Source: Aeromonas eucrenophila (GTDB taxonomy: Bacteria; Pseudomonadota; Gammaproteobacteria; Enterobacterales; Aeromonadaceae). From it: DNA of 64,000 bases. A model generated the notes under the pieces. The model was not told the origin of the DNA, did not search any database, and saw only the letters and a program-made list of their open reading frames with translations. The stretch lies in assembly GCF_000819865.1 (NCBI RefSeq), contig NZ_CDDF01000014.1, positions 141,007-205,006 of the forward strand. Reading direction: 5' to 3'. Both the position numbers and the translations under genes were made by a program. Shown here piece by piece: positions 1 through 64,000 of this stretch. Numbering within the stretch: the first letter of the stretch is position 1; each line of letters begins with the position of its first letter.

Positions 1-1109
1 AGCCCCAGCAGGTGGCGGCGCAGCATGTCGAGGGCGGCGAAGGCGAGGATCTTGCGGCCGCTCTCGGGATCCGGGTGGCTGAGCTTGAGGGTCTGGCCGA
101 TACGTTGCCCGTCGGCGCACAGCAGCAGCGGCACCCCGTCCGCCCCCGCACTGCCTATGGTCAGGCTCAGCCCCGCGTCCGTACCGGTTAGCTGCGCCAG
201 CTCATGCGGGAGTCGCCCATCGAAGTGCGCCTGCAGATGGGGGTGTTCGTGGCAAAAACCGAGCAGGGCCCCCCGACTCTCTCCCTCCAGCAGAGTCAGC
301 TTGCGATCCCCCAGCAGGGCCAGGATCTGGCGCGTCGGCTCCTCCTCTCCCCGTCCCACCAGCCAGGGGGCAATCTCGCTTAGCAGTCGACTTTCGGCGG
401 TATCCATGTCGGCCGCACTCGCCCCGTGGCCGATGAGTTTCAGCTCGATCAGCGGCATGGAGGAGCGGTAGCCGAGCTCGATGCCGCTCGGCCAGGGGCT
501 GGCGTCCAGCTTGTCGGAGAGGGCCGACTCCGAGATGCCGAAGCTGTAGAAGCGGCGCAGCTCGGTGTCGGTCTGATCCCCGGCCAGCCGTTTCAGGCGC
601 GGCAGTATCTGCTCGCGCACCATCTGCTTGAATTCGAACGGCACGCCTGGGGTGAAGAACAGTTGGCTCGGGCCGTGGCTGGCCTGATGCCGGACCAGGA
701 AGCCGCAGGCGGTGCCGACCGAGTTGTCCAGCACTTCGCAGCCCAGCGGCAGCCAGGCCTGCTTGGCATTGCTCTGGGGCATGGGGCGGCCCCGGCTGGC
801 GTAGCGGGCTGCTATGGTGGCGAGCCAGTCCGGGTACAGGGTCAGTGGCTGGGCAAATGCCTCGGCTGCGGCCTGGGCGGTGAGATCGTCGGCGGTGGGG
901 CCGAGCCCGCCACACACCAGCACCACCTCGGCGCGGCTGGCGCTCTCCTGCAACGCGGCCTTCAGATCCGCGAGGTTGTCCCCGACTGTGAGCCGGCGGC
1001 GCACCTGCCAGCCCTGCTCCAGCAAGAGGGCGCTGAGCCAGGCGGCGTTGGTGTCCACCACCAGGCCGGTCACTATCTCATCGCCGGTGCTGATGATCTC
1101 GATACGCAT
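1..1109 (-). CDS. CinA-like MoCF-domain protein (partial, 3' end outside window)
   Basis: COG1058/CinA-type protein, related to E. coli YfaY. It reads without a stop for 369 codons from ATG at 1109 to the window edge, so the C-terminus is missing. The N-terminal half is a MoCF (molybdopterin-binding-like) domain: STGDEIVTG at residues 7-15 and GGLGPTADD at 67-75 are the typical binding loops. Family members are named after competence-induced CinA and some are linked to NMN deamidation or pyridine nucleotide repair, but the deamidase domain is not visible here, so the activity is uncertain. The start is supported by a GAGGAAG ribosome site just upstream. The next gene is divergent, so this gene is probably transcribed alone or first in its unit. 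Confidence 0.85.
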   Translation of the reverse strand, partial: MRIEIISTGDEIVTGLVVDTNAAWLSALLLEQGWQVRRRLTVGDNLADLKAALQESASRAEVVLVCGGLGPTADDLTAQAAAEAFAQPLTLYPDWLATIAARYASRGRPMPQSNAKQAWLPLGCEVLDNSVGTACGFLVRHQASHGPSQLFFTPGVPFEFKQMVREQILPRLKRLAGDQTDTELRRFYSFGISESALSDKLDASPWPSGIELGYRSSMPLIELKLIGHGASAADMDTAESRLLSEIAPWLVGRGEEEPTRQILALLGDRKLTLLEGESRGALLGFCHEHPHLQAHFDGRLPHELAQLTGTDAGLSLTIGSAGADGVPLLLCADGQRIGQTLKLSHPDPESGRKILAFAALDMLRRHLLG

Positions 1110-1323
1110 GCTGGCTTCCTCGGGTTGAGCGGAGTGGTGAAATGACGGGATGGGTTGCAATAGTACCAAGATCCCGCGGCCGCTGGCGAGCCCGTCATTA
1201 ACCAGGACGTAACAAGGGTGAACCCTGGCTGAAGCGCTGGTGAGTTTCCCCCCGGCAACAGGCCGATTCCCGGACGGGGTGGGGTAAAATGCACATCTAT
1301 TGTTCAATGAGAAGGTCATGACC

Positions 1324-1602
1324 ATGAAACACGCAGCCTTGTTGCTGGCCCTGCTGGTAGGCTCGCCCGCCTGGGCCGGCTTGCAGATCAACTCCAACGA
1401 CGTGCGCGTCAATGTAGATCGCGATGATGTCGACGAGTGGAAAGATAAATACGAAGACAATTGTTCGACGGTCGAGATCGGCAACCTCAAGGTGAGCAAT
1501 GAGGAGTGCGACGGCAAAGGCAAGAACAAGAACAAAGAAAACAGCAGCGTGCACGGGGACAACAACCCCGGCAAAGGCCACAACAAGAACAAAAACAAGT
1601 GA
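1324..1602 (+). CDS. Small exported protein with acidic middle and Lys/Asn-rich tail
   Basis: A 92-residue protein not assigned to a family. It starts with a clean signal peptide (MKHAALLLALLVGSPAWA, cut after AWA), then an acidic segment with many Asp/Glu and two Cys, then a highly basic tail made of repeated Lys-Asn-Lys and Gly-Lys units. ATG at 1324 is preferred over the in-frame ATG at 1318 and TTG at 1300 because GAGAAGG lies at a usable distance. It is monocistronic, with its own terminator immediately after the stop. The charge-segregated composition suggests binding to a polyanion or cell-surface polymer, which is only inference. Confidence 0.7.
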   Translation: MKHAALLLALLVGSPAWAGLQINSNDVRVNVDRDDVDEWKDKYEDNCSTVEIGNLKVSNEECDGKGKNKNKENSSVHGDNNPGKGHNKNKNK

Positions 1603-1640
1603 CAACAAGGGCGCCAACAGGCGCCCTTGTTGTCATTGCG
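1601..1640 (+). terminator. Rho-independent terminator after the small exported gene
   Basis: A perfect 15-bp stem, GACAACAAGGGCGCC at 1601-1615 pairing with 1620-1634, around a four-base loop. The stem begins within the stop codon region. The T tract is weak (ATTG). Confidence 0.7.
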
Positions 1641-1701
1641 GCCGAAGCGGAGGAATACACAGGTATCTGATGACAGACTGGAAGCTTTATTATAGGCTTC
1701 T

Positions 1702-1717
1702 AGATGTCCAGACATAT
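1702..1717 (+). promoter_or_regulatory. MetJ operator upstream of metA
   Basis: Two adjacent 8-bp met boxes, AGATGTCC and AGACATAT, each match the MetJ consensus AGACGTCT at 6 of 8 positions. They lie about 30 bp before metA, where MetJ with S-adenosylmethionine would block transcription. The same type of site precedes metY at 18396-18419. Confidence 0.65.
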
Positions 1718-1743
1718 TTACCGATGCAGTACAGGGAGTAAGC

Positions 1744-2691
1744 ATGCCGATCAAGATCCCGGACCAGTTACCCGCCGCCGAAGTGCTGGGGCAGGAGAAC
1801 ATCTTCGTGATGACGGAATCCCGGGCCGTCACCCAGAACATCCGCCCGCTGCGGGTGCTCATCCTCAACCTGATGCCCAAGAAGATCGAGACCGAGATCC
1901 AGCTGATGCGGATGCTCTCCAACTCGCCGCTGCAGGTGGACGTGGATCTGCTGCGCATCGACGATCGGGAGTCCAAGAACACGCCCCAGGCGCATCTGGA
2001 GAACTTCTACCACGACTTCGAGCAGGTGCGGGGCAACAACTACGACGGCATGATCATCACGGGGGCGCCGCTCGGGCTGGTGGAGTTCGAGGAGGTGGTC
2101 TACTGGCCGCGCATCGTCGAGATCATCGAGTGGTCCCATCAGCACGTGACCTCGACCCTGTTCCTGTGCTGGGCCGTGCAGGCGGCGCTCAAGGCCTTGT
2201 ACGGCATGGAGAAACAGACCCACGGCGAGAAGCTGTCCGGGGTCTATCGCCACCATCGCCTCGATGAGCACGAGGCGCTGCTGCGCGGTTTCGACGACGA
2301 GTTCGTCGCCCCCCACTCCCGTTATGCGGCCTTTGATGGGGATCTTATCCGCGCCCACACCGACCTGCAGATCCTGGCGGAATCCGAGGAAGCCGGGGTC
2401 TATCTGGCGGCGACCAAGGACTGCCGCCAGGTGTTCGTCACCGGCCATCCGGAATACGACGCCCTGACCCTGGACGGGGAATATCAGCGGGATCTGGCGG
2501 CCGGGCTCACCCCCGTCATCCCGGTCAACTACTACCCGAACAACGATCCCGGCCAGACGCCGCGAGCCAGCTGGCGCAGTCACGGCCACCTGCTGTTCTC
2601 CAACTGGCTCAACTATTACGTCTACCAACTCACCAGCTACCGGCTGGAGGACATCGGCAAGGTGTTCACCTACGAGCAGCCCAAGGCATAA
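1744..2691 (+). CDS. metA: Homoserine O-succinyltransferase
   Basis: First committed step of methionine synthesis: transfers an acyl group from acyl-CoA to homoserine. The 315-residue length is normal. The catalytic Cys is at residue 142 (TLFLCWAVQ), and the His/Glu pair is in VTGHPEYD. Residue 111 is Gly ([10 protein letters not shown]); work on this family links Gly at this position with succinyl-CoA use and Glu with acetyl-CoA use, so succinyl transfer is predicted. CAGGGAG lies just before the ATG, and MetJ boxes lie upstream. A decayed second copy of the last 23 codons follows at 2701-2769. Confidence 0.95.
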
Positions 2692-2700
2692 GTATCATTG

Positions 2701-2769
2701 GGCCGGCTCAGTGGCAGTGGGTTGGAGTGTATCGGCAGGGTGTTCGTTTTGCGGCAATCCTGGGCATAA
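2701..2769 (+). pseudogene. Degenerate extra copy of the metA 3' end
   Basis: These 69 bases align without gaps to metA 2623-2691, offset 78 bp, and include the matching stop codon. The conserved core reads ATCGGC, then AGG versus AAG, then GTGTTC. Matching residues include the pattern L-E-x-I-G-R/K-V-F and a final Ala before TAA. Identity is moderate, so this is a diverged tail, not a recent duplication. It lies between metA and the converging phosphatase gene. Confidence 0.55.
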
Positions 2770-2802
2770 GTCACCCTCTCAGCCGGCTTGCAATCAGTCG
2801 GC

Positions 2803-3309
2803 CTACAGCCGCGCCGCCTGGCTATCGAGCCAGTGGCGGTGGCAGGCCAGGGTGAAGGCGTTGGGCCTGCGGGCCCGGATGGCGGCCATGGCCTCCCGCT
2901 GTGGCTGACCCAGGGTCATCAGCAGGAGGGCGGCGACCAGCCCGGTGCGACCGCTTCCCCCACGGCAGTGAATGGCCAGCTGCTTGCCGTCCCGCAGCAG
3001 GGCGATGAGCGACGGCAGCGCCTGCTGCCAGGCCAGCTCGAAATCGGCATCGGGGGCCTCGTCGTCCAGAATGGGCAGATGGAACCAGCCCATGCCCCTG
3101 GCCTCTACCTGCTGGCCAAGCTGCGCCAGATCCCGTGCGGCCAGCTCGTCACCCGTCATCAGGGTGATCAGGGCGTGGGCACCGGCCAGTTGCAACTGGG
3201 AAAGGGCTTGGGGCATGGGCACTTGCTGGGTGCCGGGGCAGGGGGTGAGCAGCAACTGCCCGTCGAGGCGGGGGACCTCCAGGCTCCAGAAGGGATGGGA
3301 AGGGTGCAT
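2803..3309 (-). CDS. Cysteine-based protein phosphatase (DSP/PTP-like)
   Basis: A 168-residue protein with the phosphatase signature HCRGGSGRTG (Cys-X5-Arg loop followed by Thr-Gly) and a preceding acidic LPILDDEAPD segment that could supply the general acid. This places it in the dual-specificity/tyrosine phosphatase superfamily, close to CDKN3-like bacterial members. The substrate is unknown. The ATG at 3309 has AAGGA four bases upstream. An in-frame ATG at 3351 would add 14 residues but has no ribosome site. It converges on metA and is divergent from the Lrp-type regulator. Confidence 0.8.
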   Translation of the reverse strand: MHPSHPFWSLEVPRLDGQLLLTPCPGTQQVPMPQALSQLQLAGAHALITLMTGDELAARDLAQLGQQVEARGMGWFHLPILDDEAPDADFELAWQQALPSLIALLRDGKQLAIHCRGGSGRTGLVAALLLMTLGQPQREAMAAIRARRPNAFTLACHRHWLDSQAARL

Positions 3310-3468
3310 GGGGATCCTTGTGGGGGTCGATTTGGTGTCAAATGAACTCATTGGCGCCGTGCCTGAGCGGGGCAGAGCATAGGGGCCCGGCTCAGGATGT
3401 CAATCTGCGTTGTGTTCGGCCCGGTTTACGGGCAGAGTCTAAAAAAATTGAGCGAGCAAGGAGTAGAG

Positions 3469-3939
3469 ATGAGAAACCTGGATCAACTGGACTTGGACAT
3501 CCTGGCCCATCTGTTTCGCGATGCGGGCATGACCAACAAGGATCTGGCGGCCCTGGTCGGGGTGGCGCCGTCCACCTGCCTGGAGCGGGTACGCAAGCTG
3601 CAACAGGACGGGGTGCTCAAGGGGGCGCACTGCGAGGTGGATTATCAGGCGCTGGGCGGCCACATCCAGGCCATGGTCTCCCTGCAGCTGGCACGCCACA
3701 GCCGACAAATTATCGATGCGTTCCGCGACGCCATCCTGGCCCTACCCGAGGTGATCAGCCTGTTCCACATGGGTGGCAAGGACGATTTCCTGGTGCACCT
3801 CTGCGTTGCCGACACCGAACACCTGCGCAACTTCGTGTTCGATCACTTCACCTCGCGGGAAGAGGTGGTGCACCTCGAGACCTCCCTGGTGTTCGAGCAC
3901 AGATTCAGCCGCTCCTTGCCCTGCTTCACTCAGCCTTGA
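3469..3939 (+). CDS. Lrp/AsnC family transcriptional regulator
   Basis: 156 residues. An N-terminal winged helix-turn-helix (LDLDILAHLFRDAGMTNKDLAALVGVAPSTCLERVRKL, about residues 5-40) is followed by a RAM-type effector/oligomerisation domain (about 65-145). Family members bind amino acids or related ligands and often control neighbouring genes. The divergent phosphatase is the only nearby candidate target. ATG at 3469 is chosen over an upstream in-frame codon at 3397 because AGGAG precedes it and the HTH begins immediately after. A strong terminator follows. Confidence 0.9.
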   Translation: MRNLDQLDLDILAHLFRDAGMTNKDLAALVGVAPSTCLERVRKLQQDGVLKGAHCEVDYQALGGHIQAMVSLQLARHSRQIIDAFRDAILALPEVISLFHMGGKDDFLVHLCVADTEHLRNFVFDHFTSREEVVHLETSLVFEHRFSRSLPCFTQP

Positions 3940-3953
3940 GCTGCAGAGAAAAT

Positions 3954-3981
3954 AAAAAAACCGCCATTCGGCGGTTTTTTT
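3954..3981. terminator. Bidirectional terminator
   Basis: Seven A, stem CCGCC/GGCGG around ATTC, then seven T. It sits between the Lrp-type gene and the converging LtaS-like gene and can serve both. Confidence 0.85.
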
Positions 3982-3996
3982 GTCTGTGGAATTGAA

Positions 3997-5961
3997 TCAG
4001 TTCAGCACGAGTCGACTGTCAGGCGCCGTCTGGTAGAGCCCCTGCTGGTAGGCGAGGCTGCCCCAGAGCACCAGTCCCAGCGCCATCTCCTTTATCTCGT
4101 CCGGCTGGGGGGCCGGGAGCAATTGCTGGCGGACGGCATCGTAGACATAACCCTCAGCTGGCCGCTCCGGCTGCAGTATCACCACGTCCTTGCCCCGCAT
4201 CAGGGCGAAGTTCTTGTCGTACTGCATGATGGCGCGCCCCGGCCAGTCGTCCGGCATCCGGGTCAGATCCTTGCCGAGCATGGGGTAGTCGGCGCTTATC
4301 CCCATCAGGGAGAGCAGGGTCGGCGCCATGTCGATCTGGCTCACGACGCGCTCGTCCTGGCGGGGCTTGATCCCCTCGCCGACGATGACGCCGGGGATGT
4401 GGAAGCGGGGAATGGGCACCAGGCTGGCGCCGCCGACCCGGCTGTCGTGATCGGCGATGACCAGGAACAGGGTGTCTTTCCAGTAGTCGGATTGGCGGGC
4501 CTTCTTGAAGAACTCACCGACGGCGTAATCCGCATACTTGGCGGCGTTGTTGCGGGTCTGCTTGGGCTGCTCGTAGAGGGCGATGCGATTGTCCGGGAAT
4601 TCGAACGGATCGTGATTGCTGGAGCTGAACACCAGGCTGAAGAAGGGCTTGCCCTCCTTGCTCAGGGCCCGGAAGGTCTCGTCCGCCTTGGCCATCAGAT
4701 CCTCGTCAGAGGCGCCCCAGGAGCCTTCGAACACCGGGTTCTCGAAGTCCTTCTGCTCGACGATGTGGCTGAAGCCGTTGCCGAGGAAGAAGCTGCGCAT
4801 GTTGTCGAAGTGGCTCTCGCCGCCGTAGATGAAGCTGGTGCTGTAGCCCCGTTGCTTCAGCAGGTCCGCGATGGTGAAGAAGTTGGTCTGGCTCTTGCCG
4901 AGCTTGACCACGGCCTGGGCCGGGGTCGGGGTGAAGCCGGTCAGCACGGCCTCGATGCCGCGCACCGAGCGGGTGCCGGTGGCATAGAGCTGGTTGAAGG
5001 TCCAACCCTCCTTCGACAGGGCATCTATGTTGGGGGTGAGTGGCAGGCCGCCGAGGGAGCCGACGAACTGGGCGCCCAGGCTCTCCTGCAACAGGATCAC
5101 CAGGTTCTTCGGCTTGCCACCGTAGCTGGCCTCGTTGAAGGTCTGGCTCGGCAGGGCCTCCGAGCTGAAGTCCTGATCCGGGCGGCCGCTCTCCTGGCGC
5201 ACCAGCTCCAGGATCCGCTCCCTTGGCAGCTCACCATAGAACTCCCCGGCGTGCTCCTCGGCCCCCATCTGCTTGATGGCGAAGAACAGGGAGTAGGAGG
5301 AGTTGACCACCAGGGCATTGATCAGGGGATCGCTGGCAAAGGCCACCATGGCGGGGTTGAGGGCTCTGTGCCCCAGGCTGGAGCGGGCGCCGAGGAAGCC
5401 GATGGCCAGGATCAGCAGGGCGAAGGCGGGCCTCAGGTACCAGCGGGGGAAGCTGAGTCCGCGCATCAAACGGCCGCTGAGCCACCAGCCGCCGCCCAGC
5501 ACCGCAGTGCTGAACACCAGGGCCAGCAGCAGCTCCCCCTTGCGACCGGCCCACAGCATGGCGAGCACCTCTTTCGGGTAGATGAGGTACTCGACGTAGA
5601 GGCGGTTGGGGCGTACCCCGTATTCGGTGACGAAGGAGGGGGTGGAGATCTCGAGGAACAGCATCAGCCAGAGCCCCAGAGTCAGCCAGACCCGGATCAG
5701 CGTGAGCCAGGCCCGGCCGAGGGCGTGAGGGCCGGCCAGCAGCAGGGTGAAGACCGCGGGGACACCCCACAGCCAGCAGAGGGTGGCGAAGTCGACGCGC
5801 AATCCCTGCAGCAGCATCTGTGACCAGCCGGCGACGGCGTCGACGCGCTCCTGTTGCCAGAGTCCAAGGGCTGCCCGGCTGGCGGTGAGGCTGAGCAGCG
5901 CGATCACCGAAAAGATGGCAATGGGCCAAAACGGACCCAGCCAATTCCTTATTTTTGTCAT
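3997..5961 (-). CDS. LTA synthase-like membrane sulfatase-fold transferase
   Basis: A 654-residue inner-membrane enzyme. The N-terminal third holds about five hydrophobic segments (around 12-33, 58-78, 85-105, 143-163, 176-194). The periplasmic part begins near residue 283 (KPKNLVILLQESLGAQ) and is an alkaline phosphatase/sulfatase-fold domain: Glu293 as metal ligand, the ATGTRSVRG loop at 327-335 with the likely catalytic Thr, and IADHDSRVGG as later metal ligands. Relatives move phosphoglycerol or phosphoethanolamine groups onto envelope glycans or lipids. The exact acceptor cannot be told from sequence. CAGGA precedes the ATG, and an odd hairpin sits in its leader at 5991-6014. Confidence 0.88.
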   Translation of the reverse strand: MTKIRNWLGPFWPIAIFSVIALLSLTASRAALGLWQQERVDAVAGWSQMLLQGLRVDFATLCWLWGVPAVFTLLLAGPHALGRAWLTLIRVWLTLGLWLMLFLEISTPSFVTEYGVRPNRLYVEYLIYPKEVLAMLWAGRKGELLLALVFSTAVLGGGWWLSGRLMRGLSFPRWYLRPAFALLILAIGFLGARSSLGHRALNPAMVAFASDPLINALVVNSSYSLFFAIKQMGAEEHAGEFYGELPRERILELVRQESGRPDQDFSSEALPSQTFNEASYGGKPKNLVILLQESLGAQFVGSLGGLPLTPNIDALSKEGWTFNQLYATGTRSVRGIEAVLTGFTPTPAQAVVKLGKSQTNFFTIADLLKQRGYSTSFIYGGESHFDNMRSFFLGNGFSHIVEQKDFENPVFEGSWGASDEDLMAKADETFRALSKEGKPFFSLVFSSSNHDPFEFPDNRIALYEQPKQTRNNAAKYADYAVGEFFKKARQSDYWKDTLFLVIADHDSRVGGASLVPIPRFHIPGVIVGEGIKPRQDERVVSQIDMAPTLLSLMGISADYPMLGKDLTRMPDDWPGRAIMQYDKNFALMRGKDVVILQPERPAEGYVYDAVRQQLLPAPQPDEIKEMALGLVLWGSLAYQQGLYQTAPDSRLVLN

Positions 5962-5990
5962 TGTTTTTCCTGATAAAAGCCTGATTTTTT

Positions 5991-6014
5991 ATGCCCGTCC
6001 TCGGGCATTTTTTT
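5991..6014 (+). terminator. Terminator-like hairpin on the plus strand with no plus-strand gene before it
   Basis: ATGCCCG/CGGGCAT stem around TCCT, followed by a run of T on the plus strand. It lies about 30 bp upstream of the minus-strand LtaS-like start codon. Read on the minus strand it is followed by A residues, so it would not terminate that transcript. Confidence 0.5.
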
Positions 6015-6223
6015 ATGTTGCAGGGATATGACCATGGGACCTGGAAAAGGTTGCGTACGGGACAGGAAAAAGACACGGACACCACAGCTGCAATGGCCTC
6101 ATTGTGACGGAGTCCTCTGACCAGTACGAGATAAACGGCTGGAAGAAGTGTGATCCCCACTGCAAAGCAGGGAAGGGGGCGTGCCTATAATGGCGCGGGA
6201 GTCTCTCAATCGGAGCCGCTATC

Positions 6224-6496
6224 ATGCCGGTCTTTCTCGATGTCGAGTATTTGCAGGGGTGGTGCCTGTTCGTGGTGCTCTCGGATGGCACCACGGGGGC
6301 GCTGGATCTGGCCCCCTGGCGGGATCAACCGCTGTTTGCCGCCATCGACTCGGAGCGTCGCTTCGCCCGGGTCTTCATCAATCGTCGCCATCAGCTGGAG
6401 TGGCCGGGAGGCTGCATGCTGGCCGCCCAGGAGGTCTATCACCTGATCAAGGCCGTCGACGAGCGCAGCGCCTTCAACGAGCGCAATCCGCACTGA
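6224..6496 (+). CDS. DUF2442 family small protein
   Basis: 90 residues. The motifs (DGTTGALDLAPW, then L-x-W-P-G-G-C-M-L near residue 60) fit the DUF2442 family, whose members are often near toxin-antitoxin genes or free-standing. Function unknown. No partner toxin is seen beside it. It precedes the amylase gene by 124 bp and is probably separate from it. Confidence 0.65.
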   Translation: MPVFLDVEYLQGWCLFVVLSDGTTGALDLAPWRDQPLFAAIDSERRFARVFINRRHQLEWPGGCMLAAQEVYHLIKAVDERSAFNERNPH

Positions 6497-6620
6497 GAAT
6501 GGCTGGCTAACTCACTGAGCCAGATAACGTTTTCAGTCACAGACCCGTTTTTGCCCGCTGGTTATCATGACCCCAGTAAGGCGCACCCTGCGCCTGTACC
6601 TCCACAGCGGGAAGATAACA

Positions 6621-8252
6621 ATGAAACAGGGAACGTTGCGCTACGGTGGCCTGCTCGGGGCTGCCTTGTTCTTGTCGGCCTGCGGCAGCGGGGGCGGTGG
6701 ATCCAGCACCGAGCCCCAGCCCCCCGTGGTCAATCCGCCGATCACTCAGCCACCGGTGACGACGGCCAGTCGTGCCTGTTATGGTGCCGATCAGCCCGCC
6801 TGCAACCTGCGAACCTATCAGCTGATGGTGGAGTCCTTCGTCGACGGGGATGGCGCCGCCAACTACGGGGTCGGCTACGGTCCTTCCCAGCACAACGGCG
6901 ATCTGCAGGGGATCATCGACAGCCTGGACCACATCAAGAGCCTCAACGTCAACGCCATCTGGCTGACCCCGGTGTTCGACTCCTGCGCCGGCCAGGCGGG
7001 GGACGACAGGCTGGACGCCACCGGCTACTTCGCCTGCGACTTCTTCAATGTCGACCCCAACTTCGGCAGCAACGCCAAACTCAAGACCTTGGTGGATGAG
7101 GCGCACAAACGCGGTCTCTACGTCTTCCTCGACGGTGTGTTCGGCCACGTCAACAAGGTGGGGGTGAGCAAGCCGTCGCCCGAGGGACGGCTGCCCGCCC
7201 TCAAGAGCGGCGGCGCCGGCTACCCGGGCCAGCTGGTGGACTACGGCAAGCCGGAGAGCCTGGCCTACTTCAAGGAGGTGGCCCGCTACTGGGTCGAACA
7301 GTACGGCATCGACGGCTGGCGGCTGGATCAGGCCTATCAACTCGGGCTGGACGAGTGGCGCGCCATTCGCACCGAGGTGGAGCAGGCGAGCGCGGCGCGC
7401 AAGGCCGCCGGTCAGCAGTGGGGCACCCTCGGCTACATGGTAGGTGAGGTGTGGAAGGGGGCGGACGACATCCGCAACGAGGCCTATGGCCCGAGCGACA
7501 ACCCGGCGCTGCCCTCGGCGTTCGACTTCCCGCTGCGCTACGGCCTGATGCAGGCGCTGGCGGTGGAAGAGTCCGGCAAGGGCGGGCAGGGGGCCAGCGT
7601 GCTCGATGCCAGCTGGAACAAGGTGGAAAACTACCCCAACCACGCCATGCCGAACCTGATGCTGGGCAACCACGATCTGGTGCGCTTCGGCGATTTGGTC
7701 CAGCGCGGCAACTTCAACCCGGCGGATTACTGGCAGCGTCACAAGGCGGCCTTCAGCTTCCTAGCGGCCCGCTCCGGTCCCATCACCCTCTATTACGGTG
7801 AGGAGTTCGGGGACGAGGTGCCTGGCTTCGCCAAGCAGGTGACCGACAACTGTGCGGCCCAGGGATTGTGCGACGATCACGTGGCCCGCAGCGACGGCAA
7901 GGTGCCCGGTGTCACCGGCTTCGTGGCGAGCGGCGAGCAGGCGGAGCTCAAGCAGTGGCTGAGCACCTTGCTGGGCCTGCGGGCCAAGCACCCGGCGCTC
8001 TATCAGGGGGAGCGGGTCAAGCTGGTGGCCGACGGCAGCATCTATGGGGACATCAAGCAGACGAAAGGGGAGCAGATCGTCTACCTGCTCAACGTCTCCA
8101 CCACGCCCCAGAGCTACAGCCTGCCGGTTGGCAAGCTGCGCAGCGGCAGCGCCTTGCTGGATCTGCAGAGTGGCGAGAGCCTGGCCATAGGGGGCAGCAC
8201 GGTGACGGTGGACTTGCCATCCCTCACCGGCCGCTTCCTGCTGTTGCAGTGA
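6621..8252 (+). CDS. GH13 alpha-amylase family lipoprotein
   Basis: 543 residues. It starts with a lipoprotein signal (LFLSAC, lipid-anchored Cys21), then a Gly/Ser- and Pro-rich linker, then a TIM-barrel GH13 domain. The three catalytic acids are in the expected contexts: Asp236 in GWRLDQA (nucleophile), Glu276 in VGEVW (acid/base) and Asp352 in GNHD. A C-terminal beta domain completes the family layout. It probably hydrolyses starch or maltodextrins at the outer membrane or cell surface. ATG at 6621 fits the GGGAAG site and places the signal correctly, so the 18 extra codons from 6567 are rejected. Confidence 0.9.
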   Translation: MKQGTLRYGGLLGAALFLSACGSGGGGSSTEPQPPVVNPPITQPPVTTASRACYGADQPACNLRTYQLMVESFVDGDGAANYGVGYGPSQHNGDLQGIIDSLDHIKSLNVNAIWLTPVFDSCAGQAGDDRLDATGYFACDFFNVDPNFGSNAKLKTLVDEAHKRGLYVFLDGVFGHVNKVGVSKPSPEGRLPALKSGGAGYPGQLVDYGKPESLAYFKEVARYWVEQYGIDGWRLDQAYQLGLDEWRAIRTEVEQASAARKAAGQQWGTLGYMVGEVWKGADDIRNEAYGPSDNPALPSAFDFPLRYGLMQALAVEESGKGGQGASVLDASWNKVENYPNHAMPNLMLGNHDLVRFGDLVQRGNFNPADYWQRHKAAFSFLAARSGPITLYYGEEFGDEVPGFAKQVTDNCAAQGLCDDHVARSDGKVPGVTGFVASGEQAELKQWLSTLLGLRAKHPALYQGERVKLVADGSIYGDIKQTKGEQIVYLLNVSTTPQSYSLPVGKLRSGSALLDLQSGESLAIGGSTVTVDLPSLTGRFLLLQ

Positions 8253-8268
8253 CAGGCTGACGGGACAC

Positions 8269-8298
8269 AAAAAAGGGCTCCATAGCGGAGCCCTTTTT
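8269..8298. terminator. Bidirectional terminator
   Basis: A6, stem GGGCTCC/GGAGCCC, T5. Shared by the amylase gene and the converging MgtC/SapB-type gene. Confidence 0.85.
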
Positions 8299-8317
8299 CA
8301 TGGTCAGACGCGAGCCA

Positions 8318-8842
8318 TCATTTCTCGATGCCGCTGCCCAGCTCATCTCGATGGGCGTTGGTGGTGCTGCCGTTGCGCCAGTGCTCCAGCCGGTTGTGCA
8401 CGCCGCGGCGCAGGCTCTTGAAGCTGGTCTCCAGGTAATCCACCCCCACCAGGATGGCCAGGGTGACGCCGGTGAGCAGCAGCGCCTGATGCAGCATGCC
8501 CATGCCGATCAGGGCGCCGAGGGCCGCCAGCATCCAGATGGTGGCTGCCGAGGTGACCCCCAGCACGTGACCATCCCGGGTCATCATGACCCCGGCGCCG
8601 AGAAAACCGACCCCGGTGATGAGCTGGCCAAGCACCCGCGCCTGATCCGCGCTCTGGGGGCTGACCACGGACCCGAGGGCGAGGAAGCAGTAAGTCCCGA
8701 GGATGATGAGGGAGGAGGTGCGAATGCCGACCGGCTTGCCGCGCAGTTGCCGCTCCAGCCCCACCAGGGTGCCACACACCAGACAGACCAGGATGTTCTC
8801 CCAGCCAAGGGGCGCTATGTCCCACCACTGCGTTGTCATCAT
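8318..8842 (-). CDS. MgtC/SapB family membrane protein
   Basis: 174 residues. Contains the MgtC/SapB core GLERQLRGKPVGIRTSSLI and LITGVGFLGAGVMM, with four hydrophobic helices in the first 130 residues and a short basic/polar tail. The family includes Mg2+-limitation virulence factors and broader membrane proteins of unknown activity. The long ACT-like C-terminal domain of true MgtC is absent, so this is the SapB-like short form. The start at 8842 has AGAGG five bases upstream. An ATG at 8839 is equally possible. Confidence 0.85.
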   Translation of the reverse strand: MMTTQWWDIAPLGWENILVCLVCGTLVGLERQLRGKPVGIRTSSLIILGTYCFLALGSVVSPQSADQARVLGQLITGVGFLGAGVMMTRDGHVLGVTSAATIWMLAALGALIGMGMLHQALLLTGVTLAILVGVDYLETSFKSLRRGVHNRLEHWRNGSTTNAHRDELGSGIEK

Positions 8843-8866
8843 AACCACCTCTGCAATCGCTGCTTG

Positions 8867-10309
8867 TTATCCTGCCGCGCCCTGCCCCCGGTTCTCCAGC
8901 CGCTGCCGGAAGGCCCTGGCCAGGCGCTCGTAGAGGTCCTTTGCCTCCCTGTCTTCAATATCGCCACGTATCCAGGGATTGTCGATGATTTCCAGCAGCA
9001 CGCAGCCCTGCCCCTGCTGGCGCAAGTCTACCCCGAACAGGCCATTGCCGAGCTGATGGACGGCGCGGCGGGCGGTCTGCAACACCCGCTCCGGCACCTC
9101 GTTCAGGGGCAGCGCCTCTATCCGGCTCATGTCGAGGGGGTGCTTGCGGCGGCGAATGCGGTTGCCGGGCTCGGGCCGGAAGCGGCGGCAGGCAAACAGC
9201 GGCGAGCCGTCGAGAAAACCGATGCGCCAGTCGAATTCGGCGGGGATCCGGCTCTGCACCAGCAGCAGGGCGGAGCGGCCAAGGCCCTCATCCAGCAGGC
9301 GGGCGAGCTGCTGCTCGTCGCCGGCCATGGCGAGATCCCGGCCCTGGGCGCCGTCGGGGACCTTCACCATCAGCGGCAGGCCGAGCCGCTGCACCAGCTC
9401 GCCGGTGTGGTGGCGGCCGCGGCGGGTCACCACCATGGTCGGCGGCATGGGCACGCCACTGCGCACCATCAGCTCGTAGAGATAGAGCTTGTTGCTGCAG
9501 GCGAGGATGGCGCGGGAGCTGTCGATGACCGGCATCTTGAGCTGTTCGGCACGGCGGGCGAACTCGAAGGTGTAGTGACCGACCGACGTCTCGGCGCGCA
9601 GCCAGAGGCTGTCGAACTCCGGCAGCCGCTCGATGGCGGAGGGTGCCAGGATCTCGGCCCGGATCCCCTGGGCGGCGGCGGCCTCGATGAAGCGTGACAG
9701 GGCAAGGGCATCGCTGCTGGCACGGCCGTCATCGGGATCCACCAGGATGGCGAGCTGATAGAGGGGGGCGGCCTGCTCCTCATCCCCCGCGCCGACCAGC
9801 GCCTGGGCGTGTTGCAGCATCAGCTCCCGCTCGCGCGGGCTCAGATCCTGCGGGGAGAGGCTCTGCTGCCGGCGCACCGACCAGCCGTGGCGGCCACGCT
9901 TGAGGGTCAACTCTTGCAGCGGCAACTGGCTCAGGCCGTAGTAGTAGCGGGCCAGCCCCGCAAGCTCGCTCTGCTCGCACTGACCGAAGATGGCGCGTAC
10001 CCGGATCCTGTCTTCGCTCTGGCGGGCCAGCCAGCCCTGCAGCTTGCGCCACAGCTTGGCCGGCGGCTGCTGGGGTTGCAACACGCTGATGGCCTGCAAG
10101 CCGGGCAGACAGTGGTGGCTGCGGGCCTGGGCCAGCAGGGAGCAGTAATAACCGGCGCTCAGGTGTTCCAGCGAGCGGCACAGGTTGATGATGCGGGGGC
10201 GGCCCCCGGTGGTGGGCAGGCCGTGCTGCAGGTAGGTGCGGGCGGTCAGCAGATAATCGGCATGGCAGGGCCAGTCGCCCGGCTCCTCGACGATGACATA
10301 GGTACTCAT
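8867..10309 (-). CDS. RimK-type ATP-grasp protein with RLAN-like N-terminal domain
   Basis: 480 residues. The first half (to about 230) resembles the RLAN domain found in front of RimK-like ATP-grasp ligases. The second half is an ATP-grasp fold (CSNKLYLYELMVRSGVPMPPTMVV, PLMVKVPDGAQGRDL, then VLLEIIDNPWI near the end for metal/ATP binding). Such enzymes join an amino acid or peptide carboxylate to an amine. The substrate is unknown. ATG at 10309 (MSTYVIVEEP) is preferred over the longer frame. It is divergent from a GNAT acetyltransferase, an arrangement I recall for RLAN-type ligases. Confidence 0.82.
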   Translation of the reverse strand: MSTYVIVEEPGDWPCHADYLLTARTYLQHGLPTTGGRPRIINLCRSLEHLSAGYYCSLLAQARSHHCLPGLQAISVLQPQQPPAKLWRKLQGWLARQSEDRIRVRAIFGQCEQSELAGLARYYYGLSQLPLQELTLKRGRHGWSVRRQQSLSPQDLSPRERELMLQHAQALVGAGDEEQAAPLYQLAILVDPDDGRASSDALALSRFIEAAAAQGIRAEILAPSAIERLPEFDSLWLRAETSVGHYTFEFARRAEQLKMPVIDSSRAILACSNKLYLYELMVRSGVPMPPTMVVTRRGRHHTGELVQRLGLPLMVKVPDGAQGRDLAMAGDEQQLARLLDEGLGRSALLLVQSRIPAEFDWRIGFLDGSPLFACRRFRPEPGNRIRRRKHPLDMSRIEALPLNEVPERVLQTARRAVHQLGNGLFGVDLRQQGQGCVLLEIIDNPWIRGDIEDREAKDLYERLARAFRQRLENRGQGAAG

Positions 10310-10495
10310 TTTTTTGGCTCCACAGAAAGGACTGCCTTGAATGGCAGGATCCCCAGTGGGCTTCGATGCACCGACAAGCACGACAATGGCGCGAGGGGAA
10401 ACAAGAGGTTACAGTGCCTAATATTCTGCCTTGGTAACCTGTGATACAAGTCGCATTGTTGGTGCTGAGGATAAATAACCGAACGAGGACACCCT

Positions 10496-10972
10496 GTGTT
10501 GACCGTGCGCACGGCCCGAGCCGATGATGTGGGCGCCATCGTCAGGCTTGAGCGCTACTGTTTTCCCCCCGAGGTCGCCTTCGGCCGCAGCCGCTGGCAC
10601 TATCTGCTCAATCAGGCCAAGGGCCGCACCCTGCTGCTGCAAGACGACAAGGAACAGCTGCTGGGCTATCTCAGCGTGTTGGAGCACAGGGGCTGGGATC
10701 GACTGGTGATCCAGACCCTCGCCATCCGCTGGACGGTGCGCCGTCAGGGCTGGGCCCGTCGCCTGCTGGAGCAGGTCATCGCGGAGGGCAGGGCGGCTGG
10801 CTGGGGCGCCATCCGGCTCGAGGTGGCCGATGCCAACGCCGAGGCCCTCGCGCTCTATCAGGGACTGGGCTTTCGTGCCCGGCTCAAATTGCCCGACTAC
10901 TACGGGCCGGGCCAACATGCGCACCGGCTGGTGCTGCCACTGGCCGCCGGCGACGAGGGCGCGGGATCATGA
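10496..10972 (+). CDS. GNAT family N-acetyltransferase
   Basis: 158 residues with the GNAT fold: VIQTLAIRWTVRRQGWARRLLEQVI carries the acetyl-CoA-binding Q/R-x-x-G-x-A-like loop (about residues 75-100), followed by IRLEVADANAEALALYQGLGFRARLKL, typical of RimI-like members. The target is unknown. GTG at 10496 follows GAGGA at a good distance. Divergent from the RLAN/ATP-grasp gene with 186 bp between starts, suggesting shared control. Confidence 0.85.
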   Translation: MLTVRTARADDVGAIVRLERYCFPPEVAFGRSRWHYLLNQAKGRTLLLQDDKEQLLGYLSVLEHRGWDRLVIQTLAIRWTVRRQGWARRLLEQVIAEGRAAGWGAIRLEVADANAEALALYQGLGFRARLKLPDYYGPGQHAHRLVLPLAAGDEGAGS

Positions 10973-11033
10973 GTGAAGGCATTTCGTTTCAACAAGACAG
11001 ATAACAACAGTGATTCAGATAATGGAGGTTCAG

Positions 11034-11780
11034 ATGATAGCAATGGTAACGGGCGCCTCGTCCGGCTTCGGTGAGGCCATCAGCCGCCTGCTGGTGGGCG
11101 CGGGCTACAGGGTGATAGGCACCGGTCGGCGCGCCGAGCGGCTGGCCGCCCTGGCCGAGGAGCTGGGCGCCGGCTTCCTGCCGCTGGTATTCGACGTGCA
11201 GGACAAGGCCGCCACCAAGGCCGCCATCGCTGGCCTGCCCGCTGCGTGGCAGGAGGTGGATCTGCTGGTCAACAACGCCGGCCTGGCGCTCGGGCTCGAG
11301 CCTGCCCACAAGGCGGATCTGGAGGACTGGGAGCAGATGATCGCCACCAACGTCAGCGGTCTGACCCTGCTCACCCGCCTGCTGCTGCCGGGCATGGTCG
11401 AACGCAATCGCGGCCACGTGATCAACATCGGTTCCATCGCCGGCACCTACCCCTACCCGGGCGGCAACGTCTACGGCGCCACCAAGGCGTTCGTGAAGCA
11501 GTTCAGCCTGAACCTGCGCGCCGATCTGGCGGGCAGCGCGGTGCGCGTCACCAACGTGGAGCCCGGCCTGTGCGGCGGCACCGAGTTCTCCAACGTGCGC
11601 TTCCACGGGGACGATGCCAAGGCGGCCACCGTCTATCAGGGGGTGCAGGCGATCCAGCCGGAAGACATCGCCAACACAGTGCTCTGGGTCAGCCAGCAGC
11701 CCGCCCACGTCAACATCAACAGCATCGAGATCATGCCGGTGGCCCAGACCTTCGGCCCGCTCAACATCAGCCGTCGCTGA
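11034..11780 (+). CDS. ydfG: NADP-dependent 3-hydroxy acid dehydrogenase (SDR)
   Basis: 248 residues, the same length as E. coli YdfG and collinear with it. The Rossmann loop TGASSGFG is at 6-13, NNAGLALG follows, and the catalytic Ser...Tyr-X3-Lys is present (NIGSIAG, then VYGATK). YdfG reduces 3-hydroxy acids and related substrates, including malonic semialdehyde, with NADP(H). ATG at 11034 is set by GGAGG five bases upstream. The 24 nt before it are in frame but lack a site. Own terminator follows. Confidence 0.92.
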   Translation: MIAMVTGASSGFGEAISRLLVGAGYRVIGTGRRAERLAALAEELGAGFLPLVFDVQDKAATKAAIAGLPAAWQEVDLLVNNAGLALGLEPAHKADLEDWEQMIATNVSGLTLLTRLLLPGMVERNRGHVINIGSIAGTYPYPGGNVYGATKAFVKQFSLNLRADLAGSAVRVTNVEPGLCGGTEFSNVRFHGDDAKAATVYQGVQAIQPEDIANTVLWVSQQPAHVNINSIEIMPVAQTFGPLNISRR

Positions 11781-11803
11781 GTTCGGCGCCCTGCTGAAAC
11801 GAG

Positions 11804-11834
11804 AAGAGGCACCCCAAGGTGCCTCTTTTGTTTT
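11804..11834. terminator. Rho-independent terminator
   Basis: AAGAGGCACC/GGTGCCTCTT stem followed by TTGTTTT on the plus strand. It ends ydfG and may serve the converging dipeptidase gene. Confidence 0.8.
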
Positions 11835-11842
11835 GGTGAGCC

Positions 11843-13315
11843 CTAGAGGCTCATGATCTTCTTGAACTCCTCCTCCGAGTATTTCTTCTCGGTGCTCTTG
11901 GTGAGATCCGTCATCAGCTTGTAGCGCAGCTCTTTCGCCAGCTGGTAGTTCTGCTCCAGCTGACCGTAGGAGTAGTCGGCCGCCAGTTGCAGCGCCGTGG
12001 CCTTGTCGCTGGCGTAGGTCTGCTTGAGGGTCTTGTCCAGCACCGCCACCTCCTTGTAAAACTTCTCGCTCTGCTTGCCCCAGACCCCGCGCAGCAGCGG
12101 CAGGTACTTGTCCGGATTGGTGTTGGCGAGCGCGGTCAGGCTGCGGAACTGCCAGTAGGCGGAGTCGTCGGAATAGGTGTCGCTGCCGCTGCGATAGGGC
12201 AGGGGGTAGGTTTCCAGGCTGTGGTAGAGCGGCACCATCACCGACTCGGCCAGCACGCCGTAGCTCTGCCAGATGAGGCCCTGCAACTCCTTGGGCATCT
12301 CCTTGCGTAGCTGGATGATGTGGGACTCGAGCTGTCTGTCGATGCGGATCGGCCGCTCCGCCTTGTCCGCCAGCGCCGTGCCTTCATAGGTGGCGCTGAG
12401 CAGTTTGGTCACGTCCGGCACCGTGATGGGGGCATCCGGCTTCATGAACAGCGGGTACTGCGCCTGGCGGGTGGGCTGCTTGTGGGAGGCGCTCAGCAGT
12501 TGCTGGCCGAGCCACTCCCTGTCCACGTTGTAGGGATCGGCGATCACCCCGAACGCCTTGGCGAAGTTGAAGTCCTTGGGATCGGCGTTATCCAGCAGTT
12601 TGTGCTCGCGCACGAACTCCAGCAGTTTGGGGGAGTGCAGCACAGCGGCGTCGTCCAGGTTCACCCCGTGGATGCGCAGGCCATTGGCGACCATGGCGTA
12701 GCTGTCGTCCGGCACCCGCACCGCTATCCAGTGGTGACCAGAGCCTATCTCCATCAGCCAGGCCTCGTTCACATCCGCCAGATAGAGGCTGTTGCCCTCC
12801 CCGGCGCCATGGGTCTCCACATAGTGGCCGAGCAGCTCGACCCCCTCCTTCGCGCTCTTGGCCTGGGGCAGGATCAGGGTCGGGATGATGGCCTCGATGA
12901 TCCCTTTTTCGATCAGCGGATCCGCTTTCTGGGCCTTGTCGTTGACCTCGGCACTGGTGGTGGCGGAGAGGGCGACGTTGTATTCGTTGATGCCGCGCTC
13001 CTCGTAATACTTGCCGGCGGGATCGCTGGTGGCGGCATCCCAGTCACGGATGGAGGAGTAGGCGAGGAAGGCCTTGGGCATGGGCACCTCCAGGCCATTG
13101 CCCAGTTTCCAGAGTTTGCCCTCGTTCTGCCGGGCCGGGTGGAAGGCGAGGTACTTGTTCCAGTTGTTGATGCCGAAGTCTTCGTTTCTGGCGATCATGA
13201 TGCTGCCATCGGCGCTGGCGCCCTTGCCGACGATGAGGCCGGTGCAGGCGTCGGCACTGGTGCCAAGCAGGCTGAGCAGGGTGGCGGAGAGGAGACTCAA
13301 GGTGTGTTTTTTCAT
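11843..13315 (-). CDS. Secreted C69-family dipeptidase
   Basis: 490 residues. A signal peptide (MKKHTLSLLSATLLSLLGTSADA) is followed directly by Cys24-Thr-Gly, so signal cleavage would expose Cys24 as the N-terminal nucleophile of an Ntn hydrolase, as in PepD/C69 (U34) peptidases. Further family signs are MIARNEDFG, HGAGEGNSLYLADVNEAWLMEIGSG and VANGLRIHGV. It would cleave dipeptides in the periplasm or outside. ATG at 13315 is chosen because it places the signal correctly. The 36 upstream in-frame codons are not signal-like. Confidence 0.9.
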   Translation of the reverse strand: MKKHTLSLLSATLLSLLGTSADACTGLIVGKGASADGSIMIARNEDFGINNWNKYLAFHPARQNEGKLWKLGNGLEVPMPKAFLAYSSIRDWDAATSDPAGKYYEERGINEYNVALSATTSAEVNDKAQKADPLIEKGIIEAIIPTLILPQAKSAKEGVELLGHYVETHGAGEGNSLYLADVNEAWLMEIGSGHHWIAVRVPDDSYAMVANGLRIHGVNLDDAAVLHSPKLLEFVREHKLLDNADPKDFNFAKAFGVIADPYNVDREWLGQQLLSASHKQPTRQAQYPLFMKPDAPITVPDVTKLLSATYEGTALADKAERPIRIDRQLESHIIQLRKEMPKELQGLIWQSYGVLAESVMVPLYHSLETYPLPYRSGSDTYSDDSAYWQFRSLTALANTNPDKYLPLLRGVWGKQSEKFYKEVAVLDKTLKQTYASDKATALQLAADYSYGQLEQNYQLAKELRYKLMTDLTKSTEKKYSEEEFKKIMSL

Positions 13316-13423
13316 TATTGTGCCTGAAGCTGTGAGGTGAGTGTGAGTCAGGGGAGGGGATGAGAGGCGGATCGCCGCAGGCCGGGTGCGGCACTGGATT
13401 GATGCCGATGAATGGCTCTGCAT

Positions 13424-13714
13424 GTTATTGATATTTCAAACATATCATCCACAATGCTGCGTCCTGACCAGATTGTGCGCTGGTATGGTATGCCTCCGTG
13501 GTTGTTTATTTTGTGATCTACCGTTCATTCCTGTGTTTAGTTCTGTAAAAGAAAAGATGGTTGGTGGCATCTGTGGTTGCGGGGTGCAGGGGCAGAATAA
13601 TGATGGGGAGGTCGGCGGGAGTGTGCTGACAAGTTGGCCTGCTACTTGCTGAGTCCTGGCCATGGCGGGGAGTCTGTCCCCGATTTCCGGCGCGGCCGGC
13701 AGCTTGGAGTCCCC
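13424..13714. other. Intergenic region, nothing recognised
   Basis: About 290 bp between divergent genes. The first part is relatively AT-rich and may hold both promoters. No convincing operator or small gene was found. Confidence 0.4.
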
Positions 13715-14149
13715 ATGGATATCAAACCCTACACCCAGCAACTCGCCCAGAGTGCATCCTACAGCCGCGCCCTGGCCACCCTCAGCGGCGACGATAGCCA
13801 GCAGGGCGGCGGCTGGGATCAGCAGGTCAGCCTCTCCAGCCAGGTGCTGACCGGCAAGGCGCAGCAGGTGCTGACTTACGAACATCTGGCCAAGAGCGGC
13901 AAGAGCGCGAGCCAGAGTGGCGGCGCCAATAATGCGCTGGTGCAGCAGCTGGTGGACAAGGCGCTCGGCTTCGATCGCAAGAAATTTGACGATCTCGAGA
14001 GTCAGATCAAGGGCGTGGCCGACAACAAACAGTTGTCGAGCGAGGAGCGGGAGCAGCAGACCAAGGCCCTGACCGAGCAGCGCGACGCCATGCTCAAGGC
14101 GGCCATGGACAAACTCACCGGCAAGAAGTCGGAAGAGAAAGTCGCCTAG
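13715..14149 (+). CDS. Uncharacterised cytoplasmic protein
   Basis: 144 residues, family not recognised. No signal peptide or membrane segment. The N-terminal part is Gln/Ser-rich with a GGG break. From about residue 85 to the end the sequence is charged and alpha-helical (KKFDDLESQIKGVADNK, then SSEEREQQTKALTEQRDAML), consistent with a coiled coil. ATG at 13715 follows GGAG at five bases; the longer frame from 13634 has no site. Divergent from the C69 dipeptidase. Confidence 0.7.
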   Translation: MDIKPYTQQLAQSASYSRALATLSGDDSQQGGGWDQQVSLSSQVLTGKAQQVLTYEHLAKSGKSASQSGGANNALVQQLVDKALGFDRKKFDDLESQIKGVADNKQLSSEEREQQTKALTEQRDAMLKAAMDKLTGKKSEEKVA

Positions 14150-14288
14150 CGCCGCGAGTCAGGCCCAAACGGCAATCTGAATGTCATGGAGGCAAGGGAT
14201 TGCCCCTGGGGTTGGCGAGAGAGTGGCAAGGCTGGGTGACGAAACAGGGAGGGCTGGCCCTCCCTGTGGATGTTGAAGGGCGAGGGCC

Positions 14289-14873
14289 TTATTTCTGTTC
14301 CGGCACTATTCCGATGCCGATGGCGGTGGTCTGGACCGCCTTGATCTGATCCCCCTTGGCGATCAGGGCGAACTGCGCCGGATCCTTCACCTTGAGGGTG
14401 AGGGTCTTGTCCACGCCCTTGACCCTGATGCTCTGCTGCGCCTTGTCGACGTCGATGACGTCCGCATAGATGGTCACCTGCATGCCGGCTCCGGCACCCG
14501 GTTTATCCCCTGCGGGGGCCTTGCTCCCCTCGACTTCCACTACCCGTTTCCTCACCCCGGCGGTGCCCTTGAGCAGCTCCAGATCCAGCAGTTGCAGGTA
14601 GCGCAGCGCCACCACATCCCCCACCTTGAGGTTCTGCAGATTGGTCACCTCGTCGCCGGCGACGATATCGAAGACCTGGTCTTCGGCATTCTTCAGGCTG
14701 ACCTTGCGGGTCGTGGTGTCGATGGCGGTGATGGTCGCCCTGGCCGTCACTTCTTCTGCCAGGCTGGCCTGACCGGGGGCGATCGCCACATTGGTGGCAA
14801 CCTCGGCGGCGTACACCAGGGCGGTGGGGGAGAGGCTGAGCAGACCGGCGATCCATGCGTGTTTCAGTTTCAT
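14289..14873 (-). CDS. Exported protein with two OB-like repeats, function unknown
   Basis: 194 residues. The signal peptide ends near LVYAAEV. Two similar beta-rich blocks follow (about 45-100 and 130-190), each with the pattern T/V-I-x-A/D-I/V-D-x-x-x-K/Q-S-I/L and ending in a G-D-x-V/I-x-A motif, suggesting an internal duplication of an OB-like or NfeD-like fold. A Gly/Ala/Pro linker separates them. No catalytic motif is visible. It would be periplasmic. Single gene, divergent from yqhD. Confidence 0.7.
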   Translation of the reverse strand: MKLKHAWIAGLLSLSPTALVYAAEVATNVAIAPGQASLAEEVTARATITAIDTTTRKVSLKNAEDQVFDIVAGDEVTNLQNLKVGDVVALRYLQLLDLELLKGTAGVRKRVVEVEGSKAPAGDKPGAGAGMQVTIYADVIDVDKAQQSIRVKGVDKTLTLKVKDPAQFALIAKGDQIKAVQTTAIGIGIVPEQK

Positions 14874-15058
14874 AATTGAGACCCTGTGGCTGGAGATGGC
14901 ACCTCGTCAAGAGGCGCTCCGATGGCGAAACGGCGGTGGCGCCATGATGATGGGAAGGGATTGCGTCACCCCTTCCCAGTGACACCATAGCAAAGTCGCC
15001 CCCGTGTGCCTCATACGGAATGACTGACCACCCCATTTTGGTAGCTTGCTCCCGTTTT

Positions 15059-15087
15059 TTGACCTCCCGCGAGTGCGGGCGCACAAT
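15059..15087 (+). promoter_or_regulatory. Sigma-70-type promoter of yqhD with inverted repeat in the spacer
   Basis: TTGACC (15059-15064), a 17-bp spacer and CACAAT (15082-15087) lie just upstream of the gene. The spacer contains CCCGC-GAGT-GCGGG, a symmetric element placed where a repressor or activator could act. Confidence 0.5.
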
Positions 15088-15119
15088 CCTTCTGCATGCA
15101 TTCAACCGAGGGCTCTGTC

Positions 15120-16271
15120 GTGTACAACTTCCAATATGCCAATCCTACCCGCATCTGTTTCGGGGAGGGCCAGATAGCCAGCCTGCCCGAGCTCATTCCG
15201 GCGGGCAGCCGCCTGCTGGTGCTCTACGGCGGTGGCAGCATCAAGACAAACGGGGTCTATCAGCAGTTGTGTGACGCCTTGACTGGCCTGGATTGGCAGG
15301 AGTTCCCCGGCATCGGTGCCAACCCCCAATACGATCAGCTGATGGAGGCGGTCGCCCTGGTGAAGCGCGAGCGCATCGACTTCCTGCTGGCGGTCGGCGG
15401 TGGCTCAGTGGTGGATGGCACCAAGTTCGTGGCCGCCGCGGCCTGTTTCGAGGGGGAGGATCCCTGGGATCTGCTGCTGCACAAGACGCCGGTCACTCGG
15501 GCACTGCCGCTCGGCTGCGTGCTGACCCTGCCCGCCACCGGCTCGGAGAGCAATCCCGCCGCCGTGGTGAGCCGGGGGGATGCCAAGCTCTCCTTCATGA
15601 GCCCCCAGGTGTTGCCGCAGTTTGCGGTGCTGGATCCCACCACCACCTACAGCCTGCCGACGCGTCAGATCGGCAACGGGGTGGTGGATGCCTTCGTCCA
15701 CATCACAGAGCAGTACCTCACCTTCCCGGTCGGCGGCGAGGTGCAGGATCGACTGGCGGAAGGCTTGTTGCAGGTGCTGGTGGACAACGGCCCCAAGGCG
15801 CTGAAGGAGCCCACCAACTATCAGGTGCGCGCCAACCTGATGTGGGCCGCCAGCCTGGCGCTCAACGGCCTCATCGGCCGTGGTGTGCCCCAGGACTGGT
15901 CCACCCACGCCATCGGCCATCAGCTGACCGCCCTCTACGGGCTGGATCATGCCCAGAGCCTGGCGGTGGTGCTGCCCTCCTTGCTGCGGGAGCAGGCGGC
16001 CCAGAAGCAGGAGAAGCTGGCCCAGTTTGCCGAGCGGGTCTGGCATTCCAACCGGGAGGACAGGGCGTTGCGCATCGAGGAGGCGATCATCCGCACCGAG
16101 CAGTTCTTCCAGCAGATGGGGGTGGGTACCCGCCTCGTCGACTATGGCCTGACGGAGAGCAGCATCCCGGCGATCTGTTCCAACCTCAAGCGCTTCGGCC
16201 TGACCGCGCTCGGGGAGCAGCAGGACATAGATCCGGACAAGGTTGCCAGGATCCTCTCTCACGCGCTGTGA
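15120..16271 (+). CDS. yqhD: Iron/zinc-type NADPH aldehyde reductase
   Basis: 383 residues, collinear with E. coli YqhD (387). It has the YGGGSIK and AVGGGSVVDGTK nucleotide-binding loops, GCVLTLPATGSE, and metal ligands in VVDAFVH and in the HGLDHAQ-like stretch YGLDHAQSL, although the local residues read L-Y-G-L-D-H. The family reduces short and medium aldehydes with NADPH and protects against lipid-peroxidation and carbonyl stress. GTG at 15120 (VYNFQYANPTRICFG) matches the E. coli start and has GAGG eight bases upstream. ATG at 15096 would add 8 residues without a site. Confidence 0.9.
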   Translation: MYNFQYANPTRICFGEGQIASLPELIPAGSRLLVLYGGGSIKTNGVYQQLCDALTGLDWQEFPGIGANPQYDQLMEAVALVKRERIDFLLAVGGGSVVDGTKFVAAAACFEGEDPWDLLLHKTPVTRALPLGCVLTLPATGSESNPAAVVSRGDAKLSFMSPQVLPQFAVLDPTTTYSLPTRQIGNGVVDAFVHITEQYLTFPVGGEVQDRLAEGLLQVLVDNGPKALKEPTNYQVRANLMWAASLALNGLIGRGVPQDWSTHAIGHQLTALYGLDHAQSLAVVLPSLLREQAAQKQEKLAQFAERVWHSNREDRALRIEEAIIRTEQFFQQMGVGTRLVDYGLTESSIPAICSNLKRFGLTALGEQQDIDPDKVARILSHAL

Positions 16272-16299
16272 TCTTTCGGATCTGACCCGAGCCTCAAAG

Positions 16300-16325
16300 A
16301 AAACGCCCCGAATTCGGGGCGTTTT
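16300..16325. terminator. Bidirectional terminator
   Basis: AAAACGCCCCG/CGGGGCGTTTT around AATT. Shared by yqhD and the converging GST gene. Confidence 0.85.
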
Positions 16326-16349
16326 GCATTCCAGGGTTCGGGCAGTCGA

Positions 16350-16976
16350 TCAGGCGCTCTGATCCAGCTCGCGCTCCAGTGCGGCCGCCTTCTGGCGGGC
16401 CGGATGCGTGTTGAGCCGCTGCCAGTAGGCCTGCAGGTGCGGGAACTGGGCCAGCTGGCCGCTCTGGGCCAGCAGATCCACCAGGAAGGAGTTCATGATA
16501 TCGGCGCCGGAGAGGCGCTCCCCCACCAGATAGTGGCGAGTGCTCAAGACCGTATTTAGATAGCCGAGCACCTTGGCACACTCCGCCTTGGCATAGCCCG
16601 GCAGGAAGCGCATGGGGCTGCCGTCCTTGCGCACGAACATGTCCAGCAGCAGCGGCAAGATGCCGGAGCTCTCGGCGAAGTGCAGCCACTGCAGGTAGGC
16701 GGCGTAGTCGGGATCGTCCTGGGCCGGGGCCAGCCTGTCGGCACCGTGGTGGGCGATCAGGTACTCGGTGATGGCGCCGGACTCCGCCAGCACGCGCCCG
16801 TCGTATTCGATGACGGGGGACTTGCCGAGGGGATGGATGGCCTTGAGCTCGGGGGGCGCCAGAAAAGTCGTGGCGTCGCGCTGGTAGGCCTGGATCCGGT
16901 AGGGCAGCCCCAGCTCTTCGAGCAGCCAGATGATGCGTTGGGAGCGGGACTTGTTCAGGTGGTGCAGGATTATCAT
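16350..16976 (-). CDS. Glutathione S-transferase family protein
   Basis: 208 residues. The N-terminal thioredoxin-like domain (1-80) has HHLNKSRSQRIIWLLEELGLPY and the cis-Pro motif GKSPVIEYDGRVLAESGAI. The C-terminal helical domain follows. Ser11 or Ser13 in NKSRSQR is the likely glutathione-activating residue. The substrate is unknown. GAGG lies five bases before the ATG. Confidence 0.87.
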   Translation of the reverse strand: MIILHHLNKSRSQRIIWLLEELGLPYRIQAYQRDATTFLAPPELKAIHPLGKSPVIEYDGRVLAESGAITEYLIAHHGADRLAPAQDDPDYAAYLQWLHFAESSGILPLLLDMFVRKDGSPMRFLPGYAKAECAKVLGYLNTVLSTRHYLVGERLSGADIMNSFLVDLLAQSGQLAQFPHLQAYWQRLNTHPARQKAAALERELDQSA

Positions 16977-17043
16977 GGGAACCTCGAGGGGATGACTGGA
17001 GGCGATGATACGCGCCGGCGCGGCCAGGGGTTCATCGACCCGG

Positions 17044-17073
17044 AAAAAAAGAGAGCGGGCAGATGCCCGCTCT
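17044..17073 (-). terminator. Terminator of metY
   Basis: AGAGCGGGC/GCCCGCTCT stem around AGAT; on the minus strand it is followed by seven T. It lies 14 bp beyond the metY stop codon. Confidence 0.85.
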
Positions 17074-17086
17074 TCTATTTTCTGAC

Positions 17087-18355
17087 TCAGGCCTCCAGCG
17101 CCTGATCCAGATCCGCCAGTATGTCCTCGATGGCTTCGATCCCCACCGACAACCGGATCATCTCGGGTTTGACTCCGGCCTTGGCCTGCTCCTCCTCGCT
17201 CAGCTGGCGATGGGTGGTGGAGGCGGGGTGGCAGGCCAGCGACTTGGCATCGCCTATGTTGACCAGCCGCTTGAAGATCTTCAGGGCGTCGTAGAAGCGC
17301 ACCCCGGCCTCATAGCCTTCCTTGAGCCCGAACGAGAGGATGGCAGAGGGGCGACCGCCCATGTATTGCTCCGCCAGCGGATAGTGGGGATGGCCGGGCA
17401 GACCGGCGTAGCTGACCCATTCCACCTTGGGGTGCTGCTTGAGGTGACGGGCGACCCGCAGGGCGTTGTCCACGTGGCGCTCCATGCGTAGGCTCAGGGT
17501 CTCCAGCCCCTGCAGCAGCAGGAAGGCGTTCATGGGGGCCAGCGCCGCACCGGTATTGCGCAGGGGCACAGTGCGCACCCGGCCGATAAAGGCCGCGGCG
17601 CCGAAGGCCTCGGTGTAGACCACCCCGTGGTAGGAGGGCTCCGGGCTGGTGAGCTGGGGAAAGCGCGCGGGGTGATCCGCCCATGGGAACTTGCCCGAGT
17701 CGACGATGACGCCGCCGAGCGAGTTGCCGTGGCCCCCCACGTACTTGGTGAGGCTGTGCACGACTATGTCGGCGCCGTGCTCTATGGGTTTGCACAGCAC
17801 AGGGGTGGCGACCGTGTTGTCGACGATGAGGGGCACGCCACGGGCGTGAGCCACTTTGGCGAAGGCGGCCAGATCGACGATGTTGCCCGCCGGATTGCCG
17901 ATGCTCTCGCAGTAGACCGCCTTGGTCTTGTCGTCGATGAGGGCGGCGATGGCCTCGGCGCTGTCATCCTTGGCGAAGCGCACCTCGACCCCGAAGCTCG
18001 GCAGCATGTGGGCGAACAGGGTGTAGGTGCCGCCATAGAGCTGGGGGGTGGAGACGATGTTGTCACCGGCGGCGGTCAGCGCCTGGATGGCATAGGTGAT
18101 GGCGGCGGAGCCCGCCGACACCACCAGTCCGGCGATGCCCCCTTCCAGCGCGGCGAGCCGTTGCTCCAGCACGTCGTTGGTGGGGTTCATGATGCGGGTG
18201 TAGATGTTGCCGGGCACCGCCAGGTTGAACAGATCCGCCCCGTGCTGGGCGCTGTCGAACTCGTAGGCCACCGTCTGGTAGATGGGCACGGCCACCGCCT
18301 TGGTGGTGGGGTCGCTGGAAAAGCCGTGGTGCAGGGCCAGGGTCGCATCTTTCAT
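17087..18355 (-). CDS. metY: O-acylhomoserine sulfhydrylase (MetY-type, PLP)
   Basis: 422 residues. A Cys/Met-metabolism PLP enzyme of the long MetY type. The lysine that binds PLP is in VVHSLTKYVGGHG. Other family signs are YTRIMNPTNDVLEQR, SAGSAAITYA, and SLACHPASTTHRQL near the C-terminus. It replaces the acyl group of O-acylhomoserine by sulfide to give homocysteine. MetY enzymes generally use O-acetylhomoserine, while the MetA here is predicted to make the succinyl ester. ATG at 18355 has AAGGAG six bases upstream; a GTG three bases earlier is less likely. MetJ boxes lie just upstream. Confidence 0.9.
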   Translation of the reverse strand: MKDATLALHHGFSSDPTTKAVAVPIYQTVAYEFDSAQHGADLFNLAVPGNIYTRIMNPTNDVLEQRLAALEGGIAGLVVSAGSAAITYAIQALTAAGDNIVSTPQLYGGTYTLFAHMLPSFGVEVRFAKDDSAEAIAALIDDKTKAVYCESIGNPAGNIVDLAAFAKVAHARGVPLIVDNTVATPVLCKPIEHGADIVVHSLTKYVGGHGNSLGGVIVDSGKFPWADHPARFPQLTSPEPSYHGVVYTEAFGAAAFIGRVRTVPLRNTGAALAPMNAFLLLQGLETLSLRMERHVDNALRVARHLKQHPKVEWVSYAGLPGHPHYPLAEQYMGGRPSAILSFGLKEGYEAGVRFYDALKIFKRLVNIGDAKSLACHPASTTHRQLSEEEQAKAGVKPEMIRLSVGIEAIEDILADLDQALEA

Positions 18356-18395
18356 CACACTCTCCTTGTTGGATGTCGTTCGTTGCCGTTGTTAT

Positions 18396-18419
18396 AGATG
18401 GATAGACGTCCAATCTATC
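18396..18419 (-). promoter_or_regulatory. MetJ operator upstream of metY
   Basis: Three contiguous 8-bp met boxes, with AGACGTCC at 18404-18411 matching the consensus at 7 of 8 and weaker boxes on each side. Located about 40 bp before the metY start. Together with the metA operator it places both genes under MetJ. Confidence 0.7.
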
Positions 18420-18420
18420 A

Positions 18421-18730
18421 GGCCCTCGCCCGTTGTAAACAGCCAGATCCGGCAAAGCAATCTCAATTGCCCCCGCGTCTCTGGGGAGTGCGTCGCGCCG
18501 GCCGCCGTCAGAGGCGGCGACGATACTCCTTGTCGTCGATCTGGTTCATGTCCCACTGCATCAGGCGGTTGAGCTGGCTCATGGGATCCTCGATCGGGGG
18601 CAGCGGACGGGGCAGGATCCGCTGGAAGTAACGACGCAGGGTTTGCTGGATCCGGATCGGTTTGGGGGAGGTTGTGTGGCTCATGATGGTGCTCCTGTGA
18701 GGTTGTGCTCATGTTCGGCAACAGTATTGA
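18421..18730 (-). ncRNA. Possible SgrS-type RNA containing the SgrT-like ORF
   Basis: By analogy with E. coli, the divergent transcript from the sgrR promoter region could be an RNA carrying both the ORF and a downstream pairing segment. Just after the stop the transcript would read GACGCACUCCCC, which could pair with a GGGGAG-type ribosome site. Only a weak hairpin (GCAAT/ATTGC followed by TTTG) is visible for termination. The ends given are approximate. Confidence 0.3.
18508..18684 (-). CDS. Putative SgrT-like small protein, divergent from sgrR
   Basis: 58 residues, with AGGAG and then ATG at 18684. E. coli SgrT is a 43-residue protein encoded within the SgrS RNA, divergent from sgrR; it ends with LMQWDDRN. 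This ORF has MSQLNRLMQWDMNQIDD at residues 35-51, and an aromatic Y-F pair lies in the N-terminal part of both. Position (divergent from sgrR, 100 bp between starts) is the same as in E. coli. If correct, the protein would inhibit the glucose PTS permease during sugar-phosphate stress. The match rests on a short motif plus synteny. Confidence 0.6.
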   Translation of the reverse strand: MSHTTSPKPIRIQQTLRRYFQRILPRPLPPIEDPMSQLNRLMQWDMNQIDDKEYRRRL

Positions 18731-18784
18731 GCTAAAATGAGGAAGTAAAAACTGACGACTTCTCTACCAAGGATTTCCTCTTTT

Positions 18785-20524
18785 ATGCCGACCGGTCGCC
18801 TCCATCAGCAATTTCAACGACTCGCCCAGCAGCTGGGTGCCGACGAGCGGGAGCTCAGCCTCGCCGAGGTGGCCGAGCTGCTGTGCTGCACCCCGCGCAA
18901 CGCCCGTCTGCTGCTGCGCCGGATGCAGGATCAGGGCTGGCTCAGCTGGTCTGCCGAGGCGGGGCGGGGGCGCCGCTCCCGGCTGACTCTGCTCGATAAC
19001 CAGGAGAACCTGACCCGACGCCGGCTGCGGGATCTGCTGCAACAGGGGCTGCTCACCCAGGCGGTGCGGGTGGCGGAGGACAGGCTGGATCTGCTGACCC
19101 CGCTGCTCATCGAGCAGCTCGGCCAGGCTACCCGGGAGGGGCGCCAGATCCTGCGGGTGCCCTATTACCGCCCGTTGCCCCGGCTGCTGCCCACCGACCC
19201 CCTGCGCCGCTCCGAGGTGCACCTGAGCCGCCAGATCTTCAACGGCCTGACCCGGCGAAATGAGGAAAATGGGGAAATCGAGGGGGATCTCGCCCACCAC
19301 TGGGAACGGCTCGGCCCCTGTCACTGGCGCTTCTATCTGCGGCCAGCGGTGCGCTTCCACCACGGCCGCGAACTGGCGGTAGAGGACGTGATGGAGAGCC
19401 TGCTGGCCCTGCGGGAGCGGCCGCTGTTCGCCCACCTCGTCCGGCTGGAGAGCCCCTGGCCACGGACCCTGGACCTGCATCTCGACAGCCCGGATCCCTG
19501 GCTGCTCCACCTGCTGGCGGAACCGGTGGCGGCCGTGCTGCCGCGGGAGCTGAAGGGGGAGCCGGGCTTTGCCCTGCAGCCCGTGGGCACCGGCCCCTAC
19601 CGGGTGACCACCAATGATCCCCTGCACCTGTGCCTGAGCGCGTTCGACGACTACTTCGGCCTGCGCGCCCTGCTCGACGAGATCGACATCTGGATGTTGC
19701 CGGAGCTGGCGGAGCGGCTGGAGAGCCACTTGCAGCTCGGCCACGACAACCCCGAGCTTGGCACCATGCGCGGCGAGTCCGAGCTCGAGTCCGGCTGCTA
19801 CTTCCTGCTGCAGGACGACAGATCCCCCGCCCTGCAGGATCCGGCCCTGCGCCAGTGGCTGGCGACCCTGCTCAACCCCATCGCCCTGATGGCGCGGGTC
19901 GCCCCCGAGCTGCAACGGGGCTGGACCAGCGCCCTTGGCCTGCTACCCCACTGGCGCGAACCCCTGCCGGCCCCGCAACCGAGCCCCGTGCAGTTGCCGG
20001 AGCGACTGGTGCTTGCCTGCTTCAACCAGCATCTGGAGTTCAACGAATGTGCCGGTGCCATGGCCAGCCTGCTGGCCGAGCAGGGCATCGCGTTGGAGGT
20101 GCGCTCCCTGGATTACGGCCACTGGGTGAGCGGGGCCGATGAGGACGTGGATCTCTGGCTCGGCACCCTCAACCTCGAGCACGAGCAGGCCTTCGCCCCC
20201 TACGCCTGGCTGCTGGGCACCCCTCTGTTGCAGCGGGTCTGGGGCCGTCAGCCGGCCCTGTGGCAGGGATTGACGCAGTGGCGCGCCAGCGGCGCCGAGC
20301 CGGGACCGCGTGCCTTGCTGGCCGAGGTGCAGCGTCAGCACTGGTTTGTGCCGCTGTTTCACCACTGGCTGGAGCTGGAGAGCCGGGTCGGGGTGCACGG
20401 GGTGCGCATGACGGCCCTCGGCTGGTTCGATTTTCGCAGCGCCTGGCTAAAACCCGAGCAGGGGATCCAAGCGCCGGAAAGCGGAGCTCGCTCTCACCCG
20501 GACGCCGGGACGCTTGAGTCGTAG
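18785..20524 (+). CDS. sgrR: SgrR-type transcriptional regulator
   Basis: 579 residues. The N-terminal winged-helix domain (about 1-115: LSLAEVAELLCCTPRNARLLLRRM) is fused to an SBP_bac_5 solute-binding domain (about 160-540: RQIFNGLTRRNEENGEIEGDLAHHWE), the layout of SgrR, which activates sgrS when sugar phosphates build up. The ATG at 18785 has AAGGA about 12 bases upstream, longer than usual. Divergent from the SgrT-like ORF, as expected for an SgrR target. Confidence 0.9.
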   Translation: MPTGRLHQQFQRLAQQLGADERELSLAEVAELLCCTPRNARLLLRRMQDQGWLSWSAEAGRGRRSRLTLLDNQENLTRRRLRDLLQQGLLTQAVRVAEDRLDLLTPLLIEQLGQATREGRQILRVPYYRPLPRLLPTDPLRRSEVHLSRQIFNGLTRRNEENGEIEGDLAHHWERLGPCHWRFYLRPAVRFHHGRELAVEDVMESLLALRERPLFAHLVRLESPWPRTLDLHLDSPDPWLLHLLAEPVAAVLPRELKGEPGFALQPVGTGPYRVTTNDPLHLCLSAFDDYFGLRALLDEIDIWMLPELAERLESHLQLGHDNPELGTMRGESELESGCYFLLQDDRSPALQDPALRQWLATLLNPIALMARVAPELQRGWTSALGLLPHWREPLPAPQPSPVQLPERLVLACFNQHLEFNECAGAMASLLAEQGIALEVRSLDYGHWVSGADEDVDLWLGTLNLEHEQAFAPYAWLLGTPLLQRVWGRQPALWQGLTQWRASGAEPGPRALLAEVQRQHWFVPLFHHWLELESRVGVHGVRMTALGWFDFRSAWLKPEQGIQAPESGARSHPDAGTLES

Positions 20525-20574
20525 CGGTTGGCGCGCTAGCCTGTGCGCGGTCCCACGACAAGGAGTCGATTGCC

Positions 20575-20970
20575 ATGCTGGAAATGCAGATCCAACCCCG
20601 TTTTCAAGAGACAGATGCCCTCGGCCACATCAACAACACAGTGCCGGCGGTCTGGTTCGAATCGGCCCGGGATCCCCTGTTTCGCCTCTTCTCGCCCGAG
20701 CTGGATGTGCATGACTGGCGCCTGATCATCGCGGGCTATGGGGTGCAGTTCAAACGGGAGCTGTTCTATGGCCAGCCGGTGACCATCAAGACGGGGGTGC
20801 GCCGCATCGGCTCCAGCTCCTTCACCCTCTGGCAGGAGGCCTGGCAGGGCGGCGAGCTGGCCGTCACCGCCGAGACGACCCTGATCCATTTCAACTATCA
20901 GACTCGCCAGTCCCGACCCCTCGACGAGCACCACAGGGAGGGATTGAAGGTGTGGCTGATAGAGAGTTGA
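20575..20970 (+). CDS. Hotdog-fold acyl-CoA thioesterase (4HBT type)
   Basis: 131 residues. The FQETDALGHINNTVPAVWFE segment is the 4-hydroxybenzoyl-CoA thioesterase/FadM signature, with the Asp in TDALGHINN as the usual catalytic residue. It hydrolyses acyl-CoA thioesters; the preferred chain is not clear. AAGGAG lies nine bases before the ATG. It does not resemble the YdiI/MenI type, so it is not offered as the missing menaquinone thioesterase. The last codons are followed by a short imperfect copy of themselves (20967-20981). Confidence 0.85.
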   Translation: MLEMQIQPRFQETDALGHINNTVPAVWFESARDPLFRLFSPELDVHDWRLIIAGYGVQFKRELFYGQPVTIKTGVRRIGSSSFTLWQEAWQGGELAVTAETTLIHFNYQTRQSRPLDEHHREGLKVWLIES

Positions 20971-21012
20971 TAGAAAGTTAACCCTGGCCTCCGGGCCCAC
21001 CACAGGACAACT

Positions 21013-21711
21013 ATGCGCAATACCCTGATCGCTCTGACGCTGGGACTCTGCTCCCTGCCTTCCCTGGCCGCCTCCCTGGCCGAGCAATTCACCCTGATGG
21101 AGAAGGGGGCCGAGGGGGCCCTCGACACCCGGCTGTTCAGCCACGACGGGGTGGACATCAAGGCCTGGATCGACGGCAAGCCCGTCATCATAGCCGTGCC
21201 CATCATGAACGAGCAGGGCAAGCTGGAGGGAGAGAGCCGCTACTACTTCAAGGGTGGCCAGCTGTTCGGGGTGAAGGAGCCTGCGGCCCAGTTCGCCTTC
21301 GACGACAAGGGCAGCCTGACCCAGTGGCTGGACGACAAGGGCCAGCCGGCCGAGTTTGTCAGCAAGATGAGCATGCAGCAGCGCCAGGAGTGGCTCACCA
21401 AGCGGGCCGCCGAGCTGAGCCAGCTGTTCGTGCCGAGCCAGGCGGAGCAGAAGGCCGCCAAGGGCGTCAAGTTGAAGGGGGCCGAGCTGACCCAGTGGCT
21501 GTGCAGCGGCAAGCTGATGACCCTGGCCAAGGGCGACAAGGTGCAGGTCGAGCCACCGAAGATCAAGGTGAGCGAGCAGGGGCTGGAGGGGGAAGTTTCC
21601 CTGCGCCAGGACCAAGGCTGGCAGGATCTCTGCCTCAAGTGTGAGGTGCAGGGCACCCAGGTGACCCGCCTCACCTGGCAGCCGCTGCCGGGTGCCAACA
21701 AGCCGCAATGA
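21013..21711 (+). CDS. Exported protein, function unknown
   Basis: 232 residues with a signal peptide (MRNTLIALTLGLCSLPSLAA). The mature part is rich in Lys, Glu and Gln and includes a C-terminal Cys pair spaced two residues apart (DLCLKCEV), with another Cys at WLCSGK. No family recognised. Monocistronic, 42 bp after the thioesterase and before a strong terminator. Confidence 0.75.
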   Translation: MRNTLIALTLGLCSLPSLAASLAEQFTLMEKGAEGALDTRLFSHDGVDIKAWIDGKPVIIAVPIMNEQGKLEGESRYYFKGGQLFGVKEPAAQFAFDDKGSLTQWLDDKGQPAEFVSKMSMQQRQEWLTKRAAELSQLFVPSQAEQKAAKGVKLKGAELTQWLCSGKLMTLAKGDKVQVEPPKIKVSEQGLEGEVSLRQDQGWQDLCLKCEVQGTQVTRLTWQPLPGANKPQ

Positions 21712-21725
21712 GTCGGCACGAGATG

Positions 21726-21754
21726 AAAAAAGGGGCCAATCTGGCCCCTTTTTT
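21726..21754. terminator. Bidirectional terminator
   Basis: A6, stem GGGGCCA/TGGCCCC, T6. It overlaps the 3' end of the lipase foldase gene, which stops at 21753. Confidence 0.85.
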
Positions 21755-22505
21755 ATGGGATGTCACCGAGTTTTAGGCGGGTCAGGGCCTCGACCCTTCG
21801 CCATTGCTCTGGTTGGAACCAGTGCGCTAGAATTTCCTGCTGCTGCAGGGCCCTGTCATCGACGGAAAGCGGGGTCAGCTCCCCTAGATAACCCGCCAGC
21901 TGCCGGTCGAACGCCTGCCGGCTCTGATCCAGCTGGTGCAGGCGATCCACCGCTTCCTGCCCCACTTTCTCCTGCAGCACGGCATCCCGCTCGGCCGGTG
22001 CCAGCCGGTCCAGGGCCTGCAACTCCCCCAGCAGCTGGCTGTTGGTTTCGGCCTCCCTGAACCATTGAGGTTGCTCCGCCAGCCAGAGTTCGAGCTCGGT
22101 GGCCAGCCCCTGTTTGTCGGCCTCGCTCGCCTCGGCCAGCGCCTTGCGGCGCAGGGTCCACTGCTCCATCAGCCTGTCCTCGGCAAACAGCTGCTCCTGC
22201 TCGGCCGGGGTGAAACGCTGCTGGCGCAACTGTTCACGCTCATCGAACAGCTGTTGCAGGCTGGCGAGGCCGGGATCCGTCGGCACCCTCAGGCCGCCCT
22301 CGGCCTTGAGAAAGCGCTGGTAGCGGGCCATCAGCTCGTCGCCTTCCCCTGTCTCTCCTTGCTCGATGCGCTGGGCCAGCTGGTGGCCCAGCGCGCCCTG
22401 CTCGGGGGCGGCCTCCAGGGAGGACTCGGATGTGGGCCAGAGCGCGAAAGCCCCCAGCAGCAGAGGCGGGCACAGCAGCGCCAGTATCAGCAAGCCCCTC
22501 TTCAT
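21753..22505 (-). CDS. Lipase-specific foldase (lipase chaperone)
   Basis: 250 residues with an N-terminal membrane anchor (about 4-22, GLLILALLCPPLLLGAFAL) and a long charged, Gln/Glu/Leu-rich helical body, the layout of Lif/LipB steric chaperones that fold secreted family I lipases in the periplasm. The strongest evidence is position: its start overlaps the lipase stop (ATGA). It is shorter than the Pseudomonas foldases (about 340), and the RxxFDY motif is not exact (RYQRFLKAEGG). Confidence 0.8.
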   Translation of the reverse strand: MKRGLLILALLCPPLLLGAFALWPTSESSLEAAPEQGALGHQLAQRIEQGETGEGDELMARYQRFLKAEGGLRVPTDPGLASLQQLFDEREQLRQQRFTPAEQEQLFAEDRLMEQWTLRRKALAEASEADKQGLATELELWLAEQPQWFREAETNSQLLGELQALDRLAPAERDAVLQEKVGQEAVDRLHQLDQSRQAFDRQLAGYLGELTPLSVDDRALQQQEILAHWFQPEQWRRVEALTRLKLGDIP

Positions 22506-23413
22506 AACCCCAGCCCCTGCAGGCGGTTGGCGTGCTGGCGGTAGAGGGTCAGGGGATCGGTGTCAAACAGATGGTGGATGCCGAAGGACTGGTTCACCTC
22601 GTCCAGGTGGTTCATCCGGTAGCCGGTGCCTATCACCTTGCCGAGGTGGCTGCTGCACACCCCCACCAGGCCGTCGTTGGGCTCCTTGAAGAAGGTGCCG
22701 GTGAGGGCCAGCGCCGGATCCACCGGATCCAGGATGTTGGTCATGTTGCCGCGTCCGCTCCAGGAAAAGTAATAGACGCCGTTGGCGGCCTGCAGCGGCC
22801 CCTCGCCGCAGTAGCGGCTTGGCAGCCCTTCCGGGTAGTGCTGGTTGAAACGCTGGGCGCCGGCGCTGGTCAGGACATCGAGGGCAGCGAGAGGATCCTG
22901 CGGCAGCTTGCCGCCGCCCGAGAGTAGTGAAATGACGCCGGACAGCGCCGAGGCCGCCGCCACCGCGAGCCGCTCGGTCACAGAGCCGGGCTTGACGTTG
23001 GCGCGCACCAGATCCGCTATCTCGGAGCCCTGGTTGACCCCGCCCACGCTGGTGGCGGAGGCGACCAGTTCGGGAGCGACCGAGGCCACGTAACGAATGG
23101 TGGGGCCGCCGTGGGAGTGGCCGATGAGGTTCACCTTCTCGGCCCCCGTGATGGCGAGCACCTGCTGCACCTGCTTGAGCAGCTGTTCACCGCGCAGCTC
23201 GGAACTCTGGGTGGCGGAGACCTGGGCCACGTAGACGCGGGCGCCGTCCCGGGTCAGGGCCTGGGGGATGCCGTAGAAGTAATCGACCCCGAGCAACTTG
23301 TCGAAGCCAAAGAGCCCGTGCACCAGCACTATGGGGTAACGGGTCTGGGTATAGCCTGCCGCCTGAGTCAGCATGGGCAGGGCGCACAACAGCATCAACA
23401 GCCATCTCTTCAT
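22502..23413 (-). CDS. Secreted triacylglycerol lipase (family I)
   Basis: 303 residues with a signal peptide (MKRWLLMLLCALPMLTQA). Alpha/beta-hydrolase: oxyanion region VLVHGLFGFD, nucleophile Ser100 in GHSHGG, acid Asp247 in NDGLVG and His269 in MNHLDE, the same spacing as the Pseudomonas LipA family. Cys202 and Cys253 could form the family's disulfide. Secretion through type II is expected for such lipases. ATG at 23413 has AAGGA eight bases upstream. Cotranscribed with its foldase. Confidence 0.93.
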   Translation of the reverse strand: MKRWLLMLLCALPMLTQAAGYTQTRYPIVLVHGLFGFDKLLGVDYFYGIPQALTRDGARVYVAQVSATQSSELRGEQLLKQVQQVLAITGAEKVNLIGHSHGGPTIRYVASVAPELVASATSVGGVNQGSEIADLVRANVKPGSVTERLAVAAASALSGVISLLSGGGKLPQDPLAALDVLTSAGAQRFNQHYPEGLPSRYCGEGPLQAANGVYYFSWSGRGNMTNILDPVDPALALTGTFFKEPNDGLVGVCSSHLGKVIGTGYRMNHLDEVNQSFGIHHLFDTDPLTLYRQHANRLQGLGL

Positions 23414-23604
23414 TGTCATCATCCTTGTGTCCAAGGCTGCCGACGGGCAGCCACCGGCGTCATGCCAGTCCCATCAGCATGGTATCCGAACTCGAATGTA
23501 TCTGTGGCTGCGATCACTAAACCGGCCATCCCGATAAAACACTGCCCATATGGGCAGAGGCCCGGAATTGAACTATCCCTTGTGTTCGTCACCCAGATAA
23601 GTTA

Positions 23605-23623
23605 AATAATAATTATTATCATT
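23605..23623 (+). promoter_or_regulatory. Fur box upstream of the TPR-sodA pair
   Basis: AATAATAATTATTAT followed by CATT resembles the Fur consensus GATAATGATAATCATTATC and is built of three NAT(A/T)AT hexamers. It lies 15-33 bp before the TPR-like gene's start. Fur control of sodA is established in several gammaproteobacteria. Confidence 0.6.
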
Positions 23624-23637
23624 TGGGTGTTAAAGCC

Positions 23638-24117
23638 ATGACAGCAAGCTGGGTGAAAGGGTGGGTCGGTGCCACCGAGACGGACAACAGCATGGTGCAC
23701 TGGAAGCAGCAGACCCTCTGCGGCAACCGTCACTTCGATGCCGGCGAATATGCCAAGGCCCTCGACTGTTACCAGCAGGCGCTCTGGCTGGCCCGCCAGC
23801 AGTTCTCCTTCTGGCAGGATGCGGACGAGGCGGTGGCGGCGCTGGTGGTGGCGCACCACAACCTGGCGGATCTGCTGGTGGCCATGACGCTGCCGGACAG
23901 GGCCGCCGACATACTGTGCCACGTGCACGACTGCCTGCTCGCCACCAGCCAGTCCCCCGTCTGCTCCGACTCGCTGCGCGCCTCCGCCTCGCGCCATAGC
24001 CACAACACCCGGACCGAGCTGCTCGCCTTCGTGCGCAAGCACGGCACCCATGACGGCATTCAACGCTGCCTCGGCCAATGCCTGTGCCAGGCCGAGCCCG
24101 CCTCCCGACTGCACTGA
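23638..24117 (+). CDS. TPR-like protein upstream of sodA
   Basis: 159 residues from ATG at 23638. Residues about 18-70 resemble a tetratricopeptide helix pair ([23 protein letters not shown]). The remainder is helical with several Cys. No enzyme motif. Only 20 bp separate it from sodA and both lie behind a Fur box, so a shared iron-responsive transcript is likely. It may correspond to the small genes found before sodA in other gammaproteobacteria, such as orfX in Pseudomonas. Confidence 0.7.
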
Positions 24118-24137
24118 TCACAACAAGAGAGACGAAC

Positions 24138-24752
24138 ATGAGCCATACCCTGCCTGCCCTCGCCTATGCCTACGACGCACTGGAACCCCACATCGATGCG
24201 CTGACCATGGAGATCCATCACAGCCGTCACCATCAGACCTATGTCACCAACCTCAACGTCGCGCTGGAGGGGGCCCCCGAGTTTTCGGCCCTGCCGGTGG
24301 ATGAGCTGCTGCTGAGCTTCGACAGCCTGCCGGCCAAGGTGCAGGGGGCGGTGCGCAACCACGGTGGCGGCCACGCCAACCACAGCCTGTTCTGGCAGGT
24401 GATGAGCCCGCAGGGCGGCGGTGAGCCGACCGGTGAGCTGGCGGCGGCGATCGCCCGGGAGCTGGGGGGGCTGGATGCCTTCAAGCAGGCCTTCACCCAG
24501 GCGGCCCTGAGCCGTTTCGGTAGCGGCTGGGCCTGGTTGACGGTGAACAAGGAGGGCAAGTTGCAGGTGGAGAGCAGCGCCAACCAGGACAGCCCGCTGA
24601 TGCAGGGTAATGTGCCCATCCTGGGGCTGGACGTGTGGGAGCACGCCTACTATCTCAAGTATCAGAACAAGCGCCCGGACTACATCGCCGCCTTCTACAA
24701 CGTCATCGACTGGCCGGAGGTAGCGCGTCGTTACCAACAGGCGCTGGCGTAA
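24138..24752 (+). CDS. sodA: Superoxide dismutase [Mn]
   Basis: 204 residues. Metal ligands are His27, His82, Asp165 and His169 (DVWEHAYY). The Mn-type markers [11 protein letters not shown] and Gln150 (ANQDSP) favour manganese over iron. It removes superoxide in the cytoplasm. Transcribed with the TPR-like gene behind a Fur box. A nearly identical copy of the last 56 bp, starting within the final codons, follows directly after the stop. Confidence 0.95.
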
Positions 24753-24817
24753 GCCAGGCACTCGACTGGCCGGAGGTGGCGCGTCGCTACCAGCAGGCGC
24801 TGGCATAAGCCCGGCAC
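24706..24817 (+). repeat. Tandem 56-bp direct repeat covering the sodA 3' end
   Basis: Unit 1 is 24706-24761 (sodA's last 15 whole codons, stop, nine bases) and unit 2 is 24762-24817, offset exactly 56. The coding parts differ at four positions (GTA/GTG, CGT/CGC, CAA/CAG, GCG/GCA), all synonymous, and one difference lies after the stop. Unit 2 encodes the same C-terminal end and stop but is not attached to a gene. Confidence 0.9.
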
Positions 24818-24831
24818 TGGCCGTTACCGCT

Positions 24832-24867
24832 GAAAAAAGAGACCCGCCAGTTGGCGGGTCTCTTTTT
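24832..24867. terminator. Terminator after sodA
   Basis: A6 and a GAGACCCGCC/GGCGGGTCTC stem followed by T5. Placed after the duplicated tail. Can also serve the converging sanA. Confidence 0.85.
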
Positions 24868-24885
24868 GGTGTTTCGTCGCTGAGA

Positions 24886-25779
24886 TCAGTCGGTCGCCTT
24901 GTCTGCCTCTGTCGCGACGGCAGCACTGGTCGCCTCGGCGCCACTCGCTGTGGCCGAGGCACTGCTGGTTGCGGTGGCTAACGCGGCACTGGTCGCCGTT
25001 GCTGAACTTGTGGCGGTCGCCGCGCTGGGCACGGCTTGCGACGGCTTCGGGGGCGTGGCCGGGGCCTTGGCGGCCGGGATGGGCAGGCAGGGCTGGCTCG
25101 TCCCTATGGTGCTCAGGGCCTGGCAGGGAACGGGGCCGCCGATGACGATGGGCTCGCCGAGGAACTTGGGCCCCTTGTCCAGCACGTAGAGATCGAGCAA
25201 CCCCATCAGCCGGGCGAACACCTCGCGCACCCGGGTGCGGATGCCCTGATAGGCGCTGGGATCCAGCGCGTTGAAGCCGACCGCGTCTATGCCGAAGTGG
25301 CGGGCGATGAAGATGGCGCGCTCGTTGTGGAAGGCCTGGGAGACCACGGTGAAGTGAGCCTGACCGAACACCTCCTTGGCCCGCACTATGGAGTCAAGGG
25401 TGCGAAAGCCCGCGTAGTCGCTGTAGATGGCGCTGGCCGGGATGCCGGCCTGGATCAGGGCGCGCCGCATCTGGCGCGGCTCGTTGTACTGTACGGTCGC
25501 GTTGTCGCCGGAGACCAGGATGTAGTCCACCTTGCCGTTGTTGTAGAGCTCGGCGGCGGCCTTGATCCTGTATTTGAAGTAGTGATTCGGACTGCCGCCG
25601 ATCAGATATTTGGAGGTGCCGAGCACCACGGCGACCCTGTTGTAGGGCACCGCATTGACGTCGTCATAGGTGTAGTGACGGGCGTCCGAGACGGTCCACT
25701 CGCTGTAGCCGAGCAGTGCGATGGCGGAGGCCAGCAGCAGGCAGAGGCAGGCGAGCAGGATCTTGGCAAACTTCTTCAT
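24886..25779 (-). CDS. sanA: SanA/ElyC-like membrane protein with a low-complexity tail
   Basis: 297 residues. The N-terminal membrane segment (about 5-25) is followed by a DUF218/SanA domain (RVAVVLGTSKYLIGGSPNHYFKYRIKAAAELY, then DYILVSGDN and SQAFHNERAIFIARHFGI). SanA affects envelope barrier function (vancomycin exclusion at high temperature in E. coli). Unlike E. coli SanA (239 residues), it continues with a 70-residue Ala/Thr/Ser-rich tail with repeated A-T-S triplets. The ATG at 25779 lacks a clear ribosome site; the upstream in-frame Met is no better. Confidence 0.85.
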   Translation of the reverse strand: MKKFAKILLACLCLLLASAIALLGYSEWTVSDARHYTYDDVNAVPYNRVAVVLGTSKYLIGGSPNHYFKYRIKAAAELYNNGKVDYILVSGDNATVQYNEPRQMRRALIQAGIPASAIYSDYAGFRTLDSIVRAKEVFGQAHFTVVSQAFHNERAIFIARHFGIDAVGFNALDPSAYQGIRTRVREVFARLMGLLDLYVLDKGPKFLGEPIVIGGPVPCQALSTIGTSQPCLPIPAAKAPATPPKPSQAVPSAATATSSATATSAALATATSSASATASGAEATSAAVATEADKATD

Positions 25780-25919
25780 GCGCGATGCGGTTCGGGTCTG
25801 AAATAGGGAATGACAGGGAGCCATTCTATTACAACTTGGGGCCTGACGTCAGGCTTGATGACCGCGAGGGGCGTCACTCGGGCAGAGACTGTCGCTGGGG
25901 GGCTGTGTTTCGAATGAGG

Positions 25920-25943
25920 GGCGGCCCTGGCCGCCCCTCTGCT
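25920..25943 (-). terminator. Terminator-like hairpin after the gluzincin gene
   Basis: GGGGCGGCC/GGCCGCCCC arms around CTG. Strong stem with only a short T-containing tail. Confidence 0.5.
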
Positions 25944-26011
25944 AGTGTCGGTTTCTCTGTGGGGGGAGCCATCGTGCTTGCAGGCTCCGGCCCCTCCTAC
26001 ACCTCTGCGCC

Positions 26012-28759
26012 TCAGTGGGCGGAGTCGTTGCCCCTGCAGGCATCCGAGTCCTTGTTGGCTTCCCACCAGGGCAGCAATTCACCCGCCAGCCACTGCTGGT
26101 AGGCCTCGCTGTCGTCGGCGATCAGCTGATCCAGCTCGGCCTCGAAGGCGCTCATCGCCTGCCCCTGATCCGGGTTGCGCAGGGCCTGGGCCATGGCGAG
26201 CCAGCTGCCGCCGCGACCTGTCTCGTTCAGGAAGCGATGCACCGTATAGGACCAGGAGTAGACCATCTCGCCCCCCTTGTCGTAGTCCAGGTGCAGTATG
26301 TCGGCGAGGCTGGGACGCTCCCCCGCCGGGCGTGCGGAGACGTTGTCCAGGCCACGGGCGAAGCACTGGCCGTGGGCGACAAATTCTGCCAGCCCCTCCG
26401 ACCACCAGGTGGTGCGGTTGAGGGGGTAGTGGCCGAAGCTGCCGTACTGGTTGAAGCGCCCGTCCAGGTAATGGACGTACTCGTGGCGCAGGTTCCACAC
26501 CTGGAAGGCGGGACGCTTCCATTCCGCCTCATAGGCGAAGAAGCGGGCCTGGTTACCGGGACGAGCCGGATCCCCCTCGATGTAGATGCCGCCGTTGTCG
26601 GTGGAGACGCCGCCAAACAGGGCGCTGCCGTAGCGGCCCCAGTCGGCGGAAGAGTCGAAGATCACCAGCTCAAGGGCCTCGTTGTGATCGTCGGCCACTG
26701 GCTGACCGCCGGTCTCCAGCTGTTGGTGGAACTGCTGCTCCTCGGCGCCGAGCTCGCGGCAGATCCCCTCGGCCTGACTCATGGTCAGTTCCTGGGCCCG
26801 CAGGCGCAGGGTCGGTGAGCAGGTGTGTTCGAACGGCAGCACGTCCTCCATCCGGATCGGGGTGCAGAGGCCGGCGAAGTCACCGCTGATGCAGGCCTCG
26901 CTGGTGCGATCCGTGTAGGTCAGGTAATAGGTGGAGAGGGTCAGGGAGACCTCTTCTAGCAAATTGGCCGGGTGCTGGCCACCCGGCACCAGGCCCTGGT
27001 GTTTCATGATGGCGATGACATCCTGATCCAGTTGCTGGCGATAGGCGCTGGCCTCATCCGGCTGCTGATGGCGCATCGTCTGGTAGAGGCGGCTCTGGGC
27101 ATCGAGGATGTTGTTGAAGATGAACAGATCCCGGCTCCCGTCGCGCTGGTGCCACAGGGCCAGTTCACTCATGCCGAGTTGGCGCAGTCCCTGGCGCAGG
27201 GCGGCCTCCTGCTGCAGGAATGCCGGGGCGAAGTCCGCCTGCTGGCCGTAGGCTGCACTCTGATCGATGAGGTTGAGCAGCTCGAACAGGCCGTCGGCCC
27301 AGGGCTTGTGGCCATTGAGCACGGCCGCATGCTGCGCCCCGTAGGCGAGGGCCTGGCTGATCTGTGCCAGCATGGGGGCGGCGCTCTGCCGGAAGGCGGG
27401 TTGGGCGAGCTGGCCCTGGGCTGCCACGCTCCAGGCTTCCAGCACGGTACCGGCCTGATCTTGAGGTTCGTCACCGAGCAGCAGAGGGTGATTGAGCAGA
27501 TCTATCATCACCTCCGCCAGGGCTCGACCGACCGGATCGCTCTCCTGCCGGATGCCGCCGTGGTAGTTGTGGGCCCGCACGTAGTAGAGCAGCTTGTCCA
27601 TGGCCGGGTGAGTCGGCTGATTGGCGGCGAGCAGGGCGCGCATCCCGCGCACGGCCGCCATCAGCTTGGCATCGTCATGACCGTAGTCTGCCTGCCAGGC
27701 GGGGCTGTTCTGGCCGCTGACATCCGCCACCAGCTTGGCCGCGGCGGCGTCCAGCAGTTCGGTATCGGGCAGATCGGGCTCGGAGCAGGCACGCCCATCG
27801 GCGCGGCGGCAGTCGAGCTGCTCCTCCACGCTGGCCAGTACTATGGGGCGGTTGAGCACCCGGCTCTCCTGCCACTCGGCCGTCTCCGGCAGGGCCTGCC
27901 ACTCGCTGCCACCCACAGGGTATTGATAGCCGCTGTCTTTGAGCACCACCTGCACCTCGCTGCCAGCGGGCAGGGTCTGACGGCAAACTCGGTAGCTGAT
28001 GGTCTTGTCCCCCTCCTGGCGGGTCTGGGGCTGGTCACACTCCTGCCGGGTCTTTGCCTCGTCCAGCAGCCAGCTGTACTGACGCCAGACGTGCAGCTCG
28101 CGCACCTGGCTGGCGGCCTGGCTGCCCGCTACCGGTTGCAGGCGGAAGAAGATCTGCTCGAGGCGACCGTCCCGCTCGTTGGGGGTCTCCTCCAACACGC
28201 TCAGCTGTTGCCAGTCCTGCGGCCGATACTGCCAGCTCAGCTCGGCGCAGCGACCCTCGGCATTGAGTTCACAGCGATCCAGCTCCTGCTCGCTGTGACC
28301 GAGCACCAGACGCTCGGGCAGCGGCAGGGCATCCTGGCGCGGGGCGGTCGGGGTGCCCGCCAGCGGCTCCCAACGCCCCTGCTTCAGGCCGTAGCCGAAG
28401 TCATAGCTACTGGCTGGTACCGCCTTGCCCACCGGCACCACCTGCTCGCAACTGCGATAGCGGATCTGCCAGCCCTGCTCGACCCTGAGCTGCGGCTCCC
28501 CGCATTGCTGCTCGGCCAGGGTGTCCAGCTGGGTTGCCTGCCAGTCGAAACGGCGATAGACCCTCAGTTGTTGATAGGGGGCGCCGGCGTCGCTTGCGCT
28601 CAGCTCATAGGTGACTTCGGTGAGGCGATCCCCCAGCTGGCGGCTGGATTCGCCGTTCAGCCGGTAGTGCTGCCAGTCGGGGGAGTAGTTGGCCAGCGCC
28701 GAGGTGGCGAGCAGGCCGGGGGCTGCCAATAACAGCAGCCTGGTACCCAGGTGATTCAT
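26012..28759 (-). CDS. Secreted gluzincin metalloprotease, M9-collagenase-like
   Basis: 915 residues with a signal peptide (MNHLGTRLLLLAAPGLLATSALA). The zinc motif HEYVH is at 759-763 within WNLRHEYVHYLDGRF, and the third ligand Glu comes from WWSEGLAEFVAH about 25 residues later, as in M9-type collagenases. Unlike Vibrio collagenases, where the motif lies in the middle and PKD/PPC domains follow, the catalytic domain is at the C-terminus and the first 300 residues hold unfamiliar beta-rich repeats (two copies of a WQ/Q-rich unit at about 25-125 and 165-230). AAGGGA precedes the ATG. Substrate not established. Confidence 0.85.
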   Translation of the reverse strand: MNHLGTRLLLLAAPGLLATSALANYSPDWQHYRLNGESSRQLGDRLTEVTYELSASDAGAPYQQLRVYRRFDWQATQLDTLAEQQCGEPQLRVEQGWQIRYRSCEQVVPVGKAVPASSYDFGYGLKQGRWEPLAGTPTAPRQDALPLPERLVLGHSEQELDRCELNAEGRCAELSWQYRPQDWQQLSVLEETPNERDGRLEQIFFRLQPVAGSQAASQVRELHVWRQYSWLLDEAKTRQECDQPQTRQEGDKTISYRVCRQTLPAGSEVQVVLKDSGYQYPVGGSEWQALPETAEWQESRVLNRPIVLASVEEQLDCRRADGRACSEPDLPDTELLDAAAAKLVADVSGQNSPAWQADYGHDDAKLMAAVRGMRALLAANQPTHPAMDKLLYYVRAHNYHGGIRQESDPVGRALAEVMIDLLNHPLLLGDEPQDQAGTVLEAWSVAAQGQLAQPAFRQSAAPMLAQISQALAYGAQHAAVLNGHKPWADGLFELLNLIDQSAAYGQQADFAPAFLQQEAALRQGLRQLGMSELALWHQRDGSRDLFIFNNILDAQSRLYQTMRHQQPDEASAYRQQLDQDVIAIMKHQGLVPGGQHPANLLEEVSLTLSTYYLTYTDRTSEACISGDFAGLCTPIRMEDVLPFEHTCSPTLRLRAQELTMSQAEGICRELGAEEQQFHQQLETGGQPVADDHNEALELVIFDSSADWGRYGSALFGGVSTDNGGIYIEGDPARPGNQARFFAYEAEWKRPAFQVWNLRHEYVHYLDGRFNQYGSFGHYPLNRTTWWSEGLAEFVAHGQCFARGLDNVSARPAGERPSLADILHLDYDKGGEMVYSWSYTVHRFLNETGRGGSWLAMAQALRNPDQGQAMSAFEAELDQLIADDSEAYQQWLAGELLPWWEANKDSDACRGNDSAH

Positions 28760-28879
28760 GGTGATCCCTTTGGTGGATGGATGGGCGTGGGGGACCAGAC
28801 AAGGTATTGGGTTCCAAAAGAACATCAACCAGCCAGATGGGGCAGGGGAATCATTCCCCTCCGATGCAACATCACAAGA

Positions 28880-28899
28880 ACAGCCCCATTAGGGGCTGT
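28880..28899 (-). terminator. Terminator of the men operon
   Basis: ACAGCCCC/GGGGCTGT stem around ATTA; on the minus strand followed by TTCTTGT. It lies about 85 bp after the menE stop. Confidence 0.6.
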
Positions 28900-28984
28900 G
28901 TCGATAGCAAGGGCTCAGTCCCATATGGGGGTCAGCATCAAACGGGGGGAGCATTGCTCGGGCGGCGGATGCCGGCGTGGGGAC

Positions 28985-30397
28985 TCAGGCCGAGGCGGCC
29001 AGGGTGGCGAGCTGGGTGCGGGAGGGTTTGAGGTTGCCACCGAGATCCGGCCAGGGCAGCCAGCGATCCGGCACCATGTAACCGGGCAGGGTGGTGCGGA
29101 TCCAGGTAGTCAGTTCGGCATGGGAGACGGGCTCGCCGTGCCAGTCGATAAAGGCGGCGGGGCGCTGGCCCCACTCGTCGCTGGGGATGGGCACCACCAG
29201 TGCCTGGGCCACGGCGGGGTGATCCACCAGTCGTTGCTCTATGGTCTCCGGCTGGATGTTCTCGCCGCCGGAGATGAAGAGGTTGTCGAGCCGCCCCTCT
29301 ACTACCAGCTCGCCGTTTTCGGTGAAGTATCCCTTGTCCCGGGTGTGGAACCAGCCCTCTTCATCGAGCGGGCGCTCCAGCCGTCCGGCCTTGAAGTAGC
29401 CGGCGAACAGGGTAGCGCCGCGCACGCAGATCTCCCCCTGGCGGATACAGGCTTCTCGCCCCGGCAGCGGTTTGCCGACCACGCCGGCCCCGGTCGGCTG
29501 TCCGGTGCAGACCTGGCTGCCCATCTCCGACAGCCCATAGCTCACCTTGGGGGTGAGTCCCATGGCCCTGAGGCGACTCACCAGTGGTTGTGGGATGGCG
29601 GCGCCGCCGAGCAACAGCTCCCGCAGCCGGGTGCGGGCGGGATCGAAGCCCTGCGCCAGCAGGCGCCAGAGCTGGGTTGGCACCAGCGAGAGGTGAGTGA
29701 CGGGTTGGCTTTCGAGGCGCGCCTTGAGGGGCTGGCCGCGATCGTCCAGCACCAGGCTGGCCCCCGCCAGAAACACCCGGAACAGGATGGCGTAGCCGCC
29801 GACGTGAAACAGCGGCAGGGAGAGCAACCAGCCGCAGTCGCCGTCCAGCGGGATCAGGCTGGCGGAGCCCCGGGCCGAGGCCAGATGGTTGGCGAGGCGG
29901 TGCACCACCGCCTTCGGCGTGCCGCTCGATCCCGAGGTGAGGATCATGTTGTTGAGTTGCGCGGGATCCAGCGGCCAGGGCTCCTCCTCAGCGGCCAGCT
30001 CGGCCTCGCACTCCAGCCGCAGGGGCTGCCAGGGGCCGTCCGGGATCTCCCCGGCCGACCAGAAGGCGGCAACCGCCAGCTGGGTGGCCAGCTCGGCTTG
30101 TCTGCTCAAGGGGAAGGCGGGATTGAGGGGGCAGAAGACGATGCCACTGCGCACGCAGGCCCAGGCAATCAATACATCTGCCTGCGCGCCTCGTACCACG
30201 GCGGCAAACCTGTCGCCCGTGCTAAAGCCAGCAGATTCAAGCTGTCGGCACAGGGCGTTGAGCCGTGCGTCCAGTTGTCGGTAGCTCAGCGGCGCGTCGC
30301 CGTGGATGGCGATCCGCTCCGGTGCCAGCCTGGCCCAGTGGCGTACCGGGCAAGGCTCGCTGGCCTGCTCGATCAGGGGAGACTCGGCCTCAATCAC
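28985..30397 (-). CDS. menE: o-Succinylbenzoate-CoA ligase
   Basis: 470 residues. Adenylate-forming enzyme with the AMP-binding P-loop TSGSSGTPK, YGLSEMGSQ and the hinge EGRLDNLFISGGENIQPE. It converts o-succinylbenzoate to its CoA thioester in menaquinone synthesis. Its start overlaps the menC stop by 8 bp, so the two are translationally coupled. Last gene of menFDHBCE. Confidence 0.93.
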   Translation of the reverse strand: MIEAESPLIEQASEPCPVRHWARLAPERIAIHGDAPLSYRQLDARLNALCRQLESAGFSTGDRFAAVVRGAQADVLIAWACVRSGIVFCPLNPAFPLSRQAELATQLAVAAFWSAGEIPDGPWQPLRLECEAELAAEEEPWPLDPAQLNNMILTSGSSGTPKAVVHRLANHLASARGSASLIPLDGDCGWLLSLPLFHVGGYAILFRVFLAGASLVLDDRGQPLKARLESQPVTHLSLVPTQLWRLLAQGFDPARTRLRELLLGGAAIPQPLVSRLRAMGLTPKVSYGLSEMGSQVCTGQPTGAGVVGKPLPGREACIRQGEICVRGATLFAGYFKAGRLERPLDEEGWFHTRDKGYFTENGELVVEGRLDNLFISGGENIQPETIEQRLVDHPAVAQALVVPIPSDEWGQRPAAFIDWHGEPVSHAELTTWIRTTLPGYMVPDRWLPWPDLGGNLKPSRTQLATLAASA

Positions 30398-31319
30398 GGT
30401 GGAACAGGGGTTCGAGCAGGCTCAGGTCGGGTTGGCCCTGTTTATCCAGCAGATCACCGGTCATCCAGCGGCGGGTATCCAGGCCGGGGGCCTGCTCCGG
30501 CGCCCATTCCCCTGCGAGGCGGGCGAGCTGGCCGAGGCCGACGCCGGACTCGAAGCAAGAGGAGACGATCACCTTCAGCCGCAGCTCGCGGGCGCGGGCC
30601 ACCAGCGCCTCGCTGTTGGCGAGGGCGCCGAGCAGGGTGGGTTTGAGCACCAACGCCTTGAGCTGGGGTATGGGTTGCCAGGGTTTGCCCTGAGCCAGCA
30701 GCTCGTCCAGCGCCATCGGCATGCCGGTGCGGGCCGCCACGAAGGCGATGTCATCGAAGTTGGCGCAGACGTCTTCCAGATATTCGATCCGGTTCGGATC
30801 CAGGTGGCCGCAGAAGGCCCAGGCCTCCTCGCGGGTCCAGCCCTGGTTCGCATCCAGCACCAGCTTGAGGGTCGGGCGGCGGTCGAGCAGCAGCCGGATC
30901 AACGCCAGCTCGTCGCGCATGGGATAGCGGGCGACCTTGAGCTTGGCCTTGAGGGGCGTCTCGTGCAGCCAGATCTTCCAGTTCTTGAGCAGCTCCTGGG
31001 GGGAGCCCTGAATGAGGGGATAGGGCTCGGGCAGGGTGGCCGTCTGTGCGGGCCAGTGGCGGCGGGCACAGTCGAGGCCAAATTGCACCGAGGGCAGCGC
31101 GGGGGCGATGGCTTGCCCCCGTGCCAGTTGCGCCAGACAGGCGAGTGTCTCGGCCTGCGCCTCGGCCAGCGTCTCCCTGGAGAAGCCGGGCAGGGGGGCT
31201 ATTTCCCCCCAGCCATCGTCGATGCGCACCAGCAGGCCCTCTCGCGCCACCTCCACCTTGCCGTGAAAGGTCAGAGGCTGGGTAAAGGGCAGATGATAGC
31301 GATAGAGGGCGAGTGTCAT
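30390..31319 (-). CDS. menC: o-Succinylbenzoate synthase
   Basis: 309 residues, enolase superfamily. Catalytic Lys in LKAKLKVAR (K-x-K), metal ligands in LVLDANQGW, then EYLEDVC and ALDELL, and the second Lys in ALVLKPTLLG. It dehydrates SHCHC to o-succinylbenzoate. Its start codon shares a base with the menB stop. Confidence 0.93.
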   Translation of the reverse strand: MTLALYRYHLPFTQPLTFHGKVEVAREGLLVRIDDGWGEIAPLPGFSRETLAEAQAETLACLAQLARGQAIAPALPSVQFGLDCARRHWPAQTATLPEPYPLIQGSPQELLKNWKIWLHETPLKAKLKVARYPMRDELALIRLLLDRRPTLKLVLDANQGWTREEAWAFCGHLDPNRIEYLEDVCANFDDIAFVAARTGMPMALDELLAQGKPWQPIPQLKALVLKPTLLGALANSEALVARARELRLKVIVSSCFESGVGLGQLARLAGEWAPEQAPGLDTRRWMTGDLLDKQGQPDLSLLEPLFHRD

Positions 31320-32179
31320 CAGGGATTCCGCTTGTATTTGGAGAAGTCGGGACGGCGTTTCTCGTTGAACGCGTTACGCCCTTCCTGACCCTCTTCGGTC
31401 ATGTAGAACAGCATGGTGGCATTGCCCGCCAACTCCTGCAAGCCGGCCTGGCCGTCGCAGTCGGCGTTCAGGGCCGCCTTCAGGCAGCGCAGCGCCATCG
31501 GGCTGTTCTGCAGCATCTCGCGGCACCAGCGCACGGTTTCGCGCTCCAGCTCGGCCAAAGGCACTACTGTGTTGACCAGTCCCATGTCGAGAGCCTGCTG
31601 GGCGTCGTACATGCGGCACAGGAACCAGATCTCGCGGGCCTTCTTCTGGCCGACGATGCGGGCCATGTAGGAGGCGCCCCAGCCGCCGTCGAAGGAGCCG
31701 ACTTTCGGGCCTGTCTGGCCGAACTGGGCGTTGTCCGCCGCTATGGTCAGGTCACACATCATGTGCAGCACGTGGCCGCCGCCGACCGCGTAACCGGCCA
31801 CCATGGCCACCACGGGCTTGGGGCAGGTACGGATGTCGCGCTGGAAGTCCAGCACGTTGAGGTGGTGAGTGCCTTCGTCATCCTGGTATCCACCGTAGTC
31901 GCCGCGGATCTTCTGGTCGCCGCCGGCGCAGAACGCCTTCTCGCCGAAACCGGTGAGGATGATGGTGCCGATATGATCGTCGTAGCGGGCATCGGCCAGG
32001 GCCTGCAGCATCTCTTTGACGGTGCGGGGACGGAAGGCGTTGCGTACCTGGGGACGGTTGATGGTGATCTTGGCAATGCCATCCTGGGACTTGTGATAGA
32101 GGATGTCCTCGTAACCGGCGGAGCAATCCTGCCACGCGATGGGTGCATACAGTTCCGCTTCTGTCATTGCTTCAATCAT
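31319..32179 (-). CDS. menB: 1,4-Dihydroxy-2-naphthoyl-CoA synthase
   Basis: 286 residues (E. coli 285). Crotonase fold with [16 protein letters not shown] for the CoA/active-site loop and [21 protein letters not shown] for the oxyanion hole. It cyclises o-succinylbenzoyl-CoA. ATG at 32179 ([14 protein letters not shown]) is chosen over 52 extra in-frame codons because AGAGAG precedes it and the length fits the family. Confidence 0.95.
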
Positions 32180-32246
32180 GTTCACTCTCTTGTTATGGGT
32201 GATAAGCCTGCAGGCGCAGGCCGGGGCAAAGGATGTCCGGACGAAG

Positions 32247-33014
32247 TCAGACCGGATCGGCGTCGCTTGCCAGCCACTCCCGCAGGCAGGTGGCGAAGCG
32301 CTCTGGCTGGTTGGCGTGCAGATTGTGGCCGCCATCCAGCGTCAAGTGATTGATATTGCAGCCCTGCTCGACCAGCTGGCAAGCCAGGGCATGGAATTTT
32401 TGATCGTTCTTGCCGGAGATCCAGTTCAGCGGCAAGGAGGTGGACGCAAGCCAGGGGGCGAGATCCGGCTGCTTGCCAAGGGAGGTGGCGCGCAGCATGG
32501 CGGCCACCGCCCGGCCCTCATTGCCAAGGCGTCTGGCTATCTGGCGGGCCCGTCCGGTCGCGTCGAGATCCGCAAACACCGGCTGCCGATACCAGTCCGT
32601 CAGCACCTCGGCCAAGGGCTCGCCCTCGAAACGCTTGGCCCAGCCCTCGTCGTGGGCGATGCGGGCAGGGCGCTCGGCGGCGGGCAGGCCGGGATGGCAG
32701 TTTTCCAGCAGCAGGGCCTGCAGCCCCGCTGGGGATTGGCTCGCGTGATAGAGCGCCAGCCGCCCGCCGAGGGAATAGCCTGCCAGCCGGTAGCGCACTA
32801 TGCCGCGGGTCTCAAGCTCGCCGCAGAGCCACTGATGGGCCTCTTCGAAACCGCTCACCCGCAGAGGCTGATTGTGGCCGTGGCCCGGCAGATCCAGCGC
32901 ATGGCATGGGAGCTCGGGCAGGGCATCTATTACTTGCTGCCAGTCGCGGCCGTCGCCGAGCAGGCCGTGCAGCAGTACCAGTGTCGACTCGTTTGATGCT
33001 TGCCTAATGGCCAC
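32247..33014 (-). CDS. menH: SHCHC synthase, alpha/beta hydrolase
   Basis: 255 residues. Nucleophile Ser in [11 protein letters not shown], acid near SGKNDQKFH, and His in [15 protein letters not shown]. It eliminates pyruvate from SEPHCHC to give SHCHC. GTG at 33014 overlaps the menD stop by 11 bp, which suggests coupling. A 67-bp gap separates it from menB. Confidence 0.92.
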
Positions 33015-34749
33015 GGATCGCGCTTCCCAATGCCTTCAGATCCTCGGCCACTTCTTGGCTCGGCACCTTGATTTCAATCAGGGTTACGCCCTTTTCCAGG
33101 GCCTCGGCATAGGCCTGTTCAAACTCGGCCAGGGTGGTCGGCGCCCGATACTGGAGGCCGAACATGGCGGCGGCGTGCTCGAAGTGCAGGCCGTGGGGCA
33201 GGCAATAGTAGGTCTCCAGCAATTGATCGCCGGTGGGCACCGGCAACATGCGGAAGATGCTGCCGCCGTCGTTGTTGAGCAGGATCACCACCAGCGGGCG
33301 GCTGGTCTTGCCGAGCAGAGCCAGGCTGTTGAGATCGTGCAGGGCGCTGAGGTCCCCGAGCAGCAGGGTGGTCGGCTCATCGCTGCTCTGCTCGACCGAT
33401 TGCGCGAAGCCATAGGCCGTGGCGATCAGGCCGTCGATGCCGGAGGCGCCGCGGTTGGTCATCACCCGGCTCGGCCCCTTGCCGGGCTCGCCGAGCATGT
33501 CCATCAGCCGGGCTGGCATGCTATTGCCGACGAACAGCTGGCCTTCGATCAGCGCATTCAGGCGGTGGCAGACCCCGAGCTCGGAGAAGCGATCGCAGGC
33601 GGCGCGGATCTGGAGGGTCGCCCGTTGCTGGCGCTCCACCAGCTTGTGCCAGGGGGGCTGTTGAGTGGCGAGCGGATGGCTGGCGGCGAAGGCGCTGGGC
33701 TCGCACAGCAGGCGGCGGCGCAGCCGGTAGTCCGGATCCAGCCTGGCCGGCTGCGGGTCCACCAGCCAGTAGTCCTGCCAGGGGTGCTGCTTGATGAACT
33801 GGCCGAGGCGCTTGGAGATGAGGCGGGCACCGAACTGCAGCAGCACCTCGGCGCGGGCCAGCTCGGCGACGAAGCAGCCGTCTTGCAGCGCGAGATCCAC
33901 GTGGATGAGGTTGCGGCTGTCGAAGCGGATCTGGCTCTGCAGATCCGCCAGCAGCGGCCAACCGAGGCGCTCCGCCAGTGCGGCCACCGCCTGTCCCTCG
34001 GCGGGATCCTGGATGCGGCCCGCGACTATGACGCCGCGCTTGCCCTGCAACTCGGCCCAGTCGGGTTGAACGGGGCAGCTCTGTTCGCTCGCGAGCCAGG
34101 GGCTCCAGGGCGCGCCCGAGCGCAGCCAGTCGCCGAGCGGGGCCAGGTAGTCGCTGAAATCCAGATAGTGGTCGCCGGGGTAGAGCGGCTCGGGGTACAT
34201 GCAGTTGAAGTGCACCGGCCCCGGAGTGCGTGCCTGCTGGGCCAGCGCCTGATCCACCGAGCTCAGCACGAAGGCGGCCGGTATGGCTGGGGTCGGGCTC
34301 GGTAGATTCTGCTGATAGACGGGGTAGCGGCCGAAGATCCCCTGCTGATCGATGGCCTGATTGGCGCCGTTGTCGATGAGCTCCGGCGGCCGGTCGGCGG
34401 AGAGGATGATGAGCGGCACCCCGGTCAGCTGCGCCTCGGCCATCGCGGGCCAGAGATTCGCCACCGCGGTGCCCGAGGTCATGATCACCGCCACCGGTCG
34501 GCCGCTGCCCTTGGCGAGACCGAGCGCCATGAAGCCGAGGCCCCGCTCGTCAAAATGCAGGTGACGACGAAAGCCGGGGTGCGCGGCGGCGGCCATGGTG
34601 AGCGGCGCCGAGCGGGAGCCGGAGGCCAGCGCTATGTCCCGCACGCCGAGGCGATGGAGCTCCTCCAGCAGGAGGGAAGACCAGACGTGGTTGAAGGTGG
34701 CATGTTGACTGGCAAACGCTTGGTGCACAGACACTGGGCTGGCGGGCAT
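33004..34749 (-). CDS. menD: SEPHCHC synthase (thiamine diphosphate)
   Basis: 581 residues. ThDP enzyme with [16 protein letters not shown] and the N-terminal [24 protein letters not shown], and the ThDP/Mg motif [12 protein letters not shown] followed by [10 protein letters not shown]. It joins 2-oxoglutarate-derived succinic semialdehyde to isochorismate. ATG at 34749 is preferred to TTG at 34773 because GAGAG lies at a usable distance. Confidence 0.95.
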
Positions 34750-34782
34750 AGGGCTCTCGCAGTGAGGAAACAATGGAAAACG

Positions 34783-36129
34783 CTATCCCAGCAGGGAGAG
34801 CACATTGGCTATCTTGTTGTCGAGTTCGGCCCACTCGGCGGCGGGCTCGGAGCCCGCCACTATGCCGGCCCCGGCGAACAGGTGGATGGCCTGCTCGCTG
34901 ACGAGGGCGCTGCGGATGGCGACGGAGAACTCCGAGGTCTCCCGGCTCAGCATGCCACAGGCGCCGGCGTACCAGCCGCGATCATGGGGCTCGTGCTCGC
35001 GGATGAAGGCCAGCGCCGCCTCGCGCGGGGCGCCGCCCACCGCCGGGGTGGGGTGCAGGGCGTCCAGCAACTGCCAGTCGCAGACCCCGGGGCTGAGTTC
35101 GGCCTCGATGTCGCACTTGAGGTGTTGCAGCAGCCGCAGCTTGAGGATGCGTGGCTCGGTCAGGCTGGTACCGGTGGTGAGCGGCGCCAGCCGGCTGAGG
35201 ATGTCGGCGTGGACCAGCCGGTTCTCCAGCCGGTTCTTGCTGTCGGCCAGCAACTCGGCGGCGAGGGCGGCATCGGTCGCCTCGTCACCTGAGCGGCGAA
35301 TGGTACCCGCCAGCGCCTCGGTAAACAGATGGGGGCCTTCCCGGCGATAGAGTCGCTCGGGGGAGCAGGCGATGAAGCTCTGCTCGGGGGAGAATTGGAA
35401 GCCGAAGTGGAAGCACTCCTGGGCGTGTTGTGCCCACTGGGCCAGCAGGGACCAGGGGGAGGGAACAGGTATCACCTCCTCGTCTGTGCTGTCGCCAGGG
35501 GTGAGGCGGCTCTCCCGCGACAGCACCACCTTGGGGGTGTGCGCCTGAAACGCGGGGGCCGTGACCCGGGTCACCAGCTGCTGCCACTGGGCGCGGGAGG
35601 GGCAATCTTCTCGCTGCCAGTCGTGCTTGTGCAGCGGTGGCAGGGGCGCTTCCGGCAGCAGGGCATCCAGCGCGGCTTCGGCGGCCTGCAGCTCGGCCTC
35701 GAACTCGGCCACCCGTTCCCGCTTGGGCAACCAGAGGTTCAGGCAGAGGCTGACGCACTCGCCCCGGCGCACCAACTCGATGCGGGGCAGCACGAAGCGG
35801 CAGGGACCAAAATCCGGCCAGCCGGGCTGGGTCGGATCGAACGCCAGCCCGCCGTAGTAACGGGGGCTGTCTTCGCTGCTGGCGGCCGTGTTGTCACAGA
35901 CCCGGCGAACATCCTGCGGCTGGTTCAGTTCATGGATGCGACCGAGGGCGACATATTCGGGGCTCTGTGGGCCGCGTGCCTGCCAGTAGATGCGGGGATA
36001 GAGGGTCTGCGCCGTCAGCCAGCCCAGGAAGGAGTGCACCTCGACCGCCACGCGCAACCGCACGAAGCCACTGACATTGTTGTGACGCAGGGCGTCCAGT
36101 TGTTGCTTGATATGGGTCTGAGCCAACAT
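34783..36129 (-). CDS. menF: Isochorismate synthase, menaquinone-specific
   Basis: 448 residues. Chorismate-binding domain in the C-terminal 250 residues: FHFGFQFSPEQSFIACSPERL, TEALAGTIRRSGD, and PTPAVGGAPREAALAFIREHE with the acid/base residues. It converts chorismate to isochorismate and opens the branch. First gene of the operon, 33 bp before menD. ATG at 36129 has no strong ribosome site. The in-frame TTG at 36159 is weaker. Confidence 0.93.
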   Translation of the reverse strand: MLAQTHIKQQLDALRHNNVSGFVRLRVAVEVHSFLGWLTAQTLYPRIYWQARGPQSPEYVALGRIHELNQPQDVRRVCDNTAASSEDSPRYYGGLAFDPTQPGWPDFGPCRFVLPRIELVRRGECVSLCLNLWLPKRERVAEFEAELQAAEAALDALLPEAPLPPLHKHDWQREDCPSRAQWQQLVTRVTAPAFQAHTPKVVLSRESRLTPGDSTDEEVIPVPSPWSLLAQWAQHAQECFHFGFQFSPEQSFIACSPERLYRREGPHLFTEALAGTIRRSGDEATDAALAAELLADSKNRLENRLVHADILSRLAPLTTGTSLTEPRILKLRLLQHLKCDIEAELSPGVCDWQLLDALHPTPAVGGAPREAALAFIREHEPHDRGWYAGACGMLSRETSEFSVAIRSALVSEQAIHLFAGAGIVAGSEPAAEWAELDNKIANVLSLLG

Positions 36130-36339
36130 GGATGTCTTGTCTGAGCCGGATAGTCGCAATCGCTCTGGGGGAGGATGGCGCAGGTTGATGCCAAAGGGCG
36201 ATGATTTCCTATATATTATCTGCCCATTCTTCCATGTAAATTGCCCGAGGGAGCCTCAGCCCCCACGGAGCCAAGTATACCTAAATCCGGTTCGATAACC
36301 CTTAACACGATCAATATCTGATTGTTTGGCCAACACAAT
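36130..36339. promoter_or_regulatory. Divergent menF/menA promoter region
   Basis: 210 bp between the two start codons. It contains an AT-rich stretch with TATATTAT near 36210 that could be a -10 element. No operator could be assigned. Confidence 0.4.
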
Positions 36340-37245
36340 ATGACAAATACCTTCTCTGTGTGGTTGCTGGCGGCGCGTTTGCGAACACTGCCCCTTGCCT
36401 GTTCTTCGATTTTGTTGGGCGCCGGACTGGCTGCCAGCCGGGGTGCCTTCGACGGTGCCATCATGGGCCTCTCCCTGCTGACCGCCATCCTGTTGCAGAT
36501 CCTCTCCAACCTGGCCAACGACTACGGCGATGCGGTGTCCGGCGCCGACAACGGCGAGCGGATCGGCCCCCAGCGCGCCGTGGTCTCAGGTCTCATCACC
36601 CGCCAGCAGATGTGCGTGGCCATGGGGCTGACCGCCCTGGCGGCGGTGGTGAGCGGGCTGGCCCTGCTGATCTGCGCCTTCGGTGAGGAGTGGCAGCAGA
36701 TCCTGACCTTCGTCCTGCTGGGCGGCGCCGCCATCGTTGCGGCCATCACCTACACGGTGGGCAAGACTCCTTACGGTTATCGCGGCTTCGGCGACATCTC
36801 GGTGTTTCTGTTCTTCGGCCTGCTGGGGGTGCTCGGCTCTTATTACCTGTTCACCCACAGCCTGCAGTGGGATCTGCTGTTGCCCGCCACCGCCTGTGGC
36901 CTGCTGGCGACGGCGGTGCTCAACATTAACAACGTGCGCGACATAGAGACGGATACCGCCAGCGGCAAGATCACCCTGGCGGTGCGGCTCGGTCGCAACC
37001 GTGCCATCGCCTACCACTGGGCCCTGCTGGGGGCGGCGCTGCTGGCCACCATCGCCTTCCTGCTGATCCAGCCTGCCAGTTTCTGGCCCTGGATCTTCCT
37101 ACCCGCCATGAAGCCCCTCGCCGATGCCGCCCTCACCCTGCGTACGAGCTTCGATGGTGAGGTGCTGACGGGGGCCCTCAAGAAGACAGCCATCAGCGCC
37201 TTCCTGTTCAGCCTGCTGCTCTCCATCGGGCTGGCGCTTTCCTGA
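36340..37245 (+). CDS. menA: 1,4-Dihydroxy-2-naphthoate polyprenyltransferase
   Basis: 301 residues, UbiA-type membrane prenyltransferase with about eight to nine helices. Both Asp-rich motifs are present: SNLANDYGDAVSGADN and NNVRDIETDTASGK. It attaches the polyprenyl chain to form demethylmenaquinone. ATG at 36340 (MTNTFSVWLLAARLRTLPL) fits the family start. Divergent from menF. Confidence 0.93.
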   Translation: MTNTFSVWLLAARLRTLPLACSSILLGAGLAASRGAFDGAIMGLSLLTAILLQILSNLANDYGDAVSGADNGERIGPQRAVVSGLITRQQMCVAMGLTALAAVVSGLALLICAFGEEWQQILTFVLLGGAAIVAAITYTVGKTPYGYRGFGDISVFLFFGLLGVLGSYYLFTHSLQWDLLLPATACGLLATAVLNINNVRDIETDTASGKITLAVRLGRNRAIAYHWALLGAALLATIAFLLIQPASFWPWIFLPAMKPLADAALTLRTSFDGEVLTGALKKTAISAFLFSLLLSIGLALS

Positions 37246-37261
37246 GTTTCTTCACAATAAA

Positions 37262-37286
37262 AACGGCCCCTTCGGGGCCTTTTTTA
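37262..37286 (+). terminator. Terminator after menA
   Basis: GGCCCC/GGGGCC stem with a short loop, followed by seven T. Confidence 0.85.
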
Positions 37287-37491
37287 TTGGTGCCATTCGC
37301 GGAATTTTCCAATCAATTCAGGGCTGTTTTCACGGGCTGTACGCCAAATAGCCGTGATCCGGTCGGCAATATTGATAAATTTTCCGGGCGGCTCGCCGAC
37401 TTGTGACGGCCCCCGATTGTGGCACCTGGGGGATTGCTATAGAGATGTAACTGTACCTGGACGTATATGTAAAAACGATGAAGGGAGACTT

Positions 37492-39618
37492 ATGGACAAG
37501 TTAGGGAAACACCTTGGATGGATGCTGATGGCGCTGGTCGGTGCCAGCTCACTCGGCTATATCGCCCTCAATCGGGGCGAACAGATCAACGCACTCTGGA
37601 TAGTGGTCGCGGCGGTGTGCGTCTATCTGATCGCCTATCGCTACTACGGCCTGTTTATCGCCAAGCACGTGCTGGCGGTGGACGGCACTCGCATGACGCC
37701 GGCGGTGCGCCACAACGACGGTCTGGACTATGTGCCGACCGACAAGAAGGTGCTGTTCGGCCACCACTTTGCCGCCATCGCCGGCGCCGGCCCCCTGGTC
37801 GGCCCGGTGCTCGCGGCCCAGATGGGCTACCTGCCCGGCATGCTCTGGCTGCTGGCCGGGGTGGTGCTGGCGGGGGCGGTGCAGGACTTCATGGTGCTGT
37901 TCGTCTCCACCCGCCGCGATGGCCGCTCCCTCGGTGAGCTGGTCAAGGCGGAGATGGGGCCGACGGCTGGCGTCATCGCCCTCATCGCCACCTTCATGAT
38001 CATGGTGATCATCCTGGCGGTGCTGGCGATGATAGTGGTCAAGGCGCTGGCCCACAGCCCCTGGGGCACCTACACCGTGGCCTTCACCATACCGCTCGCC
38101 ATCTTCATGGGGATCTACACCCGCTACCTGAGGCCAGGGCGCATCGGTGAGGTCTCCATCATAGGCCTGGTGTGCCTGATCTTCGCCATCGTCTCCGGTG
38201 GCTGGGTGGCCGAGAGCGAGACCTGGGCGCCCTATTTTGACTTCGACGGGGTGCAGCTGACCTGGATGCTGGTGGGCTACGGCTTCGTCGCCTCTGTGCT
38301 GCCGGTCTGGCTGCTGCTGGCGCCGCGGGATTATCTCTCCACCTTCCTCAAGATCGGCACCATAGTGGGTCTGGCCATCGGCATACTGGTGACCCAGCCA
38401 ACCCTGCAGATGCCGGCGCTGACCCAGTTCATCGACGGCACAGGTCCGGTCTGGGCCGGGGATCTGTTCCCCTTCCTGTTCATCACCATCGCCTGTGGCG
38501 CCGTCTCCGGCTTCCACGCGCTGATCGCCTCCGGCACCACCCCCAAGATGCTGGCCAACGAGAACCAGGCCTGCTTCATCGGTTACGGTGGCATGCTGAT
38601 GGAATCTTTCGTCGCCATCATGGCGCTGGTGGCGGCCTGCGTCATCGATCCGGGCGTCTACTTCGCCATGAACAGCCCCATGGCGGTGCTGGCACCGGCG
38701 GGCACCGCAGACGTGGTGGTCTCCGCCGCCGCCGTGGTGAGCAGCTGGGGCTTCCAGATCACCCCGGACACCTTGACCCGTATCGCCAGCGAAGTGGGTG
38801 AGCAGAGCATCATCTCCCGCGCCGGTGGCGCCCCGACCCTGGCGGTCGGCATGGCCTACATACTGCACGGTGCCCTCGGCGGCTTGATGAACGTCGCCTT
38901 CTGGTATCACTTCGCCATTCTGTTCGAGGCGTTGTTCATCCTCACCGCGGTGGACGCCGGTACCCGGGCTGCCCGCTTCATGCTGCAGGATCTGATGGGG
39001 GTCATCTCTCCCTCCCTCAAGCGCACCGACTCCCTGCCGGCCAACCTGCTCGCCACCGCCCTGTGCGTGCTGGCCTGGGGTTACTTCTTGCATCAGGGGG
39101 TGGTGGATCCGCTCGGTGGCATCAATACCCTGTGGCCGCTGTTTGGTATCGCGAACCAGATGCTGGCGGGTATGGCACTGATGCTCTGTGCCGTGGTGCT
39201 GTTCAAGATGAAGCGTCAGGCCTATGCCTGGGTGGCGCTGCTGCCCACCAGCTGGCTGCTGATCTGTACCCTGACCGCCGGTTGGGAGAAGACCTTCAGC
39301 GACAATCCCAAGCTCGGCTTCCTGGCCATCGCCAACAAGTTCCAGGGGATGATCGACAGCGGCACCATCCCGGCTCAGTACACCGAATCCCAACTGGCCC
39401 AGCTGGTATTCAACAACCGGCTGGATGCGGGCTTGACGATGTTCTTCATGCTGGTGGTGGTGGTGCTCGCCGCCTTCTCGGTCAAGACGGCTCTCAAGGC
39501 GCTGCAAAACCCGCAGCCGACCGCCAACGAGACCCCCTATCAGCCGATGCCGGCGGGCAAGGGGACGGCTCAGCCCAAGTCTGATGACGACGGCGATCTG
39601 GCCCCGAGCCTCAAGTAA
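37492..39618 (+). CDS. btsT: CstA-family pyruvate transporter
   Basis: 708 residues with about 16-18 membrane helices. It closely follows E. coli BtsT (YjiY) along its length: RGEQINALWIVVA, LFGHHFAAIAGAGPLVGPVLAAQMGYLPG, CGAVSGFHALIASGTTPKML, GGAPTLAVG and KRTDSLPA. BtsT is a pyruvate/H+ symporter used on nutrient change; CstA is the paralogous peptide transporter. ATG at 37492 follows AAGGGAG. First gene of btsT-yjiX-yjiA, the same order as E. coli. The 246-bp leader has no site I can assign, apart from a possible CRP half-site near 37412. Confidence 0.93.
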   Translation: MDKLGKHLGWMLMALVGASSLGYIALNRGEQINALWIVVAAVCVYLIAYRYYGLFIAKHVLAVDGTRMTPAVRHNDGLDYVPTDKKVLFGHHFAAIAGAGPLVGPVLAAQMGYLPGMLWLLAGVVLAGAVQDFMVLFVSTRRDGRSLGELVKAEMGPTAGVIALIATFMIMVIILAVLAMIVVKALAHSPWGTYTVAFTIPLAIFMGIYTRYLRPGRIGEVSIIGLVCLIFAIVSGGWVAESETWAPYFDFDGVQLTWMLVGYGFVASVLPVWLLLAPRDYLSTFLKIGTIVGLAIGILVTQPTLQMPALTQFIDGTGPVWAGDLFPFLFITIACGAVSGFHALIASGTTPKMLANENQACFIGYGGMLMESFVAIMALVAACVIDPGVYFAMNSPMAVLAPAGTADVVVSAAAVVSSWGFQITPDTLTRIASEVGEQSIISRAGGAPTLAVGMAYILHGALGGLMNVAFWYHFAILFEALFILTAVDAGTRAARFMLQDLMGVISPSLKRTDSLPANLLATALCVLAWGYFLHQGVVDPLGGINTLWPLFGIANQMLAGMALMLCAVVLFKMKRQAYAWVALLPTSWLLICTLTAGWEKTFSDNPKLGFLAIANKFQGMIDSGTIPAQYTESQLAQLVFNNRLDAGLTMFFMLVVVVLAAFSVKTALKALQNPQPTANETPYQPMPAGKGTAQPKSDDDGDLAPSLK

Positions 39619-39629
39619 ACGAGTCACCA

Positions 39630-39653
39630 GGCCGGCACCCCGGGGTGCCGGCC
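39630..39653 (+). terminator. Intercistronic perfect palindrome between btsT and yjiX
   Basis: Two 12-nt arms, GGCCGGCACCCC and its complement, directly abutting, followed by TCATTGAT. It could fold into a strong hairpin that terminates some transcripts or protects the btsT message end. Confidence 0.55.
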
Positions 39654-39678
39654 TCATTGATAGCCCCAAGGAGCTAGC

Positions 39679-39876
39679 ATGTTCGATACCCTGGCCAAGG
39701 CGGGCAAGTATCTGGGCCAGACCGCCAGACTGATGGTGGGCGTGCCCGATTACGACAACTACGTGCAGCACATGCGGCTGACTCACCCCGAGCAGACCCC
39801 CATGAGCCACGACGAGTTCTTTCGCGAACGCCAGGATGCCCGCTACGGCGGCAAGAATGGCGGGCGCTGCTGCTAA
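39679..39876 (+). CDS. yjiX: YbdD/YjiX family small protein
   Basis: 65 residues. The family pattern G-x-x-x-Y-x-x-Y-V-x-H-M is present ([37 protein letters not shown]), ending with GGRCC. It always lies next to CstA/BtsT transporters and is thought to assist them, but no biochemical activity is established. AAGGAG precedes the ATG. Confidence 0.92.
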
Positions 39877-39902
39877 TACTCTGCCATCACAGGACTCCCA
39901 TC

Positions 39903-40916
39903 ATGACGCAAGCTGTAGCGGTCACCTTGCTGACCGGTTTTCTCGGCGCCGGCAAGACCACCCTGCTCAACCACTTCCTGCGCCACCAGGCCAACGCCTC
40001 CGTGGCCATCCTCGAGAACGAGTTCGGCGCCGCCAATATCGACGGCGACCTGCTGCAAAGGGGGGATGGGATCAGCGTGGTGGAGCTCAGCAACGGCTGC
40101 GTCTGTTGCAGCGTGCGCGGTGAGTTTCGCGCCGCCCTGGCCGATCTGCTGGCCCGCCGGGCCGCGGGGGAATTGCAGTTCGAGCGGCTGATCGTCGAGA
40201 CCACGGGGCTCGCCGACCCGGCTCCCATCATCCAGACCTTCTTCGTCGAAGAAGAGTTACGGGATGCCCTGCGTCTGGATGCGGTCGTGACCCTGGCCGA
40301 TTGCGAGCACATAGCCCGCCAGCTGGACGTGCATCCGGTGGCGGCGGCCCAGCTCGGCTTTGCGGATCGCATCCTGCTCACCAAGACCGACAGGGTGGAC
40401 GAGGGGATGCGGGCGGCCGCCATCGCCCGCGTACACAGGATCAACCCCAGGGCGCAGATCCTCGACATAGTGCAGGGGGAGTGCCCGGCCGCACTCTGGC
40501 TGGACCTCGATGCCTTCACCCTCAGCGACGAGCTGAACCTGATCCCGGGCCTAAACATAGTGCGGGCCGGACGCCAGGGCTTCGAGGCCTTCTCGCCGCT
40601 CTCGGCCCAGCCCCGCTCCTGGCACGACGCCATCTCGGCCCAGCTGTTCGAGGGGGGCGAGCTGGATCTGAAGCGGATCGGCGCCTTTATGGAGCAGTGC
40701 ATCGATCAACATGGCAACGACATGCTGCGCTACAAGGGGGTGCTGGCCATCGCCGGGGAGCCGCGCCGGCTGATAGTGCAGGGGGTGCACAAGGTAGCGG
40801 GGTTCGACTACGGCTCCCCCTGGGGGGAGGAAGTACCGCAGTCCAGGCTGGTGATCATCGGTCGCTACCTGCCCGTCGCCGAGTTGCGCGCAGGCTTTGC
40901 CGCGGCGCAAGGATGA
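39903..40916 (+). CDS. yjiA: CobW/COG0523-type GTPase
   Basis: 337 residues. Walker A GFLGAGKTTLLNHFL at 13-27, the metal-binding C-x-C-C motif in SNGCVCCSVRGE, guanine specificity LTKTDRV and a C-terminal CobW domain. G3E GTPases act in metal handling. In E. coli yjiA follows yjiX and btsT, as here. Located 26 bp after yjiX, so cotranscription is likely. Confidence 0.93.
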   Translation: MTQAVAVTLLTGFLGAGKTTLLNHFLRHQANASVAILENEFGAANIDGDLLQRGDGISVVELSNGCVCCSVRGEFRAALADLLARRAAGELQFERLIVETTGLADPAPIIQTFFVEEELRDALRLDAVVTLADCEHIARQLDVHPVAAAQLGFADRILLTKTDRVDEGMRAAAIARVHRINPRAQILDIVQGECPAALWLDLDAFTLSDELNLIPGLNIVRAGRQGFEAFSPLSAQPRSWHDAISAQLFEGGELDLKRIGAFMEQCIDQHGNDMLRYKGVLAIAGEPRRLIVQGVHKVAGFDYGSPWGEEVPQSRLVIIGRYLPVAELRAGFAAAQG

Positions 40917-40929
40917 GGAGCCACCGCCG

Positions 40930-41148
40930 ATGCGCGCATCACTGAGAGAGAAGATGATCCGGGTCTGCCACCAGAAAATCGCCCAGAAGGGGGAGGGGGT
41001 GGGTGTCTCCTTCTATGCGTTTTTTGCCAACAAGAATGAGGATCCTGCACTCTTGATGGAGGCCGCCACCTGGTGGATCCAGACTCATGAGCTAGACCAT
41101 TTCGAGAAGGCCAGCAAGATCATCAGGTTGGTGGAGGCCACCGCCTAG
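40930..41148 (+). CDS. Small conserved protein downstream of yjiA
   Basis: 72 residues, family not confirmed. The sequence MRASLREKMIRVCHQKIAQK is followed by GVSFYAFFANKNEDPALLMEAATWWIQTHELDHFEKASKI, mixed alpha/beta and without a signal. GAGGAG lies nine bases before ATG 40930, only 13 bp after yjiA, so it is probably the fourth gene of the btsT operon. The 11 additional in-frame residues upstream overlap yjiA and are unlikely. Confidence 0.75.
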   Translation: MRASLREKMIRVCHQKIAQKGEGVGVSFYAFFANKNEDPALLMEAATWWIQTHELDHFEKASKIIRLVEATA

Positions 41149-41161
41149 GACAAGATCAATC

Positions 41162-41190
41162 AAGAAGGGCTCCTTATGGGAGCCCTTCTT
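41162..41190. terminator. Terminator
   Basis: AAGAAGGGCTCC/GGAGCCCTTCTT stem with a 5-nt loop, weak T tail. Likely ends the btsT operon and possibly the converging PepSY gene. Confidence 0.65.
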
Positions 41191-41236
41191 GCATTAGTAG
41201 AACTGATGGCCAAGGCCGCCGTGGAGGCCTGATGGC

Positions 41237-42634
41237 TCAACTGCTCTGCGCCGCTTCGGTTTCCCGGCGGGAGAAGATCAGCGTGTCCAGCAGCCAGATG
41301 ACGATCATGGAGGCGCCGACCAGCGGGAATGCGATCCCGAGCAGTACCAGCACGGCGATGGCACCACGCATCGGCGGCAGCTTGGCGGGCAGGGGCGGGG
41401 CGGCGAGCCGGCCTTGCGGGCGGCGGCTCCACCAGATCCAGAGCCCGCTCACCGCGCTCAGCAATACCATCAGGCAGATGATCAGCATGACGAGCTGGTG
41501 GGGCCAGCCGTAGAGCTTGCCGGTGTGCAGCATGACGCCGGTTTCCACCGTCTTGGCAACCGGGCCGTAATCCTGCCAGCGCACGTCGGCCAGCACCTTG
41601 CCGCTGTACTGATCGATGTGCAGAGTGGCGTCGTTGCGCGGATCGTCGGCGAACAGGGCTATGGTGTAGACGCCGCTCTCGCCGGCGGGCGGGGTGATGC
41701 TGTAACCCGGGGTGACCTTGCGCTCGCTGGCGAGCTCCACCACCTGCTGCAGCGGGATGCGATGGCTCGGCATCACCATGCCCTCATGCCCGGCACCGTG
41801 GTTCATGGCGCTGTGATCGTGGCCCTCGGCGGCTGGCTGCGAGCTCGGCATGGGCATGGTCTCAGCCCCCCAGGGGACGGTCTGCGCATGAGCCTGGTTG
41901 AGGCTGCGGGTGAGGGGGGCGGATTTCGGTACCTCGTTCCACATGGCCGCCGGGAAACGATTCCAGACGCTGGCGAACTGATCGCCCCAGAAACCGGTCC
42001 AGGTCATGCCGCTGAGCAGCAGCAACAGCAGGAAGCCCGCCCCCCAGAAGCCGACCACGGCGTGCAGATCCCGCCACCAGAGGCGTCCACGCTGGCTCAT
42101 TCTGGGCCAGAGGATGCCGCCGACACCGGGGCCCTTGCGCGGCCACCACAGGTAGAGGCCGCTGATGAGCAGCACTATGCCCCAGCCGGCGGCCAGCTCT
42201 ATCAGGCGATCCCCCGTGGGGCCGATCAGCAGCTCGGCGTGCAGGGCGCGCGCCACCGCTTGCAGGTTCCACTTGTTGTCCATGGTGCCGAGCAGGGCGC
42301 CGCTGGCGGGATCCATGAACAGGGTCAGCTCGTTGCCCTGCTGGCGGACGATGAACTGGGCGCTCTGATCCGGGGTCGCGGGAGGCAGGTACTTGCTGAG
42401 GCTGGCATCCGGCATGGCGATCATCGCCTTGGCCAGCAACTGATCGGCGCTCAGGGTTTGGCTAGCGGGGACCACCTTCATCAACTCGGGATACATGATG
42501 TTGTCGAGCTGGGGTTTGAACAGATACACCATGCCGGTGAGGGAGAGCAGGATCAGGAAGGGCGCGACGAAGAGACCGGCGTAGAAGTGCCAGCGCCAGA
42601 TCCTCTGGTAATGATTCGCATCGTGAGTTTTCAT
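41237..42634 (-). CDS. PepSY-associated membrane protein with a His/Met-rich loop
   Basis: 465 residues. Four main membrane helices (about 16-38, 155-175, 199-225, 385-410) plus a C-terminal pair fit the PepSY-TM family (PiuB-like), many of which are linked to iron or other metal/siderophore use and ferric reduction. Paired His residues in the helices (WRWHFYAGL, HAELL, RDLHAVVGF, MLHTGKLYGWPHQL) could hold haem. The periplasmic loop near 290-310 is rich in His and Met (EGHDHSAMNHGAGHEG), a metal-binding composition. ATG at 42634 has AAGGA seven bases upstream. A TTTTATT/AATAAAA inverted repeat lies at 42707-42726. Confidence 0.8.
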   Translation of the reverse strand: MKTHDANHYQRIWRWHFYAGLFVAPFLILLSLTGMVYLFKPQLDNIMYPELMKVVPASQTLSADQLLAKAMIAMPDASLSKYLPPATPDQSAQFIVRQQGNELTLFMDPASGALLGTMDNKWNLQAVARALHAELLIGPTGDRLIELAAGWGIVLLISGLYLWWPRKGPGVGGILWPRMSQRGRLWWRDLHAVVGFWGAGFLLLLLLSGMTWTGFWGDQFASVWNRFPAAMWNEVPKSAPLTRSLNQAHAQTVPWGAETMPMPSSQPAAEGHDHSAMNHGAGHEGMVMPSHRIPLQQVVELASERKVTPGYSITPPAGESGVYTIALFADDPRNDATLHIDQYSGKVLADVRWQDYGPVAKTVETGVMLHTGKLYGWPHQLVMLIICLMVLLSAVSGLWIWWSRRPQGRLAAPPLPAKLPPMRGAIAVLVLLGIAFPLVGASMIVIWLLDTLIFSRRETEAAQSS

Positions 42635-42706
42635 CTCTGATCCTTGCGGCGGTGAGAAAGGTTGCTGCAGGTGGAACCTTTGGTGGCGCGGATGATAGCA
42701 GCAACG

Positions 42707-42726
42707 TTTTATTAACTGCAATAAAA
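42707..42726 (-). promoter_or_regulatory. AT-rich inverted repeat upstream of the PepSY gene
   Basis: TTTTATT, six bases, AATAAAA, located about 73 bp before the start codon. Could be an operator; it is not a recognisable Fur box. Confidence 0.35.
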
Positions 42727-42825
42727 CATAGCATGCCACTCCATGGCCGGATGCCGAGCCAGGCGGCGGTTGGCAGAGTGCGGCAGAGCCCGGGTTAGCC
42801 GGGGCTCGTCTGGAAAGGAGCCTCG

Positions 42826-42940
42826 TTATTGACCGCCAGGAGGGGCGGCCTTGTCGATGCAGTCGGGTTCACCCATCTCGAACTCGCGGTAGATGAGGGG
42901 CGCACCTCATGGAGGCGGCACATCAGATGATGGGTGATCC
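42826..42940 (-). pseudogene. Remnant of a ykgJ-like 3' end
   Basis: On the minus strand this region matches the 3' part of the adjacent intact gene (42983-43070, offset 130), including the exact 29-nt run ending in the codons for C-I-D. One base is lost relative to the intact copy (CGCCCC-TC versus CGCCCTTTAATC), which shifts the frame. After the shared part it has its own different ending (codons for D-K-A-A-P-P-G-G-Q and TAA at 42826-42828). So it is the tail of a different allele, not a precise duplicate. Confidence 0.75.
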
Positions 42941-42949
42941 ATTAGGGGG

Positions 42950-43240
42950 TTAGTTCAGCGTGATAAACCACTTGTCCCGCTCGTCGATGCAGTCGGGTTC
43001 ACCCATCTCGAACTCACGGCAGATTAAAGGGCGTACCTCGTAGATGCGGCACATCATGGTGTTGCGATCCAGCGCCGCACACCAGCCATCTTCCAGCCGG
43101 TGCATCACGGGCACCTGTCCCTCTATCTCGTCCACGTAGCGATCCGGCACGCCGGTATCGGTAAATAGCATCACTTCGAGGCGGCAGCAGCAGGCTTCGC
43201 AGTTCTGGCAGCTGACCTCGGCTTGGGGTTGTTTGTTCAT
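42950..43240 (-). CDS. YkgJ-type cysteine-cluster protein
   Basis: 96 residues. The N-terminal CQNCEACCCRLE and later Cys in DGWCAAL, MMCRIYEVRPLICREFE and EPDCID form the CxxCxxCC...C...C...C pattern of the YkgJ/CxxCxxCC family, thought to bind a metal or Fe-S cluster. Function unknown. ATG at 43240 is preferred over 10 upstream in-frame residues. Followed by a remnant of another copy of its 3' end. Confidence 0.85.
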   Translation of the reverse strand: MNKQPQAEVSCQNCEACCCRLEVMLFTDTGVPDRYVDEIEGQVPVMHRLEDGWCAALDRNTMMCRIYEVRPLICREFEMGEPDCIDERDKWFITLN

Positions 43241-43276
43241 CTCTGTTGTCCGTGCTATGGGGTGGCACATTCCTGA

Positions 43277-43304
43277 TAAAAAACAGGCGCCTGCAAGAGG
43301 CGCC
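43277..43304 (-). terminator. Terminator of dbpA
   Basis: GGCGCC/GGCGCC arms with a loop TCTTGCA as read on the minus strand, followed by TGTTTTTT. It lies about 50 bp after the dbpA stop. Confidence 0.75.
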
Positions 43305-43354
43305 CGTGCTGTGGTCAGTGAGAAGTCGGGCAGCTACGCCGCCCGGCGCCTTCT

Positions 43355-44734
43355 TTAACCCAGTTTGCGGGCGCGGTAGGTGCGCCCCTTGATCTTGCCT
43401 TCCTGCAACCGCTTGAGGGCGGCGCTCGCTACCTGACGCTTGACCGCCACGTAGGAGTATTGCTCGGAGATCTGGATCTTGCCGACGTCGCTGCCAGCAA
43501 TGCCGCCTTCGCCGGTCAGGGCGCCCAGGATGTCGCCGGCCCGTACCTTGCTCTTGCGACCCGCGTCGATGGAGAGAGTCGCCATCAGCGGTGCTATCGG
43601 TTTGATCTCGCGGCCAATTTCGCTCAGATCCCCTTGCGGGATGGGAGCCTGCTGGTACTCCTCGATCAGGTTGACGCGCTGGGCTTCGTTCGGCTGATAG
43701 AGGCTCAGGGCCAGGCCTTGCTGGCCGGCACGACCGGTACGACCGATGCGGTGCACGTGCACCTCGGGGTCATAGGTCAGCTCGTAGTTGATGACGGCGC
43801 CGAGCTCCTTGATGTCGAGGCCGCGGGCGGCCACATCGGTGGCCACCAGTATGGTGGCGCTACCGTTGGCGAAGCGTACCAGTACCTGATCCCGCTCGCG
43901 CTGCTCCAGATCGCCGTTCAGCGCCAGCGCCGAGAAGCCCTTGGCGGCCAGGTGATCGGCCACGTCGTTGCAGGCGCGCTTGGTGTTGCAGAACACCACG
44001 CAGGAGCTCGGCTGATGGTGGCTCAGCAGCCAGGTGAGGGCGTCGAGTCGCTGACCGGCGGGCACTTCATACAGCTTCTGCTCGATGGCGCTGCCTTCGT
44101 GCAGGGACTCCACGCTTACCTCGACCGGGTTGCGCTGCACACCGCGGCTCATCTGGGCGATCCCTTCCGGGTAGGTGGCGGAGAACAGCAGGGTCTGGCG
44201 GCGCTCGGGGGCATAGCTGATGACGCGGTTGATGTCTTCACCAAAACCCATGTCCAGCATGCGATCCGCCTCGTCCAGCACCAGCGTCTCCAGGCTGGAC
44301 AGCTCCAGGGTACCCTGCTCCAGATGCTTGAGGATGCGGCCCGGGGTACCGACGGCGATGTGGGCACCGAAGCCCAGGGTCGCTGATTGCGGTGCGGTGG
44401 GGGTGCCGCCGCACAGGGTCACCAGCTTGACGTTCGGCAGGGCGCGGGCCAGGCGACGGATCTCCTGGGCGACCTGATCCGCCAGTTCGCGGGTCGGGCA
44501 AAGCACCAGCGCCTGCACGTCGACGCGGTTGACGTTGAGCCGGGAGAGCAGGCCGAGGGCGAAGGCGGCAGTCTTGCCGCTGCCGGTTTTTGCCTTGGCG
44601 ATCAGATCTTTGCCGTCGAGCACCAGGGGCAGGCTCTGGGCCTGGATCGGGGTCATCTGCAGATAACCCAGGCTGGCGAGGTTCTCCAGCAGGGCGGGAG
44701 AGAGGTTGAGGCTGCTAAATTCGCTGTTGTTCAC
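43355..44734 (-). CDS. dbpA: ATP-dependent RNA helicase (DEAD-box)
   Basis: 459 residues, same length class as E. coli DbpA (457). Q motif region, Walker A AKTGSGKT, PTRELA, DEADRMLDMGF, SAT and HRIGRTGRAG are all present. The C-terminal domain (about 385-459), ending GRTYRARKLG, is the DbpA RNA-binding domain that recognises 23S rRNA hairpin 92. It assists large-subunit assembly. The start is GTG at 44734; the ribosome site is weak. Confidence 0.93.
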   Translation of the reverse strand: MNNSEFSSLNLSPALLENLASLGYLQMTPIQAQSLPLVLDGKDLIAKAKTGSGKTAAFALGLLSRLNVNRVDVQALVLCPTRELADQVAQEIRRLARALPNVKLVTLCGGTPTAPQSATLGFGAHIAVGTPGRILKHLEQGTLELSSLETLVLDEADRMLDMGFGEDINRVISYAPERRQTLLFSATYPEGIAQMSRGVQRNPVEVSVESLHEGSAIEQKLYEVPAGQRLDALTWLLSHHQPSSCVVFCNTKRACNDVADHLAAKGFSALALNGDLEQRERDQVLVRFANGSATILVATDVAARGLDIKELGAVINYELTYDPEVHVHRIGRTGRAGQQGLALSLYQPNEAQRVNLIEEYQQAPIPQGDLSEIGREIKPIAPLMATLSIDAGRKSKVRAGDILGALTGEGGIAGSDVGKIQISEQYSYVAVKRQVASAALKRLQEGKIKGRTYRARKLG

Positions 44735-44939
44735 AAGAGGACTCTATTTCGGGAAAACGGGCTGCGCTGTGCGCAAGGGCGCGCATTATACCAGAGAGTG
44801 CCGTCGCATGGGATGGATTGTGGCGGATTTTTGAACGCCTGCACCTGCCATGGGGGCAGGCGCCGCTGCGGAGGGATCGAAAGTGCGGGTGAAAATGCCG
44901 CAGGCCCGGCATCGCAGGCCATATTATCGCCAGCGACTA

Positions 44940-45283
44940 ATTATGCGCAAAATAGATAAACGTTTTTCACCCTTTTTGATTAAATATAATGATGCAGAGC
45001 CTGCCATTGCGGGCATGGCAGTGAACAGAGTCACAGTGCAATTTATGGGGATATATAGTCTGAAATTGATTAACTAAAATACAACTGTATGTTTTGTATA
45101 TAGTATTTATAGTTATTCCGGCTGATAGGTGACCACGCATGATGATTAATTAATTTAAAAACGTTTGTATTATTTCGCGTGCATATTTTTACCGCAGATT
45201 GTGATGGCTATCTGATTTTTAAATACGCAAATCACTATGATGGCGCCGGTCAAAAAATTACAACTCACTCAGGTGCTACTGGT
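44940..45283 (+). promoter_or_regulatory. AT-rich leader of the nucleoside transporter gene with possible CRP site
   Basis: About 340 bp clearly richer in A and T than its neighbours. TGTGATGGCTATCTGA at 45200-45215 matches one full CRP half-site and part of the other. CRP control would suit a nucleoside transporter. No other gene seen. Confidence 0.35.
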
Positions 45284-46489
45284 ATGGAATACGTTCACTT
45301 TGTGCTCGGACTCGTGATGGTCCTCGCTCTGGCGTTGCTGGCGAACCGCCACAACTGGAAACAGATCAAGCTGCGCTATATCGGTCAGCTGCTGGTGGTG
45401 GAACTGGCGCTGGCCTGGTTCATGCTGAACTCCGAAGTGGGTCTGGCGGTGGTGGGTGGCTTCGCTGCCGGCTTCACCAAGCTGATGGAATTTGCCAAAC
45501 AGGGTACCGACTTCGTGTTCGGTGGCCTGGTTAACGAGGGGGCCTTCTCCTTCTTCCTGATGGTACTGATGCCCATCGTCTTCATCTCAGTGCTGATCGG
45601 GATCCTGCAGTACATTCGCCTGCTGCCCATCGTCATTCGTGGCATCGGCACCGTACTGGCCAAGATCAACGGCATGGGCAAGCTGGAGTCCTTCAACGCC
45701 ATCAGCTCCATGATCGTCGGTCAGTCCGAGAACTTCATCGCGCTCAAGAACACCTTGCCGCACCTGAACGAGAAGCAGATGTACACCCTGGCGGCGACCG
45801 CCATGTCCACGGTGTCTATGTCCATCGTCGGTGCCTACATGCAGCTGATCGAGCCGCGCTACGTCGTGGCCGCCCTGGTGCTCAACATGTTCAGCACCTT
45901 CATCGTGTTGTCGCTGATCAACCCCTACGAGCCGGATAACTCGGTCACCGACATCAAGGCCCTCGCCGAAGGCGACGAGCACCACAGCCCGAAGAAAGAG
46001 AACTTCTTCGAGATGCTGGGCGAATACATCATGGCCGGTTTCTCCGTCGCCGTGATCGTGGCTGCCATGCTGGTGGGTTTCATCGCCCTGATCGCGCTCA
46101 TCAACTACCTGTTCGAGGCGGCGTTTGGCGTCAACTTCCAGTACGTCATGGGCTACATCTTCTACCCCATCGCCTGGATCCTGGGTATCCCGAGTGGTGA
46201 GGCGCTGCAAGCCGGCTCCATCATGGCGACCAAGCTGGTGACCAACGAGTTCGTGGCCATGATGGATCTGGGCAAGATTGCTGCCGAACTGTCCCCGCGC
46301 ACCGTAGGTATCCTCTCTATCTTCATGGTGTCGTTCGCCAACTTCAGCTCTATCGGCATCATCGCCGGTGCGGTGAAGGCGCTGAACGAAGAGAAGGGCA
46401 ACATGGTCTCCCGCTTCGGTCTGAAGCTGGTGTACGGCTCGACTCTGGTGAGCCTGCTCTCCGCCGTGATCGCCGGCATCATGATCTGA
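45284..46489 (+). CDS. NupC-type concentrative nucleoside transporter
   Basis: 401 residues, ten or so membrane helices. CNT-family markers: [11 protein letters not shown] (substrate/cation site), [16 protein letters not shown] and [14 protein letters not shown], then [17 protein letters not shown]. Closest to the NupC/YeiM(NupX) group; which one cannot be told. It imports nucleosides with H+ or Na+. ATG at 45284 ([13 protein letters not shown]) is chosen by family length; 35 upstream in-frame codons are rejected. Own terminator follows. Confidence 0.88.
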
Positions 46490-46510
46490 TTCATCTCATC
46501 ATCATGCTGA

Positions 46511-46542
46511 TAAACCCCTGCCCAGGCAGGGGTTTATTTTTT
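46511..46542 (+). terminator. Terminator after the nucleoside transporter
   Basis: TAAACCCCTGCC/GGCAGGGGTTTA stem followed by T6. Confidence 0.9.
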
Positions 46543-46616
46543 CCAGGCTCGGAACTTTTCTATTTTATCCTGCTCTGAACGACTGAATAAAAATAACCCA
46601 GACGAAGGAGAGCAGG

Positions 46617-47207
46617 ATGAGATGGTGGATATGGGGGCTCGTTGCCCTGCTGGCCGGCTGCGCCGCCAAGGGGGACACGCCGGAAGAGAAGCGCGGTTAC
46701 GTGCAGGGCATGCGGGAACAGGTGCTGACCGAACTCTATCAGGAGAAGGCGAGCATCCGCGAGGAGGTGCAGCAGGCCAAGGGCTACGCGGTCTTCTCCA
46801 GCGTCAACAACAGCCTGATCTTCGTCAGTGCCGGCAGCGGCTTTGGCATGGTGAGAGACAACCAGAGTGGCAAAGACACCTACATGAGCATGGCCAATGC
46901 CGGTGTGGGACTGGGTCTTGGCATCAAGGACTTCAGGGCCCTGATCCTGTTCAACGACGCCGATGCGCTGAAACACTTCATCGAGGTGGGCTGGGAGGCC
47001 GGCGCCCAGGCCGATGCGGCGGCGCGCTCCGGCGACAAGGGCAGCGAGCTGTTCAATACCACGGGCAGCACCAATGCTAAGAAGGTGACCGTCTATCAGC
47101 TGACCCAGAGCGGTCTGGTGTTGCAGGCCACCCTGCAGGGCTACAAATACTGGGCCGATGACGAACTCAACGAGCCCGGCCCGGCAACGGTGCAGGCAGT
47201 GCAGTGA
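46617..47207 (+). CDS. SYLF-domain (Ysc84) lipoprotein
   Basis: 196 residues with a lipobox (LVALLAGC, Cys15). The rest is a SYLF/Ysc84 domain: GYAVFSSVNNSLIFVSAGSGFGMVRD, MANAGVGLGLGIKDFRALILFND and VGWEAGAQADAAARSGDKG. These domains bind lipids in eukaryotes; in bacteria they are envelope lipoproteins of unknown role. AAGGAG lies six bases before the ATG. Confidence 0.85.
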   Translation: MRWWIWGLVALLAGCAAKGDTPEEKRGYVQGMREQVLTELYQEKASIREEVQQAKGYAVFSSVNNSLIFVSAGSGFGMVRDNQSGKDTYMSMANAGVGLGLGIKDFRALILFNDADALKHFIEVGWEAGAQADAAARSGDKGSELFNTTGSTNAKKVTVYQLTQSGLVLQATLQGYKYWADDELNEPGPATVQAVQ

Positions 47208-47262
47208 CTCTCGTGTGTGCCAGATTGCTAAACCCGGTTGACCGCACCAGAGAGATAAAATG

Positions 47263-47291
47263 AAAGGGCCGCCAGAATTGGCGGCCCTTTT
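47263..47291. terminator. Bidirectional terminator
   Basis: AAAGGGCCGCC/GGCGGCCCTTT around AGAATT. Shared by the SYLF gene and the converging Big_2 gene. Confidence 0.85.
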
Positions 47292-47321
47292 GCTTATGTA
47301 GATTGGCTGGCTATGCCAGAT

Positions 47322-50300
47322 TTACAAGCTCAAGGTGTTACTGGTTACTCCATTTAGTTCAGCCGTGAAGTGGCTGTTACCGTTAAGCAGGAACACATAG
47401 GTATTACCCAGTCCCAGAGTGAGCAAGCCACCATTTATTTTCCAGATCACACTGTTGGTGATGTTTTGCGTACTGCCATCAGAGTAGTGGCCTATTGCGG
47501 TGAAGGTAATGGTACTTAGCAGCGGAGATAAGTTCAGTCCGCTCTGGCTGATGACGATGCTGGTCAGCACCGCATTACTGACGACTACGGGGTGGCTGGC
47601 AGGTGTACCTTGCACGTTGACACTGACGTTGGCACTCCCCGGTACCACCCCGGTGGCAAGCCCGGTCGAGGTGACCGTGAATACGCTAGGATCGCTGCTC
47701 TGCCAGTTGGCTTGTGCAGTGACATCCAGCGTCGTCAGGTTGCTGAGGGTGGCTGTGGCCTTGAGCTGTGCAGTGGTTCCCGCAGCCAAGGGGTTGATGG
47801 GATCAATGCTCACGCTGACTACCACCGCGTTGGACACGGTTACCTGCACAGTTGTGCTTTGGCCATCCAGCGTTGCTGTGATGGTCGCTGTGCCTGGCAG
47901 TACGCTGGTAACCAACCCGGTGTTGAGGCCGACGGCGGCAACAAGGGGGTTATTACTGGTCCAATTGACATTGGTCGTGACATCCACACTCGCGCCATTG
48001 CTGTAAATACCGTTGGCGGCGAGTTGACCGGTCAGGCCCGCGGCCAGGTTCAGCGGTGGTACCGTGATGGTGAGTCCACCCAGGTTGAGGACCGCGCTGG
48101 TGACGGTGACCGACACAGTTGCACTCTGACCGCTCAAGGTACCGGTGACGGTAGCTGTTCCCGGTTGCACGGCAGTGACCAGCCCCGAGTTAAGGCCTAC
48201 GGTGGCAGCAAGGATATTGCTACTGGTCCAACTGACATTGGCGGTCACATCCCGGCTGCTGCCATCGCTGAAGCTGCCTGTGGCACTGAGCTGACCGGTC
48301 AAGCCAGCTGCCAGCGACAAGGGCGGGACACTGATGGTCAGGCTACCCGGGTTGAGGGTGGCATTGGTGACGGTGACTGACAGGGCTGCGCTCTGTCCAT
48401 CCAGACTACCGGTAATGTTTGCGGTACCGGGAGCGACGGCGGTAACCAGGCCGGTATGGAGACCAACGGTTGCCACCGAGGGGTTATCGCTGATCCAGCT
48501 GACGTCGGTGGTGACGTCTCTGGTGCTGCCATCGCTATAGCTGCCATTGGCGGCCAGCTGACCGGTCAGACCGGCTGCCAGCGTCAGGGGCGGTGTCGCG
48601 ATGGTGAGTCCACCCGTATTGATAGTGGCATTGGTGACGGTGACCGACAGGGTGGCGCTCTGTCCATCCAGACTACCGGTAATGTTGGCGGTACCGGGAG
48701 CGACGGTGGTGACCAGGCCGGTATGGAGGCCGACGGTTGCCACCGAGGGATTATCGCTGATCCAGCTGACGTCGGTGGTGACGTCTCTGGTGCTGCCATC
48801 GCTATAGCCGCCATTGGCGGCCAGCTGACCGGTCAGACCGGCTGCCAGCGTCAGGGGCGGTGTCGAGATTGTGAGTCCACCCGTATTGATAGTGGCGTTG
48901 TTGACGGTGACCGACAGGGTGGCGTTTTGCCCATCCAGACTACCGGTAATGTTTGCGGTACCGGGAGCGACGGCGGTAACCAGGCCGGTATGGAGACCAA
49001 CGGTTGCCACCGAGGGGTTATCGCTAATCCAGCTGGCGTCGGTGGTGACGTTCCTGGTGCTGCCATCGCTATAGCTGCCATTGGCGGCCAGCTGACCAGT
49101 CAGACCCGCTGCCAGCGTCATGGGTGGCGTCGTGATGGTGAGTCCGCCTGCATTGATTGTGGCATTGGTGACGGTGACCGACAGGGTAGCGTTTTGGCCA
49201 TCCAGGCTACCGGTAATGGTCGCAGTACCAGGGGCAACGGCAGTGACCAGACCCGTTTGACTGACGGTTGCTATGGCAGGATCACTGCTGCTCCAATGGA
49301 CGTTGGCGGTGACATCGGCACTTGACCCATCGCTGTAGGTACCGCTCGCGGTCAGCTGGCTGCTCAGACCGTTAGCCAGTGTCAGTGGCGGTGTCGTGAT
49401 GGTGAGCCCACCAGCATTGAGGGTGGCATTGGTGACTGTAGCTGACAGGGTCGCAGTCTGACCATCCAGAGTGCCAGTAATAGTCGCGGTACCTGGGGTA
49501 ACAGCAGTGACCAGGCCGGTCAGGCTGATGGTTGCAACAGCGGGATCGCTGCTACTCCAGTGAACATCTGCCGTGACATTCTTGTTGGAGCCATCGTTAT
49601 AACTGCCAGTGGCGGAGAGCTGTTTGGTCTGGCCCGCAGCCAGAGTCAGAGGCGGCACAGTGATGGAGAGCCCGCCAGTTGTGAGGGTGATGTTGGTTAC
49701 CTCCAGTCTGACGGTGTTGCCGGTCACGTTCTGGAACTTGGCCGAGATGATGGTATCCCCTTCACTCACGGCGGTGGCTTCACCCTTCAAATCAATGGTG
49801 GCGACTCCGATGACGGAGCTGTCCCAATCCACCTGATCGGTCACATCCTGTGATGAGCTGTCGCTGAAGGTGGCGATGGCCTGGAACTGTTGTTTTGTCC
49901 CTTTGGGGAGTGAGCTGGTGGCTGGGGTGATCTGGATGGCAGTGGTGATGGCATTGGTGATGGTGAGGGTCGCACTGCGGCTGATGGAACCCAAGGTTGC
50001 AGTGATAGAGATCTGACCTGTGGATTTTCCAGTCACCAGCCCCAGGCTACTGACGCTTGCGACTGAGGCGTCGCTGCTGCTCCATTGCACCTGATCCGAG
50101 ACATTCTGGCTGGAGTTGTCAGTGAAGGTAGCGATAGCCCGCAACTGAGTTTTGGTGCCGAGGGCGATCGAACTGACTGCGGGAATGACCTGCAGAGTCT
50201 TGAGACTGGCGTTGGTGATCTTGACGCTGGTGCTGGCCGTGACCCCAAGCAGGTTGGCGGAGAGCGTGGTAGAGCCCGTGGCGACGCCGGTCACCAGCCC

Positions 50301-51131
50301 TGTGTTGTCCACGGTCGCGACAGCGGTGCTGCTACTCAACCAAGCCACTTGAGAGGAGACATCCTGCACGCTCTTGTCGTTAAACGTGGCCACGGCAGTC
50401 AAGTGGGCCTTGGTGCCTTTGGCGAGTTGGAGCTTGGCGGGGGTGATCTGGATCTTGCTGATGGTCAGATTGACCGATGAGACGTTGGTATGGCCTGTGA
50501 TGCCTTGTACGGTCGCGCTGACGATGGCATCGCCGAGGGCAAGAGCCGTCAGTTTCCCCTTGGCATCGACTTTCAAGACGGTCGGTTTGTTGCTCTGCCA
50601 AGTGGCTTGGGTGGACACATCCTTGGTGCTGTCATCGGAAAAGGTGGCGATGGCCTGTAATTGCAGTGACAAGCCTTTGGCTAATTTCGCGATAGGCGGG
50701 ATGACGGTGATCTTGGTGGCAATGGCATCGACGATGGTCAGCTCTGACTTGTTGCTGGTGACCCCCTGATAACTTGCCGTAATCTCCGTTGCACTGACTT
50801 TGAGCGTTTTGACCAGTCCTTTCTTATCGACGGTAGCAACATTGCTATCCGAGCTGCTCCAGGTGGCCAGGTCAGTGATGTCGGCTGTAGTGCTGTCGCT
50901 GTAGGTTGCGATGGCCAGATATTGGGTGCTTAAACCGAGTGGTGTGCTGGGGTTGACTTCGGCGCGCGCCTTGGTGCCTGCAGTGTCTGCAGAGATGTCG
51001 ATCCTGGTCAGCGTCTTGGCTGCGGGATCTGTGGGCGTGGTCGGTTTGCTCCCGCCTCCTCCGCCCCCACCGCAGCCGAATAAGAGGAGAGTCAGAAACA
51101 GTGAGAGAAATATATTCATTGTTCTATTCAT
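47322..51131 (-). CDS. Large Big_2-repeat lipoprotein, probable surface adhesin
   Basis: 1269 residues from ATG at 51131. Lipobox LLLFGC followed by seven Gly, then about fourteen bacterial Ig-like (Big_2) domains of 85-90 residues, each with the pattern L-x-x-G-x-x-x-Q-L-x-A-x-x-x-Y/F-S/N-D-G-S, W-x-S-S-D/N, V-A-T-V and G-L-V-T-x-V-x-P-G-T-A-x-I. No catalytic domain. Units in the C-terminal half are almost identical to each other at the DNA level. Such proteins are usually surface-displayed adhesins or invasin-like filaments. Monocistronic; AGGGG precedes the start. Confidence 0.9.
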   Translation of the reverse strand: MNRTMNIFLSLFLTLLLFGCGGGGGGGSKPTTPTDPAAKTLTRIDISADTAGTKARAEVNPSTPLGLSTQYLAIATYSDSTTADITDLATWSSSDSNVATVDKKGLVKTLKVSATEITASYQGVTSNKSELTIVDAIATKITVIPPIAKLAKGLSLQLQAIATFSDDSTKDVSTQATWQSNKPTVLKVDAKGKLTALALGDAIVSATVQGITGHTNVSSVNLTISKIQITPAKLQLAKGTKAHLTAVATFNDKSVQDVSSQVAWLSSSTAVATVDNTGLVTGVATGSTTLSANLLGVTASTSVKITNASLKTLQVIPAVSSIALGTKTQLRAIATFTDNSSQNVSDQVQWSSSDASVASVSSLGLVTGKSTGQISITATLGSISRSATLTITNAITTAIQITPATSSLPKGTKQQFQAIATFSDSSSQDVTDQVDWDSSVIGVATIDLKGEATAVSEGDTIISAKFQNVTGNTVRLEVTNITLTTGGLSITVPPLTLAAGQTKQLSATGSYNDGSNKNVTADVHWSSSDPAVATISLTGLVTAVTPGTATITGTLDGQTATLSATVTNATLNAGGLTITTPPLTLANGLSSQLTASGTYSDGSSADVTANVHWSSSDPAIATVSQTGLVTAVAPGTATITGSLDGQNATLSVTVTNATINAGGLTITTPPMTLAAGLTGQLAANGSYSDGSTRNVTTDASWISDNPSVATVGLHTGLVTAVAPGTANITGSLDGQNATLSVTVNNATINTGGLTISTPPLTLAAGLTGQLAANGGYSDGSTRDVTTDVSWISDNPSVATVGLHTGLVTTVAPGTANITGSLDGQSATLSVTVTNATINTGGLTIATPPLTLAAGLTGQLAANGSYSDGSTRDVTTDVSWISDNPSVATVGLHTGLVTAVAPGTANITGSLDGQSAALSVTVTNATLNPGSLTISVPPLSLAAGLTGQLSATGSFSDGSSRDVTANVSWTSSNILAATVGLNSGLVTAVQPGTATVTGTLSGQSATVSVTVTSAVLNLGGLTITVPPLNLAAGLTGQLAANGIYSNGASVDVTTNVNWTSNNPLVAAVGLNTGLVTSVLPGTATITATLDGQSTTVQVTVSNAVVVSVSIDPINPLAAGTTAQLKATATLSNLTTLDVTAQANWQSSDPSVFTVTSTGLATGVVPGSANVSVNVQGTPASHPVVVSNAVLTSIVISQSGLNLSPLLSTITFTAIGHYSDGSTQNITNSVIWKINGGLLTLGLGNTYVFLLNGNSHFTAELNGVTSNTLSL
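48320..49130 (-). repeat. Near-identical 267-270 bp tandem repeats in the Big_2 gene
   Basis: Three consecutive units, with matching positions near 48334, 48601 and 48871, differ by only a few bases each. Each encodes one Ig-like domain (89-90 residues). Less similar units lie on both sides. Confidence 0.8.
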
Positions 51132-51239
51132 GGGTATTCCCCTTGGATATCCGTGCTCATTGAGGATGACGTTTACATGTATTTTGCTGAGGGGCAGGCT
51201 GCACAAGAACAACATCTCTCTGCGAAGCCAGATATGGGT

Positions 51240-51660
51240 TAATCCATAAGGTATTGAATAATTACTAATTAAGTTATTTTTTAACCTGATTTAAAAACCA
51301 CAAAGCATATGTGTCCTTTAAGCTGCTGTTGGTGGGAAAACATAGAGTGATATTTTTATCATTTGCGTTTGTTAATATGTCTAGGCGAGGTTTCGAGGTA
51401 TTTCAATTTCTATTGATATAATTAAAAGTATGTTTTTTGACATTTCAGCCACAAGGCGGCCCCCATGAGGTCAGCGAAGGGATGAGAGATGGCATCGTCG
51501 GGCCGGTCGGATGCCTGGGTGGTGGCGGGGGAGGTGGGTGAGAAGGCTGGTGATGCTATGGCGAAGGTGCCGAGAGGCAAGCCGGGGATCCTTGGCTTGC
51601 CCTGTGGTGGTGTGCTGAAAAATTTATCTCAATGCGTCAGATTTTTGCTGAGCGAGGGGG
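51240..51660. other. Intergenic region, AT-rich in its first part
   Basis: About 190 bp (51240-51430) with long A/T runs lies upstream of the Big_2 gene and probably holds its promoter. The remainder contains an inverted repeat GGCAAGCC/GGCTTGCC at about 51577-51602. No gene seen. Confidence 0.4.
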
Positions 51661-51667
51661 CCTGATC

Positions 51668-52120
51668 TCAGCTCAGTTTTCCCTTCTGCAACCACTTGTC
51701 CAATGCGTTGGCGAAGCGCTGCTTGTCGGCGGCGTTGAAGGGGGCCGGGCCACCGGTCTGGACCCCGGCCGAGCGCAGCTCTTCCATGAAGTTACGCATG
51801 CCGAGCCGCGCCTGTATGGTCTCGCGGGTGTAGATCTCGCCGCGGGGATTGAGGGCTTCGCCACCGGCGTCGATCACCCAGGAGGCGAGCGGAATGTCCC
51901 CCGTTATCACCAGATCCCCCGGCATGACCTGCTGGGCGATGACATGATCCGCCACATCGAATCCTTTCTCTACCTGCTGGGTCTTGATGAAGGGAGAGGG
52001 AGGCACTCTGAGCCCCTGATTGGCCACTAGCGTGGTGACCACCTGGGCACGGTGGGCGGCGCGGTAGAGGATCTCCTTGACCGGGAGCGGGCAGGCATCG
52101 GCATCAACCCAGATGGGCAT
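51668..52120 (-). CDS. yaiI: YaiI/YqxD family protein (UPF0178)
   Basis: 150 residues. Typical start [18 protein letters not shown] and the [22 protein letters not shown] core. PIN-like fold of unknown activity. AGGAAG lies seven bases before the ATG. Confidence 0.9.
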
Positions 52121-52252
52121 GGCATGGCTTCCTGTGTCTGAAACGAGGGCCGTATCTTAACACGGCTGACGCAGGGGCACCGCCATGAGGCTGAGTCGGG
52201 CCCGGCTTTCGTGTAAGCTGGCTCGATGAACCGAAGCGAGAAGGATGAATGG

Positions 52253-53218
52253 ATGGATCGGGTGCCCAGTGATGTGATTTATGGCCTGACCCTGGATGGC
52301 AAGGGGGGCATGCAGCCGTTGGCGGCGGGGAGCGAGATCCCGGGACCGCAACCCAGCTGGTTGCACCTGGACTACGGCAATCCGGAGGCGGCCCGCTGGT
52401 TGCTGCAGACCCCTTTGCTCAACGAGGCGGTACGCGAGTCCCTGCTCGGCAAGAGCAACAGGCCCAAGCTGGTGCGGATGGGGGAAACCGTGCTGCTGAT
52501 CCTGCGCGGCATCAACCACAACAAGGATCACAGGCCCGAAGAGATGGTGGCACTGCGCATCTACATCACGCCGGATCTCATCATCAGCAGCCGCCGCCGC
52601 CCCCTGCTGTCGGAGACGGATGTCTTCGAGCAGCTGAAACTGGGTGGGGGGGCCGACTCTCCCGCCGACTGGCTGGTGGAGATCTGCGACGCCCTGACCG
52701 ACAGGGCGGGGGAATTTGTCGAAGTGCTGCACGACCAGATCCTGGATCTGGAGGAGATGGTGTTGCTGCGGGATCTGCCCGCCAATGGCCGGCTGGCGTT
52801 GATCCGCAAGCAACTCATCATGATCCGCCGCTACCTCTCCCCCCAGCGAGATCTGGTGGCCCGCCTCGCCAACGAGAAGATCAGCTGGCTGGATGAAGAC
52901 GACAGGCGTCGCCTGCTCGACATCGCCGATCGCTTGCGGCGCTGGCTGGACGATCTGGATGCCGGGGTTGCCCGTACCGCCGTGCTGGCCGACGAGATCA
53001 ACAACCTGATGGCGGAGGCGACCAATCGTCGCGCCTACCAGATGTCGGTGATGGCGCTGTTGTTCCTGCCTGCCAGCTTCCTGACCGGCCTGTTTGGCAT
53101 CAACCTGGGAGGGATCCCGGGGGCCGAGAGTCCGACCGCTTTCTGGATCTTCTGTGGATCCTTGTTGGCGCTGGCGACCGGGCTGGCCATCTGGCTCAAA
53201 CACCGGCGCTGGTGGTAA
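52253..53218 (+). CDS. zntB: Zinc transporter (CorA superfamily)
   Basis: 321 residues. A large N-terminal cytoplasmic domain (1-260) is followed by two membrane helices near the end (MSVMALLFLPASFLTGLFGIN and the last 25 residues), with the loop GINLGGIPG, which replaces the CorA GMN motif as in ZntB. ZntB moves Zn2+ across the inner membrane. ATG at 52253 has AAGGAT six bases upstream; ATG at 52226 would add nine residues without a clear site. It is nine bp before the MscS gene. Confidence 0.9.
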   Translation: MDRVPSDVIYGLTLDGKGGMQPLAAGSEIPGPQPSWLHLDYGNPEAARWLLQTPLLNEAVRESLLGKSNRPKLVRMGETVLLILRGINHNKDHRPEEMVALRIYITPDLIISSRRRPLLSETDVFEQLKLGGGADSPADWLVEICDALTDRAGEFVEVLHDQILDLEEMVLLRDLPANGRLALIRKQLIMIRRYLSPQRDLVARLANEKISWLDEDDRRRLLDIADRLRRWLDDLDAGVARTAVLADEINNLMAEATNRRAYQMSVMALLFLPASFLTGLFGINLGGIPGAESPTAFWIFCGSLLALATGLAIWLKHRRWW

Positions 53219-53227
53219 GGAGCACGC

Positions 53228-53746
53228 ATGACAACATGGGAATCTTTTGGTGTGACCCTGCTGCTGTTGCTGGGCCATACCCTGATCCGCAGTCTCATCC
53301 ACAAGAGTCTGCTGGCGTTGGCCCAGTCCAGGCAGGTGAGCGAGAACCGGGTGCTCTACGTGGAGCACGTGTTCCACTTCCTGCTCGGCTGCGCGACCCT
53401 GCTGATCCTGGCCGGGGTCTGGGGGCTCGACTTCTCCCGGCTGGTGGTGCTCGCCTCTTCCTTCTTCGCCGTGCTTGGCGTCGCCATGGTGGCGCAATGG
53501 TCGATCCTCTCCAACATCACCGCCAGCATCACCATCTTCTTCGCCTTCCCCTACAAGATTGGCGACAGGATCCGCATCCTCGACAAGGATGATTCGGTCA
53601 CCGGTGTCATCACCGAGATAGGCCTGTTCTATGTCCGGGTGCGGGATGATAACGGCGATCTGGTCACCTATCCGGCCAACCTGATCCTGCAAAAGCCGGT
53701 CAGACGGCTGGAAGGCAAGGGCGTGGAGCCGACGCAACCGGAATGA
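53228..53746 (+). CDS. Short MscS-family mechanosensitive channel protein
   Basis: 172 residues. Two to three N-terminal helices (about 6-22, 48-66 and 72-95), with a beta domain VGDRIRI-like stretch (YKIGDRIRILDKDDSVTGVITEIGLFYVRVRDDNGDLVTYPAN) matching the MscS middle domain. The usual C-terminal alpha/beta vestibule is absent; MscS itself is 286 residues. AGGAG precedes the ATG, and the gene is probably cotranscribed with zntB. Confidence 0.82.
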   Translation: MTTWESFGVTLLLLLGHTLIRSLIHKSLLALAQSRQVSENRVLYVEHVFHFLLGCATLLILAGVWGLDFSRLVVLASSFFAVLGVAMVAQWSILSNITASITIFFAFPYKIGDRIRILDKDDSVTGVITEIGLFYVRVRDDNGDLVTYPANLILQKPVRRLEGKGVEPTQPE

Positions 53747-53772
53747 AAAAGGCTCCTCACGGAGCCTTTTTT
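53746..53772. terminator. Bidirectional terminator
   Basis: AAAAAGGCTCC/GGAGCCTTTTTT around TCAC. Confidence 0.9.
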
Positions 53773-53788
53773 CTCACTCGATAGCGTC

Positions 53789-54037
53789 TCAGCGCTCGTA
53801 GAAGCGGTAGAGATGCTCGACCTGAATAGGGCAGTCGGCCACCCTGTGGATATGTTCCCGTGCATCCTCCTCCGAGGCGAATCTCACCGGGCAACCCAGG
53901 GTATCCGTCATCTCGTACAGGCGACCATCCTGGCCACGAAACTCCACTAGCCAGCCCGGAAAGGCGATGTCGTGCAGGATCTCGGCCTCCTTGAAGCGGC
54001 CTTGCTGATTCAGGGTGCGCAATTCGCTGACCGTCAT
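53789..54037 (-). CDS. Small conserved hypothetical protein
   Basis: 82 residues, no family recognised. Acidic, mixed alpha/beta, two Cys (LGCPVRF and ADCPIQV), ending LYRFYER. AGGAGG lies five bases before the ATG, a strong translation signal. Monocistronic, sharing a terminator with the MscS gene. Confidence 0.75.
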   Translation of the reverse strand: MTVSELRTLNQQGRFKEAEILHDIAFPGWLVEFRGQDGRLYEMTDTLGCPVRFASEEDAREHIHRVADCPIQVEHLYRFYER

Positions 54038-54213
54038 GACATCCTCCTATGACCCATGGCGCCACCCTCAAGTCTAGTCGCCAGCCTGCGGTCCGGCTGG
54101 GGTCAGGGTCGTTAATGGCCGTTCACCGGCAATAGGGTTTCAGATGGAGGGTTCCGCTCACGAATGTCGGGGGATGGGGCGAGTCGTGTCACGAGATGAG
54201 GTGCAAAGAGGCG

Positions 54214-54236
54214 GCGGTCGGTCGGGCCGACCGGCC
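54214..54236 (-). terminator. Hairpin after mtlR
   Basis: A GC-rich imperfect inverted repeat (GGTCGGTCGG/CCGACCGGCC), just after the mtlR stop. No T run, so termination is uncertain. Confidence 0.35.
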
Positions 54237-54239
54237 TGA

Positions 54240-54761
54240 TTAGATGGGACTCTCTTTGTGGAGCTCGGTGACGCAATCGGTCACCGCCAGCACCAGGGCC
54301 GAGCGCACCACCTGATCGAGCCGGTTGAGCTGCATCTGGTAGAGGGGCCAGTCTTCCTCGTTGGCCGGGGGCTCCTGCGGCATCATGCTGCCTTGACTGA
54401 GGCAGTGCAGGCGCTCGAGCAGGTGGCGGATGGGCTTGTCGCTGAAGCGGTAATCCTTGGGATCGCGTACCAGCAGATCTCGGGTCTTCAAATAGAGCTC
54501 GAGATCCTGATAACGCTCGAGAGAGATGAGGCCGAGGGCGAAGATGAGCTTGAGGCGCACCTCCAGCTGGCCGAGGGGGCCGCTCTGGTTGAGCAGGGGT
54601 TCGATGGCGTATTTGACGGCATACTCCTCCTGGCGGAACGCACGCCGCATCAGGGAGTCGACCGCCTCTTCCAGGATGGTCACGACCTCGAGGAAGAAGC
54701 CGCGGGGGCCATCCTGCTCGTTCAGTCGTTCCAGTACTTCATCTTCCTGGTGTGTGGTCAT
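54240..54761 (-). CDS. mtlR: Mannitol operon repressor
   Basis: 173 residues, MtlR family: LNEQDGPRGFFLEVVTILEEAVDSLMRRAF, AIEPLLNQSGPLGQLEVRLKL and FALGLISLERYQDLELYLKTRD. It has no helix-turn-helix; MtlR represses indirectly through partners. Last gene of mtlA-mtlD-mtlR, 125 bp after mtlD, with a GGGAGAGAG hairpin at 54785-54807 between them. Confidence 0.93.
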   Translation of the reverse strand: MTTHQEDEVLERLNEQDGPRGFFLEVVTILEEAVDSLMRRAFRQEEYAVKYAIEPLLNQSGPLGQLEVRLKLIFALGLISLERYQDLELYLKTRDLLVRDPKDYRFSDKPIRHLLERLHCLSQGSMMPQEPPANEEDWPLYQMQLNRLDQVVRSALVLAVTDCVTELHKESPI

Positions 54762-54886
54762 AAGGGCATTGGGTCCAGCTGACAGGGAGAGAGTCAGCCT
54801 CTCTCCCGGTTTTTATCATATGAGGCGCAATCACTGCTCAGCCAACCGCGTGCCGCGGCCACCGGTGATAAGTGCGCCTCAGCAGG

Positions 54887-56032
54887 TCACTTCAAGTGGT
54901 GATAAAGGGCGACGATGGCATGAACGATGTCGCTGTCGGCATCCAGTCCGGTTACCCGCGCCAGGGCCTGGGCCGGGCCCAGATCCGCCAGCAGGGTCTG
55001 CAGTTCCACCGCCTGAGGGTCATCGGCGTTGCGATAATGCAGCGCCGCCGCTATCCCCTCCTGCAGTTGCTCGTTGGGCAGACCGTATTCCAGGGTCCCG
55101 AGCAGGGGTTTCACCAGCCGGTCTCCCGCCGCCAGCTTGCGCAGCGGTTGGCGGCCGACCCGGTCGATCTCGTCCACCAGATAGGGATTGGCGAAGCGAG
55201 ACAGGATCTTCTCGATGTAGGCGGCGTGCAGCCGCTCATCGAAGCCGTAACGTTTCACCAGCACGGCCCCGCTCTCTTCCATGGCACGGCGCACCTTGCT
55301 GCGGATCACCGGATCCTCGATCGCCTCACGCACCGTCTGGTAACCCCGCAACTTGCCGAGGTAGGCGGTGACGATGTGGCCGGTGTTGAGGGTGAACAGC
55401 TTGCGCTCGATGAAGGCCATCAGGTTGTCGGTGGGCTCCATGCCCGCCACCTGGGGCAACTCCCCCTTGAACTGGGTCTGGTCGACTATCCACTCGCTGA
55501 AGCTCTCCACCGTCACCTCCAGCGGATCGTCGTTGGCCGCGGCGGGCGGCACTATGCGATCCACCGCAGAATCGACGAAACCGACGCAGGATTCGAGGGT
55601 GGCATGATACGCGACCGGCAGGTACTTGAGTACCTCCTGCTTGAGATGGCTGGTGCCCCGCACCATGTTCTCGCAGGCGATGACGTTGAGCGGGGTCAGG
55701 TTGCCGGCATCGAAGCGGGCCTGCAGCCCCTTGGCCAGGGTGCTGGCAATCTTGTCCAGGATGTTGGGGCCCACCGCCGTGGTCACCAGATCGGCGGTGA
55801 TGATGCGGGCGATCACCTCGTGACCGGCGGAGCTGACCGCCGCCACGTTGCGCACCACATCCAGCTTCTGATCCGCACCCACCACATGCACCTTGTACTC
55901 CTGCCGGTGGTTGAGCTGATCGATCAGGGTCTCGTTGACGTCGGCAAAGGTGACCTGGTGGCTGGCGTCTGCCAGCAGTTTACCGATGAAGCCGCGTCCG
56001 ATATTGCCGGCACCAAAATGCAATGTTTTCAT
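54887..56032 (-). CDS. mtlD: Mannitol-1-phosphate 5-dehydrogenase
   Basis: 381 residues. NAD-binding start [20 protein letters not shown] and the polyol dehydrogenase motif around [18 protein letters not shown] with [26 protein letters not shown] downstream. It oxidises mannitol-1-phosphate to fructose-6-phosphate. ATG at 56032 has GAGG eight bases upstream. It lies 37 bp after mtlA. Confidence 0.95.
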
Positions 56033-56069
56033 GATGTTAACCTCTATAACCAAAGATGATGAAGATGAC

Positions 56070-57998
56070 TTATGCGGCCTGTTCGGCGCCCAGCAGGTTC
56101 AGGAACTCCTGAGGATCCTGGGTGCTGGCCAAGCGGTCGATGAGACCAGGTTCATCCAGTGCATTGGTCAGTTTGGTTATTACTTGAATGTGTTCGTCGT
56201 TGCGGGCGGCGATGCCGATCACCAGCCTTGCCACTTCGTCGGCACCTTCACCGAAGGCGACCCCGGCCGGGTATTGGCAGATGACGATGCCGGTGCGCTT
56301 CACGTGCTCCTTGGCGGCTATGGTGCCGTGGGGCACGGCGATGGACTCGCCGAGGTAGGTGGAGACCAGCCGCTCGCGCTCCAGCATGGCGTTGACGTAG
56401 TCCGGTGCCACATAGCCTCGCTCGGCCAGCAGCTTGCCGGCGGCCAGGATGGCGGCCTCCTTGTTGTCGGCCTTGAGGCCGAGGTGCACGTCCTGCAGGC
56501 TCAGGGTGAAGACTTCACCTGCCTGCGGCTCGTAGCTGTCGTCGTTGGCGGCCACCAGCAGCTGCGGGTTGGCCACGTCGTCGTTGGCGGCACCGGCCAG
56601 GGTCAGGTTCTGCACCAGATCCTGATAGAGCGCATTGTCGAGGAAGTTGGTCAGGGAGATGTGCTGGGCGTGCGGCGCATGGCGACGGGCACGGTCGGTC
56701 AGATCCTTGTGAGTGATGACCAGGTCTACCTGATCGTCCAGGTTATTGATGGCACGGTTGGTCACGCTGATGTCCAGACCGGCAGCCTGCACCCGCTTGC
56801 GCAGCATGCCGGCACCCATGGCGCTGGAACCCATGCCCGCATCGCAGGCGACGACGATATTGCGGACCGCCATCAGCTCGGCGCCCGGTTTCTTGGCGGC
56901 AACGACCTCGGGCTTGGCACCCTTCATGGCCTTCATCTTGCGAGTGGCTTCACCCAGGGCATCGGCCTCATCGGCTTCCGGCTGTTGGGCACGGACGAAG
57001 ACGGCGGCGACTAGGAAGGAGACCAGGGTGGAGCAGATGATGGAGAGCATGACCCCGATCAGGGAAGCTTTCGGCGTCATCAGCAGCACGGCGAAGATGG
57101 AGCCCGGTGAGGCAGGGGAGACCAGACCCGCGTTGAACAGGGTCAGGGTGAAGACACCTGTCATGCCACCGGCGATCACCGCCAGGATGAGGCGCGGGTT
57201 CATCAGCACGTAGGGGAAGTAGATCTCGTGGATGCCACCGAAGAAGTGAATGATGGAGGCACCGGCGGCGGATTGCTTGGCGGCGCCACGGCCGAACACC
57301 ATGTAGGCCAGCAGCACGCCCAGACCCGGACCCGGGTTCGCTTCGATCAGGAAGAAGATGGAACGACCCTGCTCGGTGGCCTGCTGGATACCCAGCGGCG
57401 AGAAGATACCGTGGTTGATGGCGTTGTTCAGGAACAGGATCTTGGCCGGCTCGACGAAGATCGAGGTGAGCGGCAGCAGGCTGTTATCCACCAGGAAGCC
57501 CACGCCCGCCGCCAGCACGCCGGAGAGTACCTTGACGAAGGGACCGATCACGAAGAAGGCGAGGATGGCCAGCAGCATGCCGATGATGCCGGCGGAGAAG
57601 TTGTTGACCAGCATCTCGAAGCCGCTCTTGACACGACCTTCCATCAGCCTGTCGAAGCGCTTGATGGCCCAGCCGCCGAGGGGGCCGACCATCATGGCGC
57701 CCATGAACATGGGGATGTCGGTACCGACGATCACGCCCATGGTGGTGATGGCGCCGACCACGGCACCCCGTTCACCGCCGATCAGCTTGCCGCCGGTGTA
57801 GCCAATCAACAGCGGCAGCAGATAGGTGATCATGGGGCCGACCAGCTTGGCCAAGGTTTCGCTTGGCAGCCATCCGGTGGGGATGAAGAGCGCTGTGATG
57901 AAGCCCCAGGCGATGAATGCGCCTATGTTGGGCATGACCATATTGGACAGGAAGCGTCCAAAATTCTGTATCTTGACCTTGGTATCCGGTGATAACAT
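56070..57998 (-). CDS. mtlA: PTS mannitol transporter EIICBA
   Basis: 642 residues. The IIC membrane domain (about 1-335) carries [13 protein letters not shown] with Glu258. The IIB domain (about 378-470) has phospho-Cys385 in [10 protein letters not shown]. The IIA domain (about 495-640) has phospho-His557 in [12 protein letters not shown]. It imports and phosphorylates mannitol. All three phosphorelay sites are intact. Three CRP sites lie upstream. Confidence 0.96.
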
Positions 57999-58178
57999 GT
58001 CGGGACCCCGTTTTAAGCCTGATTGATTAAGAGTGGTAGCGGGAATGACGGGTTTTGCCGAACCCCCATCCCAGTCGTCTAAGCAACTTCAATCTACCAG
58101 TTTGCGCTCACATTAGGCTGAAAACGGGGCATCTTGTGACCTTCCTCTCAGTTATCCCCACCTCCCCCCTCCCTGCAT

Positions 58179-58194
58179 GGTGATCCACATCACA
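58179..58194 (-). promoter_or_regulatory. CRP site 1 upstream of mtlA
   Basis: GGTGATCCACATCACA, one mismatch from TGTGA-N6-TCACA. About 180 bp before the mtlA start. Confidence 0.6.
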
Positions 58195-58251
58195 TTCGAC
58201 GCCTGTTTTTTGGCTACAAATCGATCTTTCCCGTCCCGACAGTCAATTTTA

Positions 58252-58267
58252 TGTGACTAAAGTCACT
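58252..58267 (-). promoter_or_regulatory. CRP site 2 upstream of mtlA
   Basis: TGTGACTAAAGTCACT, one mismatch in the second half-site. Confidence 0.65.
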
Positions 58268-58296
58268 CTTTGTTGTTTGCGCAAATGACATGTCAA

Positions 58297-58312
58297 TGTG
58301 ATTTAGATCACA
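58297..58312 (-). promoter_or_regulatory. CRP site 3 upstream of mtlA
   Basis: TGTGATTTAGATCACA, a perfect consensus match. A perfect 10-bp palindrome TGACATGTCA lies immediately beside it at 58287-58296. Confidence 0.75.
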
Positions 58313-58563
58313 AAATGATGATTTGTATTCAAATGAGGCAAGTCTCCGCAGGGGAAAAGTGCGGGAATAAACGATGGATCGGCGGCCTTTTTCTATTATT
58401 GACCAATGAATGATGTATTTTGTAACCCACTTTCAGTTTTCGGCCGCGGCGCTATGACCGTAGTCTCCTGCTCCCAGCGTGCAAACAGGGCTCGTTCAAG
58501 CCACCTTGACCGCCAGATCTGCTGGTCGTGGGGCGTCGTGCCAGCCAGGTTTTGCACAGGCAT
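58313..58563. other. Intergenic stretch between mtlA leader and rnb terminator
   Basis: About 250 bp, AT-rich at first. A 70-codon open frame here (58406-58618) overlaps the rnb terminator and looks non-coding. Nothing else seen. Confidence 0.4.
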
Positions 58564-58591
58564 AAAAAAGCCCGCCGAATGGCGGGCTTTT
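58564..58591 (-). terminator. Terminator of rnb
   Basis: AAAGCCCGCC/GGCGGGCTTT around GAAT; on the minus strand followed by T6. It lies 24 bp beyond the rnb stop. Confidence 0.85.
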
Positions 58592-58614
58592 GCATCGAGC
58601 GGGTGGCTGCGAGC

Positions 58615-60636
58615 TTAGTCTGCCTTGGGGGCAGCTTCGGCCTGTGCCTCGGTGCTGTCGGCGGCCGGGGCTTCCGGCGCCGGGCCTGGTACCAGGGCTA
58701 CCGCTGGTTTGGCGATGAGGGAGCGGGTCTCTTCCACCGCCTCGCTCAGCTTGACCTCGATGATCTGGCCCAGCTCATAGACCACCTCGGTCTTGTCCAG
58801 ATAGACGCGACCGTTGTCCCAGTTGCACTCCAGCCTGTCCTTGTTGTCCAGGATGTGGCGGGCGGGCATGAACACCACGGCGCCGTTCTCCTGCAGACGC
58901 AGCTTGAGGCCGGCACGCATCACGTCGATGATCTCGGCGTTGAATACCTTGTCGGTGCCCGCATCGGCCATCAGGTAGCGGACATAGAGCCAGTCGCCGA
59001 TGTCGCGCTCGACCCTGCGGTGCAGGCGGCGGCATTCGGTCAGGTGCTCGGTCAGCTCCTGGTTCGGGCGCTCGCCCGGGGTCTTGCCGGCGATGACGGC
59101 TTTCAGCAGACGATGGTTGACCATGTCGCCGTACTTGCGGATGGGGGAGGTCCAGGTCGCGTAGGCATCCAGCCCCAGGCCGTAGTGGGCACCCGGCTCG
59201 GCGGACATCAGCGCATAGCTCTGGAAGCGGCGGATCTTGCCATCCAGCCAACGGGTATCCTGGCTGTCGATCCAGCGGCGCAGGGCGCAGAAGCCGGACA
59301 GGCTCGCGATCTCTTCCTTCTCGAACGGGGCCTCGGCTGTCTTGAGCAGCTCGATGGCGCCGTCGAGGGACTCCTCGTCGAAACCGGTGTGGACGTTGAA
59401 GATGCCGTAGCCGACCTGCTTGCCGAGCACGCGGCCGGCGCAGATGTTGGCGGCGATCATCGACTCTTCGATCATCCGGTTCGCGATGCGGCGCGGCTCC
59501 ACGTGGATCGCGAGCACGGCGCCGTTCTCACCCAGCTCGAAGTCGTAGTCGGGGCGGTCCGGGAACACCAGGGCATGCTCGGTGCGCCACTTGATGCGCG
59601 CCTCCGTCATGGCCTTCATCAGCGGCAGCTGGGCCAGCACGCCCGTGTCGATATCCAGTTCTTTGCCGTGTTCGGCCCAGTCGGAGACCTCGTCATAGTT
59701 CAGACGAGCGTGGGAGAGGATGCGGGCGGCGAAGAACTCGGTCTCCTCCAGCAGCAGGCCGTCTTCGGCGATCAGCAGGCGGGCGCACAGGGTGTTGCGC
59801 TCCTCGCCCTCTTTCAGGGAGCAGAGCTCGTCCGAGAGGGTGCGCGGGATCATGGGCACGTTGCGGCCCGGCATGTAGACGGTGAAGGCGCGCTGGGCGG
59901 CTTCCTTGTCCAGCTCGCTGCCTTCGGCTACGTAGGCGGTCGGATCGGCGATGGCGACCAGCAGCTCCCAGCCGTTGTCCAGCTTGCGGATGGCCAGGGC
60001 GTCATCCATGTCCTTGGTCTTGGCGCCGTCGATGGTGAAGAAGGGGGTGGCGGTCAGGTCGGTGCGCGGCAGCTCCTCTTCCTCGATCACCTTCCACTCG
60101 GGCAGGTCGGCCGGCTCAATCTGGGCCAGGTTGTGGCGCGCCAGCACCACCCACCAGGGCACGTTGTGATCATCTTTGTCGGCGATGAGCTGGGTGATCT
60201 CGGCAGAGAAGTTGCCGTCCACCAGGGCGTGACGCTTGAGAGTCGCCACCACCCAGTCCCCTTCCTTGAGGGACTTCTCATCCAGACCCTTCTTGGCGCG
60301 GGCCTTGATGGCGTCCTTGATGAGGGGATGGTCCGGCACCACGTTGAGGCGGTCGCGGAACATCTTCACGCGGCCGACGAAGCGGGTCACCGCCTGCTCC
60401 AGCAGGGCATCCGGCTCAGCCACTTCCTTCTCTTTTTCGGTGCGGATCAGGGCGCTCACCCGGTCACCGTGCATCACCTTCTTCATGTAGGGAGGCGGCA
60501 CGAAATAGCTGGTCTTCTCATCGACCTCCAGGAAGCCGAAGCCCCGATCGGAGGCGCGGATCACACCCTCTTTCTTGGGGATGTTCTCGCGGATTTGTTG
60601 CTTGAGCTGAGCCAGCAGGGGATTGTCTTGAAACAT
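58615..60636 (-). CDS. rnb: Exoribonuclease II
   Basis: 673 residues from ATG at 60636. It opens MFQDNPLLAQLKQQIREN like E. coli RNase II and has a cold-shock domain (GVIRASDRGFGFLEVD), the RNB catalytic domain (TIDGAKTKDMDDALAIRKL) and a C-terminal S1 domain. It degrades RNA 3' to 5'. The protein ends with about 25 extra residues rich in Ala/Pro/Glu (PGPAPEAPAADSTEAQAEAA) not found in E. coli (644). A 15-codon extension upstream is open but has no site. Confidence 0.94.
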   Translation of the reverse strand: MFQDNPLLAQLKQQIRENIPKKEGVIRASDRGFGFLEVDEKTSYFVPPPYMKKVMHGDRVSALIRTEKEKEVAEPDALLEQAVTRFVGRVKMFRDRLNVVPDHPLIKDAIKARAKKGLDEKSLKEGDWVVATLKRHALVDGNFSAEITQLIADKDDHNVPWWVVLARHNLAQIEPADLPEWKVIEEEELPRTDLTATPFFTIDGAKTKDMDDALAIRKLDNGWELLVAIADPTAYVAEGSELDKEAAQRAFTVYMPGRNVPMIPRTLSDELCSLKEGEERNTLCARLLIAEDGLLLEETEFFAARILSHARLNYDEVSDWAEHGKELDIDTGVLAQLPLMKAMTEARIKWRTEHALVFPDRPDYDFELGENGAVLAIHVEPRRIANRMIEESMIAANICAGRVLGKQVGYGIFNVHTGFDEESLDGAIELLKTAEAPFEKEEIASLSGFCALRRWIDSQDTRWLDGKIRRFQSYALMSAEPGAHYGLGLDAYATWTSPIRKYGDMVNHRLLKAVIAGKTPGERPNQELTEHLTECRRLHRRVERDIGDWLYVRYLMADAGTDKVFNAEIIDVMRAGLKLRLQENGAVVFMPARHILDNKDRLECNWDNGRVYLDKTEVVYELGQIIEVKLSEAVEETRSLIAKPAVALVPGPAPEAPAADSTEAQAEAAPKAD

Positions 60637-60722
60637 AAGTGAGGAACCTGAGTGGAGACCTGATGAAGAATCGCCCAGCACTATACGTTTTTACCCCCCC
60701 AAAGCCAAGGTGAATGGCCCCC

Positions 60723-61622
60723 TCAGCGGGGTTGCAATGCCCGACGACCCTGCTGGATCAGACGCGAGGAGATCTGCTTGTGCAGCCCCCGCTCCAGCAC
60801 CCAACGGTGCCAGTACAGGCGTTCGACCAGGTGATTGTCCGGGCAGAGATCGAGCAGCAGCCCCTGTGCCAGCTGCTGGCGGATCTGCAGCTCGGGGATG
60901 AGGCAGCAGGCCAGCCCCTGCTCGGCCATGGCGACGAAGGCCTCGGACGAGCGCACCGTGTGGCAGGGATAGCCACCGGGCTCCAGCCCGAAGTGGCGGG
61001 CCATGAAGCTGACGTGCATGTCGTCCCGCTGATCGAAGGCCACTGCCGGCGCCTTGGCCAGCGCCGCCGCATTGAGCCCCTGGGGGAAGTGGCGGGCGAC
61101 GAAGGCGGGGCTGGCGGTGAGCATGTAGTGCATCTCGCCGAGCTCGTCGACGCAGCAGCCGGCCAGCGGCTGGGGCTGCAGGCTGATGGCGCCGAACGCC
61201 TGCCCCTCGCGCACCTTGTCGAGGGTGCGACTCTCGTCGTCCACCAGCAGATTCAGCTCGATGGGGTGTTGCTCCAGCAGCGGGGCCAGGGCGGGCAGGA
61301 ACCAGGTCGCCAGGCTGTCGGCGTTGATGGCGATGCTGACTCGCACCGGCAGCTGTGGCGCCTCGGGGGAGAGCTCGCCGGCCAATTCCAGCTCGAGCTG
61401 GCGCACCTGGCGGTAGTGGGCCAGCAACTTCTGACCGAGCTCGGTGGCCCGCAACGGCTGGCTGCGGATGATCAGCGGCTCGGCAAATTGCTGCTCCAGC
61501 TGCTTGATACGCTGGGAGATGGCGGACTGGGTGAGGTGCAGACGCTGGGCGGCCCGCTCGAAGTTCTGCTCCTGCATCACCGCATCCAGCGCCAGCAGCA
61601 GCTTGTAGTCCAGAGCTTTCAT
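60723..61622 (-). CDS. argP: LysR-type regulator ArgP
   Basis: 299 residues. N-terminal HTH (FERAAQRLHLTQSAISQRIKQLEQQF), then the LysR effector domain collinear with E. coli ArgP, including NADSLATWFLPALAPLL, AVAFDQRDDMH, SSEAFVAMAEQG and LYWHRWVLER. ArgP senses lysine/arginine and activates argO and other genes. ATG at 61622 has AAGGA six bases before it; the ATG at 61628 touches the site. argO, its usual target, begins at 63797. Confidence 0.92.
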   Translation of the reverse strand: MKALDYKLLLALDAVMQEQNFERAAQRLHLTQSAISQRIKQLEQQFAEPLIIRSQPLRATELGQKLLAHYRQVRQLELELAGELSPEAPQLPVRVSIAINADSLATWFLPALAPLLEQHPIELNLLVDDESRTLDKVREGQAFGAISLQPQPLAGCCVDELGEMHYMLTASPAFVARHFPQGLNAAALAKAPAVAFDQRDDMHVSFMARHFGLEPGGYPCHTVRSSEAFVAMAEQGLACCLIPELQIRQQLAQGLLLDLCPDNHLVERLYWHRWVLERGLHKQISSRLIQQGRRALQPR

Positions 61623-61990
61623 CAGCATTCCTTATCAATCCGGTGATTCAAGAAAATATGCTACTGAATCCGGGGGCTGGCAACAAGGCCGGGCAGGGCA
61701 CAGGGACGGCGTTGACGGCCGGGGTGAGGGGGTCGGTCACTGCGATAAGTGACAGTAGCGGCAAAATGAGATTCATTGGATACTCATTCGGTCCGTTTTT
61801 GCATGGGGTGGAAACGGGCCATAGCGAGAGTTTTGGTCCCGGGCAGCGTCCCGGGACTTTTTTATGGGTTAAGGCAGGAGAGTATCCATCGTCTCGCCGG
61901 CTGTTGTGTGGGGTGAGTGCCAGAGATCTGCGCTCACTTTGCCGGCCGGTGTACGGTGCTCACTGTGCCAGCCGGCCTATGGGGCCAGGG
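61623..61990. other. Region between argP and ahyI with a candidate small RNA
   Basis: About 370 bp without a credible gene. A plus-strand transcript starting somewhere after 61650 would end at the 61836-61863 terminator. Two 20-bp direct repeats at 61930-61949 and 61956-61975 (17 of 20 identical) lie next to the ahyI stop. Confidence 0.4.
61836..61863 (+). terminator. Strong plus-strand terminator with no recognised gene before it
   Basis: GTCCCGGG/CCCGGGAC stem with six-base loop followed by T6. It points to a short plus-strand transcript from the argP-ahyI gap. Confidence 0.75.
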
Positions 61991-62617
61991 CTAGAGAGTG
62001 GCGAGCGCCTCGCCGGCAGGCGCGTAGCATTCGCGCAGGGGCCGGTTGATGGCGCGCTCGAAGCGCTCGTCCAGCAGGAAGCGGATGCCGACCCCGCGCA
62101 CGGCCCCCAGATCCACCGCCTGGCGATGGCCGAGCCGTTCGATGGGCAGGCCGAGGCGGCGGAAGATGCGCTCCACCGGCAGGCTGACCACGGCGACCAG
62201 CTCCCGGATCCCCTGTTCCCTGGCGAAGGCATAGACCTCGCGGAAGATGACGCAGGTCAGCTCGCTGATGCCGTTGTCGAGCCTGGGGGCTCGCTCGGCG
62301 TCGATGGCGAGGCGGGTCAGCTCCCAGACATCGGCGCTGCGCGGCGCCAGTTCGCCCGCGAGGGCGCTGGGGAAGATGCTCGGCAGCATGTAATCCTGGG
62401 CGCAACTGAGCAGCCGGATGCAGCCGCACAGGCCCTGCTCATCCTCAATCAATACCCAGTGGGTATCCGGCTTGTCGAAGCTGTCCCGCTCCAGACCCCG
62501 GTGAGATTCCACATCCCAGCCGAGCCGATCGGAGAAGACGCGCTTGCGAAAACGATAAAGCTCGTTTTCGACCTCCCATTTGGGGTGTTCTTTCAATTTT
62601 CCTTTGAAAACAAGCAT
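61991..62617 (-). CDS. ahyI: Acyl-homoserine lactone synthase (LuxI family)
   Basis: 208 residues. The conserved LuxI residues are present: Arg24, Phe28, Trp34, Asp45, Asp48, Arg68, Phe82, Glu99 and Arg102 (VWELTRLAID). It makes an acyl-HSL signal from SAM and acyl-ACP; the A. hydrophila homologue mainly makes C4-HSL, and strong resemblance supports the same here. GGAGAG precedes the ATG. Divergent from ahyR with 63 bp between starts. It converges on the orphan terminator region. Confidence 0.95.
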   Translation of the reverse strand: MLVFKGKLKEHPKWEVENELYRFRKRVFSDRLGWDVESHRGLERDSFDKPDTHWVLIEDEQGLCGCIRLLSCAQDYMLPSIFPSALAGELAPRSADVWELTRLAIDAERAPRLDNGISELTCVIFREVYAFAREQGIRELVAVVSLPVERIFRRLGLPIERLGHRQAVDLGAVRGVGIRFLLDERFERAINRPLRECYAPAGEALATL

Positions 62618-62646
62618 TCATGTCTCTCCATTTCATGGTTCGGCGC

Positions 62647-62664
62647 TATAATCCAAGGCCTTGG
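62647..62664. promoter_or_regulatory. Divergent ahyI/ahyR control region with -10 and palindrome
   Basis: TATAAT at 62647-62652 fits a -10 for ahyR, with no good -35, as expected of an activated promoter. The 12-bp palindrome CCAAGGCCTTGG at 62653-62664 is a candidate operator. It is not a clear lux box. Confidence 0.45.
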
Positions 62665-62680
62665 CCAGGGGGGCTAGCCT

Positions 62681-63463
62681 ATGACACGTGACCAACTGCT
62701 TGAGTATTTGGAACATTTCACGCTGGTGACCGATGGGGACCGGTTGGCCGAGTTGATCGGTCGTTTCTCTCTGGGGATGGGCTACGACTACTATCGTTTT
62801 GCGCTCATCCTGCCCATGTCGATGCAAAGGCCCAAGGTGGTGTTGTTCAATCAGTGCCCGGATTCCTGGGTGCAGGCCTACACGGTGAACAACATGCTGG
62901 CCTGCGATCCCATCATCCAGCTCGCCCGCAAGCAGACCCTGCCCATCTACTGGAACCAACTGGACGAGAAGGCCCGCTTCCTGCAAGAGGGCAGCATGGA
63001 TGTGATGGGGCTGGCGGCGGAGTTCGGGCTGCGTAACGGCATCTCCTTCCCGCTGCACGGGGCCGCGGGAGAGAACGGCATACTGTCGTTTATCACCGCC
63101 GAGCGGGCCTCGAGCGATCTGCTGCTGGCGTCTTCCCCCATCCTCTCCTGGATGTCCAACTACATCTTCGAGGCGGCGATCCGGATCGTGCGGCTCAGCC
63201 TGCGGGAAGACGATCCGCAGGAGGCCCTGACCGATCGGGAGACCGAGTGTCTGTTCTGGGCCAGCGAGGGGAAGACCTCGAGCGAAATCGCCTGCATCCT
63301 CGGGATCACGGAACGCACCGTGAACTACCACCTCAATCAGGTGACCCGCAAGACCGGCTCCATGAACCGCTATCAGGCGGTCGCCAAGGGGGTGAGCAGC
63401 GGTATTCTGATCCCGAACCTGGAGCAGGTGGTGGTCACCAATTTCCCCAAGTTGTGGCAATGA
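62681..63463 (+). CDS. ahyR: LuxR-family quorum-sensing regulator
   Basis: 260 residues. The autoinducer-binding domain (1-170) holds the signal-contact residues Trp63, Tyr67 and Asp76. The C-terminal LuxR helix-turn-helix (about 195-250) reads LTDRETECLFWASEGKTSSEIACILGITERTVNYHLNQVTRKTG. Together with AhyI it controls exoenzymes in Aeromonas. GGGGG before ATG at 62681. Confidence 0.95.
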   Translation: MTRDQLLEYLEHFTLVTDGDRLAELIGRFSLGMGYDYYRFALILPMSMQRPKVVLFNQCPDSWVQAYTVNNMLACDPIIQLARKQTLPIYWNQLDEKARFLQEGSMDVMGLAAEFGLRNGISFPLHGAAGENGILSFITAERASSDLLLASSPILSWMSNYIFEAAIRIVRLSLREDDPQEALTDRETECLFWASEGKTSSEIACILGITERTVNYHLNQVTRKTGSMNRYQAVAKGVSSGILIPNLEQVVVTNFPKLWQ

Positions 63464-63796
63464 TCCTCGCCAACTGAGGGATGACCCCCAGCCAGCCCTG
63501 GCCTGTGTCCACCTCTCCATGCCGCCACCGCATTCTTCGGGTGGCCGCGTCATGGTCGCTCCGTCGGCTGGCTCATCCTGGGGCCACTCCTTCCCGCGTT
63601 GACGTAATCGCTCTAGTGATTCTCGGGGTGGGAGGAGGGGCTCACAATTGTCAGATCCTGCAATTGACAGCCCGCCACAAAGGGCGTCGGGATTCCCATC
63701 ATCAGATTTTTGAATGCATCAGCAAATGAATGAATTTCTCTGATTACCTCGCCTCCCTTATAGTGCCGCCATCATCTACACAGGGACGTTTCCTCC
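63464..63796. promoter_or_regulatory. argO upstream region
   Basis: About 330 bp without a gene. TATAGT at 63759-63764 could be the argO -10. ArgP would be expected to bind just upstream, in the AT-rich part 63710-63745. Confidence 0.4.
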
Positions 63797-64000
63797 ATGT
63801 TCGCGACCACACTGCAAGGCTTCACCCTCGGCCTCGCCATGATCATCCCCATCGGTGCCCAGAATGCCTTCGTGCTGAGTCGGGGCATTCACCGCAACCA
63901 CCATCTGCTGGCGGCCACGCTCTGCTGCCTGTGCGATCTCGTGCTGATCGGTATCGGGGTATTCGGCGGGGCCAACCTGCTGGCGGCCAGCCCCATCGGG
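63797..64000 (+). CDS. argO: LysE/ArgO-family amino acid exporter (partial, 5' end)
   Basis: The first 68 codons; the window ends within the gene. The sequence (MFATTLQGFTLGLAMIIPIG, then AQNAFVLSRGIHRNHH) follows the LysE/ArgO pattern G-x-x-L-G-x-x-M-I-x-P-I/L-G-x-Q-N-A-F-V. It exports arginine/lysine-type amino acids across the inner membrane. ArgP, coded at 60723-61622, normally activates it. Confidence 0.9.
   Translation, partial: MFATTLQGFTLGLAMIIPIGAQNAFVLSRGIHRNHHLLAATLCCLCDLVLIGIGVFGGANLLAASPIG

Follow-up and report, generated by a model that had tools for sequence, protein, structure and literature searches.

Extra copies of gene ends beside intact genes in Aeromonas, and short tandem duplication as their probable origin

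In the stretch of Aeromonas eucrenophila DNA analysed here (64,000 nucleotides, hereafter the window), three intact genes are each followed by an additional copy of their own 3' end. This layout raises the questions of whether it is confined to one locus or recurs through the genus, and of how a gene would come to be flanked by a piece of itself. Close direct repeats of bacterial genomes, which lie adjacent to each other, measure tens to hundreds of bp and expand and contract, provide the background for both.

Gene tails in the window and in relatives

The first of the genes, metA, is intact (1744..2691, plus strand) and encodes a homoserine O-succinyltransferase, matched above cut-off by TIGR01001; a decayed copy of its 3' end with the stop codon lies on the same strand at 2720..2771 (36/52 identical). 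The intact superoxide dismutase gene sodA (24138..24752, plus strand) matched NF008177, the Mn type, at an E value of 4e-83 that is under the curated cut-off of the model. Its last 47 nt and the 9 nt that follow make up the first 56-bp unit of repeat family D5 (24706..24761). The second unit (24762..24818), consisting of the tail copy with its stop and 10 nt past it, abuts the first with 52 of 57 positions identical, forming a clean 56-bp tandem repeat running beyond the stop. The third gene is intact on the minus strand at 42950..43270, with a possible alternative start at 43240 (the gene call was 42950-43240). Its translation contains a CxxCxxCC-type cysteine motif; the protein gave no match in an NCBIfam search, and we take the gene to be ykgJ-like. 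The corresponding 3' end copy (42850..42941, minus strand) is identical in 78 of 94 columns, and its divergence sets in 30 nt ahead of the stop codon of the gene.

When the final 200 bp of a gene were compared with the 300 bp downstream of it, the observed score was attained by none of 300 dinucleotide shuffles, and this was so for all three genes. The tail copies proposed in the original prediction were thereby confirmed, as were their shared orientation with the gene and their three levels of decay. Inclusion of the stop codon holds for sodA and metA and fails for the ykgJ-like gene, and the description of the genes as unlinked was loose, all three lying inside about 40 kb. The metA copy is weak when taken alone: after a small change of the windows compared, one shuffle out of 40 scored as high as the copy did (both 18), and it falls under the threshold of 22 used in the gene-end scan described below. 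It was accepted mainly because the same site in Aeromonas aquatica (genome G002) contains three clear copies. The window copy is the counterpart of metA tail arrays in G002, G017, G018, G022 and G023.

Elements that integrate at gene 3' ends have as their hallmark an intact gene with a tail copy behind it, and the copies could be footprints of such elements, each having carried a replacement tail. The layout fits, but at the three window loci gene and tail copy are at most 28 bp apart and, as had been noted, have no element between them; the occurrence of tail arrays and of copied gene heads, both described below, also speaks against this origin, which is very improbable. The signature of a diversity-generating retroelement, with mismatches only at template adenines, was not found in the three alignments, where mismatches were mixed.

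The region around each gene was then used to search 37 Aeromonas genomes, and the returned loci were read. A sodA tail copy was present in one of 25 loci, that of the window itself. Within the stretch searched after sodA (24886-25200 of the window), the end of the following minus-strand gene is poorly conserved between species, while 25071-25199 matches most relatives well. Clear metA copies were found in 5 of 30 genomes, in addition to the decayed window copy, and 18 ykgJ copies were found in 13 of the 29 genomes scored. Copies were also seen in G021, whose ykgJ locus contains a run of N and was left out of the own-versus-foreign scoring and the codon-position counts given below; for the same analyses the gene end in G028 was set by hand. 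Each window gene has a single extra tail, and arrays of several units were seen in relatives only. These are tandem arrays of a tail with its stop plus a spacer, at metA in G002 and at ykgJ in G002, G003, G008 (A. dhakensis) and G025 (A. salmonicida), with some units identical. The metA array of G002 contains two identical 78-bp units and a third, more diverged one; the ykgJ array of G025 has two additional units, of which the first measures 144 bp. The ykgJ copies of G002, G004, G008, G012, G013 and G014 read ATCCATGA where their genes, compared by eye, read ATCTAYGA, as if the copies in these six genomes had a single origin.

Gene-end copies in Aeromonas and other genera

A genome scan of gene ends against the sequence downstream, with a shuffled control, had been suggested as a check on the recurrence of the pattern. 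It was carried out on parts of three Aeromonas genomes (G000, G010 and G014; 1.24 Mb) and on seven other genera (1.4 Mb), with genes called by our own simple codon-usage script and not by a standard tool. For tails, the last 120 bp of each gene were compared with the 300 bp downstream, and for heads, its first 120 bp with the 300 bp upstream; a local score of at least 22 was counted as a match, and genes shorter than 240 bp were outside the scan. Tail copies within 300 bp were found at 22 of 1086 Aeromonas genes as against 2 of 1154 genes in the other genera (Fisher 1e-5), and upstream head copies at 11 of 1084 as against 0 of 1148 (Fisher 3e-4), the three Aeromonas samples being not fully independent because their gene content overlaps. 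Shuffled controls (best of three per gene) gave no matches. By genome, tails numbered 9/387 in G000, 8/345 in G010 and 5/354 in G014, and heads 5/386, 4/344 and 2/354; the preponderance of tails over heads was not significant (p 0.08). The strong excess is independent of the discovery cases, since only the window sodA and ykgJ-like genes and the ykgJ gene of G014 are among the 22 tails; ykgJ of G010 is absent because of the 240-bp limit. The pattern is thus real and genus-wide rather than local, with end copies about ten times commoner in Aeromonas than in the other genera sampled.

Among the controls, four other genera of the order gave tails at 1/655 genes and heads at 0/652, while a 65% GC genome of the class, a 59% GC genus of the same family and 200 kb of E. 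coli K-12 together gave 1/499 and 0/496. The single control tail match in G170 was diffuse with many gaps and was judged to be chance. The one clear tail copy outside Aeromonas was noted in G045 (C1:223995-225380; 91/105 identical). The two control genomes of high GC content showed no excess, and GC content was rejected as a cause. Exonuclease loss was likewise rejected, ExoI (PF08411) and RecJ (TIGR00644) being present in all three Aeromonas samples; G050 and G170 were without an ExoI match, yet showed no excess of end copies. Nor was gene orientation retained as a cause (tails 17 same and 5 opposite vs a background of 729 and 356; heads 9 and 2 vs 715 and 368).

The 33 flagged gene-copy pairs, whose matches were individually inspected in part, have identities of 0.71-0.98, and none is perfectly identical. 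Unit lengths range from 49 to 229 and are mostly about 50-160 bp. Ten proteins were named by family, with some matches below the cut-offs of the models; those of the ten that belong to flagged genes match GspF, XerC, a Na+/H+ antiporter, LptG, FtsX, an ABC permease and a CdaR-type regulator. Seven pairs of flagged genes are orthologous between Aeromonas samples. This recurrence at the same genes in different species, together with the roughly ten-fold excess, would be expected of a process specific to Aeromonas (an enzyme, a replication feature or sequence hotspots) that makes end copies repeatedly at particular genes. The shared copies may, however, be inherited, inspection of the printed units by eye brought no common motif to notice, and the unit lengths vary widely; we regard such a process as an unlikely explanation.

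A scan for tandem repeats without anchoring to gene ends gave 32 repeats that touched a gene end or lay half in and half out of a gene in the 1.24 Mb of Aeromonas, one of the 32 being a simple repeat, as against one in 0.8 Mb of the four other genera of the order. Purely intergenic tandem repeats were not raised (7 vs 6 in the same samples) and coding repeats were about two-fold up (27 vs 8), with a period that was a multiple of 3 in 34 of 35. A general rise in tandem repeats was rejected as the cause of the excess on these counts.

Head copies and possible stop-start coupling

Copies of gene starts were characterized by where the reading frame from the copied start ends. In 10 of 11 head copies this frame stops no more than 15 nt from the true start, where 4.4 were expected from duplications of the same size placed at 1084 genes (P 3e-4). 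In one of the ten the copied position lacks a start codon, and excluding this case leaves 9 of 10 (P 5e-4); counting each orthologous locus once leaves 7 of 8 (P 0.0035), all three P values being optimistic because the 15-nt limit was set after the values had been seen. Gene-start copies thus appear to tend to persist as tiny reading frames that end at the real start. In these copies the upstream stop overlaps or nearly touches the next start, the arrangement of translationally coupled genes.

A chain of this kind lies between lptF and lptG, both of which were named by family search. An 8-codon ORF with a TGATG overlap at each end is present between the two genes in G000 (C14:275200-275480). 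At junctions without head copies (G002 and G017) the lptF stop overlaps the start of the 8-codon ORF and the stop of that ORF overlaps the lptG start, giving TGATG twice. Sixteen genomes with extra copies were read, 14 of them picked by match spacing and the others being G000 and G010, and in 14 of the 16, a count that is not a frequency, the copied head begins and ends in TGATG, with peptides that differ and lengths that vary. The exceptions are G022, which is frameshifted, and G005, in which the copied start lacks a TGATG and the lptF stop is located elsewhere. The lptF stop falls within TGATG in 17 of 18 genomes read. At ftsE-ftsX in G000 the layout is as at lptF-lptG.

According to a review of termination-reinitiation coupling, a spacing of -1 nt, which is the TGATG stop-start overlap, is enriched, and spacings of -4 to +3 nt are the most efficient (PMC12548453). 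Selection for ribosome hand-over fits the lptF-lptG chain, since its spacing falls within this range, and the small ORFs at head copies may accordingly be translated, coupled and under selection, a reading made from sequence. The chain resembles the coupled pairs of that review in its -1 nt overlaps and differs from them in having extra small ORFs, the longest of which derives from a duplicated gene head. It is also conceivable, and we put this forward tentatively as somewhat doubtful, that a lineage-specific process continues to make short tandem boundary copies and that selection turns the heads among them into coupled leader or linker ORFs, which would now help to bring ribosomes to genes such as lptG and ftsX. 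Among the by-products of the analysis the coupled head copies are the most interesting, and a genus-wide load of end copies would offer a natural setting in which to test the strictness with which stop-start coupling is kept.

Origin of the end copies

The most likely origin of the tail copies, and a probable one, is that they are remnants of short tandem duplications with later exchange at gene ends. A short segment, mostly of about 50-160 bp, would be duplicated in tandem with its breakpoints on both sides of a gene end, and such a duplication would survive because one gene stays intact. A breakpoint past the stop would leave an extra 3' tail downstream, and one before the start an extra 5' head upstream. 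In the Aeromonas samples such copies have accumulated along the chromosome, several of them being common to more than one species. The repeats, once there, would have expanded and contracted, and unequal exchange or gene conversion, with alleles from other species included, would have made them partly uniform. Selection would then retain head copies whose frame ends at the true start, allowing ribosomes to be handed over by termination-reinitiation. This account predicts copies of both heads and tails, inclusion of the spacer in the unit, and arrays, and all three were observed: the copies are adjacent and direct, in the orientation of the gene, and in relatives the spacer belongs to units that can number more than two. 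The duplication step itself, the homogenisation and the age of the copies are what we infer from these patterns.

The original prediction had proposed repeated allelic replacement, here modelled as homology-facilitated illegitimate recombination during transformation, in which donor DNA would be joined by homologous recombination in or before the gene and by illegitimate recombination past the stop, with the tail of the recipient left behind it. Several observations agree with replacement and sit poorly with duplication. Among 28 ykgJ and metA copies scored, 12 matched their own gene best, 2 tied and 14 scored higher with the gene of another species, in a comparison that leans towards foreign genes because the best of 28 or so was taken; the uniform closeness of tail copies to their own gene that had been named as evidence against replacement was therefore not seen. 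Differences between gene and copy favour third codon positions at ykgJ (40:24:116 by position; 116/180, or 64%) and, more weakly, at metA (29:15:37; 37/81), and in the coding part of sodA all four fall there (0:0:4). For the sodA copy, the tail of G017 is a slightly closer relative (44 matches) than its own gene (43/47). In G004 and G020 the last copy has no spacer after it, which simple duplication would leave unless deleted, and runs into a flank unlike that of the gene. Against replacement, arrays contain several units of tail plus spacer where one leftover tail per event is expected, heads are copied as well as tails, and the ykgJ copies of G014 (score 89 with the own gene vs 75 with the best foreign one), G025 (97 vs 81) and G010 (89 vs 81) are clearly nearest their own gene. 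No mosaic step was seen along sodA, metA or ykgJ apart from an overall rapid evolution at the 3' ends of sodA and metA. Repeated replacement is consequently not the best fit and is improbable as the general cause, whereas it is possible at the origin of individual cases, sodA among them.

Because a neutral copy should look less like a diverged coding allele, either alleles were exchanged between species after duplication or the copies were partly constrained; the third-codon bias together with the copies nearer to foreign alleles suggests exchange on top of duplication. Tandem duplication with such exchange also has to accommodate the lack of any perfectly identical gene-copy pair (0/33), the no more than about two-fold rise in coding repeats and the unraised number of intergenic tandem repeats, though short gaps would favour units that straddle a gene end.

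Short tandem duplication is a known class of mechanism, and the genus-wide excess and the coupled head copies are the new part; neither the excess nor the lptF-lptG chain was described among the matches listed from the open-licence literature. The Aeromonas copies resemble known close direct repeats in being adjacent and in expanding and contracting, and differ in being concentrated at gene ends in one genus, with several common to different species. Merodiploids formed by natural transformation (PMC3784515) are similar as partial duplications possibly tied to DNA uptake; the Aeromonas units differ in being short and adjacent and in occurring in the reference genomes of more than one species. 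If end copies are a load of the whole genus, they would illustrate how partial duplication can give rise to intergenic space and small reading frames in compact genomes. They can also lead gene callers and surveys of small ORFs astray, and through them the rate at which short tandem duplications arise in Aeromonas can be tested directly.

Other repeats were also noticed. A minus-strand ORF of 1297 codons in the window (47322-51215) contains in-frame repeats of 267 bp and 258 bp, and repeats of nearby sizes, 264 and 258 bp, occur in G010 (C1:470366-471931), which also has a 36-bp coding repeat (C1:445977-446218). Tandem tRNA-like units with a period of about 106 bp are present in G000 (C14:264878-265450) and in G010 (C1:546960), and G014 contains a long array of the 8-bp unit TGATTACC (C1:551970-552196).
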